In this document: piece by piece, positions 1 to 64,000 of the stretch | How positions within the stretch are numbered: the stretch's first letter is position 1 | Layout of the letters: every line of letters begins with the position of its first letter | From: Rugalucina vietnamica | Taxonomy: Eukaryota > Mollusca > Bivalvia > Lucinida > Lucinidae | Length of the DNA: 64,000 bases | NCBI GenBank assembly: GCA_964017185.1 | Contig: OZ024874.1 | Coordinates: forward strand, 56,680,356-56,744,355 | Direction of reading: 5' to 3' | Notes under the pieces: generated by a model | Told to the model about the DNA's origin: nothing | What the model saw: the letters and a program-made list of their open reading frames with translations, nothing else | Databases searched by the model: none | Translations under genes and position numbers: made by a program

Positions 1-326
1 GCTAATAAAAAGATTTCGCGAAGACTGGCTATATGTATTAACTTGAACTTAAATCCCCGACTTCTCTATCTGGAGTCCAACACAACTTTCTATCACTTTG
101 CAACCATGCTCCCGGAGATACAGAAAACATTCATTTTGAAAGCTAATGACTTCTAAACCTACCGGTACCAATTGTTTGGCTTTCTCTGCATCTAGCTGTT
201 GGTTATAAGCACCCTGAAGATATTACGCCTTTTCCTTCATACTCTGTTTATAATACCCCTCTGTTCTAGCACAACCTACACACCAGAAAATACCAGCAAC
301 ATGACACAGCGAACAAAATACCTATC

Positions 327-544
327 AGCCGCATCAAGAGAAAACCGGTCTTTGGGGTTTCCGACCATGTCTGACACTGATCAGCCTGTACAGTCACAGA
401 AGCAGGCTTGAGGCTTGAAGTTTTGCTATAAGTAGAAACGGAATTGTACTAAAACAAAGATGCTGATCAGCTGTGCAGTTACTGCAGAGCTGATCTGCTT
501 TTGTTTTCGCATAGACAAAAACCTGGTTTTCTCTTGACGCGGCT
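327..544. mobile_element. MITE family D, full copy with terminal inverted repeats
   Basis: The left end reads AGCCGCATCAAGAGAAAACC and the right end is its reverse complement with one mismatch, giving 20-bp terminal inverted repeats. The middle has the family signature: a pair of blocks based on AAAACAAAG and CTTTTGTTTT around GCTGATCAGCTGTGC / GCAGAGCTGATC, which can fold back on each other. About a dozen further whole or partial copies occur in the window. It has no coding capacity and is a non-autonomous DNA element by structure; the superfamily is not determined. Confidence 0.8.
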
Positions 545-559
545 CATATGTAATTGTAC

Positions 560-775
560 ATGGGAAGGGGGGGGGGGGTATTGAGGTTTGTACATCCCAC
601 TCGACAAATTTTCAGTTATGTTGGGATAGAGCCTTCACTTCCTGGGTATTAACCAGTACTCTAGGGAGTTACTGTGTCTTGCTCAAGGACACAGCAAGGC
701 TATCCAAGTGGGTATTGAACCCAAGACCCTTCAATTTGGGTCTGATGCCCTACCAGTCCACCAGGCTCCCCTGAA
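560..775 (-). mobile_element. tRNA-derived SINE copy
   Basis: Read on the minus strand this contains an RNA polymerase III B-box match, GGTTCAATACC (711-721), preceded by a tRNA-like head with a degenerate A box. It is followed by a body containing CCTTGAGCAAG and then AGTAACTCCC. A second copy of the same body lies at about 27.79-27.96 kb on the plus strand, which shows that it is a dispersed repeat and not a tRNA gene. A run of 12 G lies at its far end. Confidence 0.65.
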
Positions 776-947
776 AACATCTGTCAGAATCAGTATTTCT
801 ACAAAAGTAAACGCTATGCATCATGAAGCACTTAATTTTAACAAGTGGTGTGAAATATGATACTGATGGTTCCTATGTTATAGATTAATGGCCAATATGT
901 GAAAGGCCTAAACATGAAGAAAAATTACTGGTGCCCATTTAATGGGT

Positions 948-1353
948 ATTTTTTTTTTTCATGCTTACCCGTCTGTGGAAAGTCCATGGAACTAGTGGAA
1001 AAAATCCATGGAATCAGTGGACAAAGTCCATGGAATCCATGGACATTGTCCGGCTGGAGTATTGGAACGAAAACACTGGACAATTTCCAGTGAATCCATG
1101 GAAAATGTCCATGGAGTTTTTCCAGTATGTCCGTGGAATTTTTCCAGTATGTCCATGGAATTTTTCCACAGTCCATGGAGATTGTCCAGGGAATCAGTGG
1201 ACAAAATCCATGGACAATGTCCATGGAAAAGTTCCACGGACAATGTCCATGGAAAAGTTCCATGGACAATGTCCATGGAATTTGTTCAGGTACACTGTGG
1301 ACAAAATCCATGGACAATGTCCATGGAATATTTCCATGGACATTGTCCACTGA
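948..1353. repeat. CCATGG-rich palindromic minisatellite, array 1
   Basis: About 400 bp made of variants of TCCATGGACAATGTCCATGG, which is itself nearly self-complementary, separated by short AAAAG/TTTTTCC spacers. CCATGG recurs about 20 times. Because the unit is palindromic and rarely makes stops, several long reading frames are open on both strands; these have a low-complexity composition (MSMEFFHG-like) and are not genes. The array starts with ACCCGTCTGTGGAAAGTCC, whose imperfect reverse complement closes array 2 near 3.73 kb. Confidence 0.85.
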
Positions 1354-1499
1354 TATATAGCAGATGGCTGTGCAGTGTAAACCCTGAGAAGACATTTGAA
1401 TCATATTGCTTTCATGCACATTATGGCAAGATGCATCTCTGGTTAACACTAACAGTATCTCTTGTTGACAGTTGTTATTAAAAGCAAACAAAATTCCAG

Positions 1500-2890
1500 A
1501 GCAAAAGAATTATATTTCAATTGTAATAAATTTGATTTCTATATTTCAATTGTAATAAATTTGATTATTTAAGAAATTTAAGACACAGAAATTGATCATA
1601 ACATTAATTTTTAAAATCCCAAACCAGACACCAGGCGGAACAGAAAAGATGCACAAATTAATTTTGTGATCAATTTTTGTGTCTTAAATGTAAGAATTTA
1701 AGACACAAAAATTGATCATAACATTAATTTTAAAATCCCAACCCAGACACCAGGCGTGACAGAAAAGCTGTACAAATTAATGTTATGATCAATTTCTGTG
1801 TCTTACATGTAAGAATTTAAGACATAGAAATTCATCATCAGATATTGATCATATCCTTATTTTTAAAATCCCAAATCAGACACCAGGCGGGACAGAAAAG
1901 ATGCACAATTATATGTACAACATAAATTCTTAAGAGACAGAAATTGATCTTTAATTACAATATAAGAAATTGAGACACAGAAATTGATCATAACATTAAT
2001 TTTTAAAATCCCAAACCAGACACCAGGTGGAACAGAAAAGCTGGACAAATTAATGTTATGATCAATTTCTGTGCCTTAAATGTAAGAATTTAAGACACAA
2101 AAATTCATCATCAGATATTGATCATATCCTTAATTTTAAAATCCCAAATCAGACACCAGGCGGGAGAGAAAAGATGCACAATTATATGTACAACATAAAT
2201 TCTTAACACACAGAAATTGATCTTAACATTAATTACAATGTAAGAAATTAAGACACAGAAATTGATCATAACATTAATTTTAAAATCCCAACCCAGACAC
2301 CAGGTGGGCCAGAAAAGATGTACAAATTAATTTTATAATCAATTTTTGTCTTAAATGTAAGAATTTAAGACAGAAATTGATTAAAACATTAATTTCAAAA
2401 TCCCAACCGAGACACCAGGCGGGACAGGAATGATGCACTAATTAATGTTATGATTAATTTTTGTGTCTTAAATTAAAAAATTTAGGACACAGAAATGGTC
2501 ATATTCTTAATTTTAAAATCCCAAACCAGACACCAGGCGGGACAGAAAAGCTGGACAAATTATTTCATGTACTGTAACTACATAAGAATGTAAATAACTG
2601 TACATAACTACACAGAAATTGATTATAACATTAATTTTAGAATCCAGACCCAGACACCAGGTGGGACAGAAAAATCTTTTCTGTCCAGCCTGGTGTCTGG
2701 AATGGGATCTTAAAATTAAAAGACACAGACACAGAAAATGATCATAACATTGATTTTAAAATCCCAACCCAGACACCAGGCAGGGCGGAAAAAAGATCTT
2801 TTCTGGGTTGGGATTTTAAAATGAATGTTATGATCATTTTCTGTGTCTATAATTGTAAGATCAATTTCTGTGTCTTAAATATAAGAATAA
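1500..2890. repeat. Tandem array of hairpin-forming repeats
   Basis: About ten units of roughly 110-145 bp. Each carries CAGACACCAGGCGG..ACAGAAAAG, flanked by TTAAGACACAGAAATTGATC and, on the other side, the inverted version GATCAATTTCTGTGTCTTA, so every unit can fold into a stem of about 30 bp with a 60-base loop. Near 2651-2870 the loop motif also appears inverted (GACAGAAAAATCTTTTCTGTC), making longer foldbacks. No coding potential is seen. Confidence 0.85.
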
Positions 2891-2904
2891 TTATTACATG
2901 TACA

Positions 2905-3020
2905 ACATGCACCAAGAGCAAGATGACTAGCTCTTTCTCAACAAGGTAGCCAACAGTCTAGTATCAACCATGAAGCTAGAGGAATCTATGGACTTTCTAC
3001 AGACGGGAAGTCTTTCTGAA
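2905..3020. repeat. Dispersed repeat fragment beside CCATGG minisatellite
   Basis: AGCAAGATGACTAGCTCTT followed by ..CAAGGTAGCCA and then TCTAGTATcAACCA occurs here and again at about 16.23-16.29 kb. It runs into TCTATGGACTTTCTACAGAC, the same sequence that closes the CCATGG array near 3.72 kb, so the two belong to one composite element. The stretch from 3020 to 3470 shows no recognisable gene or repeat. Confidence 0.55.
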
Positions 3021-3474
3021 AATGACTTCTCATTCAGGCCAAATCTAACATGCCCCAACCAGACACTTCTGCAGTATGATAAATAAGAGCAACATGCACA
3101 TACATGTTTTTTTCATATTTTAACATCAATATTTAAAATGCTTACCTGCAAGGCAGCAAGTGTAACAATCTTGTTTTTGCAACTCCTAGCTTTTATCAAT
3201 TTATCTGTCTAGAAATGTTCTTTCATTCCCCACATGCTTTCTACAAAAGCTTTATCTTGACCAGTTCCCATCAATGTTTTTGCAGTTTTCTCTTTCATTT
3301 AGCATCTCTGAGTCTGTCTGCAGTATATTCTTCAAGTTTCTCGCTTGCTGGCATTCTGATGCCTTAGATGTTTGAAGATTTGTTCAGACTAGATTTCTGT
3401 TTACTTTCTAAAATTATGTGAAACAGGAAAAGGAAGTGATGTCAGATATCATGGGATTATGGGTAATTTTAAGA

Positions 3475-3735
3475 GTGGAAATTGTCCATGGACGACAGTG
3501 TACAATGTCCATGGAATTTGTCCACTCTTTCATGAGGAGATGCTGGAAAAATTCCATGGACAATGTCCACAGTACCCTGGACATTGTCCCTGGATTCCAT
3601 GGACATTGTCCACACATTCCATGGGTTCCATGGACATTGTCCACACATTCCATGGATTCCATGGACAATGTCCATGGATTCTGTGGAAAATGTCCAGGAT
3701 GTCCATGGAATCTATGGACTTTCTACAGACGGGTA
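3475..3735. repeat. CCATGG-rich palindromic minisatellite, array 2
   Basis: Same unit family as the array at 0.95-1.35 kb: repeated TCCATGGACATTGTCC with short insertions such as ACACATTCCATGG. It ends in TCTATGGACTTTCTACAGAC then GGGT, the approximate reverse complement of the start of array 1. Overlapping open frames on both strands are artefacts of the palindromic unit. Confidence 0.8.
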
Positions 3736-4094
3736 GGCTTTTTCACACTGACTGTGTTTTACAAGTCAGTTCCACCTTTCCAATAGATGCTTTGACGCAG
3801 CTTTAGAAAATTAAAACAAAGTCTGTTTATCTTCTGACACCGGTAATAAAATAGAATCAAGGTTGTCGTCGATGCGACAGGTCCAGCCAGCGCCCGGACC
3901 ACTTATTTGGCCAAGCATGGTATTTTCTGAACACCGCTTAATGGCATCATTATACGAATCTCATCTTATTGTCATTATCAACACTTGACCCACGTATCAT
4001 CGAGGCAAAGGTATAAAAATAAACAGCTTAGCCTTAAGGAATCACAAATTGTGTAAAAACAGTACTATCATTGAAACGACACTTTGTTAATTAT

Positions 4095-4845
4095 ATGCTG
4101 TTTACACGACCAATTTGTTCCGAACCAGGACCGGACCTGGTTCGGTCCAAGTGTTTAGACGAACACATTTGGTTCGCTCCAAAATTTTGGAACGGTCCAA
4201 CTTGGCCCGGTACATAACCTAGGACCTGGTCCAGTCCAAATCATGTTCTGATCCTGGTTCGGTACAAATATTCCGTCTAAACGCTTTGGTTCGGTCCAAC
4301 TTAGAATCAATATTGATTTTAGACAATCTGGAAATTTGCACAAAATTTCTGAGTAATGAAACTGTGCCAAAATTTAATGTAGGTTGTGTATTTACTCAGA
4401 TTTTCCCGCAAAAGTCCAGTTTCACACATTTTTTTCCGACTGACGTACGCCGGTACCATAAAAATATAATTGGAGAAAGATCTTGCAAAATACTTGCAAT
4501 GGAATTAATCAAATTATATTAAACTGTTTACAGACAGTCATGTTTTTTTTATGCACCTACGGTTATTTGTCTATAGTTTAGAATGCACAGCTTAAATAAT
4601 CGAAAAACTGAGCGTTTTCCCGCGACATACTTTGATTTAGTATACGAGATATGCAAGTCATACATGTATTAAAATAGGTTCTTTCTAACAGCTTATATCT
4701 AGTGCGCTGAATATTGTGAGTCATTTGTTCCGATCTAAATAATTCAAGGTAAACAGCAAGATAGATTTATTCCGGACTAACTTGGACCAGTCCAATATAG
4801 ATCAGACCTGGTTCGAACCCGTCTAAACAGACTGTTAGATTCGTC
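4095..4845. mobile_element. Candidate inverted-repeat element with GGTTCGGTCCAA motifs
   Basis: The left end (GTTTACACGACC then GTTCCGAACC) and the right end (GGTTCGAACCCGTCTAAACA) are imperfect inverted repeats. Several GGTTCGGTCC/GGACC(T)GG motifs lie just inside each end. The interior has no credible coding frame. The boundaries are approximate and no target-site duplication was confirmed. Confidence 0.45.
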
Positions 4846-4991
4846 ATTTGTAAAGAGTTATGTTCAGCTAAGCGATATATCATAGTCGTAATAAAATTGT
4901 TGTGCCACCACCTCATGAGATTCATAGAGGGTCAAATATTGTAGTTAAAACCTAAAATATATATATATTCCTTTTTTGTCACATAACCCAA

Positions 4992-6825
4992 CCAGAGGAC
5001 CAATGGTCCTGTAAACGCTCACCTGAGTCTGCTGCATATACCAATAAACATGTTTGAATATTATGGTATTTAACCCCAGTGCAGGGGCAGATGAAGCCCT
5101 TGGGCCGTTTTCTTTTTTCAGACTAATCAATATTTTGTACATGGATGCTTCACGCCAAGTTTCATTAAAATTAATCTATTGGTTTCAGAGAAGAAGATAT
5201 TTGAAGGGTTTTTACCATATATAGGCATGGTGGCCATCTTGGTCATGTGACTTAGATTATTAATATACACATTGGTTCCCCCATCCTATAGATGCTTCAC
5301 ATAAAATTTGGCTTCAATTGGCCAAGTGGTTTTAGAGGAGAAGATGTTTGAATATTATGGTAATATACATGTATATTGCCCCGGGGTGTGGACATATGAG
5401 CCCTTAGGTCCTTTTTCTTTCAGAATCATTAATATTTAGTCCTACTACCCATTTCCTGCAAGATTTTCACCTCAAATGACTTTTTAAAAGTTTTCCCCAT
5501 TCCAATGCATTGGCGACCTATGCTGACCTTGTCGTAAAATAGGTCAAGGTCACCACAGGGTCATGATTTATATATACATTGTAGTACTTCAGCCATTGGT
5601 GCTTCATACCAAGTTTCTTTGAAATCGGTCCTCAAAATTCGGAGAAGAAGATTTTTGAAGGGTTTTTACCATATATGGGCATGGCAGCCATCTTGGTCAT
5701 GTGAACTAGATAATTTATATATACATTAATTCCCCCATTCCATAGATGCTTCACATACAATTTGGCTTTGATTCGCCAAGCGGTTTCATAGGAGAAGATG
5801 TTTGAATATTATGGTAATATACATGTATATTGCCCCGGGGTGGGGGCAGATGAGCCCATGGGGTCCAATTTTTTTCAGAATCATTAATATTCAGTCCTAC
5901 TGCCCATTTCCTGCAAGACTTTCACTTTAAATGACTTTAAATGACATTTTAAAAGTTTTCCCCATTCAAATGCATTGGCGACCTATGTTGACCTTGCCGT
6001 AAAATAAGTCAAGGTCATCACAGGGTCATGATTTATATACACATTGTAGTGCTTGAGCCATCGATGCTTCATGCCAAGTTTCTTTGAAATCGATCCACCT
6101 GTTCTGGAGAAGAAGATTTTTGAAGGGTTTTTACCATATATGGGCATCGCGGCCATCTTGGTCATGTGACCTGGATTATTTATATACACATTGATTACCC
6201 CTTCCTATTGATGCTTCACATAAAATTTGGCTTTGATTGGCCAAGCGGTTTCAGAGGAGATGATGTTTGAATATTATGGTAATATACATGTATATTGCCC
6301 CGGGGTGGGGGCATATATGAGCCCCTGGGGTCCAATTTTTTTCAGAATCATTAATATTCAGTCCTACTGCTCATTTTCTGCAAGATTTTTCCTTTAAATG
6401 ACAATTTAACAATTTTTCCCATTCAAATGCAAAGGTGACCTATGTTGACCTTGCCGTAAAATAGGTCAAGGTCACCGCAAGGTCATGATTTATATACACA
6501 TTGTAGTACTTGAGTCATCGATGCTTCATGCCAAGTTTGGTTGAAATCGGTCCAGTGGTTCCGGAGAAGAAGATTTTTGAAGGGTTTTTACCATATATGG
6601 GCATGGCGGCCATCTTGGTCATGTGACCTGGATTATTTATATACACATTGGTTCCCCCTTCCCATAGATGCTTCATGTAAAATTTGGCTTTGATTGGCCA
6701 AGCTGTTTCAGAGAAGAAGATCTTTGAAAATGGTGGACGACGGACGGACGGACGACGGACGGACGGACGACGGAGCATGGGTATACTATAAGCTCACCTT
6801 GTGAGCCTGACGGCTCAGGTGAGCT
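4992..6825 (-). mobile_element. Element A, full-length copy, minus orientation
   Basis: Read on the minus strand, the head AGCTCACCTGAGCCGTCAGG pairs with the following GGTGAGCT, then comes a GTCC/GTCGTCC microsatellite and about four core modules of roughly 450-550 bp. It ends in ACTCAGGTGAGCG, a tail hairpin AGGACCATTGGTCCT and CTGG-TT. Each module holds GGTCACATGACC, CAAGATGGCCGCC and CCATATATGG, then ATATACATGTATAT near the module junction. The tail segment CTCAGGTGAGC is the exact complement of the head start. It is non-coding; the architecture resembles Helentron-associated elements. Confidence 0.85.
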
Positions 6826-6888
6826 AAAAATATACCGAAATCTAAAACAAACAATGTTCCCACAAAAATATCCATAAAATAATTGTTC

Positions 6889-7443
6889 AAAGGCCTAGGG
6901 AATTTAAGGCCTGATTTCGGCCTCATGCTTTGGTAAAAAATTGAATTTTGCAACTTTGAGGAGAGAAGTATATAGGTCCTTGCTTATAAATTCTAGCAGA
7001 ACTATCACATTCAAATTACACATGTTGCCATGGCAATGCTCCGAAAAGCATATATACATACCATTTTTTTACAAATTTGGGTCCTTTTTTAATATCATTT
7101 TCAACTTCCAGCCCATGCGAATAAAAATGTCTTATTATGAAATAATTATGAAGTATCATCCAGAGATATTGGTTGCTAAGTATCATTTTGTTGGTCGTGT
7201 GGGCTGGCACTTATGTGTTCAGAAATTGTCAAAAGTAGACCAAAAAGTGCAAAATGTGCTCTATATATGGTTCTTCTGGGGCTTGCCATGGCAATGCTTG
7301 TAGGATAAATGCAGTATTTGTTCTTGTTTTTAATACAGGAGACATATGACTGTTTTAAGGAATAGTTTTCTCACCTAAATTCCAAAATTTAATTTTTAGC
7401 CAAATCTGAGACCAAAATCAGGAGTTAAATGCCCTAGTCCTTT
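6889..7443. mobile_element. MITE F, copy 1, about 555 bp
   Basis: It opens with AAAGGCCTAGGGAATTTAAG and closes with the imperfect reverse complement (..TTAAATGCCCTAGTCCTTT), giving inverted repeats of about 35 bp that include the CCTGATTTcGGCCTCA block. A second copy (45241-45826) has the same interior, including ACACATGTTGCCATGGCAA and, further on, TTGCCATGGCAA. The open frame across the interior (about 6941-7303) is not matched by a conserved protein family that I recognise. Confidence 0.75.
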
Positions 7444-7458
7444 ACTGGAAAATTTGTT

Positions 7459-7540
7459 TGATTTGACGTTTTACGTCCCAGTCAACAGCTATGATCATGA
7501 CATGATATTTCTTCCTTTTTATGGGACTTCTAATCAACAT
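7459..7540 (-). mobile_element. SINE-like fragment
   Basis: On the minus strand this reads ATAGCTGTTGACTGGGACGT followed by AAAACGTCAAATCAAAC. A matching block is at about 19.61-19.67 kb, ending in CAAACAAACAAAG, and a shorter one at 57.93 kb. A GACTGGGACGTTAAA-type body ending in CAAA repeats is what I associate with molluscan SINE tails; the tRNA-like head is not visible here. Confidence 0.45.
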
Positions 7541-7889
7541 GCCTGACATCCGAAATGTGCTTTGAATATAATATTAACGAATTTGACTTAATCACGTTTC
7601 ATAGGCATACTCAGACCACTGAGCTTAGCTGTATAAGTAGTGACCAGATGGTCGGGCAGCTGATAACAGGCTTTGCTTGGAGGCACGAGCAGCCTATCTA
7701 TTTCTCATGGTCCCAATGAGTGGGGCAATTTTTCTGGAAACCCCAAAAATATGAAAATTCATAACAGTATTTTAGCTCTTCTTTATTTTTTCATATTATA
7801 TTTGAATATCGGTCATTTTTGTCAACAAAAACTAGTTTAATTCAAAGACAAAGATACATACAGAATGCGTTTAGAAGCATCAATAAATA

Positions 7890-7990
7890 AAAATATATTT
7901 CTCGGGAGAGATCGGCCGAATCCCCCTTACGAGAAGGGGAAACCCCACTCTCTTACTCCCCCCACCCCTCGTTCCTAAGGCACTTGATCT
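7890..7990. repeat. Dispersed block shared with the right end of the window
   Basis: CGGGAGAGATC then CCCCCTTACGAGAAGGGGAA and ..CCCCACTCTCTTACTCCCCCC match, with substitutions, 63.88-63.97 kb (GGGAGAGATCCCCAGAACC, CCCCCTTACAACAGGGGAAA). The 63.9-kb copy lies in candidate transposon N, so this is probably a piece of the same family. No function is inferred. Confidence 0.5.
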
Positions 7991-8099
7991 TGTTTTCACT
8001 AGACCACTTTGTAGAACGCTGCGATGGCCCTGAGAATTCAAGAGGATGTCAAATTTCTCAATTTGTTTCCTCAACCAATTAAAAAATTCCCAATTTCAG

Positions 8100-10390
8100 A
8101 CATTGACCGATCAAAAATTCCCAATTCAGTTGGACCCTGTACCCGTTTTTAAAGCCATGCTGTCCCTGGAGTTGTGCACCTAGGCATTTTTTTGACTGTA
8201 TGGATTAGAAGAGAAGCTCATTCTGAATAAAACAAATAATCCTCTTTTTGCTTGACTGACAAGATATTATAAATAGAGCAGCCCAATGAATAAATAAATA
8301 GGAAAATGCAATACACTAGGTAAACAAATTGAAAGGCATGTATGTTTTACTTTTAAACTTTTACAGTCTGTTCTGTTCAGTCTTATTTTACATTTTGATT
8401 TATATAATGAAGTTTGTCGACAAAATGTTAATACATGAAACAAACAATGTGTAAACTTTCACACATTAAAAAATTCGACATGTGCTGTCCATGTGCTGCG
8501 CAACTTCAGGAGACGCAACTGAATGCCAGAATAATCCCTGCAGATGATGATTGTGTATCAGTGTCTACATTTACTTTTCTTGTGAGCATGGTGAGAGCTC
8601 AGGACTAATCCCGACCGGTCAAGCCTCATCCCCCTGGTGTGGTATTGTCAGTCAATTTAAAGTTTCACAAGTAAACTATTGATTCTGATGACAAGCTTTT
8701 TTTGACAAGCTTTTTTGAAAAGCTTGTACTTTTATATACAGACAGAATACTTTTTTGCAAGAAATAGTCACCTGGTGACCTAAAAATCATGAAATATCCC
8801 ACAATTTTATTTCCAAATATTCAACAGTTCTCTGCATTGACAATCATTTATAAATAGAAAGAGGGATACAGTTTTAAACTCACATTTCTTTAATCTTTTC
8901 TTTTTTCACGTAAGGTAAACATCAGTCTAGAAAATGGTGGATTTGATAATCTACGGTACCTACCGGTAAAGTCTTAAAACTTAAACCCTGGTGAAATATT
9001 GTCATTTGGCGTCTCACCAGTAACCTATTCAGATTCAGATAAAGCAGCAATGGTAAACAAAGAAAAACTTCATAATAAATATATCAAGATATTATACATC
9101 TGACAAACCATGCAAGTGACTTTACCTAGTAGAAATTCCTTTGTCAAGTTATTGATGAAAAGTAGGTCAGCTTATACAGTCACAGTCTATGAGTCAATGA
9201 TTTACATGAAGCAAAATAAATCTCATTAATAGGAACTATTGTTAGAAAAACTAAGCACATTAATCCTTCTCCCTATCCTCTGATTTGACAAAACTGATAT
9301 CCAGTAACTAATAAAACAAAAAAAATATTTCTAATTGATCAGGTAAAAATTAATGGCAGACATTTTGTTTTAGGCTGTGGAGAGGCAAATAGAGGCCACA
9401 TACAGGGAAAACAGATTGACCATGAAAATAGACAGAACAAGTACAAAAGTAAAAGTGACAAGTAAATAAACAAGTAAATAAACAAGAAAACTGTTGAGAA
9501 CAAAGAAAAATCATTCAAATATGTTTACGTGATATATCAACAAGCTGTAATTAAACAATTCGCTACAAACCCAAGAAGAACTAGCTTTAGATAATTTCCA
9601 GCACCCCGTATTGAGCCTTTTTTTCCGCTTCCAAATAGAGCTTCTTATACTAATACCGAAAAACCCCTTATCAATTAATTGATAGGACAGTTTCTTTTCC
9701 ATTAATTGATATTTAATGAATTATTCCGCCTAGAAAAATCTGGTCATCCATAGTTGAACCTGGTTTCATTATGTATACTGTTTGATGAATTAGCCTGGTA
9801 TAGGCTCACACCCTCAACAAAATTTATTCCTGTCCCAAGTTGTTGTGTTATGGGTTTACGTGCCATGAACAGCTAAAGATCATACGGAGACAGGACTGCA
9901 TGCTAGGTGGAAATGTCTCTTGGTTTAAGTTTTCTTTGATGTCTTTAATCTGGAAAAATGGGCAAGATTGAAGATGAAGGGTATATTTTTTTCTGTTTTA
10001 AAAGTTATTAAATTATGAAAAAATGATATTATTTTCATAATTCTGATTTCTGTTCAGAAAGAGAAATTGTTTATATGTTTCCAGATCAGGCATCTGACAG
10101 ACTTAAAATAATTTTGGTTGATATGAAATATATTTTATGAATGATTTTAATGTTTCAGTACTCTCTTTAATGTTACACTTTCATGTTTGTTAAATTGCTT
10201 TGAAACAATATTGATGAATATTTGTTCTTGTGCAGTTTCTTTTGCTTCCTTTCTTTGGCATCATCAAGAGTAAGCATCACATTATTACTTTATGACTATG
10301 TTGTGCTTTCGTTTTATATCTTCTCTTAGGTTAACCATTAAATGTAGATGAATACACTTTATTTATGAATTTTGATACACAGCTCCACAT
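8100..10390. other. Stretch without recognisable gene
   Basis: AT-rich sequence with no long open frame, no convincing exon and no match to the other repeat families in the window. The only local oddities are a short AAGCTTTTTTTGACAAGCTT direct repeat near 8.69-8.72 kb and a CAAGTAAATAAACAAGTAAA run near 9.47 kb. Confidence 0.6.
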
Positions 10391-10459
10391 AGTACACAAC
10401 AGATGGTCACAGTTCATCTATCAAAATTTATCATGCCATCACAGAATTTACCATTACTG

Positions 10460-10614
10460 AACAGTCATGTAGAGCATTTGACCCGGGTTTCTCAAACTTT
10501 CTTTCCCCCTACCAATGGAGAGAGAGAGAGAGAGAGAGAACGGAAAGAGAGAGAGAGTCATGTAGAGCATTTGACTCGGGTTTCTCAAACAAACTTTCTT
10601 TCCCCCTACCAATG

Positions 10615-10664
<50 letters not shown>

Positions 10665-10872
10665 CTCATGTAGAGCATTTGACTCGGGTTTCTCAAACAA
10701 ACTTTTTTTTCCTACCTCGGTTTTTGGAGTGGGAATCTTTTTCTGATTGCGCCTTTTCCTGATCTCTGCCTACTTGTACCTTTTTCTTTCCCCCTACCAA
10801 TGGAGAGAGAGATAGAGACTCATGTAGAGCATTTGACCCGGGTTTCTCAAACAAACTTTCTTTCCCCCTACC

Positions 10873-10916
<44 letters not shown>

Positions 10917-10968
10917 CATGTAGAGCATTTGACCCGGGTTTCTCAAACAAACTTTCTTTCCCCCTACC

Positions 10969-11016
<48 letters not shown>

Positions 11017-11068
11017 CATGTAGAGCATTTGACACGGGTTTCTCAAACAAACTTTCTTTCCCCCTACC

Positions 11069-11120
<52 letters not shown>
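10460..11120. repeat. Compound GA-rich minisatellite, about 95-150 bp units
   Basis: Six units begin CATGTAGAGCATTTGACYCG, continue GGTTTCTCAAACAAACTTTC and CCCCTACCAATGGA, and end in a GA run of varying length (about 12 to 45 bases). One unit is interrupted by a short dispersed repeat (CTCGGTTTTTGGAGTGGGAA, 10.70-10.79 kb) that recurs near 19.32 and 19.71 kb. The Glu-Arg and Leu-Ser repeat frames open on both strands are simple-repeat artefacts. Confidence 0.85.
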
Positions 11121-11121
<1 letters not shown>

Positions 11122-11647
11122 TAGAGATCATCTGGTCCAATACGTGTGAGCAAAATGCTATTTGTTTGATCAGTATGGCACAATGTTTGACTTCAAAAAA
11201 ATATTGGTAAAATGATCAAGGCCATGGCATGTATTATCAAAACCATGAAATGTGTGAACATGATACACCGCCATGTAATGTTAATTATGGTCTATGCATG
11301 GCAAAAAATCCTTATAACTGCACACCGTACGGATGTATAACCATAAGCGCAATCGACAGTCCATCATTTGCACTATGTGTACACATAGGCGGCTGTAGCT
11401 TTCTGCATGCCAACAACGATCAGACTTATCGGACCAGTTGAATGTCAGAGTCGTTTTTTAAGGTTTTGCACAGTTCATAATGCCACGTTAAATTGAGCAA
11501 GGCACCAGCAGGTTATAAAATTCAGATTACTCTTTTCTGATTGGGCAATTCGGCCAGTCTGTCAACAGCAGAAATTTACTTTCTATCCTGAACTTTTATA
11601 TTGCAAGCATTTTTCTTTTAAAGTACTTTAAAGTAGTAGGTTTGACA

Positions 11648-11986
11648 ATGTCTCTAGAGCAAGAAATTACAGGATTGAAACTCACCCTGGAATTATTAGA
11701 GGAAGAGAAGAAAAACTTAATAAAACACATTGAGATTCAAATCAAGAAGAAGCTTTCAGTATTAAATATCTTAGTTGAATGTGTGGAGCAGGAAATTGAT
11801 ATCATTCGCCAGTTAGAAATTCAGGAAGAAAATTACTTAAAATCAGTGAAAGAATATAAGGAAAAAACACAAAATCTGTTAAGTAAAAAAGAACAGCAAA
11901 TTGTGGTGTTAAAACGTGAAAACGCTTTTCTACGACAGTATTATATTCCACCAAGCCAGGAGGCTTCACAATTACACAATTTTTGA
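11648..11986 (+). CDS. Small predicted coiled-coil protein, 112 aa
   Basis: This is an open frame in a locally repeat-free stretch. Translation from the ATG at 11648 gives 112 residues beginning MSLEQEITGLKLTLELLEEE and ending SQLHNF, followed by TGA. It is rich in Glu, Lys, Leu and Ile with heptad-like spacing over roughly residues 3-95. There is no signal peptide, membrane segment or cysteine pattern. An in-frame TTG lies two codons upstream, but the ATG is the natural eukaryotic start. No splice site is needed, so it could be a small intronless gene, a first or last exon of a longer gene, or a chance frame. I do not recognise a family. Confidence 0.45.
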   Translation: MSLEQEITGLKLTLELLEEEKKNLIKHIEIQIKKKLSVLNILVECVEQEIDIIRQLEIQEENYLKSVKEYKEKTQNLLSKKEQQIVVLKRENAFLRQYYIPPSQEASQLHNF

Positions 11987-11989
11987 CTT

Positions 11990-12600
11990 GTGACTTTCTA
12001 CTGTGTGTGCTTCATGGTAAGGGCTCTCATATCGCCTAGTTTCAGTTTCTGGTAAAGTATTGCCACTTATTTGAAAGTTTAATTAATTCGTGGAAGATGT
12101 CACATATGACCTGAATGGCTAAACAGATGTCCAACGGACAATATATTTGATAGAAAATGCAGGAAATATTTTCCAAAGGAGTTGCAAAGCAGGTAATACT
12201 AAATAATAACATCAAAATCGCTTTGAAAATGTAATATAAAGTTTTCAGTCTGTTCGCTCGTTTTGATCCCATTCCTCTTTGGAAAGCGTTCATTGCCAGG
12301 CGATATCCGTTTGTACTTTGAACATCAAAAATTGTAAATATAGCGGTAATCGGACAACTTGGCCCCTCTGCCTTCACAGCCTCTAGTCACCTTGGCTACA
12401 CATCTCTAACAAATATTGAACCAAACTTAAAGTCGGACGGTCAGTCGAAGATGAGATCATACAAATGTGTTTGATACAATGATGTTAAAAAAACGGTCAT
12501 TTGTAAAAGAAAAAAGCCCAGGAATTCATCTTATTATGCAATAGTTGAATGATGCATGTAACTGAAAATGTGGTCTGTTTAGCACTTCGTATACATACTT
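11990..12600. other. Stretch without recognisable gene
   Basis: AT-rich sequence downstream of the coiled-coil ORF. A minus-strand frame of about 110 codons is open here, but it lacks an ATG start and shows no domain. I see no repeat family or exon pair. Confidence 0.4.
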
Positions 12601-12896
12601 TATGATGGTACGGTACTGGCGCCTAATATTTTAAAACATACCCCAGTCATATACCTGGCCTCCGAAAAAGCGACCCATATAATTATTTGATTGTATGAAA
12701 TGTTGACATATAAATTTGGAGCGGCAAACCAGCATTCTGGTTTCCGACCAGGTCCGACACAAACCAGTCAGTACAGCAACAGAAACTATTTAGATGTCAC
12801 AGGCGAGGTTACCATGCCGGAAATGACGAGACAATCATCTTTTGCTGCTCGCAGCCCTAGCACAGACCCACACTGAGCCAACAAATATCACAGGCG

Positions 12897-12990
12897 AGAA
12901 AAAAAGAACAGGGCCCGACCGGGACGCGTACCTAGGGCCTCTTGTTTACCGTGCGGACTCTCTGCCTACTGAGCTAGCGAGCCACATGTA
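12897..12990 (-). mobile_element. tRNA-derived SINE head
   Basis: On the minus strand a near-perfect A box, TAGCTCAGTAGGC (complement at 12964-12976), is followed after about 40 bases by GTACGCGTCCCGGTCGGG, a B-box-like segment. The 5' and 3' ends do not pair as a tRNA acceptor stem, so this is called a SINE head and not a tRNA gene. Confidence 0.6.
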
Positions 12991-13719
12991 AGCCTGTTGC
13001 ATAGACTTTCTAGATTTTAGGCCATCCGTAAAATGTATACCCCTTTAAACTCCACTGATAAAACTGGGGTTAACTCAACTGTGGTATACCTATTTATTCT
13101 TGTTTGCCTTAAACATAGATTGTGGTACTCATTAGAACCGCTTCGCTGAGGCGGTTCTTACATGCACCCTTAATCTATTTTTTAGCACAAATATGAAAAT
13201 AAAGTTTGCAACTGATTTTTTGTATTTTTTAAACCTGAAAAAAAGTATCTGTATATGGCATGGGTATGGTTTTGTAATGTTTAGAAAGTAAAGTGGTTGT
13301 GCTATCCATACAGCGAAAACAAAGGCTGCTGATCAGTGCCTTTGTTTTTTCGCATATAGGCAAAACTATACCTGCTTTGTCAGTAACACAATTGAGATTT
13401 ACAGGAAGTGTTCAGTTTGCTATATAATACAGAGACGAACATCACGTCATCCCCGCACACCCCTTATCAGAGCTATAAGGTGTACAAATAGCCCCCTCTT
13501 TTCAAACTCAAGTATATGACTGGTACAAGTTTTCTTATTAAATGACCACATGTTTCTGGCATCTCTGATTAGATGCAAGAAGTCAAACTTAAACATGTTA
13601 AATGGATTTACAAGTATCAATAATTTGTATACCTTTGCATAATAAGAAAACCAACATGCTGCATATGCGAAAACAAAGGCGCAGCCTCAGCTTCGCAGTA
13701 GCTGATTAGAGCCTTTGTT

Positions 13720-14651
13720 AGCTCGCCTGCAGGAAGTGCATAGAGCTATTGTAGTCACCTCGGTCGTGCGCGTTTATGTGTGCGTCCGCGTCCGCGTCAC
13801 ACTTTCGGTTAAAGTTTTTTATAAGTCTATATCTCTTGACCATGTTGATGGATCAAGTTGATACTTTGCATGTTGCTAGATATTGGTCTGAAGTTTTACG
13901 CAGTACCATCATGACCCACCCTGGGTGACCTTGAGGTCAAGGTCACGGACTTAGAAATTTTGTGTTTAAGTTTTTGGTTTATGTTTTTGTGAGTCTATAT
14001 CTCTTGACCATATTGATGGATTGAGTTGATACTTTGCATGTTGCTAGATATTGGTCTGAAGTTTTACGCAGTACCATCATGACCCACCCTGGGTGCCTTG
14101 AGGTCAAGGTCACGGACTTAGAAATTTTGTGTTAAAGTTTTTGGTTAAAGTTTTTGTAAGTCTATATCTCTTGACCTTATTGATGGATTGAGTTGATACT
14201 TTGCATGTTGCTAGATATTGGTCTGAAGTTTTATGCAGTACCCTGGGTGACCTTGAGGTCAAGGTCACAGACTTAGAAATTTTGTGTTAAATTTTTTGGT
14301 TAAAGTCTAAATCTCTTGAACATGTTGATGGATAAAGTTGTTACTTGCATGTTGATAGATATTGGTCTCAGGTTTTATGCTGTACATCACAACTCACCTG
14401 GATGACCTTAAGGTCAGGGTCACGGACTTGGAAGTTTTGTGTTTAAGTTTTGGTTAATGTTTTTATAAGTCTATATCTCTTGAACATGTAGATTGATCAA
14501 GTTGATACTTTGCATTTGTCTTAAGTTTTATGTTGTACCATCATGACCCACCTGAGTGACCTTGAGGTCAAGGTCATGGGTCATAGATTTTAACAGATGT
14601 AGTGGCAAAGCACAAGTCAGGCGAGCTACGCTGTCCTGCGACAGCTCTTAT
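13720..14651 (+). mobile_element. Element C, complete copy
   Basis: The head AGCTCGCCTGCAGGAAGTGC with ATAGAGCT forms a hairpin with a GGAAG loop. A TGCGTCCGCGTCCGCGTC segment follows, then about 4.5 tandem units of roughly 165 bp. The element ends CAGGCGAGCTACGCTGTCCT then GCGACAGCTCTTA, with a GCTGTC/GACAGC tail hairpin. CAGGCGAGCT is the exact complement of the head start AGCTCGCCTG. Core units carry TGACCTTGAGGTCAAGGTCA. The element sits in the T-tract of a MITE D copy (..GCCTTTGTT, then ..TTTTTGTC). Confidence 0.8.
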
Positions 14652-15616
14652 TTTTGTCTGTCAAGATAGCACAACCACTTTTCTTTCTAAACATTATGAA
14701 AACACACCCATACCTAGATACATTTTTCAGTCGAAAAAGTCGATATTTTTCTTAGTGTTAGAACCGCCTCGAAGAGAGTATTAACAATCTATGTTTTAGA
14801 CCAAAATTTAAAAGGGTATACTTTTCACGGACATGTTCTCATGATGATCTGAAATCTCGGTCTGACTATTTTCGGTTGTTGTACTGACTGGTTTGTGTCG
14901 GACCTGATCGGAAATCAGAACGTTGGTTTGCGACGCCGCTCCAAATTTATACATTACATTTTCGTACAATCAAATACATGGGCCCCTTTTTTTCGGAGGC
15001 CAGATATATGACTGGGGTAAGTTTTGAAATATTAGGAGCCATACCCGTATCAAAATTACCTACCCCCGAAGTGCATCATAAATAAAATATAAGTTTGATC
15101 CTTTGGAAGCAGTAAAAACATTCAAAGGGAGGTATGGGCCATGTATAAAGTTCTAACCTTCATTGCTAAAATATTTACATTTCCGATGCAAATCCTTCAT
15201 GAACCTATGGAACTGAAGTGCCGTTCATAATTCCATGAACACATTGTGTCACGCGACGTCAATTGATCAGGTCATTACGTCAAAAAGACCAAAGCTCTCG
15301 GCAATGTGATTGGACATTGTTAACGTCATGACGTCATTGATGCCGTTCTGCTGTTTGAAGACACTCTGAAGACTTTCTATTTGCTTGTAAATGTTTTCGC
15401 CTCGGTCCTTTTTCAACAAGGTCCTTTTTCAACAAGCGAAAGAAAGAACTGGATGTAAATAATATAAGAAATGAGTGTAATCGTTCTTATGTTTATGGAG
15501 CTGTCGCTACTGCTAGCAAAGTTTACATGAGCATCCTGGGTTTGTTACAGCTCTGCTTTAAGTGATTTTGTAGCCAATTTTGTATGTAGGAAGGAGAAGG
15601 AAGGAGAGGAATTATA

Positions 15617-16240
15617 CTATCTATGGAGCGAAAACAATGGCTCTGATCAGTAACTGCACAGCTGAGCTGAGCCTTTGTTTTCGCATATGGTTTTCTGATG
15701 TCTGGGCCTCTATTTCAGGAACAAGACGAGTGTTTGGTGTGAGGAGCTGTCATCAGGAAGTCACATGGTCTACAGATGGTTGCTGGAGGAGCAGGTCATC
15801 ACAACCTCAGCACAGGTGGGTGTCAGCATTTGAGCAGCCATATGAGAAAACCGGAATTTCGCCTATACGCAGATCAGCTTTGCAGTTACTGCGAAGCTGA
15901 TCAGTGCCTTTTGTTTTTGCTATTCGGATAGTACAGTTCCTTGTCTTCCTAAACCCGAAATTTCAAGCATCAGTAGCTGCGCAGTGCGGTTTGCGTCAGA
16001 CAAGGTAGTAAACCTAAAAAAAAAAGGTTTCCTCATGTCACAGCTCATTTGAAACAAGACATGAGAAAACCTGTCTGGGGTTTCCGATCAGCTCTGACAC
16101 AAACTGGCATGTACAGAGGAAGGCTAGGAGCTTGAAGTTTTAAATTTAAAATGAAGGATTGTACTCTTTGTGTAGGTAAAAACAAAGGCATTGATCAGCT
16201 GTGCAATTACTGTACTAAAACAATGTGTATGACAAGCAAG
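15617..16240. mobile_element. Cluster of MITE D copies
   Basis: A partial copy (15.62-15.70 kb) and a full copy at 15831-16052 with ends GAGCAGCCATATGAGAAAAC and GGTTTCCTCATGTCACAGCTC-like are followed by a third partial copy from 16.06 kb. The full copy contains a strong central foldback: CAGATCAGCTTTGCAGTTAC, then TGCGAAGCTGATCAGTGCC. The 106-codon frame at 15580-15900 runs through these copies and is not treated as a gene. Confidence 0.7.
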
Positions 16241-17544
16241 ATGACTAGCTCTTCACCAGCAAGGTAGCCATCTGGCTAGTATTAACCAAAAATAAAGACG
16301 GCCAGGACAGCAATAAAGAAGACAGACCAAAAACACAGCATTATTTAAAGATAACTAGATGCACAACCGCCTTTAAACGGTCACTAAAGATACTTGTGTG
16401 CTTAAATTGATTTTGCAGGGCCCCCATTCCTTGCCTTGTAAATTATACCCCCCGCAAAATGAAGTTTTAGGGGGGTATACTGTTTTCAGCCTGTCCGTCA
16501 TTCCGTCATTCCATCAACATTTTGACAACTTTGATGAATAACTTGAGTAGCTTTTGCCTAATTCTTTTCAAATTTTCACCACACTTGCACCATTAGACAA
16601 TACATGTGTGGTATGAATTTAGGGGCCAAAGGGTCAGTATTGCAAGAGTTATGTGACTTTTTAAGTCTTCATATAATGTGTTTGCCATAGTACTGCAAAT
16701 ACATATAGGCTATCACATGGTACATGTATATGGCAGAGGTGCACCATGCCGGGGATTTTTGTAGACATATATTTTCTAAAAGCCAGTACCCTAAACTACT
16801 AAATGCCGCTTGTTAGCACTCTGACTGCTGGGGCTTTATCGTACCAGAGCATGTTACGTACGTTACCGATGTATGATTTTTAAATTCAAGCTGCTAAGGG
16901 GATCACCAAAATTTATGACAAAAAGCAAATATTTGACAAGAACTTTACCTTTAGATATGTAGCAGAGATGTTACCTAATCTAACAGGACCAAATTCAGTA
17001 ATATTCAGATATCATGACTACTCGTACGATAGAAGTAACGTAAATAACCTTTGTAATTTGGCATATCCGCCGTGTTTCATTTCTTATAGAATATAGCTTA
17101 GACCAAATATCAAAATACAATTTATATTATAGTTATTTACAATCCTTGCCCTTCAAAATGACATATAGTGGAGCTCTCTGTGACCTTTCATTACTCCATA
17201 GATGCTGATTGTCTTCCCCTACCCCCATTTAAATATTATGCCTATTAATAACCATGTCCCAGCAGAAACAGAACAAAGACACTTCCTTTCCCGAACAACG
17301 TCCCGGTTTTCGAAATAAAGCTTCCAAAGGTATTAAAAGCAAATGGTAAATCAACTATAGACCATGCTTCATGATAATGGTAGCATATTTTACCTTATGT
17401 CATGGTAACGTATGTAACAATTTTGTATTTTCACTATAGAATCATATACTTCTATGATTAATTGCAGATTATCATTTTTCTCTAACAGTTATTTCAATTA
17501 GAAAACTAAATTTATTGAATATCTGTGCTAAAAGGTATTAAAAG

Positions 17545-18478
17545 TAGGGATGTCATTCGGTGTCAAATTTAAGGTTCGGACGTTCGGAAACAAACATCCG
17601 GATGGTTCGAACGTTCGCAATTTTTCAGATCATGCCATATATTACATGTACATTTACATAAGTGTCAATCGAGTGCTCCCTTGAAAGAACATTCATAATC
17701 AAGAGTTACTGAGCTTGGCGTTGTTTCCGTTGACGTGACGCAGAAACGCCATGTTATTTATGAAAGTTCATTTACATTCACAAAAGTAACAAACATCACA
17801 GTAGAACAACATTACCCAAACTACCTCTATAATGCAAAATTAAATAATGCCATTATCAAAAGTTCATGAGCATTCACCGAGTTTCCACTTTGTCGAACTG
17901 GCGCGTCAGCAAACAAATTCAATTTAGTCACATTATACATGTATAAAATCTTAGTTTTCTGAATTTGCTTCTTCTTTGCATTAACGGAACAGCTTAGGAA
18001 TCCGCCTATTTGATTTGTCGAATTAAGATCATAGTACAACATGTAAGCATTCTTGTTTTGTTTAATCCCAAAATATATCTGTCAATCATCTGACATGTTG
18101 TTTTGCTGGGCGACGGTCTGTATAATTATTATTTGCATAAGTGTGAATCATATCGTTTTCAAAAGGAAACAAAAGAGGCCAATTATCATCTTTAATCCTT
18201 TCTGTGTTTATTGTCGCTTCCCCTTTACATGCATTGTCCCATTAATCTGTTACACCTTAGTGACCTTTGACGCTACATGTGTTTTAGAAATTCATATTAA
18301 ATACCTTGTATCCTATTCTGCTAAGTAGATATTGTGTATTTTTGTCATACATTAATGGAAATTTACCTAAATATGGGAAATGTTGATTTTTTAGCGAACG
18401 TCCGGATGCTAAAATTTGGATCCGAACTTCGGTACGGGATCCGAAGTTCGAACGTTCGGACTCCGGTTGACATCCCTA
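17545..18478. mobile_element. hAT-type MITE L with perfect 8-bp target duplication
   Basis: The element starts TAGGGATGTCA and ends TGACATCCCTA (11-bp perfect inverted repeats). Sub-terminal GTTCGGACGTTCGGA / TTCGAACGTTCGGA motifs lie inside both ends. The flanks are identical 8-mers, ATTAAAAG at 17537-17544 and 18479-18486. An 8-bp duplication is the hallmark of hAT transposition. The interior has no transposase. Confidence 0.85.
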
Positions 18479-19317
18479 ATTAAAAGCACACAAAAATCAA
18501 CTACAGACCATGATTCATGATAACGGTAACATACTTTACGTAAAGGCATGGTAACGTACATAACAGTTTTGTATTTTCTCTATAGTATCAAGTACTTATA
18601 ATTTATAGCAGATTATCATTCGTCTCCCATAATTATTTCAATTAGTTAATTAAATTTACTGAATATCTGTCCTAAAAATAAAAGAAAGGAGAGCCAAAAG
18701 GGCAACAATCGCTCACCTAGTAACAATTAAGTCTGAAAAGGATTCAATCAATAACAGGAATGAAATAAAGTTTATTTATTGCGGTTCTATTCACTAAAAC
18801 AAATTAATCAAAGCTTATTTGCGTATTCTAATTATTGTATAATTCCATTATGATCGTAGAAGACTCACGTGACAGATTTACCGTTATAAATCTGAATGAC
18901 TCGCCTGTTGTGGTTGGTCAAACACATTCACTTCCTTCATAATGTTAATGGTAAATCTGTGATGTCAGTCTACTATGATTGGTATAATATATATTACGTA
19001 TCAAATGGACCATAAAGTGAATGATCTAAAGAACATAATATTAGTAGAATGAGCAGCTATTTCACTAAAGATGACCATACAACTACCTGAACTTAACTAC
19101 TTCTGTGTGACTTCAGAAATCACACCAAAACCTAAAACCAATACATGTAGGACCACAAAAGAAGCACAACCTTGAGAAGTTTTTAAATCAATGTAAAGTT
19201 GTGTGGATTTGTTTATAAAATGCATCCATTTTTCCCCCAAAAAACGGAAATTACACCAAAGATACAGCCTGCTATATGTTTTCTAAGTATTAGCGCCTAA
19301 TTGTCAATTTAAATTGT

Positions 19318-19790
19318 TTTTTCCCACCTCGGTTTTTACAATATGAATTTCTTTCTGATTGCGGCTTTTCCTGATCATTGCCTTCTTGTACCATTTTAGG
19401 ATCCCAGGAAACACAACTGAAACTACTGACTGACTGACTATCTGATCACTGGTTAACCGCTCAGGTCTAAGCCTGTCCAGGAATAGTGGTTAAGTCAAGT
19501 CATCCATACATATAAGTCTCAATGGTTTAGTTGGGTGGTTATATTTGAAGCAATTTTTGGATGTCATGACGTCCTAATTTTGGGTATAAGTCCCATAAAA
19601 TGGAGGCAACGTCCCGACATGACCATAGCTGTTGACTGGGACGCTAAGCATCAATTCAAACAAACAAAGAAACTTTGGTATAAGTACCTGATTGTTAGTT
19701 TGTTTTTTTCCCCACCTCGGTTTTTGGAGTGGGAATCATTTTCTGATTGCGACTTTTCCTGCTCTTTGCCTACTTGTACCTTTTTGGAGC
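19318..19790 (+). repeat. Two short CTCGGTTTTT repeats and a SINE-like fragment inside M
   Basis: CCACCTCGGTTTTTACAATA.. (19.33 kb) and CCACCTCGGTTTTTGGAGTG.. (19.71 kb) each continue into TTTCTGATTGCG(G/A)CTTTTCCTG and CTTGTACC; a third copy interrupts the GA minisatellite at 10.7 kb. Between the two lies ATAGCTGTTGACTGGGACGC with a CAAACAAACAAAG tail. The 123-codon frame over this stretch is not credible as a gene. The rest of M (about 18.7-22.3 kb) shows no gene. Confidence 0.55.
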
Positions 19791-22700
19791 AAAAGAAAAC
19801 TGCCAGTGGACTGAGCAAGACACACGAAGGGTCTGGCCCCAGCCCAGCCTACTTAAACACTATTTCGAGACACGTCAAAATCAGTCAGGAGAATTTTCAT
19901 TCCTGACTTACTGTACATATGAACATGTACTTCTTACATACGTTTAAATAAGATATTGAAGGTGCTATAGAATGGTCATGCTTACAAATTCACCATCTTA
20001 GGTGTCACCATCTTAGGTGTAACATGTTTTATCTTGTTCTCAAGAGCAGCATATGCCGTAGTTCAAAGGAGATGTGATCAAAGATATAACCGCTAGAGTG
20101 ACCATAGTACATTCACTCATTAATATTATACATTGTCATGGAAACCGGAGTTCTATTCTGATCTGGTTCTTCCTTATGCATTTAAACTGCAGAACTGTAT
20201 CCGTCTAAATAAAATACATGTAGCTCGCGGTATCGCAGACAGTAAATGCGCAAAATGACAAATTTTCGTGATCTAGAGGAAAGCTGTTAAGTGTTTTATG
20301 TCCCATAACCACTATGGTCGCTTGCTACTGATTGTTTTAAAGTGATGCTTTGGATTAAATCATTACTTGATCTTAGATGCAGTAGATATAATATATTTTG
20401 TTTGTTGCCATTTTTGTCGGCCATATACTTGTAGAAGATTTACGGTAAAGAAAGTCTCGAACAACCACGTTCTCCTTGGTTCGACATTGTACCACTAGGT
20501 CACCACGCTCCCCACTGTGTATCTTGGTTCAGAATTAAGTAGTGACTACATTGTAGCATTATCATCATTAACAACCTAATTATGTTTGGGTTTTGCAGAT
20601 GACATACAAGTATCCATCTTTCACTAATCAATAAAAAAATTAATCATCCAAGGCAGGTTAGGTGTATAACCAATCAAAAGGAACACAACCTCAAGGAGTC
20701 GCGCTTAATGTTGTTCTCAATGGAGAAGAACGCTCACTTAGCACTGCCACTCTCTGTCTTACCACATCGGTTCGGTATAATTATAATCATTTATAATTTC
20801 ACTAACAAAGTACATTTGCCAGCATTTTTTTCAGCAGTCACATTTAAGAAAACATATGAGATTTTCTTTTCTGTGTAATACAAAACACATTGTGGTCTAA
20901 CATTACAATATCGTGTAGTTTCCTGCAGAAAATACCAATTTAGAATGCCACAGTTTTGACATAATAAAAGTAAATAAAGACATCTTGCAAACCACACGAA
21001 AATTCCACCATATTAATCAATCCCCTGGATTATGGTATGACGTTTGAATTACCAATAGCACTCTCACCTTGACGACATCAATCTTGACGTCAATAGACAT
21101 ATCTGCAAGGCTCATTTTTATGTAGCTTTAACAAGTTTAGCCATATAGTGCCTTATTCCGCACTAGCTGTAAGGCTATGTCACATAATCATGGCTAAAGT
21201 CAATCAACCCACCTTCACATTTTGCTAGCATAGGTATGACGAAGATTGATTGTACTATTGTGATATCCAGTGAATTTCATTGATTGATTGGAAGACTGAT
21301 TAGAATATATAATGATGATCAACACTGAAACCATTTTAGAGCCAAATTCTGAAATCTAAGGTGATGTGTTTTATTTTCGTTCAGATTCATAAGCATTTAG
21401 GAATCTCAGCCCTTTTTGTATGAGTGAATTGACTTTACGACACTTATCGTTATCTACGTTACCATATGACAAGACACTAGGCGACATGCATTAAGGTGGC
21501 ATTGTGTTAGTATTAAGCTTGTAACCATTAAAACAATGGTGATTTTAAACTGAAAATGCGTCATTGAATTGAGTTTTTTCCCAATGACCCTTCAAGAAAC
21601 TATAATATGTATCTCCAAATATGTATATGCCAAATACATATATGTAGGCAAACAAGAACGACACAAGTTTCACTCAATAGCATACAGTTGCAAACATTGT
21701 TGGTTAAATAATTTGGACAGCAGACTTAGTTGCAAACACTAAATTCATTATTTCGAAGCAAATCCTCACAACTTATTTCACCTCAGCCCTCTGTATGAAG
21801 GGAATGTTCCTACGGTATCTTGCCGTTATCTACGTTACCAATGACAAACCACTCAGTAACAATAAATAAGGTGCCATTGGGTTATGATAAGTTTACCATT
21901 TAGACAATGTCAAGTTTTTACAAGAAATGTATCGCTGAATTGTACTATTCCCCGGTGTCCCTTTGAGAATGACTAAGTATGATTTAGTTATACACGTAAA
22001 TATATGTATACTGGCAAGTGGGGACGACACAAGTTTCAATATATGACATGCAGCTGCAAACAAAGAACAAATGTTTGAGTAAACTAATTCAGATAAGAGA
22101 CATAATTCAAAAATATTTACACACGGTCAGTTTGTTTATTTGCATTAGAAATTCGATGTACTGTTTGTTCATATGGAACGTCTACTGTATATTTTGTTAC
22201 ATACGTTACCATACGTGGTACAGTGAATAATGTTCATAGAAAAGCATCTGTTTTAGCATATTTTTCCTATTTGCTAATTTGCGTGTTTGTTTTAACGCTA
22301 AACTTCTTAGAAAATTCACCAAATGTTGATTTTATGGCGATTCTCAAGAAATTGGCAACATGTCACGTACGTAACTCATTCAAAAGGCCGCTACGTCCAA
22401 ACGCCCCAACGGTCACAGTGCTAACAAGTGTCATTTTGAAGGGAATTGAATGGGCTTTCAGAAAATTATACCCTACAAAAATCCCCGGCATGGTGCACCA
22501 GGGTCTGTTGGCTCCTCAACGTCTAATACTTTGTGAAATCAACTTCTCTTACTGATTTCAGTGTTTCCTTTTGATATTTTGCTGATATGTTTCAGATATA
22601 TTGCAGATGTGCATGAACAATTATCATGCTGAAAAAATCATTTTTGAGAAATTTACAGCATTTTTAACTTAGCAAATTTTCAATAATTCCTTATACATGT

Positions 22701-24667
22701 ATTCCATAATGGTTGGTAGTGCATACTTTGTGAAATCAACTCCTTCTAGGGCTTTCAGTATTTCTTTTCAGTACTTTGCAGACATGTTACAGACATATTG
22801 AAGATGTGCATGTGGAATTATAATGCTGAAAAAAATAATTTTTGACAAATTTACAGCATAATTCTGTCATTCCGTCATTCCGTCAGCATTTTGACAACTT
22901 TGATGAATAACTTGAGTAGCTTTTGCCTGATTCTTTTCAAATTTTCACCACACTTGCACCATCAGACAATACATGTGTGGTATGAATTTAGGGGCCAAAG
23001 GGTCAGTATTGCAAGAGTTATGGGACTTTTTAAGTCTTCATATAATGTGTTTGCCATAGTACTGCAAGTACATACTTTGTGAAATCAACTTCTCTGACAG
23101 ATTTCAATGTGTCCTTTTGATATTTTGCTGATATGTTTTAGATATATTGCAGATGTGCATGAACAATTATCATGCTGAAAAAATCATTTTTGAGAAATTT
23201 ACAGCATTTTTTAACTTAGCAAATTTTCAATAATTCCTTATACATGTATTCCATAATGGTTGGTAGTGCATACTTTGTGAAATCAACTCCTTCTAGGGCT
23301 TTCAGTATTTCTTTTCAGTACTTTGCAGACATGTTACAGACATATTGAAGATATGCATGTGGATTTATAATGCTGAAAAAAAAAATTGACAAATTTACAG
23401 CATTTTTTAACTTTGCCATTTTTCGTCTTTGCAGCAGCATTTTGACATCTATGCTGAATAACTTGAGTAGCTTTTGTCTGATTTGTTTCAATTTTTCACC
23501 ACACTTGCACCATCAGGCAATACATGTGTGGTATGAATTTAGGGGCTCAAGGGTCAGTATTGCAAGAGTTATGGGACTTTTTAATTCTTCATCAAACATG
23601 TTTGCCATAGCTGAAAATACATACTTTGTGAAATCAACTCCTCTTACAGCTTTCAATGTTTCCTTTTAATATTTTGCTGATATATTTCAGATATATTGCA
23701 GATGTGCATGAACACTTGTCAATATGAAAAAAATCATTTTTGACAAATTTACAGCATTTTTAACTTCGCAAATTTTCTATATTTGCTTATATTCAATAAT
23801 GGTTGGTAGTGCATACTTTGTGAAATCAACTCCTCATAGGGCTTTCAGTATTTCTTTTCAGTACTTTGCAGATATGTTACAGACATATTGAAGATGTGCA
23901 TATAGAATTATAATGCTGAAAAAATAATTTTTGACAAATTAACAGCATTTTTTAACTTTGCCATTTTTCGACCATTGCTTATATATTTAATAATGGTTGG
24001 TAGTTCATAGTTTGTGAAATCAACTTCTCTTAGGGCTTTCAATATTTCTTTTCAATACTTTGCAGACATGTTCCACACATATTGAAGATGTGCATGAATA
24101 ATTATAATGCTGAAAAAATAATTTTTGACTAATTTACAGCAATTTTTAACATAGCCATTTCTTGACCATTGCTTATATACAATAAGGGTTTGTGAAATCA
24201 ACTCCTCCTAGGGCTTTCAGTATTTCTTTTCAATACTTTGCAGACATGTTCCACACATATTGAAGATGTGCATGAATAATTATAATACTGAAAAAGTGAT
24301 TTTTGACAAATTTACATCATTTTTCAACATAGCCATTTCTTGACCATTGCTTATATACAATAATAATTTTGCGGGGGGTATACTGAAAGCCTTGCTTGCA
24401 GCTAATTTCTAGTTGAGTCTGCTATGATTGCTTCATTTGCTATTCAGTGGTTAATGCATATCAAAATGTTAATTGATTTATTTGAGAATTGTCAGAGAAT
24501 TTGCCTTTGAAGTCTTACCACACAAATTATTATGAATAAAATGAAATTTACATCACTGAACACTTTGAAATTGCATTCTCTGTCATTTTCTTATAATATT
24601 TCTTAGCTGTCAATTTTGCTCCGTCTCCAGTGAAACCTATAGAGTAGCCACATCAGATGTAATTAAA

Positions 24668-25040
24668 TGGGGGTAAACTTGCTGGGAGTATGCAAATGGA
24701 CAGAAGATTTATGTTTATGAAAAAGAATGTCCCCAGGGTGTTGTCAAAGCCAAACTTTTTTATCGTTATGAAAGGGGAATGAAAGTTAATATATATGGTC
24801 TGGGTCACATGACCAAGATGGCCACCATGGCTATAAATAGCAAAAATCTTTATAAATCTTTTTCTTCAGAATGGGAAGACCTATGATTTTGAAACTTTGC
24901 CTGAAGTATCAGTGAGTGGAACTCTACGATGACTATAAATCATGACCCTGGGATGACCTTGACCTATTTTATGGCAAGATCAGCTGAGTTCGCATATCCT
25001 AGATCTCAGGTGAGCGTTTACAGGACCATTGGTCCTCTGG
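24668..25040 (+). mobile_element. Element A, 3' fragment
   Basis: This is 5'-truncated: it begins within a core module, includes GGTCACATGACCAAGATGG and GGCTATAAATAGC, and runs to the intact tail TCTCAGGTGAGCG, AGGACCATTGGTCCT and CTGG-TT. It lies just upstream of the first candidate exon of the MBT gene. Confidence 0.75.
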
Positions 25041-25350
25041 TTTAAAAATTATCGGCAATTCTTGCATATGATGCTACATGTATTTAGGCCCTCATTTTGT
25101 GGAAAAACTTGGATACTAGTAGCGGTTAAGGTGTTTGATAATACAAGAATTTGCTGGGTGTTTGATAATACAAGAATTTGCTGTGAATCATAGAGATATT
25201 TGCCAAAATATAAAACATTTTATAGCATGAGGGCTGTGTAAATGAACAGTAAGTCAGTAATTGCCGGAAAATGTGTTTAAAGACTGTCAAGTTCAGACAT
25301 GACATACTGTATCAGTCCACAAATCTTACTCGTATCTTGTTTCATTCTAG

Positions 25351-25545
25351 GGTGATGACTACCACTTCCCCTTTCATGAGAATTTTGAAAGTTTTGATGA
25401 AATGAGTGAGAGTCAGTCAGATGATGACGATGATTCACAGGCAAGAAAACTATCTCAATATCAACTCCATAAGGAACAGTCACCATACAGGTTCATGAAT
25501 GGAAATTGGAACAGTCACCATACAGGTTCATGAATGGAAATTTAA
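25351..25545 (+). CDS. Candidate acidic exon of the MBT gene, with 35-base duplication
   Basis: Acceptor TTTCATTCTAG precedes a frame reading GDDYHFPFHENFESFDEMSE followed by SQSDDDDDSQ, a typical acidic N-terminal segment. A 35-base unit starting GGAACAGTCACC and ending GGAAATT is then repeated back to back; 35 is not a multiple of three, so the frame closes in the second copy. Taking one unit away would let the frame run to a GTAAGG donor near 25555, but with a phase that does not fit the next exon. A GC donor after DSQ (CAG-GCAAG) is an alternative. Exon assignment is by position and composition, not by homology. Confidence 0.45.
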
Positions 25546-26135
25546 GATGGAATGGGTAAGGCATTAAAAACAGCTTTGTGCTATTAACTCATATAAAACT
25601 TGGCATCCTTTTTACGGGACATAGGCAAACAGTATAGCCCCAGATGTGATGCCCCAGAACGCAACGTCCCATCTGGGGCTATTCTGTTTGCTCAGAGAAA
25701 TTTTATCGAAAAATGAGAAAATAAATAAAAATCTCACCTGTGGCCCTTAAAAATGTAAGTGGACTCACCCAATTGATAATGATGGGAAAATTCATTCGTC
25801 AAATATGAGTTAAGAATTGTTTTGTTCCTGTCTAACTCTTCACGTCAAACAGGGACCACAGCATTATTTATAGGGGGCACCAGACTGCCAAAATTCAATA
25901 TTTGATATCAAGAGCATGGACATTCCTTCAAAAATGCAGAGACCCTGTCATGTCTGTCCCAAATTTAAAGGCCAGAACGAGTGACTGAATTGCTATCTTC
26001 CCTATATTATATATAGTAAAAAAGGTTATTGTGTGCCAAAATTCTCTTAATTTTTTGAATCCATGAAACACACCCTAGCAAAAAGAATGAGGATTGCTTG
26101 TTGTTTTAGTTGGCTATATTTGCCTGTATTTTCAG

Positions 26136-26273
26136 CGACCTGTGAGAGGTGTGGTGCTGTGGGAATCAAGCTGTGCCTTCTACTCTAAGTCCAAGAGATT
26201 CTGCTCTCTTAACTGTTCTAAACTGGCCAAAGAAGATGATTTTGATGATTATAATAAAGATCCTAAGATATTG
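26136..26273 (+). CDS. FCS zinc finger exon with single-base insertion
   Basis: Acceptor TATTTTCAG and donor TTG-GTGAGT frame the exon. One frame begins TCERCGAVGIKL; the next frame continues AFYSKSKRFCSLNCSKLA. Together these give the C-x2-C ... FC-x3-C pattern of the FCS finger found in MBTD1, L3MBTL2 and Polyhomeotic, which binds nucleic acid. One extra T at about 26174 separates the halves, so no single frame contains all four cysteines. The acidic tail DDFDDYNKDPKIL follows. The exon ends in phase 0, matching the start of the next exon. Confidence 0.8.
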
Positions 26274-26424
26274 GTGAGTGTCTTCTTTTGAAAATCTTGC
26301 AGATATATGTATTGTTTCTTGTACGATTTCTGGTCTTAGCCAGAAAAACATTAAAGCGGAGGCATTATTCTATATTACAAGTTCTTTACATGTTCGTTAT
26401 GGGGTCTAGAATATCAACATAACA

Positions 26425-26645
26425 AGCCGCATGGTGAGAAAACAGGATTTTTGCCTTTTCGAAAACAAAGGCGCAGTAACTGGGAAGCTGATCAACGCCT
26501 TTGTTTTTGCTACATGGATAGTACAATCCCTCTTCTTCTTAAATCTGGAATTTCAAGCTTCTAGCCTGCTTCTGTGACTGTACAAGTTGGTTTGTGTTAG
26601 ACCAGGTCGGAAACCCAGATGACCTGTTTTCTCGCGTTGTGGCTC
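26425..26645. mobile_element. MITE D, full copy in intron
   Basis: The ends AGCCGCATGGTGAGAAAACA-GG and CCTGTTTTCTCGCGTTGTGG-CT form 20-bp imperfect inverted repeats. Central GGCGCAGTAACTGGGAAGCT / GATCAACGCC foldback blocks are present. Confidence 0.8.
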
Positions 26646-26772
26646 AAGTAAAAGTATACTGTCAGATTAAATAATCTTAAAACAGGATCATCAATTTCAA
26701 GTGTTAGCCATCATAAGAAAAAAAAAAACATGGTAAAATGTGATTCAACAAAATGTGATCACTGTTTTTCAG

Positions 26773-26853
26773 AAGAAGCAGGTAGCTGTGAAGAGACAAA
26801 TTAGTCTGGTAAACTCAGGATCAGGAGAAGAAAATCTTCGAAAAATAACTCAG
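26773..26853 (+). CDS. Linker exon after the FCS finger
   Basis: Acceptor CTGTTTTTCAG and donor CAG-GTAGT enclose 81 bases, phase 0 at both ends, reading KKQVAVKRQISLVNSGSGEE then NLRKITQ. A basic linker rich in Lys, Arg and Ser occupies the same place in MBTD1/L3MBTL2, where it precedes the Trp-containing arm of MBT1. The arm exon expected next was not found before 27280, and the phase of the next exon does not match this one. An exon seems to be missing; a MITE D copy occupies part of the intron. Confidence 0.6.
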
Positions 26854-26948
26854 GTAGTAATTTGGTCTTAGTCTTGCAGGGTTTCTTGACATCTGATTAT
26901 ATATATATATATTATAAATATATAATTAGTCGTAATGATGGTTAAAAA

Positions 26949-27126
26949 TGAGCCAGTGCATGAGAAGACCAACAATTTGGGTTCCGACCAGGTCTAACAC
27001 AAACCGAGCTGTACAGTCACAGAAGATGGCTAGAGGCTGGACATTTTGGATTAAGAAAGTAGAGGAATTGTACTGTCCGTGTAGTGAAAAAAAGGCGCTG
27101 ATTGCCTTTGTTTTCACCTATGCAGA
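26949..27126. mobile_element. MITE D, right-truncated copy
   Basis: It starts GAGCCAGTGCATGAGAAGAC and proceeds through the family body (GGTTCCGACCAGGTCTAACA, then TACAGTCACAGAAG) to GCCTTTGTTTTCACC. The right terminal repeat is missing. Confidence 0.7.
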
Positions 27127-27279
27127 TTATATAATAATGCTTATTTACAAATATTCGACAAAGTAGAAGAATGAAATTAGCTCAGAATTATAAGAAAAGC
27201 TTAAGAAGGTAATTTCTTTTTCTCTCTAATAGACACACTCTAGTATGAAACTTACAATGGAATGTTTATGTTGTGCTAG

Positions 27280-27388
27280 GGTCTGGGAGAACATTGGTGT
27301 GGGTATGAAGATAGAGACATACAACTATGACTGTGACCTGCCTAACTCTGTATACTGGATTCAGCAGCTACTGTCATGAAAATTTATG
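27280..27388 (+). CDS. MBT repeat 1, first core exon, with 2-base frameshift
   Basis: After acceptor GTTGTGCTAG the frame reads VWENIGVGMKIETYNYDCDL then PNSVYWI, aligning with the start of MBT1 (Trp, hydrophobic-Lys/Arg-Glu, Asp-Cys, Leu-Pro, Tyr/Phe-Trp-Ile). Two extra bases (CA, 27362-27363) follow; the frame then resumes as AATVMKIYG. Read without a shift, the frame ends at TGA a few codons later. Donor GTTTGT is weak. The last G joins GT of the next exon to give the Gly-Tyr expected at this boundary. Confidence 0.75.
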
Positions 27389-27626
27389 GTTTGTGTATTT
27401 CATTTTGTAAATTGCTAAAATCTTTTAAACTCCTTTCAGTGACTAAAGATAATTTACGCCACATCATGTAAGGATTGTTCAATTTGTTGCTGAATGCTAA
27501 TCTGCCAATCAACATGACACTTAAAACTGCTGATGTGTATATAATCTGACATGTCATTATGAAGATAATAACATTTATAGAGTTGCAAATGTAAATCCAT
27601 TTCAATAAATTGTTAACCTATTTCAG

Positions 27627-27761
27627 GTTACAAGGCGTTGATGCGATATGAAGGTTTTAGCAATTATTTTGTCAAGGATTTCTGGGAGAACATCTGCAAC
27701 AAGGATATACACCCAGTGGGGTGGTGTGCCACCAATGGTTAACCTCTTGTACCACCTAAAA
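27627..27761 (+). CDS. MBT repeat 1, second core exon, with in-frame TAA
   Basis: Acceptor CTATTTCAG and donor A-GTAAGT. The frame reads GYKALMRYEGFSNYFVKDFW, then ENICNKDIHPVGWCATNG, a stop, and PLVPPK. RYEGF, DFW and DIHPVGWC are the diagnostic MBT core motifs; the aromatic cage residues (Phe/Trp) are present. TAA at 27740-27742 stands where the relatives have Lys before PLVPP. The sequence on both sides remains in frame, so this is a point change and not a frameshift. The exon ends in phase 1, matching the next. Confidence 0.85.
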
Positions 27762-27789
27762 GTAAGTTTAAGATGGAAGCTCGTACTAA

Positions 27790-27960
27790 TTTTGTGTTAG
27801 ATTGATAAGTCAGGAGTTTGATCCCCCACTGGGGTCGTGTTGTGCCCTTGAGCAAGGCTTAATAACTCCCCATAGTACATGTACTTTTTAATACTCAGGA
27901 AATGTGGCTCTGTCCTGACATGACTCAGACTAAAAAATTATCTACTGGCATGTTACACCA
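27790..27960 (+). mobile_element. tRNA-derived SINE copy
   Basis: A B-box-like segment, GGAGTTTGATCCCC, is followed by CCTTGAGCAAGGCTTAATAA, CTCCCCATAGTAC and CTCAGGAAATGTGGCTCTGT. This is the same body as the minus-strand copy at 0.56-0.78 kb. Confidence 0.6.
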
Positions 27961-28227
27961 CAAAACAAACATTCAAACAAAATTATTATGCAAGGATACT
28001 GTGCAAAGTGAAAAAGTGCAAACTCTCGTAATGGTCTTCAAAATTGGAACTGAATTTGGAATGACTGTTTGATGGTTTCTATTATTAGCCTCTGGAGTTT
28101 TTTGGCTGATCCTGCCAAATTGTTAGGTTGAGACAAACCATTAAACTTGACTACATCTAGTACAATACATGTAACAACTATGACTGTGAATATATTGATA
28201 GTCCATTGTTGAGTAGATCAATGTTGT

Positions 28228-29400
28228 TATGTCTCCCCCCTTCAGGGTCGGGAGACATATTGTTTTTCCCCGTGCGTCTGTCTGTCCGTCCTTCTGTCTG
28301 TCTGTCCATTACAAATCATGTCCGCTCTATAACTTGAAAACTGTTAAAAATTTTTCAATGAAACTTGGTACACTTCTAAACAAGACGAGACGATGTGTCA
28401 TGCACAAGAACCATAACTCTAGCTTGAGTATTTTTGGAGTTATTTCCCTTTGATTATTTTCGATACAATTTCGTGTCCGCTCTATAACTTGAAAGCCTTT
28501 TAAGATTTTTCAATAAAACTTGGTACACTTATTAAGCATGATCAGACAATGTGCCATGCACAAGAACCATAACTCTGGCTTGAGTATTTTATGAGTTTGA
28601 TTATTTTCCATACAATTTCGTGTCCGTTCTATAATTCGAAAACCATAAGAGATATTTCAATGAAACTTGGTACACTTATATACCACGATGAGATGATGTG
28701 TCATGCTAAAAAACCATAACTCTTGCTTGCATATCTTTGGAGTAATTTCCCTTTGATTATTTTCCATACAATTTCATGTCCACTCTATAACTTGAAAACC
28801 GTAAGAGAAATTTCAGTGAAACTTGGTACACTTATAAAGCATGATGAGATGATATATCATGCACAAGAATTATAACTCTTGCTTTCATATCTTTGGAGTC
28901 ATTTCCCTTCGATTATTTTTCCATACAATTTCATGTTCGCTCTATAACTTGAAAACCATAAGAAATATTTCAATGAAACTTGGTACACTTATAAAGTTGA
29001 TATGTCATGCTAAAGAACCATAACTCTTACTTGCATATCTTTGGAGTTATTTCCCTTTGATTATTTTTCATACAATTTTGTGTCTGCCCTATAACTCACA
29101 AACCATTAGAGATTTTTCAATGACACATAGTACACTTATAAAGCATGATGAGACGATGTGTCATGCACAAGAATCATTACTCTTGCTTTCATATCTTTGG
29201 AGTTATTTCCCTTTGATTATTTTTCGTGCTCGCTCTATAACTTGAAAACCGTAAGAGTTATTTCAATGAAACTTGGTACACTTATAAAACAGAATGACAG
29301 GATATGAGATGCACAAGGACTGTAACTCTTGCTTGCATATTATGGACATGCACATAGAAAGGGGGGAGACATCAGTTTTCACATAGAACACAAATTCTAG
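28228..29400 (+). mobile_element. Element I, complete copy in intron
   Basis: The head TATGTCTCCCCCCCTTCAGG with GTCGGGAGACATA forms a hairpin. A TGCGTCTGTCTGTCCGTCC microsatellite follows, then about six units of roughly 155 bp with TCTATAACTTGAAAACC, AATGAAACTTGGTACACTTA and GGAGTTATTTCCCTTTGATT. It ends GGGGGGAGACAT (29361-29372), the exact complement of the head, and a tail finishing AAATTCTAG-TTTT. It is the same plan as elements A, B, C and G with unrelated sequence. Confidence 0.8.
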
Positions 29401-29446
29401 TTTTGTATTGTTTATGATATTTGTCAACTATATTTGCCTGTTTCAG

Positions 29447-29535
29447 CTATCCAGCATAAGTATGTGGACTGGAAGGACTATCTGTTGAAAAGACTTACAG
29501 GGGCAAGAACTCTGCGGAGCAACTTCTACACTAAG
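29447..29535 (+). CDS. MBT1-MBT2 linker exon
   Basis: Acceptor CCTGTTTCAG and donor AAG-GTAAAT. With the phase-1 base of the previous exon it reads TIQHKYVDWKDYLLKRLTGA then RTLRSNFYTK. This matches the helical arm TIQxKYxxWKxxLxKRLTGAxTL that opens MBT2 in MBTD1 and L3MBTL2, which is the strongest family assignment in the gene. It ends in phase 0. The MBT2 core should follow but is not found in the next 4.7 kb, which is occupied by elements A and B and minisatellite. Confidence 0.85.
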
Positions 29536-29594
29536 GTAAATATGTGCTGTGAGTTAGGGGGATAACTGATTGGAAATTTCATTTTAGCCATTTT

Positions 29595-30637
29595 AGCTCA
29601 CCTGAGGGTGAGCTTATAGGATGGCCATGCTACGGCATCCGTCCGGCGTCTGGTGTCGTCGTCGTCCACAATTTCAAAGATCTTCTCCTCTGAAACTGCT
29701 TATCAAAGCCAAACTTCATGTGGAGCATCCTTATGAAGGGGGAACGAAAGTTTATATAAATGATCCAGGTCACATGACCAAGATGGCCGCCATGGCTATA
29801 AATAGCTAAAACCTTTAAAAATCTTCTTCTCCAGAACCAGATGGCCTATGACTTTGAAGCATCAGGGATAGGAGCTCTACAAAGTTTATATAAGTCATGT
29901 CCCTGGTGTGACCTTGACCTATTTTACAGCAAGGTCAACATAGGTCGCCCATGCATTTGAATGGGGAAAATTGTCATAATGTCATTTGAAGGGAAAAACT
30001 TGAAGGAAATGGGCAAATGGACTGAAGATTTATGATTCTAAAAACCCAGGGCAATATACATGTATATTACCATAATATTCAAAGATCGACCTCTCTGAAA
30101 CAGCTTGGCCAATCAAAGCCAAACTTCATGTGGAGCCTCCTTGGGAACAAAAGTTTATATAAATGGTCTAGGTCACATAACCAAGATGGCCGCCATGGCT
30201 ATAAATAGCAAAAAACTTTAAAAAATCTTCTTCTCTAGAACCAGAAGGCCTATGGTTTTGAAACTTGGCATGAAGCATCAGGGAGAGGAGCTCTACAAAT
30301 ATTATGTCATTTGAAGGGAAAAACTTGAAGGAAATGGGAAAGTGGACTAAAGATTTGTGATTCTGAAAAAATTTGGACCCCATGGCCTGGTCTGCCCCCA
30401 TCCGGGGCAATGTACATGTATATTACCATAATATTCAAAGATCTACTTCTCTGAAACCGCTTGGCCAATTAAAGCCAAACTTCATGTGGAGCCTCCTTGG
30501 GAACAAAAGTTTATATAAATGGTCTAGTTCACATGACCAAGATGGCCACCATGGCTATAAATAGCAAAAAGCTTTAAAAATCTTCTCTAGAACCAGAAGG
30601 CCTATGATTTTGAAACTTGGCATGAAGCATCAGGGAG
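29595..30637 (+). mobile_element. Element A, 3'-truncated copy in intron
   Basis: The head AGCTCACCTGAGGGTGAGCT has a short hairpin, followed by GTCGTCGTCGTCC and two to three modules with CTATAAATAG after the AAGATGGCCGCC core. It stops abruptly in AGCATCAGGGAGAACTG, where the GTGAAGTATGAACT minisatellite begins; no tail is present. Confidence 0.75.
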
Positions 30638-31135
30638 AACTGTGAAGTCTGAACTGTGAAGTGTGAAGTATGAAGTTAGAATGTGAAGTATGAAGACTGA
30701 ACTGAAGTGTGAAGTATGAACTATGAAGTATGAACTTTGAAGTATGAATTGTGAACTGTGAAGTATGAACTGTGAAGTATGAACTGTGAAGTATGAACTG
30801 TGAAGTGTGAAGTATGAACTGTGAAGTGTGAAGTATGAATTGTGAACTGTGAAGTCTGAAGTGTGAAGTATGAAGTCTGAACTGTGAAGTGTGAAGTCTG
30901 AACTGTTAAGTGTGAAGTATGAACTGTGAGGTATGAACTGTGAATTGTGAAGTATGAACTGTGAAGTGTGAAGTTTGAACTGTGAAGTATGAACTGTGAA
31001 GTATGAACTGTGACTTTTGAAATGTCACATTCCGTTGTCTTCTAAAGGTAAAATACTGTATTATAAAACTGTGAAGTGTGAAGTGTGAACTGTGAAGTAT
31101 GAACTGTGAAGTTTGGAATGTCTCCTTCTGTTGTC
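30637..31135. repeat. GTGAAGTATGAACT minisatellite, block 1
   Basis: Units of 7-15 bp based on GTGAAGT(A/G)TGAACT. At longer intervals the array includes TTTGAAATGTCACATTCCGT, TGTCTTC and (G)TAAAATACTGTATTATAAAA spacers. Element B copy 1 interrupts the array inside one such spacer (..GAATGTTGTTTT / ATAAAACTG..). Confidence 0.85.
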
Positions 31136-31159
31136 TTCCAAGGTTAGAATGTTGTTTTT

Positions 31160-33589
31160 AGCTCGACTGCACGAAGTGCATAGAGCTATTGCAGTCACCC
31201 CGGTCGTCCACGTTCCCGTTCCCGTGCGCGTTCCCGTGCGTGTGCGCGTGCGCGTCACACTTGCGTTAAAGTTTTCTAGAAGTCCATATCTTGACAACCA
31301 CTCATCAGAAAGCATTCATACTTGGACCATAGATACCCTGTAGGGTTAGCTTTCATTCCATGGCATCGGGCCCCTGGGTCCAGGCCAGGGGGTGGGGCTG
31401 GAGGTTAAAATCTAGAACACCTTCAAAAATGGCAATTCTTGTGTTAAAGTTTTCTAGAAGTCCATATTTTGACTGCCACTCATCAGAAAGCATTGATACA
31501 TGGGCCATTGACACCTTGTAGGGTCGGCTTTCATTCCATGGCATCAGATCCCTGGATCCATGCCAGGGGGTGGGGCTAGAGGTTAAAATCTAGAACACCA
31601 TTAATAATAATGGCTTTTCTGTGATATAGTACTCTAGAAGTCTATATCTTGAAAACTTTTTATCAGAGGGCTTTCATACTTGGACCATAGGTACCCTGTA
31701 GGGTTGAGTTTCATTCCATGGCATCGGGCCCCTGGGTCCATGCCTGGGGGGTGGGGCTGGAGGTTAAAAACTAGAACACTAAAAAATAGATGTACTGCTG
31801 TGTAACATTTACAAGGAGGCATATCTTGACAACAACTTATCATAAAGCACTCATACTTCATACACTTTAGGTTCCATGACATCGGACCTCTGGGTCGGAG
31901 TCAGGTGGGCGGGGCTAGAGGTCAAAATCTAGAACTCCCCGAATTTTTTTTTCTTTTTGTTTCTTAATAGAAACAACTTAGGAGGATGGTTGGTCATTCA
32001 TCTTTTGACTTTGTGACACTGACTTGTATGTCATGACGGTAAGGGTCGGTTGACCTACTTTCCATGGTTCAGTGATTTTGCCTTATATCTTGACACTCAA
32101 TTAGTATATTTTCTTACTTCTTTCAGATTATAAGTTAGTACGACCAGGCCTTTGACCCCAATATACTTATAGGTCACTGTGACCTAATTTCACGGTTCAG
32201 TGATTTTGCCTTATATCTTGACACTCAATTAGTATATTTTCATACTTTTTTCAGATTATGAGTGAGTATGACCAGACCTTTGACCCCAATATACTTATAG
32301 GTCACTGTGACCTAATTTCACGGTTCAGTGATTTTGCCTTATATCTCGGTACTCAAATGGTTTATGAACAAACTTATTTCAAAGTATGTTTGCGTATGAC
32401 AAGACCTTTGACCCCGAAGTAGTCCTAGGTCATTGTGACCTAATTTCATGGTTCAGTGATTTTGCCTTATATCTTGACACTCGATTAGTATATTTTCATA
32501 CTTTTTTCAGATTATGAGTGAGTATGACCAGACCTTTGACCCCAATATACTTATAGGTCACTGTGACCTAGTTTCACGGTTCAGTGACTTTGCCTTATAT
32601 CTCGGTACTCAAATGGTTTATGAACAAACTTCTTTCAAAGTATGTTTGCGTATGACAAGACCTTTGACCCTGAAGTAGTCCTAGGTCACTGTGACCTAAT
32701 TTCACGGTTCAGTGATTTTGCCTTATATCTTGACACTCAATTAGTATGTTTTCATACTTTTGTCAGATTATGAGTGAGTATGACCAGACCTTTGACCCCA
32801 ATATACTTATAGGTCACTGTGACCTAATTTCACAGTTCAGTGACTTTGCCTTATATCTCGGCACTCAAGTGGTTTATGAACAAACTTCTTTCACACTATG
32901 TTTGCGTATGACAAGACCTTTGACCCTAAAGTAGTCCTAGGTCAATATAACCTAATTTCACGGTTCAGTGATTTTCCTTTATATCTCCGCACTCAATTGG
33001 TAGATGAACATACTTCTTTCACGATATGTATGAGTATGACAAGACCTTTGACCGTAAAGTATTCCTGGGTCACTGTGACCTAATTTCATGGTTCAATGAT
33101 TTTGTCTTATATCTCGACACTCAGTTGGTATTTTTTCATACTTCTTTCTGATTATGGATGAGTATGACCACACCTTTAACCCAAACATACTTATAGGTCT
33201 CTATGACCTAATTTCATGGTTCAGTGATTTTGCTTTACATCTCAACACTGAATGGGTATATGATCATTTTTCTTTCACATTATGAGTAAGTATCACTAGA
33301 CCTTTGACACTGCAATACTTATAGGTCAGTGTGACCTTTTTTCACGGTTCTGTGATTTTGCCTTGTATCTTGGCACTCAGTTGGTATATGAACACACTTC
33401 TTTCACAATATGAGTGAGACCTTTAAATCTTAGGTAGTTATTGTTAACTTTCATGGTTCAGTGATTTTGCCTTATTGCATCAAGGCAAAAAGATGTTTGA
33501 GCATAATGCTTTGGGTTACTGGTCGGGTTTGATCTTATGTTTGACAAAGGTCACAAGCAGTCGAGCACGCTGTCCTGCGACAGCTTTTA
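31160..33589 (+). mobile_element. Element B, copy 1
   Basis: The head AGCTCGACTGCACGAAGTGC with ATAGAGCT forms a GAA-loop hairpin. A CGTTCCCGTGCGCG-type tract follows, then two tandem arrays: four units of roughly 170 bp (31.27-31.95 kb; ATGGCATCGGGCCCCTGGGT) and about eleven units of 128 bp (32.04-33.48 kb) carrying AGGTCACTGTGACCT. The tail is AAGCAGTCGAGCACGC then TGTCCTGCGACAGC. GCAGTCGAGC is the exact complement of the head GCTCGACTGC. It is inserted in the minisatellite. Confidence 0.85.
32042..33480. repeat. 128-bp tandem array with palindromic nuclear-receptor-like sites
   Basis: The palindrome starts at 32171, 32299, 32427, 32555, 32683, 32811, 32939, 33067, 33195 and 33323, an exact 128-base period. 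AGGTCACTGTGACCT is perfect at 32171, 32299, 32555, 32683 and 32811; the others differ by one to four bases. Equivalent arrays lie in copies B2 and B3. The sequence equals two AGGTCA half-sites inverted with three-base spacing, the consensus for oestrogen-receptor-type binding. Binding is not shown. Confidence 0.9.
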
Positions 33590-33590
33590 T

Positions 33591-34108
33591 ATAAAACTGT
33601 GAAGTGTAAAGTATGAAGTGTGAAGTATGAAGTGTGAAGTTTGAAATGTCACCTTCGGTTGTTTTCTAATGGGTAGAATGCTGTTTTATAAAACTGTGAA
33701 GTATGAAGTGTGAACTGTGAAGTATGAAGTGTGAAGTATGAACTGTGAAGTTTGAAATGTCCCCTCCCGTTGTCTTTCAAGGGTAGAATGCTGTTTTATA
33801 AAACTGTGAAGTATGAAGTGTGAAGTGTGAAGTTTGAACTGTGAAGTATGAACTGTGAAGTGTGAACTGTGAAGTATGAACTGTGAAGTATGAACTGTGA
33901 AGTTTGAAATGTCACCTTCCGTTGTCTTCTAAAGGTAAAATGCTGTATTATAAAACTGTGAAGTGTGAAGTATGAAGTGTGAAGTGTGAATGGTGAAGTA
34001 TGAAATGTGAAGTTTGAAATGTCACCTTCCGTTGTCTTCCAAGGGTAGAATGCTGTTTTACAAAACTGAAGTATGAAGTATGAACTGTGAAGTGTGAAGT
34101 CACCACCG
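33591..34108. repeat. GTGAAGTATGAACT minisatellite, block 2
   Basis: Continuation of the minisatellite to the right of element B copy 1, with five spacer blocks (TTTGAAATGTCACCTTCCGT ... GGGTAGAATGCTGTTTTATA). A partial MITE D follows at 34.11-34.23 kb. Confidence 0.85.
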
Positions 34109-34247
34109 GTCTTTCGTACTGATCAGCACCTTTGTTTTTGCTACATGGCCCTTCTGTGACTGGACAGGCTGGTTTGTGTCAGACCTGTTCGGAAACCACA
34201 TTGTTGATTTTCTCATGAGGTGGCTCATTTGTTTATGCTTGTTTCAG

Positions 34248-34349
34248 CCTAAGTTACCTCCTGAGGGCTACAAGTTCCAAGTTGGTATGAAGCTGGAAGC
34301 TATAGACCCACTGAATCTGTCAGCAATCTGTGTGGCTATGGTTATGAAA
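34248..34349 (+). CDS. MBT repeat 3, exon a, first copy
   Basis: Acceptor GCTTGTTTCAG, donor AAA-GTAAGC; 102 bases, phase 0 at both ends. It reads PKLPPEGYKFQVGMKLEAID then PLNLSAICVAMVMK. GMKLEAIDPLNL and ICVA are the signature of MBT3 in MBTD1/L3MBTL2, the repeat with the best-formed methyl-lysine pocket in relatives. It joins in frame to the exon ending at 29535, so a transcript lacking MBT2 would stay open at this junction. Confidence 0.9.
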
Positions 34350-34838
34350 GTAAGCATAAGAAAAATAATATGTTACCACTGCAAAGAACTGACTGAACAT
34401 AGTCAATAGATAATTTTAATGAACAGGGATAAAGTAAGTTTGAACAGACAAAAATTCCATGAACATGGAAACCTCAAAACTGAGTATTCAGTGGCAAATG
34501 ATACAATGAATGCTCACACCCTAACTTGACATGCCTTTATCATAAAACAGTGTCTTTGAAGTGTGGGAAATGTATGGGAATTCCCTAGTATTTCTCGGGA
34601 AATTCTCCAGTATTTCCCAGCAGGGTGGTAAATACTCATAATTCCTGGGAATTGGCCAACCTTGACAAAAATGAAGTGAAAGTTAAGTTTCAAAAGCACA
34701 AAACTCTGCCTTATAGGGTCAAGATATCTATCCTGACATTACTATAAAATTGAAAGGGATACTTAGAATCAAATCAAACAAACAACATAAATACTACTGC
34801 TATATGTATTTAACTAAATGACCGTAATCTATTTATAG

Positions 34839-34986
34839 GTGTTGAAGAACAACTACCTGATGATTGGTATAGATGGTTCTATTGCCCAGAATGGCACTGA
34901 TTGGTTCTGTTACCATGCCACATCACCTTGTATATTCCCTGTCGGGTTCTGGGAAGTTAATGTACTCAATCTCACACCACCTAGAG
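34839..34986 (+). CDS. MBT repeat 3, exon b, first copy
   Basis: Acceptor CTATTTATAG, donor AGAG-GTAGGC; 148 bases, starting phase 0 and ending phase 1. It reads VLKNNYLMIGIDGSIAQNGT, DWFCYHATSPCIFPVGFWEV then NVLNLTPPRG. The DWFCYH and FPVGF motifs supply the aromatic cage and the Asp used for lysine binding in MBT pockets. The phase-1 end cannot join the phase-0 start of the duplicated exon a at 38775; it can join 42998. Confidence 0.9.
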
Positions 34987-35039
34987 GTAGGCTTTAACAT
35001 CAGATACATGAGCCTTTGCATGGGAATTATAACATTTTT

Positions 35040-35799
35040 AATTTCTGACCAGGTTCGACACAAACCGGCCCGTACAGTCATAGAAAAAGGCTAGAAGCTT
35101 GAAATTTCGGATTTAGGAAGTAAAGGAATTGTACTGTCTGTGTAGCGAAAACAAAGGCGAGGATCAGTTTCACATATATGCTGTTGGTTTTCTGATGCGG
35201 CAGCTCACATGTAATCATCTTATTGGTGATGTCAGTGGATTACTTGAACTTTGTTTCAATTATCTAATTTTGTGATGCTGTATGTGACTCTTGAAAGAGA
35301 ATAATGAAGATACTATACATGCAATTTCATAAATGTTAGCACATCAGAAAGACTTCTGAAAAAGATAGATGTCCCTTAAAAGTGTACCTTAGTGATAAGT
35401 GTACCTAATTAGCTACCCAAAATAAATGTAACATGATTTTGACATAATCACAGTTATATAATATAAAAGCAACAGTATGTACATGTACAGGGTGATCCAG
35501 AAAATCTGATACCATTACAACCTTTAATAATTTTGTGCCAGTAGCACATAAATTATTTAAATCTATATCAAAATAATCTACAAAGATTCAAATTTTGTTT
35601 GGTATAAATCATTAGATATATACACCACTAACATATAAAATAGAACTGTTCAAACAATTTCATAAAATTTACATAAAATTAAAGCCTTTTATGGCGTCCA
35701 TATTGGATTACAATGTCATCAAGCTTGTTTTGATAGCTGGCCTTTTCTTGTGAGGACACTTATATGAATATGCATATTCACCTCAAATGAATACTTTTT
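35040..35799. other. Intron sequence with partial MITE D
   Basis: A left part of MITE D (GGTTCGACACAAACCGGCCC..AGCGAAAACAAAGGCGAGGA) at about 35.04-35.21 kb is followed by AT-rich intron without features. It includes a segment, GGGTGATCCAGAAAATCTGA, whose degenerate inverted form reappears near 42.95 kb (ATATTCTGGATCACTC), so the dispersed repeat ends around B3 face each other. Confidence 0.5.
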
Positions 35800-38114
35800 A
35801 GCTCGACTGCACGAAGTGCATAGAGCTATTGCAGTCACCCCGGTCATCCACGTTCCCGTTCCCGTTCCCGTGCGCGTTCCCGTGCACGTTCCCGTGTGCG
35901 TGCGCGTCACACTTGAGTTAAAGTTTTCTAGAAGTCCATATCTTGACAACCACTCATCAGAAAGCATTCATACTTGGACCATAGATACCCTGTAGGGTTA
36001 GCTTTCATTCCATGGCATCGGGCCCCTGGGTCCAGGCCAGGGGGTGGGGCTGGAGGTTAAAAACTAGAACACCTTCAAAAATGGCAATTCTTGTGTTAAA
36101 GTTTTTTAGAAGTCCATATCTTGACAACCACACATCAGAAAGCATTGATACTTGGGCCATTGACTCCCTGTAGGGTCGGCTTTCATTCCATGGCATCAGA
36201 TCCCTGGGTCCATGCCAGGGGGTGGGGCTAGAGGTTAAAATCTAGAACACCATTATTAATAATGGCTTTTCTGTAATATAGTATTCTAGAAGTCTATATC
36301 TTGAAAACTTTTTATCAGAGGGCTTTCATACTCGGACCATAGGTACCCTGTAGGGTAGAGTTTCATTTCATGGCATCGGATCTCTGGGTCCATGCCTGGG
36401 GGGTGGGGCTGGAGGTTAACAACTAGAACACTGTAAAATATAGATGTACTGCTGTGTAACTTTTACAAGGAGTCCATATCTTGACAACAATTTATCATAA
36501 AGCATTCATACTTCATACACTTTAGGTTCCATGACATCGGACCTCTGGGTCGGAGTCAGGGGGCGGGGCTAGAGGTCAAAATCTAGAACTCCCCAATTTT
36601 TTTTTCTTTTTACTTCTTAATAGAAACAACTTAGGAAGATGGTTGGTCATTCATCTTTTGACTTTGTGACGCTGACTTGTGTGTCATGACGGTAAGGGTC
36701 GATTGACCTACTTTCCATGGTTCAGTGATTTTGCCTTATATCTTGACACTCAATTAGTATATTTTCTTACTTCTTTCAGATTATGAGTGAGTACGACCAG
36801 GCCTTTGACCCCAATATACTTATAGGTCACTGTGACCTAATTTCACGGTTCAGTGATTTTGCCTTATATCTTGACACTCAATTAGTATATTTTCATACTT
36901 TTTTCAGATAATGAGTGAGTATGACCAGACCTTTGACCCCAATATACTTATAGGTCACTGTGACCTATTTTCATGGTTCAATGGTTTTGCCTTATATCTC
37001 GGTACTCAAATGGTTTATGAACAAACTTCTTTCAAAGTATGTTTGCGTATGACAAGACCTTTGACCCTGAAGTAGTCCTAGGTCACTGTGACCTTATTTC
37101 ATGGTTCAGTGATTTTGCCTTATATCTCGGTACTCAAATGGTTTATGAACAAACTTCTTTCAAACTATGTTTGAGTATGACAAGACCTTTGACCCTGAAG
37201 TAGTCCTAGGTCACTGTGACCTAATTTCATGGTTCAGTGATTTTGCCTTATATCTTGGCACTCAATTAGTATATTTTCATACTTTTTTCAGATTATGAGT
37301 GAGTATGACCAGACCTTTGACCCCAATATACTTATAGGTCACTGTGACCTAATTTCACGGTTCAGTGAATTTGCCTTATATCTTCGCACTCAAGTGGTTT
37401 ATGAACAAACTTCTTTCACACTATGTTTGCGTATGACAAGACCTTTGACCCTAAAGTAGTCCTAGGTCAATATAACCTAATTTCACGGTTCAGTGATTTT
37501 CCTTTATATCTCCGCACTCAATTGGTAGATGAACATACTTCTTTCACGATATGTATGAGTATGACAAGACCTTTGACCGTAAAGTATTCCTGGGTCACTG
37601 TGACCTAATTTCATGGTTCAATGATTTTGTCTTATATCTCGACACTCAGTTGGTATTTTTTCATACTTCTTTCTGATTATGAATGAGTATGACCACACCT
37701 TTAACCCAAACATACTTATAGGTCTCTATGACCTAATTTCATGGTTTAGTGATTTTGCTTTACATCTCAACACTGAATGGGTATATGATCATTTTTCTTT
37801 CACATTATGAGTAAGTATCACTAGACCTTTGACACTGCAATACTTATAGGTCAGTGTGACCTTTTTTCACGGTTCTGTGATTTTGCCTTGTATCTTGGCA
37901 CTCAGTTGGTATATGAACACACTTCTTTCACAATATGAGTGAGACCTTTAAATCTTAGGTAGTTATTGTTAACTTTCATGGTTCAGTGATTTTGCCTTAT
38001 TGCATCAAGGCAAAAAGATGTATGAGCATAATGCTTTGGGTTACTGGTCGTGTTTGGTCTTATGTTTGACAAAGGTCACAAGCAGTCGAGCACGCTGTCC
38101 TGCGACAGCTCTTA
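35800..38114 (+). mobile_element. Element B, copy 2 (recombinant)
   Basis: Same head, arrays and tail as copy 1. Diagnostic differences show it is a mosaic. The head and first units agree with B3 (for example AACTAGAACACTGTAAAATA and CAGATAATGAGTGAG), while from roughly 37.35 kb on it agrees with B1 (AGGTCAATATAACCTAATTT, where B3 differs). The left flank is that of B3 and the right flank is the minisatellite found beside B1. Confidence 0.85.
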
Positions 38115-38625
38115 TATAAAACTGTGAAGTGTAAAGTATGAAGTGTGAAGTGTGAAGTATGAAGTGTGAAGTTTGAAATGTCACCTTCGGTTGTTTTCTA
38201 ATGGGTAGAATGCTGTTTTATAAAACTGTGAAGTATGAAGTGTGAACTGTGAAGTATGAAGTGTGAAGTATGAACTGTGAAGTTTGAAATGTCCCCTCCC
38301 GTTGTCTTTCAAGGGTAGAATGCTGTTTTATAAAACTGTGAAGTATGATGTGTGAGGTGTGAAGTTTGAACTGTGAAGTATGAACTGTGAAGTGTGAACT
38401 GTGAAGTATGAACTGTGAAGTTTGAAATGTCACCTTCTGTTGTCTTCTAAAGGTAAAATGCTGTATTATAAAACTGTGAAGTGTGAAGTATGAAGTGTGA
38501 AGTGTGAATGGTGAAGTATGAAATGTGAAGTTTGAAATGTCACCTTCCGTTGTCTTCCAAGGGTAGAATGCTGTTTTACAAAACTGTGAAGTGTGAAGTA
38601 TGAAGTATGAACTGTGAAGTGTGAA
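38115..38625. repeat. GTGAAGTATGAACT minisatellite, block 3
   Basis: Duplicate of the block at 33.59-34.11 kb, with small copy-number differences in the short units. Confidence 0.85.
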
Positions 38626-38774
38626 GTCACCACCAGTCTTTCGTACTGATCAGCACCTTTGTTTTTGCTGCATGGCCCTTCTGTGACTGGACAGGCTGGT
38701 TTGTGTCAGACCTGTTCGGAAACCACATTGTTGATTTTCTCATGAGGTGGCTCATTTGTTTATGCTTGTTTCAG

Positions 38775-38876
38775 CCTAAGTTACCTCCTGAGGGCTACAA
38801 GTTCCAAGTTGGTATGAAGCTGGAAGCTATAGACCCACTGAATCTGTCAGCAATCTGTGTGGCTATGGTTATGAAA
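38775..38876 (+). CDS. MBT repeat 3, exon a, second copy
   Basis: Identical in sequence and splice sites to the exon at 34248-34349, offset 4527 bp. It has phase 0 ends. It can follow the exon ending at 29535 but cannot follow the first exon b in frame. Confidence 0.9.
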
Positions 38877-39365
38877 GTAAGCATAAGAAAAATAATATGT
38901 TACCACTGCAAAGAACTGACTGAACATAGTCAATAGATAATTTTAATGAACAGGGATAAAGTAAGTTTGAACAGACAAAAATTCCATGAACATGGAAACC
39001 TCAAAACTGAGTATTCAGTGGCAAATGATACAATGAATGCTCACACCCTAACTTGACATGCCTTTATCATAAAACAGTGTCTTTGAAGTGTGGGAAATGT
39101 ATGGGAATTCCCTAGTATTTCTCGGGAAATTCTCCAGTATTTCCCAGCAGGGTGGTAAATACTCATAATTCCTGGGAATTGGCCAACCTTGACAAAAATG
39201 AAGTGAAAGTTAACTTTCAAAAGCACAAAACTCTGCCTTATAGGGTCAAGATATCTATCCTGACATTACTATAAAATTGAAAGAGATACTTAGAATCAAA
39301 TCAAACAAACAACATAAATACTACTGCTATATGTATTTAACTAAATGACCGTAATCTATTTATAG

Positions 39366-39513
39366 GTGTTGAAGAACAACTACCTGATGATTGGTATAGA
39401 TGGTTCTATTGCCCAGAATGGCACTGATTGGTTCTGTTACCATGCCACATCACCTTGTATATTCCCTGTCGGGTTCTGGGAAGTTAATGTACTCAATCTC
39501 ACACCACCTAGAG
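39366..39513 (+). CDS. MBT repeat 3, exon b, second copy
   Basis: Identical to 34839-34986. It ends in phase 1 and joins in phase to the MBT4 arm exon at 42998. One exon a/b pair is 250 bases, so including both pairs shifts the frame. Confidence 0.9.
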
Positions 39514-40326
39514 GTAGGCTTTAACATCAGATACATGAGCCTTTGCATGGGAATTATAACATTTTTAATTTCTGACCAGGTTCGACACAAACCGACCCGT
39601 ACAGTCATAGAAAAAGGCTAGAGGCTTGAAATTTCGGATTTAGGAAGTAAAGGAATTGTACTGTCTGTGTAGCGAAAACAAAGGCGAGGATCAGTTTCAC
39701 ATATATGCTGTTGGTTTTCTGATGCGGCAGCTCACATGTAATCATCTTATTGGTGATGTCAGTGGATTACTTGAACTTTGTTTCAATTATCTAATTTTGT
39801 GATGCTGTATGTGACTCTTGAAAGAGAATAATGAAGATACTATACATGAAATTTCATAAATGTTAGCACATCAGAAAGACTTCTGAAAAAGATAGATGTC
39901 CCTTAAAAGTGTACCTTAGTGATAAGTGTACCTAATTAGCTACCCAAAATAAATGTAACATGATTTTGACATAATCACAGTTATATAATATAAAACCAAC
40001 AGTATGTACATGTACAGGGTGATCCAGAAAATCTGATACCATTACAACCTTTAATAATTTTGTTCCAGTAGCACATAAATTATTTAAATCTATATCAAAA
40101 TAATCTACAAAGATTCAAATTTTGTTTGGTATAAATCATTAGATATATACACCACTAACATATAAAATAGAACTGTTCAAACAATTTCATAAAATTTACA
40201 TAAAATTAAAGCCTTTTATGGCGTCCATATTGGATTACAATGTCATCAAGCTTGTTTTGATAGCTGGCCTTTTCTTGTGAGGACACTTATATGAATATGC
40301 ATATTCACCTCAAATGAATACTTTTT

Positions 40327-42645
40327 AGCTCGACTGCACGAAGTGCATAGAGCTATTGCAGTCACCCCGGTCATCCACGTTCCCGTTCCCGTGCGCATTC
40401 CTGTGCACGTTCCCGTGTGCGCACGGGAGCGTGCGCGTCACACTTGCGTTAAAGTTTTCTAGAAGTCCATATCTTGACAACCACTCATCAGAAAGCATTC
40501 ATACTTGGACCATAGATACCCTGTAGGGTTAGCTTTCATTCCATGGCATCGGGCCCCTGGGTCCAGGCCAGGGGGTGGGGCTGGAGGTTAAAAACTAGAA
40601 CACCTTCAAAAATGGCAATTCTTGTGTTAAAGTTTTTTAGAAGTCCATATCTTGACAACCACACATCAGAAAGCATTGATACTTGGGCCATTGTCACCCT
40701 GTAGGGTCGGCTTTCATTCCATGGCATCAGATCCCTGGGTCCATGCCAGGGGGTGGGGCTAGAGGTTAAAATCTAGAACACCATTATTAATAATGGCTTT
40801 TCTGTGATATAGTATTCTAGAAGTCTATATCTTGAAAACTTTTTATTAGAGGGCTTTCATACTCGGACCATAGGTACCCTGTAGGGTTGAGTTTCATTTC
40901 ATGGCATCGGATCTCTGGGTCCATGCCTGGGGGGTGGGGCTGGAGGTTAACAACTAGAACACTGTAAAATATAGATGTACTGCTGTGTAACTTTTACAAG
41001 GAGTCCATATCTTGACAACAACTTATCATAAAGCATTCATACTTCATACACTTTAGGTTCCATGACATCGGACCTCTGGGTCGGAGTCAGGGGGCGGGGC
41101 TAGAGGTCAAAATCTAGAACTCCCCAAATTTTTTTTCTTTTTACTTCTTAATAGAAACAACTTAGGAAGATGGTTGGTCATTCATCTTTTGACTTTGTGA
41201 CACTGACTTGTGTGTCATGACGGTAAGGGTCGATTGACCTACTTTCCATGGTTCAGTGATTTTGCCTTATATCTTGACACTCAATTAGTATATTTTCTTA
41301 CTTCTTTCAGATTATGAGTGAGTACGACCAGGCCTTTGACCCCAATATACTTATAGGTCACTGTGACCTAATTTCACGGTTCAGTGATTTTGCCTTATAT
41401 CTTGACACTCAATTAGTATATTTTCATACTTTTTTCAGATAATGAGTGAGTATGACCAGACCTTTGACCCCAATATACTTATAGGTCACTGTGACCTATT
41501 TTCACGGTTCAATGGTTTTGCCTTATATCTCGGTACTCAAATGGTTTATGAACAAACTTCTTTCAAAGTATGTTTGCGTATGACAAGACCTTTGACCCTG
41601 AAGTAGTCCTAGGTCACTGTGACCTTATTTCATGGTTCAGTGATTTTGCCTTATATCTCGGTACTCAAATGGTTTATGAACAAACTTCTTTCAAACTATG
41701 TTTGCGTATGACAAGACCTTTGACCCTGAAGTAGTCCTAGGTCACTGTGACCTAATTTCATGGTTCAGTGATTTTGCCTTATATCTTGGCACTCAATTAG
41801 TATATTTTCATACTTTTTTCAGATTATGAGTGAGTATGACCAGACCTTTGACCCCAATATACTTATAGGTCAATGTGACCTAATTTCACAGTTCAGTGAC
41901 TTTGCCTTATATCTCGGCACTCAAGTTGTTTATGAACAAACTTCTTTCACAATATGTTTGCATATGAGAAGACCTTTGACCCTTAAGAAGTCCTAATTCA
42001 ATATGACCTAATTTCACGGTTCAGTGATTTTCCTTTATATCTCGGCACTCAATTGGTATATGAACATACTTCTTTCACGGTATGTACGAGTATGACATGA
42101 CCTTTGACTATAAAGTATTCCTGGGTCACTGTGACCTAATTTCATGGTTCAGTGATTTTGCCTTATATCTCGACACTCAGTTGGTATTTTTTCATACTTC
42201 TTTCTGATTATGAATGAGTATGACCAGACCTTTAACCCAAACATACTTATAGGTCACTATGACCTAATTTCATGGTTCAGTGATTTTGCTTTATATCTCA
42301 ACACTGAATGGGTATATGATCATATTTCTTTCACATTATGAGTAAGTATCACTAGACCTTTGACCCTGAAATACTTATAGGTCAGTGTGACCTTATTTCA
42401 CGGTTCAGTGATTTTGCCTTGTGTCTTGGCACTCAGTTGGTATATGAACACACTTCTTTCACAATATGAGTGAGACCTTTAAATCTTAGGTAGTTATAGT
42501 TAACTTTCATGGTTCAGTGATTTTGCCTTATTGCATCAATGCAAAAAGATGTATGAACATAATGCTTTAGGTTACTGGTCGGGTTTGGCCTTATGTTTGA
42601 CAAAGGTCAGAAGCAGTCGAGCACGCTGTCCTGCGACAGCTCTTA
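40327..42645 (+). mobile_element. Element B, copy 3
   Basis: Complete copy: head AGCTCGACTGCACGAAGTGC, a CGTTCCC/GCACGGG tract containing a short inverted piece, the roughly 170-bp array, the 128-bp array with AGGTCACTGTGACCT at 41355 onward, and tail AGCAGTCGAGCACGC..GACAGCTCTTA. It lies between intron sequence ..GAATACTTTTT and ATTAAAAGC.., without minisatellite, so it marks an independent original insertion site. Confidence 0.85.
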
Positions 42646-42997
42646 TTAAAAGCTAAAACGCTCTAATTAATAAATGTTTTGAAAATTAAAGCCACACATT
42701 CGTGCATCAGTAGAAGCACACATTCACACGTGGATTGAACTAGACAATGTACTAACATTAAATTGACATAAAATAACGAATGATGCAAAAACTATCATAT
42801 TGTTTGATCTCTATTATTCAAAATGCCATTACTTAAAGTACTGATTATTATATGCCAAACAAAATTTTAATTATCACAGTCCATTGTGATTAAAGGCTTA
42901 TTATGATATGTGTTTGTGATACAAAATTATGTAAGCTTAAAATGGTATCAGATATTCTGGATCACTCTGTATACATCTTGAACACTGTCTGTTTCAG

Positions 42998-43077
42998 GTT
43001 ACAACAAGCAATTTAAATGGTATGACTATCTGTAGACAATAAGATCACAGGCAGCCCCAGTGAAACTCTTTGATAAG
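42998..43077 (+). CDS. MBT repeat 4 arm exon, with in-frame TAG
   Basis: Acceptor CTGTTTCAG, donor AAG-GTAACT. With the phase-1 base of exon b it reads GYNKQFKWYDYL, a stop, then TIRSQAAPVKLFDK. The arm GYxKxFKWxDYL and AAPVKLFxK aligns without gaps to MBTD1/L3MBTL2. TAG at 43033-43035 replaces the Arg/Glu position of relatives, and the sequence stays homologous on both sides, so this is a nonsense change. The exon ends in phase 0. Confidence 0.85.
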
Positions 43078-43319
43078 GTAACTCGATTAGTGTTTATGAC
43101 AATCAATTATACCTACTTTGTATTGTGCTACTGATATACATAACACGGCTCATTTGGAAAAGAAAAATTGAATTCTGTCTCTCCCAGCCAATGTACAGTG
43201 TATTGGTATTAATTTTCTTTAATAATTTTTACTATTTAATGGATTAATGAACTGAATACATAATTACATTCATATCGTTTGTGCATTGTAGTGAAAATAT
43301 TATCCCCACTGTATTCCAG

Positions 43320-43384
43320 GAAATACCCAAGCATGGCTTCAAAATTGGCCAGAAGTTGGAAGCTGTTGATCTCATGGAACCTAG
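43320..43384 (+). CDS. MBT repeat 4 first core exon
   Basis: Acceptor GTATTCCAG, donor CTAG-GTAGGT. It reads EIPKHGFKIGQKLEAVDLME then P and the first two bases of the Arg codon. HGFxxGxKLEAVDLMEPR is diagnostic of MBT4 in this family. It ends in phase 2. The remaining MBT4 core (ICVATV..FDGW..YPVGWC) is not found anywhere from 43385 to 64000. Confidence 0.85.
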
Positions 43385-43437
43385 GTAGGTATCTTAACTG
43401 TGTATTTATGCTGATCAACTGCCCTATAATGACATAT

Positions 43438-43505
43438 GAGCCTTCGCATGAGAAAACCAACAATTTTTGTTTCCGACAAGGTCTGACACAAACCTAGATC
43501 AGCTG
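43438..43505. mobile_element. MITE D, left-end fragment
   Basis: GAGCCTTCGCATGAGAAAAC, then CCGACAAGGTCTGACACAAA; it stops at CCTAGATC. Confidence 0.6.
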
Positions 43506-43648
43506 GCTAGCCTTCACTCCGCTCCACTTCGGTACCTCGTTCCACTTTCGCTAGACGGCATAGCTTAGGTCGCCTTCAAACTATGGTCGAACATATTATG
43601 GATTTTGCAAGTGACCTTTAGTTGCTTTATTTGGTGATGCTTGTTATA

Positions 43649-44192
43649 CCCCCGGCATACGAAGTATTAGGGGGTATATAGTTTTTGCTTTTTCTGTCTG
43701 TTTGTCTGTCTGTCTGTCTGTAAACTTACAATCTGTGTCAAAGATTTCTCAGGAACTACTTAACCTAGAATTTTAAGATTTGGTACAAAGCTTGGATATG
43801 TCAAGTTGTATTGTGTATTTGAGAATCAACAATCTCTGGCTTATCATTCCCTTTATTTATCCATTTTTCTCTCTATCTGATAAATTGTTCCATCATATCA
43901 GCTCAGTCTGTATAAGAGTTAGAGACTTCAAATTTTATAAGCATCTTCAGAATGACCAACTCTATTATTGAAAACAAGATTATGATTCTGTGGTTTATTT
44001 TTGTCTTCTTTTTTTTACTTTGTTTTTGTTCCATCTGTCACTCCTATATAAATCTGCACCTTTTTGTGTAAAAGATTTCTCAGGAACTACTTAACCTAGA
44101 ATTTTAAAATTTGGTACAAAGCTTGGGTATGTCCAGTTGTATTTGAGAATCAACAATCTCCTGCTTATCATTCCCTTTATTTATCCATTTTT
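43649..44192 (+). mobile_element. Element H, head and core, 3' end not seen
   Basis: The head TATACCCCCGGCATACGAAG with TATTAGGGGGTATA is a hairpin with a GAA loop. A CTGTCTGTTTGTCTGTCTGT microsatellite follows, then roughly two units of about 300 bp repeating AAAGATTTCTCAGGAACTAC and AGAATCAACAATCTC. It is broken at 44192, where an element A begins inside a T-run. The predicted tail (complement of TATACCCCCGGC) is not in the window. Confidence 0.6.
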
Positions 44193-46366
44193 AGCTCACT
44201 TGAGCTGTAAGGCTCACAAGGTGAGCTTATAGGATGGCCATGATCTGGCGTCCGTCGTCCGTCCGTCCGTCCACAATTTCAAAGATCTTCTTCTCTGAAA
44301 GCGCTTGGCCAACCAAAGCCAAATTTTATATGAAGCATCTATAGGAAGGGGGAACCAATGTATATATAAGAAATCCAGGTCACATGACCAAGATGGCCGC
44401 CATGCCCATATATGGTAAAAACCCTTCAAAAATCTTCTTCTCCAGAACTGGTGGACTGATTTCAACGAAACTTGGCATGAAGCATTGATGGCTCAAGCAC
44501 TACAATGTATATATAAATCATGACCCTGTGAGGACCTTGACTTATTTTACGGCACGGTCAACATAGGTTGCCAATGCATTTGAATGGGGAAAACTTTTAA
44601 AATGTCTTTATAAGTCATTTAAAGTGAAAGTCTTGCAGGAAATGGGCAGTAGGACTGAATATTAATGATTCTGAAAAAAATTGGACCCCAGGGGCTCATA
44701 TGCCCCCACCCCGGGGCAATATACATGTATATTACCATAATATTCAAACATCATCTCCTCTGAAACCGCTGGGCCAATCAAAGCCAAATTTTATGTGTAG
44801 CATCAATAGGAAGGGGTAATCAATGTGTATATAAATATTCCAGGTCACATGACCAAGATGGCCGTGATGCCCATATAATATAAAACCCTTCAAAAATCTT
44901 CTTCTCCAGAACTGGTGGACTGATTTCAACGAAACTTGGCATGAAGCATTGATGGCTCAAGCACTACAATGTATATATAAATCATGACCCTGTGATGACC
45001 ATGACTTATTTTACGGCAAGGTCAACATAGGTCGCCAATGCATTTGAATGGGGAAAACTTTTAAAAAGTCATTTAAAGTGAAAGTCTTGCAGGAAATGGG
45101 CAGTAGGACTGAATATTAATGATTCTGAAAAAAATTGCACCCCAGGGGCTCATATGCCCCCACCCCAGGGCAATATACATGTATATTACCATAATTTTCA
45201 AACATCATCTCCTCTGAAACCGCTTGGCCAATCAAAGCCAAAGGCCTAGGGGATTTAAGGCCTGATTTTGGCCTCATGTGTTGATAAAAAACTGAATTTT
45301 GGAATTTTCAGGAGGAACGTTTTGCAAATAGCAGGTATAGGTCCCTGCTTATATACTCTAGCACAACTCTCACATTCAAATTACACATGTTGCCATGGCA
45401 ATGCTCCGAAAAGCATAGAAATATCACTTTTTGCAATTTTTGGGTCTATTTTTCAACATTCAACATCATTTTCAACTACCGGCCCACGCGACGAACAATT
45501 TCTTATTGTGAAATAATTATAAAGTATCATCCAGAGATATTGTATGCTAAGTATAATTTTGTTCGGAGTGTGGGGTGGCACTTAAATATTAAAAAATGTG
45601 TTCAGAAATGGTCAAAAATAGACCAAAAAGTGCAGAATGTGCTCTATCTATGGTTCTTCTGGGCGTTGCCATGGCAACGCTTGTAGGATAAATGAAATAC
45701 TTGTTCTTGTTTTTAATAGAGTGGACATATGACTGTTTAAAGGAATAGTTTTCTCACCTAAATTCCAAAATTTATTTTTAGCAAAATCTGAGGCCAAAAT
45801 CAGGCTTAAATGCCCTAGTCCTTTTATGTGAAGCATCAATAGGAAGGGGCAATCAGTGTATATATAAATAATCCAGGTCACATGACCAAGATGGCCGCGA
45901 TGCCCATATATGGTAAAAACCCTTCAAAAATCTTCTTCTCCAGAACAGGTGGATCGATTTCAAAGAAACTTGGCATGAAGCATCGATGGCTAAAGTACTA
46001 CAATATGCATATAAATCATGACCCTGTGATGACCTTGACCTTTTTTTACGGCAAGGTCAACATGGGTCGCCAATGCATTTGAATAGGAAAAACTTTTAAA
46101 ATGTCATTTAAAGTGAAAGTCTTGCAGGAAATGGGCAGTAGGACTGAATATTAATGATTCTGAAAAAAATTGGACCCCAGGTGCTCATCTGCCCCCACCC
46201 CGGGGCAATATACATGTATATTACCATAATATTCAAACATCTTCTCCTCTGAAACCGCTTGGCGAATCAAAGCCAAATTGTATGTGAAGCATCTATGGAA
46301 TGGGGGAATTAATATATATATAAATTATCTAGTTCACATAACCAAGATGGCTGCCATGCCCATATA
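44193..46366 (+). mobile_element. Element A with MITE F nested inside
   Basis: The head AGCTCACTTGAGCTGTAAGG with CTCACAAGGTGAGCT, a CGTCCGTCGTCCGTCC tract, and several modules, each with GGTCACATGACC and CCATATATGG. MITE F (45241-45826) interrupts a module between CAATCAAAGCC.. and ..ATGTGAAGCATC. The copy stops at CCATGCCCATATAG with no tail. Confidence 0.8.
45241..45826. mobile_element. MITE F, copy 2, nested in element A
   Basis: It starts AAGGCCTAGGGGATTTAAGG, ends CTTAAATGCCCTAGTCCTTT; the terminal repeats extend about 35 bp (CCTGATTTTGGCCTCA against its complement). The interior matches 6889-7443. Confidence 0.8.
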
Positions 46367-46642
46367 GTTCAAGGGCTTAGCGCAAAACTATTGTAACTGC
46401 ATTTTACACATTTTTCAGGAGAACCAAAAAACATTTTTATTTTCATGTTTTAACAGATACATATAAGTGCTTTACATATGTTGAAGGTCTACCCAAATGC
46501 AACCTTACCATGTCTTTCTTTTCCTTCTTTACCCCCAAATAAAGGAGACCTTGACCTTTACGTCACTTACAATAGTTTTGCGTTGGAAATCGTTGATTTT
46601 TGCATACTCAATTTGGTGCAAAACTCTTGTATCTGCATTTTT
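46367..46642. mobile_element. Element J, left part
   Basis: TTAGCGCAAAACTATTGTAA with CTGCATTTT at the start, an inverted ACTTACAATAGTTTTGCG inside, and GTGCAAAACTCTTGTATCTG at the end; an element A is inserted after TGCATTTTT. A related sequence with TTGTCAGTTACAATAGTGTT and GGCGCAAAACTATTGTACCT continues beyond that A element at 50.67-51.02 kb. Confidence 0.5.
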
Positions 46643-46691
46643 AGCTCACCTGAGCCGAAGGCTCACAGGTGAGCTTATAGTATACCCATGC

Positions 46692-48557
46692 AGAATAACC
46701 GACAGGGCCTACGAAAAGTACCTGAAAGACATCCTAGGTATTAATAATGAGGCGGATGACCTTGATGCCCCACCCAAGGTCAAAACCAAGAAATTGTATT
46801 CCCTCCTGAAACATTCAAAACAGGATTCTAGTGGAATTGCATCACTGAAGGCCAACAATAAAACTTATACTGAAGACCCGGATAAGGCCAATGCCCTAAA
46901 TGCCCAATTTAACTCAGTCTTTAGCCCCAAAAGCCCGATAAGCCTTAAGCAAATTGCTCAGAGGACACTACAGGACTTACATGATTCTGGCACAAAGCAA
47001 CCCTTCAGACCCAGCCCACACCCCAAAATGCCTGATATCCACATTTCTGTGCAAGGCATAGAGAAACTGCTCAAATCTCTAAACCCCCACAAGGCCGCTG
47101 GCCCAGACAAACTTAAGCCAATTGTCTTACAGACCCTCCATAAGGAACTTGCTCCAATACTGCAAGTGATTTATCAAAGATCCCTTAACGCAGGAAAGCT
47201 CCCTTCCATTTGGAAAGAGGCAAATGTATCCCCTATCTTCAAAAAAGGGGATAAAACCGACCCATCCAACTACCGTCCTATCTCCCTGACCTGTGTCCTC
47301 TGCAAGGTGCTTGAGCATGTCGTGGCTTCTGGAATCTCTAAACACTTCACTGACCAACACATATTATTTGAACTGCAGCATGGGTTCCGAGAAAAGAGGT
47401 CCTGCGAGACACAATTGATAATGCTGGTCGATGAACTCGCCAAAAATATGCAAGCTAAAAAACAGACCGACCTCATCCTCCTTGACTTTAGTAAGGCTTT
47501 CGACAAAGTAGCCCATGAAAAATTACTTCTCAAACTTCACTTTTATGGTATAAGGGGGAATACTCTAAATTGGATAAAAGATTTTCTTGACAATAGATCA
47601 CAATCAGTTCTCCTAAATGGTTCCAATTCAAATAACATCCCAGTATCCTCAGGTGTCCCGCAGGGCTCAGTTCTCGGACCCATTCTGTTTTTAGCCTACA
47701 TCAACGACCTCCCGGATCAGGTTAGATCAAGAGTCCGTCTATTCGCTGACGACACAGCCATGTACCTTGCACTTGATAAGCAAGATGACTCAGAGATCCT
47801 ACAAAAAGACCTTGAAAGCCTTGAGAAATGGGAAAAACTCTGGGATATGAGTTTCAACCCTTCAAAATGTCAGGTCATTCATGTGACCCGACGCCAAACA
47901 CCACACGAAACTAAATATTATCTTCATGGCTGTGTACTTGAAAGTGTATCCTCCGCTAAATATCTTGGGGTCACTCTATCAGAAGACCTCAGCTGGTCAA
48001 ATCACATCAACACTATTACTAAAAAGGCAAATCAGACTCTCGGCTTCATCAAACGTAATATCCGGGTCCATAACAAGGACCTGAAGTCCACAGCATATAA
48101 AACCCTCGTCCGCCCACAGCTAGAATATGCCTCTGCTGTGTGGTCCCCTCACACCGACCAAGACATCAAGAAACTTGAAGATGTGCAAAGACGGGCCGCT
48201 AGATGGGTAATGAGAGATTACCAACAAACATCTAGTGTGACCGCGATGCTACAGGATCTCAACTGGCGCACCCTCGACCAACGACGCATAGATAGTCGAT
48301 TGGTCCTCCTATACAAGGTCACATACGACCTTGTAGCCATCCCTGCTCAAGACTTCCTGATCCGGAACACCCGACAATCATCCAGAAATCACCCCATGGC
48401 ATACAGGCAGATCCTAGCTCTAAGAGACTACTACAAGTTCACATTTTTCCCCCGGACAATTATACACTGGAATGCCCTACCACTGCATATCCCCGTACTA
48501 CCCACTCTGGCTCAGTTTAGCACAGCTGTCTGCCAGATAAACCACAAAAGTCCTTGA
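46692..48557 (+). CDS. Reverse transcriptase, C-terminal part of LINE ORF2 (5'-truncated)
   Basis: This copies LINE RNA into DNA at a nicked target. The open frame is intact for about 620 codons. It contains the RT blocks in order: LNPHKAAGPDKLKP, NYRPISLTCVLCKVLEHV, HGFREKRSC, DLILLDFSKAFDKVAHEKLL, SSGVPQGSVLGPILFLAYIN and RLFADDTAMYL, with the catalytic FADD at 47742-47753. The thumb region LGVTLSEDLSWSNHI and the C-terminal RRAARWVMRDY and DQRRIDSRLVLLYK follow. The N-terminal endonuclease is absent. The frame is open further upstream into element A and J sequence (ATG at 46497), but those about 65 codons are a chance fusion. TGA ends it at 48557. Confidence 0.9.
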   Translation, partial: RITDRAYEKYLKDILGINNEADDLDAPPKVKTKKLYSLLKHSKQDSSGIASLKANNKTYTEDPDKANALNAQFNSVFSPKSPISLKQIAQRTLQDLHDSGTKQPFRPSPHPKMPDIHISVQGIEKLLKSLNPHKAAGPDKLKPIVLQTLHKELAPILQVIYQRSLNAGKLPSIWKEANVSPIFKKGDKTDPSNYRPISLTCVLCKVLEHVVASGISKHFTDQHILFELQHGFREKRSCETQLIMLVDELAKNMQAKKQTDLILLDFSKAFDKVAHEKLLLKLHFYGIRGNTLNWIKDFLDNRSQSVLLNGSNSNNIPVSSGVPQGSVLGPILFLAYINDLPDQVRSRVRLFADDTAMYLALDKQDDSEILQKDLESLEKWEKLWDMSFNPSKCQVIHVTRRQTPHETKYYLHGCVLESVSSAKYLGVTLSEDLSWSNHINTITKKANQTLGFIKRNIRVHNKDLKSTAYKTLVRPQLEYASAVWSPHTDQDIKKLEDVQRRAARWVMRDYQQTSSVTAMLQDLNWRTLDQRRIDSRLVLLYKVTYDLVAIPAQDFLIRNTRQSSRNHPMAYRQILALRDYYKFTFFPRTIIHWNALPLHIPVLPTLAQFSTAVCQINHKSP

Positions 48558-48728
48558 ACACCAGCATCTGTTTTTATCTTTTAACTATACTAACACTCTT
48601 GATCGCACTGTACAAAGTCTTGTCACCCACTTTTCATTGCTTTTATTTCAACTAACCCCCTTCAGCTCTTGGTATACCGGAACACCATCTGAAGTCCTCC
48701 TCGGAGGTTAAGATGTAAAGGAAGATAG
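46692..48728 (+). mobile_element. 5'-truncated non-LTR retrotransposon (Jockey/CR1-like group)
   Basis: About 2.04 kb lies between two ATGC copies (46688-46691 and 48729-48732) at a point where other A elements read straight through from CCCATGC to TCCGTCG. The short target duplication and missing 5' part fit target-primed reverse transcription. No poly-A tail is present; the 3' end is GAGGTTAAGATGTAAAGGAA then GATAG, as in clades that end in short repeats instead of poly-A. Confidence 0.85.
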
Positions 48729-50666
48729 ATGCTCCGTCGTCCGTCCGTCGTCCGTCCGTCGTCCGTCGTCCACAATTTCAAAGATCTTCTCCTCTGAAAC
48801 CGCTTGGCCAATCAAAGCCAAACTTCATGTGGAGCATCCTTAGGAAGGGGGAACGAAAGTGTATATAAATGGTCCAGGTCACATGACCAAGATGGCTGCC
48901 ATGGCTATAAATAGCAAAAACCTTTAAAAATCTTCTTCTCCAGAACCAGAGGGCCGATTTCCACGAAACTTGGTATGTAGCATCGGAGACGAGGGCCCAT
49001 CATAATTTATATAAATCATGACCCTAGGATGACCTTGACCTATTTTATGGCAAGGTCAACTTAGGTCGCCAATGCATTTGAATGGGAAAAAATGGTAAAA
49101 TGCTATTTAATGGGTAAAACTTACTGGGAATAGGCAAATGGACAGAAGATTAATGTTAGTGGAAAATTTTATCCCCTGTGGGGTTGTCTGCCCCTGCCCC
49201 GGGGCTATATACATGTATATTTCCATAATAATGAAACATCTTCTCCCCTGAAACCGCTTGGCCAATCAAAGCCAAACTTCATATGGAGCATCCTTGGGAA
49301 GGGGGAAAGAAAGTTTATATAAATGGTCAAGGTCACATGACCAAGATGGCTGCCATGGCTATAAATAGAAAAAACCTGTATAAATCTTCTTCTCCAGAAC
49401 CAGAAGGCCAATGATTTTGAAACTTGGTGTGAAGCATCAGTGACTGGAGCTCTACAAAGTTTGTATAAATCATGACCCTGGGATGACCTTGACCTATTTT
49501 ACGGCAAGGTCAACATAAGTCGCTCATGCATTTGAATGGGGAAAAGTGTTAAAATGTCATTTGTAGGGAAAAGCTTGCAGGAAATAGGCAAATGGACTTA
49601 AGATTGATGATTCTGAAAAAATTTGGACCCCAGGGGTCTGTCTGCCCCCACCCCGGGGCAATATACATGTATATTACAGTGATATTCAAAGATCTTCTTC
49701 TCTGAAACTGCTTGGCCAATCAAAGCCAAACTTTATGTGGAGCATTCATAGGAAGAGTGAATGAAAGTTTGTGTAAATGGTCAAGGTCACATGACCAAGA
49801 TGGCTGCCATGGCTATAAATAGCAAAAGCCCTTCAAAATCTTTTTCTTCAGAACCAGAAGGCCTATGATTTTGAAACTTGGCATGAAGCATCAGGCAATG
49901 GAGCTCTACAAAGTTTGTATAAATCATGACCCTGGGATGACCTTGACTATTTTTTCCGGCAAGGTCAACTTAGGCCGCCTATGCATTTGAATGGAAAAAA
50001 TTAGGAAAATGTCATTTAATGGCAAAAAACTTGCTAGGAATGAGCAAATGGACAGAAGATTTATGTTTATGAAAATATTTTGGGCCCAGAGGGTTGTCTG
50101 CCCCTGCCCCGGGGCTATATACATATGTATGACCATAATATTGAAACATCTTCTCTGAAACGGCTTGGCTAATCAAAGCCAAACTTTTTGTGGAACATTC
50201 ATAGGTAGAGTGAATGAAAGTTTGTATAAATGGTCAAGGTCACATGACCAAGATGGCCACCATGGCTATAAATAGCAAAAACCCTTAAAAATCTTCTTCT
50301 CCAGTACTAGAAGGCCTATGATTTTGAAACTTGGCATGAAGCATCAAGCAATGGAGCTCTTCAAAGTTTATATAAATCATGACCCTGGGATGATCTTGAC
50401 CTTTTTTATGGCAAGGTGAACTTAGGTTGCCTAAGCATTTGAATGGGGGAAAAATTGTTATAATGTCATTTGAAGGGCAAAACTTGCAGTAAATTTGCAA
50501 ATGACTGAATCTTTATGATTTATTAAAGAAATTTACTCCAGAGGTTGCCCTGACCCTGCCCTGGGGTTATATACATGTATATTACCATTCTAGTCAAACA
50601 AGTTTATTGGTACATGTATATATCTCAGGTCTCAGGTGAGCATTTACAGGATCATTGGTCCTCTGG

Positions 50667-51385
50667 TTTTAAGTTTTGCAGTTATAAAACATCACTAAGA
50701 GACAGATTTTTGATTTATGATATTGTAACAGCTTTATCCTACAGTAGAACCTCTGATACCTATGTAAAAACAGTTCTATTAGCATTTAATGCAATTTTCT
50801 GGAAAAGCAAAATATGTCCATATCTTCATATTCTTTGCGCATATGTTATAGTGCTTCATACATGTTTAAGGTCTTCTGATATGCAAAAGAATCATGTAAT
50901 GGTTTCCTATTTATACCCACAAATAATGGCGATTTTGACATTTTTGTCAGTTACAATAGTGTTGCGCTCAAAAATCCTTTTATTTTTTGGCGCAAAACTA
51001 TTGTACCTGCAGTTGTGACAGGCTTGCATAAGCTATTGTGAAGCATCTAAGCCTAAAAACAAAAGCCTCAGACCAACAGACACTGTGTGTTGTAGCAAAG
51101 TACAGCCTAGGAGGCATCACCATTGTGACTGATTCCAACTGTTTTTAGCTTTGAAGAAGTTCAACAAAAGAAGAAAAAGATAAAAAACAAACTGTTTATG
51201 TTCTTATTTGCATATGGATCCGCTCAAAATGCCTGAAGGAGTGTACAATAATTATTATTTATGCCAATTGATAGAGATTGTATGTAGTACATTATCACCA
51301 AAGGTTGTTTACTCCAACAGGTGAGCTACTGTGGACATTCAATCTGCCAAAGACAGGAATTTCCGTACCTCTCCAAAGGAAGCAA
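50667..51385. other. Element J right part and unassigned sequence
   Basis: J-like sequence runs to about 51.02 kb, ending GGCGCAAAACTATTGTACCT-GCAG. From 51.02 to 51.39 kb I see no gene, no MBT exon and no known repeat. Confidence 0.4.
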
Positions 51386-51387
51386 AT

Positions 51388-52202
51388 CAAAAATCTATTT
51401 CTCCAGAACTGATTGACCGATTTCAACGAAACTTGGTATGAAGCATCGATGGCTCAAGCACTACAATGTATATATAAATCATGACCCTGTGATGACCTTG
51501 ACCTATTTTACGGCAAGGTCAACATAGGTCGCCAATGCATTTGAATGTGGAAAACTTTTAAAATGTAATTTAAAGTGAAAGTCTTGCAGGAAATGAGAAG
51601 TAGGACTGAATATTAATGATTCTGAAAAAATTGGACCCCAGGGGCTCATGTGCCCCCACCCCGGGGCAATATACATGTATATTTCCATAATATTCAAACG
51701 TCTTCTCCTCTGAAACCGCTTGGCCAATCAAAGCCAAATTTTATGTGAAATATCTATAGAATTGGGGAATCAATGTATATATAAATAATATAGGTCACAT
51801 GACAAAGATGGCCGCCATGCCCATATATGGTAAAAACCCATCAAAAATCTTCTCTGAAACCAATAGACTGATTTCAAGGAAACTTGGTGTGAAGCATCGA
51901 TGGCTAAAGTACTCCAATGTATATATAAATCATGACCCTGTGATGACTTTGACCAAGTTTATGGCAAGGTCAACATGGGCTGCCTATGCATTTGAATTGG
52001 GAAAACTGTTAAAATGTCATTTGAAGGGAAAAGCCAGCAGGACATTGGCAAATGGACAGAATATTGAAGATCCTGAAAAAGAAAATGGCCCAAGGGCTTC
52101 ATCTGCCCCTGCACTAAAGTTAAATACCATAATATTCAAACATGTTTATTGGTATATGCAGCAGATCTCAGGTGAGCGTTTACAGGACCATTTGTCCTCT
52201 GG
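51388..52202 (+). mobile_element. Element A, 5'-truncated
   Basis: It begins in a core module (TCTATTTCTCCAGAACTGAT) and ends with the tail TCTCAGGTGAGCGTTTACAG, GACCATTTGTCC and CTGG-TT. The open frame at 51799-52206 follows module sequence and is not a gene. Confidence 0.75.
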
Positions 52203-52204
52203 TT

Positions 52205-52778
52205 GAATTCTTTGTTCCAACAAAATGTCCGGTTCTACATAAACTTGCTCGTATTGTATATGATTTTTCAAAACCTTCTTGGTTTTCAGAACTTTACCAA
52301 GGTCCTGTTCCGATCTACACATTGCAACAATCACCCCTGGTTTACTGTTTCTGCTTGTTTTCCGCACAGCAGAGACAATGTTAACATCATTAATGCATAG
52401 TCCATCTTTTATCAAACCATTGACTCGGTTTCTGACGTTTTCGCCCTCCCATTCATTCATGTTTCTAACAATAAAGTTGATCTTAGGTGGGTCAATATGA
52501 CCGTTAGACTGAGTACTGTCCCGGTTTTCAACGACTGTTAAAGGGTCTTTGACTTTCTTGATTTCTTGGCGAAATTCTTTTTTCACCTGACTTATTTTTG
52601 CCTCGCAAACCTTCGGCATACTGTCACTAAGCTTCTTTTCCAAGCTACTTTCCATTTCTACGAATTTTCTTTCCATAGTTATGGTTATGTCTTTTATAGG
52701 TATCGTAAGGGAGGATAATGTAACATTACTCACATCTTCAGGAATAATTTGCATATCTAAATTTGACTCACTGTCCAT
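52205..52778 (-). CDS. LINE ORF1-like protein fragment (coiled coil + RRM-like)
   Basis: This is an open minus-strand frame; the first in-frame ATG gives MDSESNLDMQIIPEDVSN. The first half is acidic then coiled-coil-like (MERKFVEMESSLEKKLSDSM). The second half reads NFIVRNMNEWEGENVRNRVN and VNIVSAVRKTSRNSKPGVIV, resembling the RRM-like domain of LINE ORF1 nucleic-acid chaperones. The C-terminus is cut by the tail of an element A; the last about 18 codons come from that element. The upstream end abuts a MITE D. A domesticated host gene is possible but less likely. Family assignment is by pattern only. Confidence 0.55.
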
Positions 52779-52817
52779 ATTTTCAGAATTGTCTGCCACC
52801 TTGTCGCGCACACCAAT

Positions 52818-53018
52818 CTATAGAATGAGCTACAACACAAGAAAACTGGTTTTCAAGGTTCTGACCAGGTCCAACACATATCAGACTGTAGTGCATCAGA
52901 AGAAGGCTAAAAGCTAGAAATTTTAGAGCTTAGAAGAAAAGGCCTAGTATTATACATGTAGGGAAAACAAATGTGCTTAGCAGCTCTGCAGTGACTGCAT
53001 AGCTGATCTGTCCTTTTG
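52818..53018. mobile_element. MITE D copy
   Basis: GAGCTACAACACAAGAAAAC at the left, body CTGACCAGGTCCAACACATA, foldback CTTAGCAGCTCTGCAGTGAC / TGCATAGCTGATCTG; the right end is replaced by element G in the TTTTGTT tract. Confidence 0.7.
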
Positions 53019-53019
53019 T

Positions 53020-54126
53020 TATACCCCCCCGCAAAACGAAGTTTTAGGGGGGTATACTGTTTTCAGCCTGTCCGTGATTCCGTCATTCTGTCATTCCGTC
53101 ATTCTGTCATTCCGTCAACATTTTGACATCTTTGCTGAATAACTTAAGTAGTTTTTGTCCGATGTTCTTCAAATTTTCAACACACCTGCACCATTAGACA
53201 ACACATGTGTAATATGAATTTAGGGGCCACAGGGTCAGTTTTGCAAGAGTTATGGGACTTTTTAAATCTATACATAGAATGTTTGCCATAGTGCTAATAG
53301 TGCATACTTTGTGAAATCAACTCCTCCTACAGCTTTCAATATTCTCTTTTGATACTTTGCTGATATGTGCCAGAGATATTGAAGATATGCATGAAAAAGT
53401 ATTATGCTGAAAAAATGAATTTTGACAAATTTACAGTATTTTGAACTTAGCCAGTTTTTGATAATTGCCATATTCAACAATGGTTGGTAGTGCATAGTTT
53501 GTGTAATCAACTCCTCCTAGGGCTTTCAGTATTTCTTTTCAATACTTTGCAGACATGTTCCACACATATTGAAGATATGCATGAAGAATTATAATGATGA
53601 AAAAATAATTTTTGACAAATTTACAGCATTTTTCAACATAGCCATTTTTTGACCATTGCTTATATACAATAATGGTTGGTAGTTCATAGTTTGTAAAAAT
53701 CAACTCCTCCTAGGGCTTTCAGTATTTCTTTTCAATACTTTGCAGACATGTTCCACACATATTGAAGATGTGCATGAAGAATTATAATACTGAAAAAAAT
53801 AATTTTTGACAAATTTACAGCAATTTTTAACATAGCCATTTTTAGCTCACCTGAGCCGTCAGGCTCACAAGGTGAGCTTATAGTATACCCATGCTCCGTC
53901 GTCCGTCCGTCCGTCCGTCCGTCGTCCGTCGTCCGTCCGTCCGTCCGTCGTCCACCATTTTCAAAGATCTTCTCCTCTGAAACCGCTTAGCCAATCAAAG
54001 CCAAATTTTACATGAAGCATCTATGGGAAGGGGGAACCAATGTGTATATAAATAATCCAGGTCACATGACCAAGATGGCCGCCATGCCCATATATGGTAA
54101 AAACCCTTCAAAAATCTTCTTCTCCG

Positions 54127-54159
<33 letters not shown>

Positions 54160-56182
54160 TGAAGCATTAATGGCTCAAGCACTACAATGTGTATATAAAT
54201 CATGACCCTATGATGACCTTGACCTATTTTACGGCAAGGTCAACATAGGTCGCGAATGCATTTGAAAGGGAAAAATTGTTAAATTGTCATTTAAAGGAAT
54301 AATCTTGCAGAAAATGAGCAGTAGGACTGAATATTAATGATTCTGAAAAAAATTGGGCACCAGGGGCTCATCCGCCCCCACCCCGGGGCAATATACATGT
54401 ATATCTCCATAATATTCAAACATCTTCTCCTCTGAAACCGCTTGGCCAATCAAAGCGAAATTTTATTTGAAGCATCAATAGGAAGGGGTAACAAATATGT
54501 ATATAAAAAATCCAGGTCACATGACCAAGATGGCCGCCATGCCCATATATGGTAAAAACCGTTCAAAAATCTTCTTCTCCAGAACCGGTTGACCGATTTC
54601 AACGAAACTTGGCACGAAGCATCGATGGCTCAAGCACTACAATGTGTATATAAATCATGACCCTGTGATGACCTTGACCTATTTTACGGGAAGGTCAACA
54701 TAGGTCACCAATGCATTTGAATGGGGAAAACTTTTAAAATGTCATTTAAAGTGAAAGTCTTGCAGGAAATGGGCAATAGGACTGGATATTAATGATTCTG
54801 AAAAAAAATTGGACCCCAGGGGCTCATGTGCCCCCACCCCGGGGCAATATACATGTATATTTCCATAATATTCAAACGTCTTCTCCTCTGAAACCGCTTG
54901 GCCAAACAAAGCCAAATTTTAAGTGAAGCATCTATAGAATGGGGGAATCAATGTATATATAAATAATCTAGGTCACATGACCAAGATGGCCGCCATGCCC
55001 ATATATGGTAAAAACCCATCAAAAATCATCTTCTCTGAAACCAATAGACTGATTTCAAGGAAACTTGGCGTGAGGCATCGATGGCTAAAGTACTCCAATG
55101 TATATATAAATCATGACCCTGTGATGACCTTTACCAAGTTTATGGCAAGGTCAACATGGGTTGCCTGTGCATCTGAATTGGGAAAACTGTTAAAATGTCA
55201 TTTGAAGGAAAAAGCCAACAGGAAATTGGCAAATGGACAGAATATTGAAGATTCTGAAAAAAGAAAATGGCCCAAGGGCTTATCTGCCCCTGCACTAGAG
55301 TTAAATACCATAATATTCAAACATGTTTATTGGTATATGCAGCTGATCTCAGGTGAGCGTTTACAGGACCATTGGTCCTCTGGTTTGACCATTGCTTATA
55401 CAATAATGGTTGGTAGTGCATATTTTGGGAAATCAACTTCACCTAGGGCTTTCAGTATTTCTTTTCAATGCTTTGCAGACATGTTTCACGCATATTGAAG
55501 ATGTGCATGAAGAATTATAATGATGAAAAAAATTTTTTTGACAAATTTACAGCATTTTTCAACATTGTCATTTTTGACCATTGCTTTATACAATAATGGT
55601 TGATAGTGCATAGTTTGTGAAATCAACTCCTCCTAGGGCTTTCAGTATTTCTTTTCAATACTTTGCAGACATGTTCCACTCATATTGAAGATGTGCATGA
55701 AGAATTATAATACTGAAAAATTAATTTCTGACAAATTTACAGCATTTTTAACATAGCCATTTTTTGACCATTGCTTATATACAATAATGGTTGGTAATGC
55801 ATAGTTTGTGAAATCAACTCCTCCTAGGGCTTTCAGTATTTCTTTTCAATACTTTGCAGACATGTTTCACACATATTGAAGATGTGCATGAATGATTATA
55901 ATACTGAAAAAGTGATTTTTGACAAATTTACATCATTTTTCAACATAGCCATTTCTTGACCATTGCTTATATACAATAATGAAATCAACCTCAAGCTTTC
56001 AATATATTCTTTTAATATCTTATAGATGTGACTGGCATACTGAGGATGTACATGAAGAATTATAATGCTGAAAAGATATCTTTGACAAATTTTCTGCAGG
56101 TTTGACATAGGAAGTTATTGGCCAGCTCCAGATAATTTTGCGGGGGGGTATACTGAAAGCCTTGCTTGCAGCCAATTTCTAG
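53020..56182 (+). mobile_element. Element G, copy 2, with element A nested inside
   Basis: The head TATACCCCCCCGCAAAACGA with AGTTTTAGGGGGGTATA is followed by repeated ATTCCGTCATTCTGTC, then roughly 180-bp core units. The tail TTTTGCGGGGGGGTATA and AATTTCTAG-TT close it. Element A splits the core between GCCATTTTT and TTGACCATTGCT. Head and tail both have seven C/G here; copy 1 has six in both. Confidence 0.85.
53844..55383 (+). mobile_element. Element A, complete copy nested in element G
   Basis: This is the cleanest full copy. The head AGCTCACCTGAGCCGTCAGG with CTCACAAGGTGAGCT is followed by a GTCC/GTCGTCC tract, three modules with CAAGATGGCCGCC and CCATATATGG, then TCTCAGGTGAGCG, AGGACCATTGGTCCT and CTGG. 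The uninterrupted G unit (GCCATTTTTTGACC) shows insertion between T and T. Confidence 0.9.
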
Positions 56183-56573
56183 TTTTTGCCTATACATGAA
56201 ATAGGGTTTCTCATGTAGCTGCTCATCTTTAAGATACAGCCTAATCAAAGGCATGTTTGGAATGTGACTTTGTGAAAATTTTAGACAAGACTGTCTTGAT
56301 GCATTGATTGACATCTGCAGGTTGATTTTACAACCATATCTACTTGTAGCACATCTTTTAATGAGACAATCTGATATTAATGCTTAAAATCAAGTCTTAC
56401 TTCCTTGTAAAATTAAAGCATTTTGAACATATATAGCGATGTAGGTTTGTTTAGTGCATGTAGGATGAAATCAGATTTCAACAGAGCTTTTAATATACCA
56501 TAAAATTATCAGGTACTGACACAATAAATCAATTGGATACACTAATGTTTTGCATGCTCAACTCTGATCATAT

Positions 56574-56808
56574 GAGCTGCCAAATGGGAAAACCAACAAT
56601 CTGCATATGCAAAAACAAAGACGCAGATCAGTTTCGCGGTAACTGCAAAGCTGATCAGTGCCTTTGTTTTCATTACTCAAATAGTACAATTCCTCTTCTA
56701 TCTAAATCCTAAATTTCAAGCTTCTATCCATGTTCTATGACTGTACAGGCTGGTTTGTGTCAGCCCTGGTAGGGAACCCAAATTGTTGGTTTTCTCATGC
56801 ACAGGCTC
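56574..56808. mobile_element. MITE D, full copy
   Basis: Left GAGCTGCCAAATGGGAAAAC-C and right GGTTTTCTCATGCACAGGCT-C. The central hairpin is extensive: AAAACAAAGACGCAGATCAG against CTGATCAGTGCCTTTGTTTT. Confidence 0.8.
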
Positions 56809-56900
56809 ATCAACAATATGAAAGCATAATTTGGCTCTATTCGCCTGGATGTGTACAAACAGTTTTTCTCACAGTGTTGTAATTCCTTGTTCTTCAACAG

Positions 56901-57027
56901 CTGAGAACAGAGACCACTCCTCTCGATGACTACCACATTATGACAATGACCCGGCCAGTAACCTACCATTTGAGATTATAGAGGGAGATCCTGGAGTGTC
57001 TGGCAGTGCTGGGAGTAGGCAATATAG
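56901..57027 (+). CDS. Weak exon candidate, unidentified
   Basis: Acceptor GTTCTTCAACAG is followed by a frame reading AENRDHSSR, a stop (TGA), then LPHYDNDPASNLPFEIIEGD and PGVSGSAGSRQY, ending near TATA-GTAAGT. The composition is coding-like after the TGA. A near-copy of 40 bases (CATTACGACAATGAACCGGC..) follows at 57.07-57.11 kb. It could be a tail exon of the MBT gene, since Ser/Arg-rich sequence follows MBT4 in relatives, or an unrelated broken gene. No family is recognised. Confidence 0.3.
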
Positions 57028-57483
57028 TAAGTAAACCCAGTAGGGGTGGGGAAGGGAGGGGGCCTCATTACGACAATGAACCGGCCAGTAACTTACCATT
57101 TGAGATGTAGCAATGTATAAAGGTCCTGTTTATAAATCCTGCCAACCTTGTCCCTGGGGACCCCAGGCTGGGGTCCATATGGGGCATCATTATCTTTCAT
57201 AGGCTTATAATGGAAATACATTAAAAAATCTGCAGTTTTCCAAGATTATGAGCACATGGTCAACTTTCATGAGCCGTTTAACGTTCAATATGAATATTTT
57301 GGGGATAAAAGAAAAAAAAAAGCCAGACCCAAAGGTGGTTGTTTGATCAAATCACAGAGTATCTCCAGAAAGCATGGTATTGGTCACATCTAAAATACCC
57401 AATGCTTTTATAACTTGGTAACAAGATAAAATGTTAGCTGAATTTTAATTTACAAATTGAACACAGTGTGTTTTTCTTTTCAG

Positions 57484-57617
57484 GTTGTGAGAAAGGCTGG
57501 CATGGTTCAGTAGATATTTTATTGGAAAACACTTTACCAGTGCAACTTTTAACCTCTATACAGCTGGATGATCAGCCTGAAAGATCAGTCATTTCCATTG
57601 AAATAAATAAAATATAA
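57484..57617 (+). CDS. Weak terminal-exon candidate, unidentified
   Basis: Acceptor TTTCTTTTCAG, then a frame CEKGWHGSVDILLENTLPVQ and LLTSIQLDDQPERSVISIEI, ending NKI and TAA. AATAAA polyadenylation-like signals overlap the end. The downstream ATCCTTTGGAAACAATTAAA segment recurs at 15.1 kb, so the 3' boundary may be repeat-derived. The link to the preceding candidate exon rests on position only. Confidence 0.25.
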
Positions 57618-57929
57618 TGGCTTTATCCTTTGGAAACAATTAAAACATTCAAAGGGAGATATATAGTATGGACTATATTGCTCAATTTCGGGTGATGAAC
57701 CCTCATCAGTAGCCCTTTTTAAACTGGCAAGAAACGCCAGACTATTAATATATACCGCAATTTCGAAACTTTACACAAGAAGTCTAAATCAAAGACACAT
57801 TCCTAAAAGGAGTCAAATATTAAAAAAATTGCTTAGAAGTATGTTTCTAAATGTGAGTGTTTTGAACACTCTGAATATCTTTACAGATCTGAAAGGAAGC
57901 GTTGGCTCCATCCGGACATTACTGAAAAG

Positions 57930-58245
57930 TTGTTGACTGGGACATTAAGCCTCTATACAAACAAACAACACGGTGTCAGTGAGATCGAACCTTACATGTT
58001 TTTGATTCAGAGTGGATGCTTTACCACTGGGTCACCATATTCAAAATTCCTATGTAATATATGTTTTACATATGTGACCATGAGCATACAGGCAAGTCAC
58101 CAGTGGATCACCATACTCAAAAAACCTTACTGTGCCATATGCGAAAAAGGTTTTACATACTTGACCATGAGCAAACAGGCAAGTCACCAGAGGATCACCA
58201 TACTACAAATACCTAATAATGTCCTATGCAAAAAGGCTATGTAGA
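57930..58245 (+). repeat. Short tandem duplication, about 90-bp units
   Basis: Two and a half units repeat ACCATGAGCATACAGGCAAG, TCACCAGTGGATCACCATAC and a GTTTTACATAC segment with substitutions. The 104-codon frame through them (ending at 58244) is repetitive and not supported as a gene. A GTTGACTGGGACATTAAGCC SINE-tail-like block precedes them. Confidence 0.6.
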
Positions 58246-58279
58246 AAACTTATGATTATGAGAATCCACTTTCATTTGA

Positions 58280-58453
58280 ACTGCGGCGCAAGAAAACCTC
58301 TCTTTAGCCAATATACGGTCTTCACAGTCTCATAAGTTAGATGCTTGAAATTTCAGATTCTAAAAGATCTATTTTATGATCTGTGTAGAGAAAACAAAGG
58401 CCCTGATCTTTGTTTAAGAATAGACTAAATCTGGTTTTTGTATGACGTAGCTC
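58280..58453. mobile_element. MITE D, degenerate copy
   Basis: Left ACTGCGGCGCAAGAAAACC, right CTGGTTTTTGTATGACGTAG-CTC; the body includes GCTTGAAATTTCAGATTC and AGAAAACAAAGGCCCTGATC. Confidence 0.6.
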
Positions 58454-58560
58454 ATTTTATAAGTGTTTCCTTGTTCCAAGTTCAACACTGTATGTATATA
58501 TTTGAATGTTTTTGTCAGTGAGCACGCACTGTAAAGACTCTGCCCACCTTGAGAATTTTT

Positions 58561-60044
58561 AGCTCACCTAAGCCGAAGGCTCACAAGGTGAGCTTATAGG
58601 ATGGCCATGCTCCGTTGTCTGTCCATCGTCGTTGTTCGTCATCCGTTGTCCGTCGTCTTCCACCCACAATTTCAAAGATTTTCTCCTCTGAAACCGCTTG
58701 GCCAATCAAAGCCAAACTTCTAGTGCAGCATCCTTAGGAAGGGGCAACAAAAGTTTATATAAATGGTCTAGGTCACATGACCAAGATGGCCACCATGGCT
58801 ATAAATAGCAATAACTTTTAAAAATCTTCTCCAGAACCAGATGGCCTATGATTTTGAAACTTGGCATGAATCATCAGGGTAATGCGCTATACAAAGTTTA
58901 TATAAATCATGACCCTGGGATGATCTTGACCTATTTTATGGCAAGGTCAACTTAGGTTGCCTATGCCTTTGTAAATTGAATGGGGAAAAGTTGGAAAATG
59001 TTGTTCAATGCCAGAAAACATACTGGAAATGAGCCAATGGACAGAATACTTAAGTTCATGAAAAAAATTGACCCCAAGGGCTTGTCTGCCCCTGCCCCAG
59101 GGCTAAATACATGTATATAACATCATCTTCTCTGAAACCGTTGGCCAATCAATGCCAAATGTCATATGGAGCATCCTTAGGAAGTGGGATGAAGAGTCTA
59201 TATAAATGGTTTAGGTCACATGACCAAGATGGCCACCATGGCTATAAATAGCAAAAACCTTAAAAAATCTTCTTCTTCAGAACCAGAAGGCCTATTATTT
59301 TGAAACTTGGTATAAAGCATCAGGGAAAGGAGCCCTACAAAGTCTTTATAAATCATGACCTTTGGATGACCTTGACCTATTTTACGGCAAGGTCAACTTA
59401 GGCCACCTGTGCAATTGAATGAGGAAAAGCAAGAAAATAATGTTCAGTGGGAGAAAACGTGCTGGAAATGAAGAAATGGACAGAATATATATGTTTTAGA
59501 AACAATTTTGGCCCAAGGTGGTTGGCTGCCCCTGCCTTGGGGCTAAAAACATGTATTATATTGTAATCTTCAAACATCATCTTTTTTGAAACCCCTTGGC
59601 CAATCAAAGCCATACTTCATATTGATGATCCTTAGAAGGTGGGAATGCAAGTTTATGTAAATAGTCCAGGTCACATGACCAAGATGGCCACCATGACTGT
59701 AAGTAGCAAAAACTTTTAAAAATCTTCTCCAGAACTATAAGCCATATGATTTTGAAACTTGGCATGAAGCATAAAGGAAATGAGCTCTACAAAGTTTATA
59801 TAAATCATGACCCCGGGATGACCTTGACCTATTTTATGACAAGGTCAACTATGCATTTGAATGGGGAAAAGCGGAAAAATGGCTTTAATGTGAAAAACTT
59901 GCTGGGAATGTCTAAAATGGACAGAAAGTTTATTTTTTTATTGTCTGCCCATGCCCCAGGACCATGCGCAAGGACTTGTAGGAAAATACTCAAGTTTTTT
60001 TACAAGATCTCAGGTGAGCATTTACAGGACCATTGGTCCTCTGG
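58561..60044 (+). mobile_element. Element A, complete copy
   Basis: Head AGCTCACCTAAGCCGAAGGC with TCACAAGGTGAGCT; degenerate GTCC tract; three modules with CTATAAATAG or decayed forms; tail TCTCAGGTGAGCATTTACAG, GACCATTGGTCC and CTGG-TT. Confidence 0.85.
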
Positions 60045-60143
60045 TTTCAGTGTGATATGTTTTAAGCCATTAGCTTATGAAGAGTTTAAAACTGATCTTC
60101 ATATTGATTTATAACCACTAAAATGAAATTCCACCATATTTTT

Positions 60144-62100
60144 AGCTCACCTGAGCCGTTAGGCTCACAAGGTGAGCTTATAGGATGGCCATGATCCGGC
60201 GTCCGTCCGTCCGTCGACCGTCCACAATTTCAAAGATCTTCTCCTCTGAAACCACTTGGCCAATCACAGCCAAATTTTATACGAAGCATCTATAGGAAGG
60301 GGGGAACCAATGTGTATATAAATAATCCAGGTCACGTGACCAAGATGGCCGCCATGCCCATATATGGTAAAAACCTTTAAAAATCTTCTTCTCCAGAACC
60401 CAAAGGCCTAGGATCTTGAAAGTTGGCATGTAGCATAAGTGACTCAAGGTCCACAATTTGTATATAAATAATGACCTTAGGATGACCTTGACCTATTTTA
60501 CGGCAAGGTCAACATAGGTCGCCAATGCATTTGAATGGGGAAAACTTTTAAAATGTCATTTAAAGTGAAAGTCTTGCAAGAAATGGGCAGTAGGGCTGAA
60601 TATTTATGATTCTGAAACAAACTGGACCCAGGGACTCATATGCCCCCACCCCAGGGCAATATACATGTATATCTCCATAATATTCAAACATCATCTCCTC
60701 TGAAACCGCTTGGCCAGTCGAAGCCAAATTTTATATGAAGCATCTATAGGAAGGGGGAACCAATGTGTATATAAATAATACAGGTCACATGACCAAGATG
60801 GCCGCCATGCCCATATATGGTAAAGACCTTTAAAAATCTTCTTCTCCAGAACCCAAAAGCCTAGGATCTTGAAACTTGGCATGTAGCATAAGTGACTCAA
60901 GGTTCACAATGTGTATATAAATAATGACCTTAGGATGACCTTGACGGCAAGGTCAACATAGGTCGCCAATGCATTTGAATGGGGAAAACTTTTAAATGTC
61001 ATTTAAAGTGAATGTCTTGCAGGAAATGGACAGTAGGTCTGAATATTAATGATTCTGAAAAAAATGGACCCCAGGGGCTCATCTGCCCCCACCCCGGGGC
61101 AATATACATGTATATCTCCATAATATTCAAACATCTTCTCCTCTGAAACCACTTGGCGAATCAAAGCCAAATTTTATGTGAAGCATCTATGGAATGGGTG
61201 AATTAATGTATATATAAATTATCTAGTGCACATGACCAAGATGGCTGCCATGCCCATATATGGTAAAAACCCTTCAAAAATCTTCTTCTCCGAATCTGGT
61301 GGACCAATTTCAAAGAAACTTGGCATAAAGCACCAATGGCTGAAGTTCTACAATGTATATATAAATCATGACCCTGTGGTGACCTTGACCTATTTTACGA
61401 CAAGGTCAACATAGATCGCCAATGCATTGGAATGAGAAAAACTTTTAAAAAGTCATTTGAGGTGAAAATCTTGCAGGAAATGGGTAGTAGGACTAAATAT
61501 TAATGATTCTGAAAAAAAATGGACCTAAGGGCTCATATGCCCACACCCCGGGGCAACATACATGTATATTACCATAATATTCAAACATCTTCTCCTCTAA
61601 AACCACTTAGCCAATTGAAGCCAAATTTTATGTGAAGCATCTATAGGATGGGGGAACCAATGTGTATATTAATAATCTAGGTCACATGACCAAGATGGCC
61701 GCCATGCCCATATATGGTAAAAACCCTTCAAATATCTTCTTCTCTGAAACCAATAGATTGATTTCAATGAAACTTGGTGTGAAGCATCCATGCTTAAAGT
61801 ACTACAATGTATATATAAATCATGACCCTGTGATGACCTTTACCAAGTTTATGGCAGGGTCAACATGGGTTGCCTATGCATTTGAATGGGAAAAACTGTT
61901 AAAATGTCATTTGAAGGGAAAAGCCAGCAAGAGCCAAGAAATTGGCAAATGGACAGAATATTGATTATTCTGAAAAAAGGAAAAGCGCCCAAGGGCTTCA
62001 TCTGCCCCTGCACTGGGGTTAAATACCATAATATTCAAACATGTTTATTGGTATATGCAGCAGACTCAGGTGAGTGTTTAGAGGACCATTGGTTCTCTGG
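60144..62100 (+). mobile_element. Element A, complete copy
   Basis: Head AGCTCACCTGAGCCGTTAGG with CTCACAAGGTGAGCT; about four modules, each with CCATATATGG. The first carries GGTCACGTGACC instead of GGTCACATGACC. Tail ACTCAGGTGAGTGTTTAGAG and CTGG-TT. It begins only about 100 bp after the previous A element. Confidence 0.85.
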
Positions 62101-62109
62101 TTAACATTA

Positions 62110-62530
62110 AGATGTTACATATGTTACCATTTGTTACCATACTGAGCATACTTGCAAATCACAGGCCTTTTGTTTTAGGACACTAAACATGTATTTGCCA
62201 TGATAAGTTGTGTAAAATAGAACTTATTGATTTACAAAAACATGTAAAATTAATTCATATTGATTTTTTTTTCATGAAACACATATTTTCAGCTCACTAT
62301 GACTCTCGTTGAAAACATAAAGTTATTTCAACAAAAAGAAATATGATCATTTGGTTTTGCCTAATAGCCAAAAAGAGCTATCGTTCAGTAAATAATCCTG
62401 CAATTGCAACTAATGTAGGGTTTTGTCTTCAACAGGAGTCCATTTTGGCACCAGCTTTTTACCATAAAAATAGGGTTGTACTATAAAGTGTAGTATATCT
62501 TGTATATAAAAGGTCCTTGAAAGTCACTTT
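62110..62530. other. Stretch without recognisable gene
   Basis: AT-rich spacer between two A elements; it shows no exon, tandem repeat or matched repeat. Confidence 0.5.
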
Positions 62531-62533
62531 TTT

Positions 62534-63083
62534 AGCTCACCTGAGCCGAAGGCTCACAGGTGAGCTTATAGTATACCCATGCTCCGACGTCCATCCGTCG
62601 TCTGTCCGTCCATCCCTCCCTCAGTCGTCCGTCGTTCACAATTTCAAAGATCTTCTCCTCTGAAACCGCTTGGCCAATCAAAGCCAAACTTCATGTGGAG
62701 CATCCTTAGGAAGGGGGAACAAAAGTTTATATAAATGGTCCAGGTCACATGACAAAGATGGCCGCCATGGCTATAAATAGCAAAAACCTTTAAAATTCTT
62801 CTTCTCCAGAACCAGTGGGCCGATTTCCACGAAACTTGGTATGTAGCATCGAGACGCTGGCCCATCATAGTTTATATAAATCATGACCCTAGGATGACTT
62901 TGACCTATTTTACGGCAAGGTCAACTTAGGTCGCCAATGCATTTGAATGGGAAAAAAATTCAAAATGCTATTTAATGGGTAAAACGTACTGGGAATAGGC
63001 AAATGGACAGATGAATTATGTTAATGGAAAATTTTAGCCCCTCGGGGGTTGTCTGCCCCTGCCCCGGGGCTATATACATGTAC
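62534..63083 (+). mobile_element. Element A, 3'-truncated copy
   Basis: Head AGCTCACCTGAGCCGAAGGC with TCACAGGTGAGCT, a GTCC-type tract and one module with GGCTATAAATAGC. It ends after CTATATACATGTACG, where another repeat begins. Confidence 0.8.
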
Positions 63084-64000
63084 GTAGGCTGTCCGGAAAG
63101 TTTTGAGACTGTGTCTATATCTCAATAACCAAGGCCGTCGTCGACGGTCCGGCCGGTCCGGCTATGGCCGGACCACTTTGGCCGAAAATGGTTTCGGCCG
63201 GACCACAATTTTCGATTATTCGGCCGAAAATGTATTTTTTTGAAGGGTTAAGAAATCAACTGCACTAGCGCGTGAAAGACGGTCGCTATAAAAACAATCA
63301 TGAAAATGACACCTGCATTAAAGACAGATATTGCCATTATTGGATTGTTTGTCCAACGGATTATCGTTTAAAGTGAAGGTGCATAAAGCGTTCCTTAATT
63401 CTTAGTGAATAAAACCGATTCTCTTTGATCTTAAAACAATTTTAAAAAAGTGTAAAGCTGCATAAGTTTCACAGTTGAAATTACAGAAAATACTTAGTTA
63501 ACATATTTTTACAATAACCCAATCACCGTTTATAATTATATTGCATTAAATCAAACAACATGCCGAAAAATCGTTTACATATAAAATTTTCATAAACATT
63601 ATTTTCTTCATATTCCAAAATTTGTTAAAACGTGCAAGTTATTCTTTCATCATGAATATACCGCCTGTTCCTAATCAACCGACGTCTTTCAAATTCCATT
63701 GAGCGTTCCTTTGGCAAGGTAAATCCTGTGAATAGGAGCTTTCAGGCTTCATGGTTTTCGAACAAGACATGGTTTCATCATAATGAAACCTATAAAATAA
63801 GCAGCGCTTCAAGCGCAAAAATTGTCCCAAAGTGCAATAAAATCGTCTCTACGGACGTCTGGAAATATAAAATTTTATTGGCGGGAGAGATCCCCAGAAC
63901 CCCCCTTACAACAGGGGAAATGCCCCTCTCGTGCTCTCCCCCAACTCATCTCGTGCCATCGGCACCCGTAAAGCGTCTTTGATGTTTCATGGCCGGACCA
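63084..64000 (+). mobile_element. Candidate transposon N, running off the window
   Basis: TAGGCTGTCCGGAAAGTTTT-GAGACT at the start resembles Tc1/mariner-type terminal sequence. From 63.14 kb, CGTCGTCGACGGTCCGGCCG and further GGCCGGACCA motifs occur, and the window ends in ATGGCCGGACCA. The 84-codon frame at 63728-63982 contains a block shared with 7.9 kb. A degenerate copy of the GTCCGG/GGACCAC start lies at 3.86-3.93 kb. No transposase motif is visible. Confidence 0.45.

Follow-up and report, generated by a model that had tools for sequence, protein, structure and literature searches.

A 64-kb stretch of the Rugalucina vietnamica genome with several families of gene-less mobile elements with pairable ends, probably of the Helentron type

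The window analysed here, a 64-kb stretch of the genome of Rugalucina vietnamica, contains several families of short, gene-less mobile DNA whose ends can pair with each other. They are built on a common plan in which a 5' repeat starts at the first base after TT and is followed by a simple-repeat tract, tandem core repeats, and a 3' repeat that stops 23–31 nt short of the 3' end; a 3' hairpin is found in most families and the termini are CTGG, CTAG, or CTTA before T. The copies in the window, with the head carrying the 5' repeat and the tail the 3' repeat, are the following:

4992..6825, minus strand: A1, a complete A element with head AGCTCACCTGAG, tail CTCAGGTGAGC, a palindrome, and the end CTGG before TT.
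13720..14650, plus strand: C, complete, with head AGCTCGCCTG, tail CAGGCGAGCT, 167-bp core repeats, and the end CTCTTA before T; the host site is a repeat containing CCTTTGTTTT, of which diverged empty copies lie at 13336-13261 and 56602-56706.
16445..24412, plus strand: G, with head ATACCCCCCGCAAAAT, tail ATTTTGCGGGGGGTAT, and the end CTAG before TT; it appears to be interrupted by other DNA between about 16706 and 22525.
28229..29400, plus strand: I, with head ATGTCTCCCCCCTT, tail AAGGGGGGAGACAT, 156-bp core repeats, and the end CTAG before TT.
29595..30636, plus strand: A5, an A head and core, tail not found.
31160..33589, plus strand: B1, a complete B element with head GCTCGACTGC and tail GCAGTCGAGC; the host site is a TGTGAAG-type tandem array in which empty units are present.
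35800..38114, plus strand: B2, a complete B element inside a large duplication.
40327..42645, plus strand: B3, a complete B element inside a large duplication.
44193..52202, plus strand: A6, an A head (44193) and an A tail (52167-52202), which would form one element with A7 nested within it.
46643..50666, plus strand: A7, an A element whose head is followed by a reverse-transcriptase insert (ORF 46485-48557, RVT_1).
53021..56182, plus strand: H, of the G family, with a 7-C head, a 7-G tail, and a core array interrupted by A2; the host site is a repeat containing CTTTTGTTTT, of which diverged empty copies lie at 451-553 and 56671-56572.
53844..55383, plus strand: A2, a complete A element within the core array of H, whose uninterrupted units represent the empty site.
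58561..60044, plus strand: A4, a complete A element with head CCTAAG and no matching change in the tail.
60144..62100, plus strand: A3, a complete A element whose tail ends GAGT, with no matching change in the head.
62534..63082, plus strand: A8, an A head and core, with core similarity to about 63082 and no tail before the window end.

A1 (6825..4992 on the minus strand) is a further complete A copy, located outside the interval described in the first-pass annotation of this DNA; all ten motifs quoted in that annotation were found in the sequence. Tandem core arrays are present in all of A, B, C, G, H, and I. Simple-repeat tracts are listed by TRF in A, B, H, and I, and those of C and G were read by eye; the GTCC/GTCTG-like tract previously assigned to the elements does not extend to B (CGTTCC-like) and C (CGCGTCC-like), neither of which is plain GTCC. 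The number of families had been overstated as five, unrelated in sequence: B and C align at 74% over 133 bp and at 87% over 55 bp, and G and H at about 80–90% where in register. Since B and C are sisters and G and H are one family, there are about four lineages (A; B/C; G/H; I). H, to which the same head as G had been attributed, does belong to the same family, but its head has 7 C in place of the 6 C of G, and its tail 7 G.

In every family, as had been claimed, head and subterminal tail are exact reverse complements, with the longest exact complement measuring 11 bp in A, 10 bp in B and in C, 16 bp in G and in H, and 14 bp in I; these 10–16 bp match the subTIR range of HINEs, about 11–15 bp, with B and C falling 1 bp below its lower bound. 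The full 10-bp match is found in all three B copies and the full 11-bp match in three of the six A copies read as complete (A1, A2, and A7), the others having a mismatch each and reaching 10 bp (A3), 8 bp (A4), and 6 bp (A6). In 20 regions around places of the G 16-mer, heads follow TT in 22 cases out of 22 and tails precede TT in 19 out of 19.

With a probability of about 0.88, these are non-autonomous Helentron-type (Helitron2/HINE/DINE-1-like) rolling-circle elements of about four lineages; the class proposed earlier (Helentron-associated, HINE/pearl-like) agrees with the testable structural features. Earlier publications already describe ends that match, changes that compensate each other, and a switch based on end pairing (PMC2374699, PMC3627910, PMC4067079, PMC7492417). 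Cg_HINE elements of the Pacific oyster (PMC7492417) similarly have an 11–12 bp 5' subTIR, an adjacent complementary inverted repeat, a 3' subTIR, and a 3' palindrome, in addition to a microsatellite (GTCY, GTCC in several), a tandem satDNA-like core, and T-rich insertion with no TSD; in contrast, the tracts of B and C differ, and the likeness is one of architecture. For most Cg_HINE elements, perfect subTIR pairs are described in less than half of the copies (PMC7492417). DINE-1 of Drosophila (PMC2374699) shares subTIRs that are matched at both ends and differ between species and subtypes, a partial inverted repeat by the head, a GTCY tract, central repeats, a 3' stem-loop, and TT insertion; several of its subTIRs start with TATACCC, like the G head (PMC2374699), whereas they are 13 bp long in comparison to the 16 bp of the G/H repeat.

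In Helitron2 (PMC3627910), as in the present elements, the terminal 5' ATIR lies within a hairpin and the 3' ATIR precedes a hairpin at about 20–30 bp from the end; the same source describes compensatory changes in two related elements, a proposed end-pairing switch, and related Helitrons without TSD. Unlike Helitron2, no protein was seen in the present elements. G, H, and I share a TT on the 5' side and a CTAG 3' end with the proto-Helentron of Phytophthora (PMC4067079); the CTAG end, like the CTGG end of A, had been correctly reported as lying before TT. The canonical Helitron 3' end CTRR (PMC4067079) fits A, G, H, and I (CTGG, CTAG) but not B/C, which terminate in CTTA before T. The present elements also differ from proto-Helentron and canonical Helitrons in having end repeats, in the absence of 5' TC, the 13 heads beginning with AG or AT after TT, and in the four empty sites, which are T-runs and not A/T.

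Most probably, in line with the proposal published for Helitron2, a Rep/helicase made elsewhere would nick the 5' end and unwind one strand in a rolling-circle replication; the 3' repeat, once reached, would pair with the 5' repeat and open the 5' hairpin, and this pairing would identify the end at which the strand is cut and then joined to T-rich target DNA. The ends of each family would be kept complementary by selection on their pairing, while the sequence could vary between families. A Rep/helicase with the same ends, the partner suggested by the first-pass annotation, was not detected in the ORFs scanned in the window and in the fetched loci. In particular, of 24 window ORFs with 110 aa or more, 20 were scanned (four overlapping or repetitive ORFs were left out) and do not contain it, the single match above a curated cut-off being RVT_1; of 17 ORFs with 160 aa or more in the fetched loci, 10 were scanned and gave kinase, reverse-transcriptase, and endonuclease-reverse-transcriptase domains but no Rep/helicase. 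Pattern scans of viral contigs and genome contigs gave 0 matches.

The ends had also been proposed to carry a recognition code that co-evolves between them. The matching at family level is real and already described; co-evolution is only weakly suggested by two matched differences, one in B/C and one in G/H. The one-base difference between the B and C heads is indeed accompanied by a compensating change in the tail and is matched in all the complete copies (3/3 B and 2/2 C), but the association was rejected as proof because two B copies derive from duplication and five copies cannot beat a chance of about 1 in 10; two further differences between the B and C tails, in or beside the repeat, are not mirrored in the heads. 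The run length of G and H (6/6 versus 7/7) was also rejected as proof because one G copy outside the set above (L013) combines a 6-C head with a 7-G tail. One-sided changes break the match in this copy and in three of the six A copies (A3, A4, and A6). Corresponding changes at both ends, as in B/C and G/H, could also result if the ends hybridize in single-stranded form and each is corrected to match the other, matching being a by-product with no recognition code; this explanation is unlikely, as the same three A copies and the L013 copy changed at one end only, although such changes may postdate insertion. Matching ends are an established characteristic of Helentron-type elements, a kind already described, and on present evidence a new code is not supported.

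Empty sites were compared within the window for A2, B1, C, and H; the identity of the empty counterparts is 91% for the best one of A2, 88% for B1, 81% and 73% for C, and 76% and 71% for H, the last two sets being diverged. All four insertions, examined for T-T junctions and duplications as suggested in the first-pass annotation, lie in T-runs with no longer target duplication. The filled A2, C, and H sites contain about 2–3 T's more than their empty counterparts, and together with the inverted ends and the TT on both sides of the listed G copies these are the features expected of MITEs that move by cut and paste, with short inverted repeats and duplication of a 2-bp TT target. A2, C, and H are compatible with such a duplication; B1, with one T on the right, is the sole copy that speaks against it, unless a T was lost. 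A MITE origin is nevertheless quite improbable because the 3' repeat is not terminal but lies 23–31 nt inside, and the same TT ambiguity was raised for DINE-1 (PMC2374699), later assigned to Helentrons (PMC4067079). That the head/tail match is a chance similarity of short motifs is hardly credible: AGCTC is common to A and B/C, and GGGGGGTATACTG to the G right hairpin arm and the G tail, but in a 6 x 6 comparison the best partner of each representative is its own tail, with cross-family pairs at 4–6 bp (12–13 bp for G against H), and 30 of 20,000 random TTA-start/TT-end pairs from the window reach at least 10 bp.

The ends of G and B/C have a high copy number in the genome. The G 16-mer has 1402 occurrences on one strand and 1404 on the other, against 0 and 0 for the reversed-pattern control, and the 100 places listed form 39 convergent pairs within 10 kb with a median spacing of 1.8 kb; B/C heads number 3,343, and those listed have A or C at the variable base. 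With these B/C heads and about 1,400 G places per strand, a genome-wide test of head/tail association would be easy. A further 263 kb of the same genome contain, among the matches listed, at least six elements with at least five additional head/tail codes, selected by eye for TT before the head and an asymmetric subterminal tail; the five codes were found by requiring a head/tail match, without a cross-test, and therefore carry no weight against chance matching. A census of matched ends gave 41 loci in 177 kb with an 11-bp match, versus 3 and 3 in the reversed and complemented controls, and 24 loci in 100 kb with a 10-bp match, versus 1 and 1, many of the 41 and 24 loci being ordinary palindromes or other inverted repeats; the 327-kb census comprises 94 rows, with G-type rows outside the window excluded. 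One 64-kb stretch holds about four lineages, some nested, with empty sites readable in place, and its families together with the further codes make suitable material for testing the published proposal that end pairing sets the stop of rolling-circle transposition.

The heads fold as hairpins, as had been described, in all 13 copies, with predicted values from -5.8 to -14.2 for the first 38 nt; 3,000 random 38-mers average -2.0 and 4.9% of them reach -5.8. B, C, G, and part of the A copies have the GAA loop indicated earlier; other A copies have GTCA or similar, and I has TTCA. In 12 of the 13 window copies the head hairpin is predicted to be weaker than the duplex between head (20 nt) and tail (60 nt), and when only the repeat is considered the same holds for 14 of 16 listed elements, all except A and A33; when a single strand is folded with a short spacer, the hairpin is retained over head-tail pairing in five of 13 copies (A1–A4 and A6).

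All 10 codes (16 of 16 rows) among the matches listed show an interruption of the 5' hairpin within the repeat. This was rejected as proof, since interruptions also occur in 233 of 290 other after-TT hairpins whose strength is roughly similar, so that 10 out of 10 would occur by chance about one time in nine. A frequent perfect palindrome beginning with AGAACCGCC, which also satisfies the census of matched ends and would be a counterexample if it were a HINE, was set aside, its "tail" being simply a second copy of that palindrome. It is conceivable, if doubtful, that the interrupted 5' hairpin and the uninterrupted tail constitute a built-in strand switch, in which the arriving 3' end would displace the hairpin arm, the arm would not be mistaken for the end, and a private pairing sequence would insulate families using one enzyme. 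The palindrome between the 3' repeat and the 3' end has predicted values of -6.0 in A, -5.4 in B and C, and a moderate -4.4 in G and H; I, at -1.4, has a weak 3' hairpin, and a relative of I (L009) reaches -4.2.

The ten end motifs quoted in the first-pass annotation were all located in the window, where 13 elements are delimited at both ends: six copies of family A, three of B and one each of C, G, H and I. When the 20 nt at the start of an element are compared with the 60 nt at its end, the longest exact complement between the head (the 5' end after TT) and the tail (the subterminal 3' repeat) within a family is 11 bp in A, 10 in B and C, 16 in G and H, and 14 in I; between families, cross-comparison of six representatives gives 4-6, with the exception of G and H (12-13). 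Since matches of at least 10 bp occur in only 30 of 20,000 random pairs of TTA starts and TT ends from the same window, the matching of ends within families is real and well above chance. All 13 heads begin with A directly after TT, the tails of A, G, H and I are followed by TT and those of B and C by T, and the tail repeat stops 23-31 nt short of the 3' end. The match is perfect in three of the six A copies; the mismatch is due to a change in the tail in A3 and in the head in A4 and A6, the opposite end being unchanged in all three.

The families, claimed to be five and unrelated, rather represent about four lineages, because B and C align (74% over 133 bp; 87% over 55 bp) and G and H are ~80-90% alike in head, core and tail where in register. 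A and B/C have AGCTC in common and gave no alignment above the threshold used, and A and I have in common only a 32-bp stretch. The compensating change proposed for B and C is present, an A or C in the head being mirrored by T or G in the tail; two more differences between these tails, in or beside the repeat, are without counterpart in the head.

The central idea of the first-pass annotation, a pairing code of the two ends in a Helentron-associated plan, is already in print, as follows from five reports. The subTIRs of DINE-1 vary between Drosophila species and among three D. willistoni types, in elements that also have a partial IR, a GTCY tract, central repeats, a 3' stem-loop and a preference for TT, and the structure kept despite sequence change is taken to argue for function (PMC2374699, 2008). 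Helitron2 has asymmetric terminal inverted repeats and a 5' hairpin, with changes that compensate each other in two related elements, and pairing of the repeats was suggested to destroy the hairpin and to set the end point of replication (PMC3627910, 2013). Helentron families are defined by subTIRs and insert in T-rich sites without target modification (PMC4067079, 2014), 5' hairpins formed around GAA are accompanied in Fusarium by 3' repeats that match (PMC5148889, 2016), and the 11 Cg_HINE elements told apart in oyster share one common plan, the same as that of the window elements (PMC7492417, 2020). The window elements are, as a set, good representatives of a kind already known, and for them a co-evolving head/tail code is no more than plausible.

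The head hairpins have predicted DNA folding energies of -5.8 to -14.2 kcal/mol, in comparison to an average of -2.0 for 3,000 random 38-mers, 4.9% of which reach -5.8 or lower. When paired with the tail, the first 20 nt are predicted to form a duplex more stable than the hairpin in 12 of 13 copies (exception A3), on energies that exclude the cost of closing a long loop; for the duplex of the repeat alone, the hairpin is slightly stronger in two of 16 elements, A and A33. In single-strand folds with a 20-nt spacer, the head is predicted to pair with the tail in eight copies (A7, B1-B3, C, G, H, I) and to retain the hairpin in five (A1-A4, A6). Behind the tail, the predicted folding energies are -6.0 for A, -5.4 for both B and C, -4.4 for both G and H, and -1.4 for I. 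In all 16 elements, representing 10 codes (head/tail pairing sequences), the head hairpin has an interruption within the repeat and the tail repeat has none; as a feature of this plan the interruption is suggestive at most, because one is also present in 233 of 290 other hairpins that follow TT. It was not met as a general rule in the accessible parts of the literature searched on these elements, in which the DINE-1 IR is termed partial or interrupted (PMC2374699).

To find empty sites, the sequences on both sides of every element were joined and matched against the window; two weak matches (A1, E 0.83; a mixed B1/B3 row, E 2.9) were left out. The counterparts of A2 are units of the core array of H (best 91% identical), those of B1 are TGTGAAG-type array units (best 88%), and those of C and H, more diverged (71-81%), belong to a single repeat that contains a CCTTTGTTTT T-run; for the remaining elements no uninterrupted counterpart was found within the window. 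Each of these four lies in a T-run, the filled site being ~2-3 T's longer than the empty one, and the four comparisons revealed no duplication other than the extra T's. Whether the extra T's of A2, C and H are a TT duplication or were borne by the element is ambiguous, as already set out for DINE-1 (PMC2374699); the right side of B1 has a single T, so that a TT duplication there would require one T to have been lost. The CCTTTGTTTT T-run repeat is a repeated landing site, hosting C and H, and in L017, one of the further loci (L numbers) from this genome, a G copy has a flank that looks alike. Its copies in the window are:

451-553, CCTTTGTTTT T-run repeat
13261-13336, CCTTTGTTTT T-run repeat
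15895-15954, CCTTTGTTTT T-run repeat
56572-56706, CCTTTGTTTT T-run repeat

In the genome (1.09 Gb, 47 contigs) the G 16-mer TATACCCCCCGCAAAA occurs at 1402 and 1404 places on the two strands and the B/C head pattern at 1634 and 1709, the controls giving 0 and 0 in both cases (reversed pattern for the 16-mer). Of the first 100 TATACCCCCCGCAAAA places, 22 are unpaired and the other 78 make up 39 convergent pairs no more than 10 kb apart (median spacing 1.8 kb). In 20 regions around 16-mer places, 22/22 G heads listed follow TT and 19/19 tails listed precede TT; this sample is no measure of match frequency, because selection by the exact 16-mer favours matched copies. A G copy in L013 has a 6-C head and a 7-G tail, and one-sided changes affect one tail in L012 and one head in L024. 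The variable base of the B/C head is A or C, with C in ~40 of ~100 among the places listed (counted by eye). On the minus strand of L012 (~4365-4437) two G-family elements lie head to tail with the junction CTAG-TT-ATACCC; either rolling-circle replication generated them in tandem, or one inserted at the terminus of the other.

Head-tail matches of 10 bp combined with a head hairpin were sought across 327 kb, made up of the window, 113 kb surrounding G-family places and 150 kb from places spaced along two contigs. Many of the 94 rows of this census are palindromes or repeats of other kinds. From the rows listed and an earlier census, at least six elements with five codes absent from the window were chosen by eye; they show code diversity and add no significance, because the match was required.

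Codes absent from the window, chosen by eye
ATACCCCCGGC: L024, L030
ATACCCCGCCAC: L010
ATGCCCCCAAC: L040
GTCCCCCGCCTT: L018
TATCGCACCTGC: L034

The palindrome surrounding GTTAGAACCGCCTCGGCGAGGCGGTTCTAAC is a frequent dispersed repeat (L030, L033, L038, L042, L043), in many cases with a GTACCCACAATCTATG-like stretch after it, and L040:6079-9126 holds an open frame of 1016 aa that includes a protein kinase domain (PF00069).

Some window copies are composite or incomplete. A6 appears to consist of a head at 44193 and a tail at 52202 around the nested A7, G seems to be one element split by ~5.8 kb of other DNA, which may be another transposon inserted in it, and for the A heads at 29595 and 62534 a tail was looked for and not found. 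The flanks of the three B copies (left/right X1-B-Y1, X2-B-Y1, X2-B-Y2) are consistent with an unequal cross-over that involved two B copies. Other features of the window are:

16738-16837 and 22400-22499, 100-nt inverted repeat (77%) bordering the DNA that interrupts G
46485-48557, 690-aa reverse-transcriptase ORF (RVT_1) within an A element, directly behind the head
31160-42645, large tandem duplication containing three B elements
10803-11119, tandem units of ~96-100 bp with long GA runs
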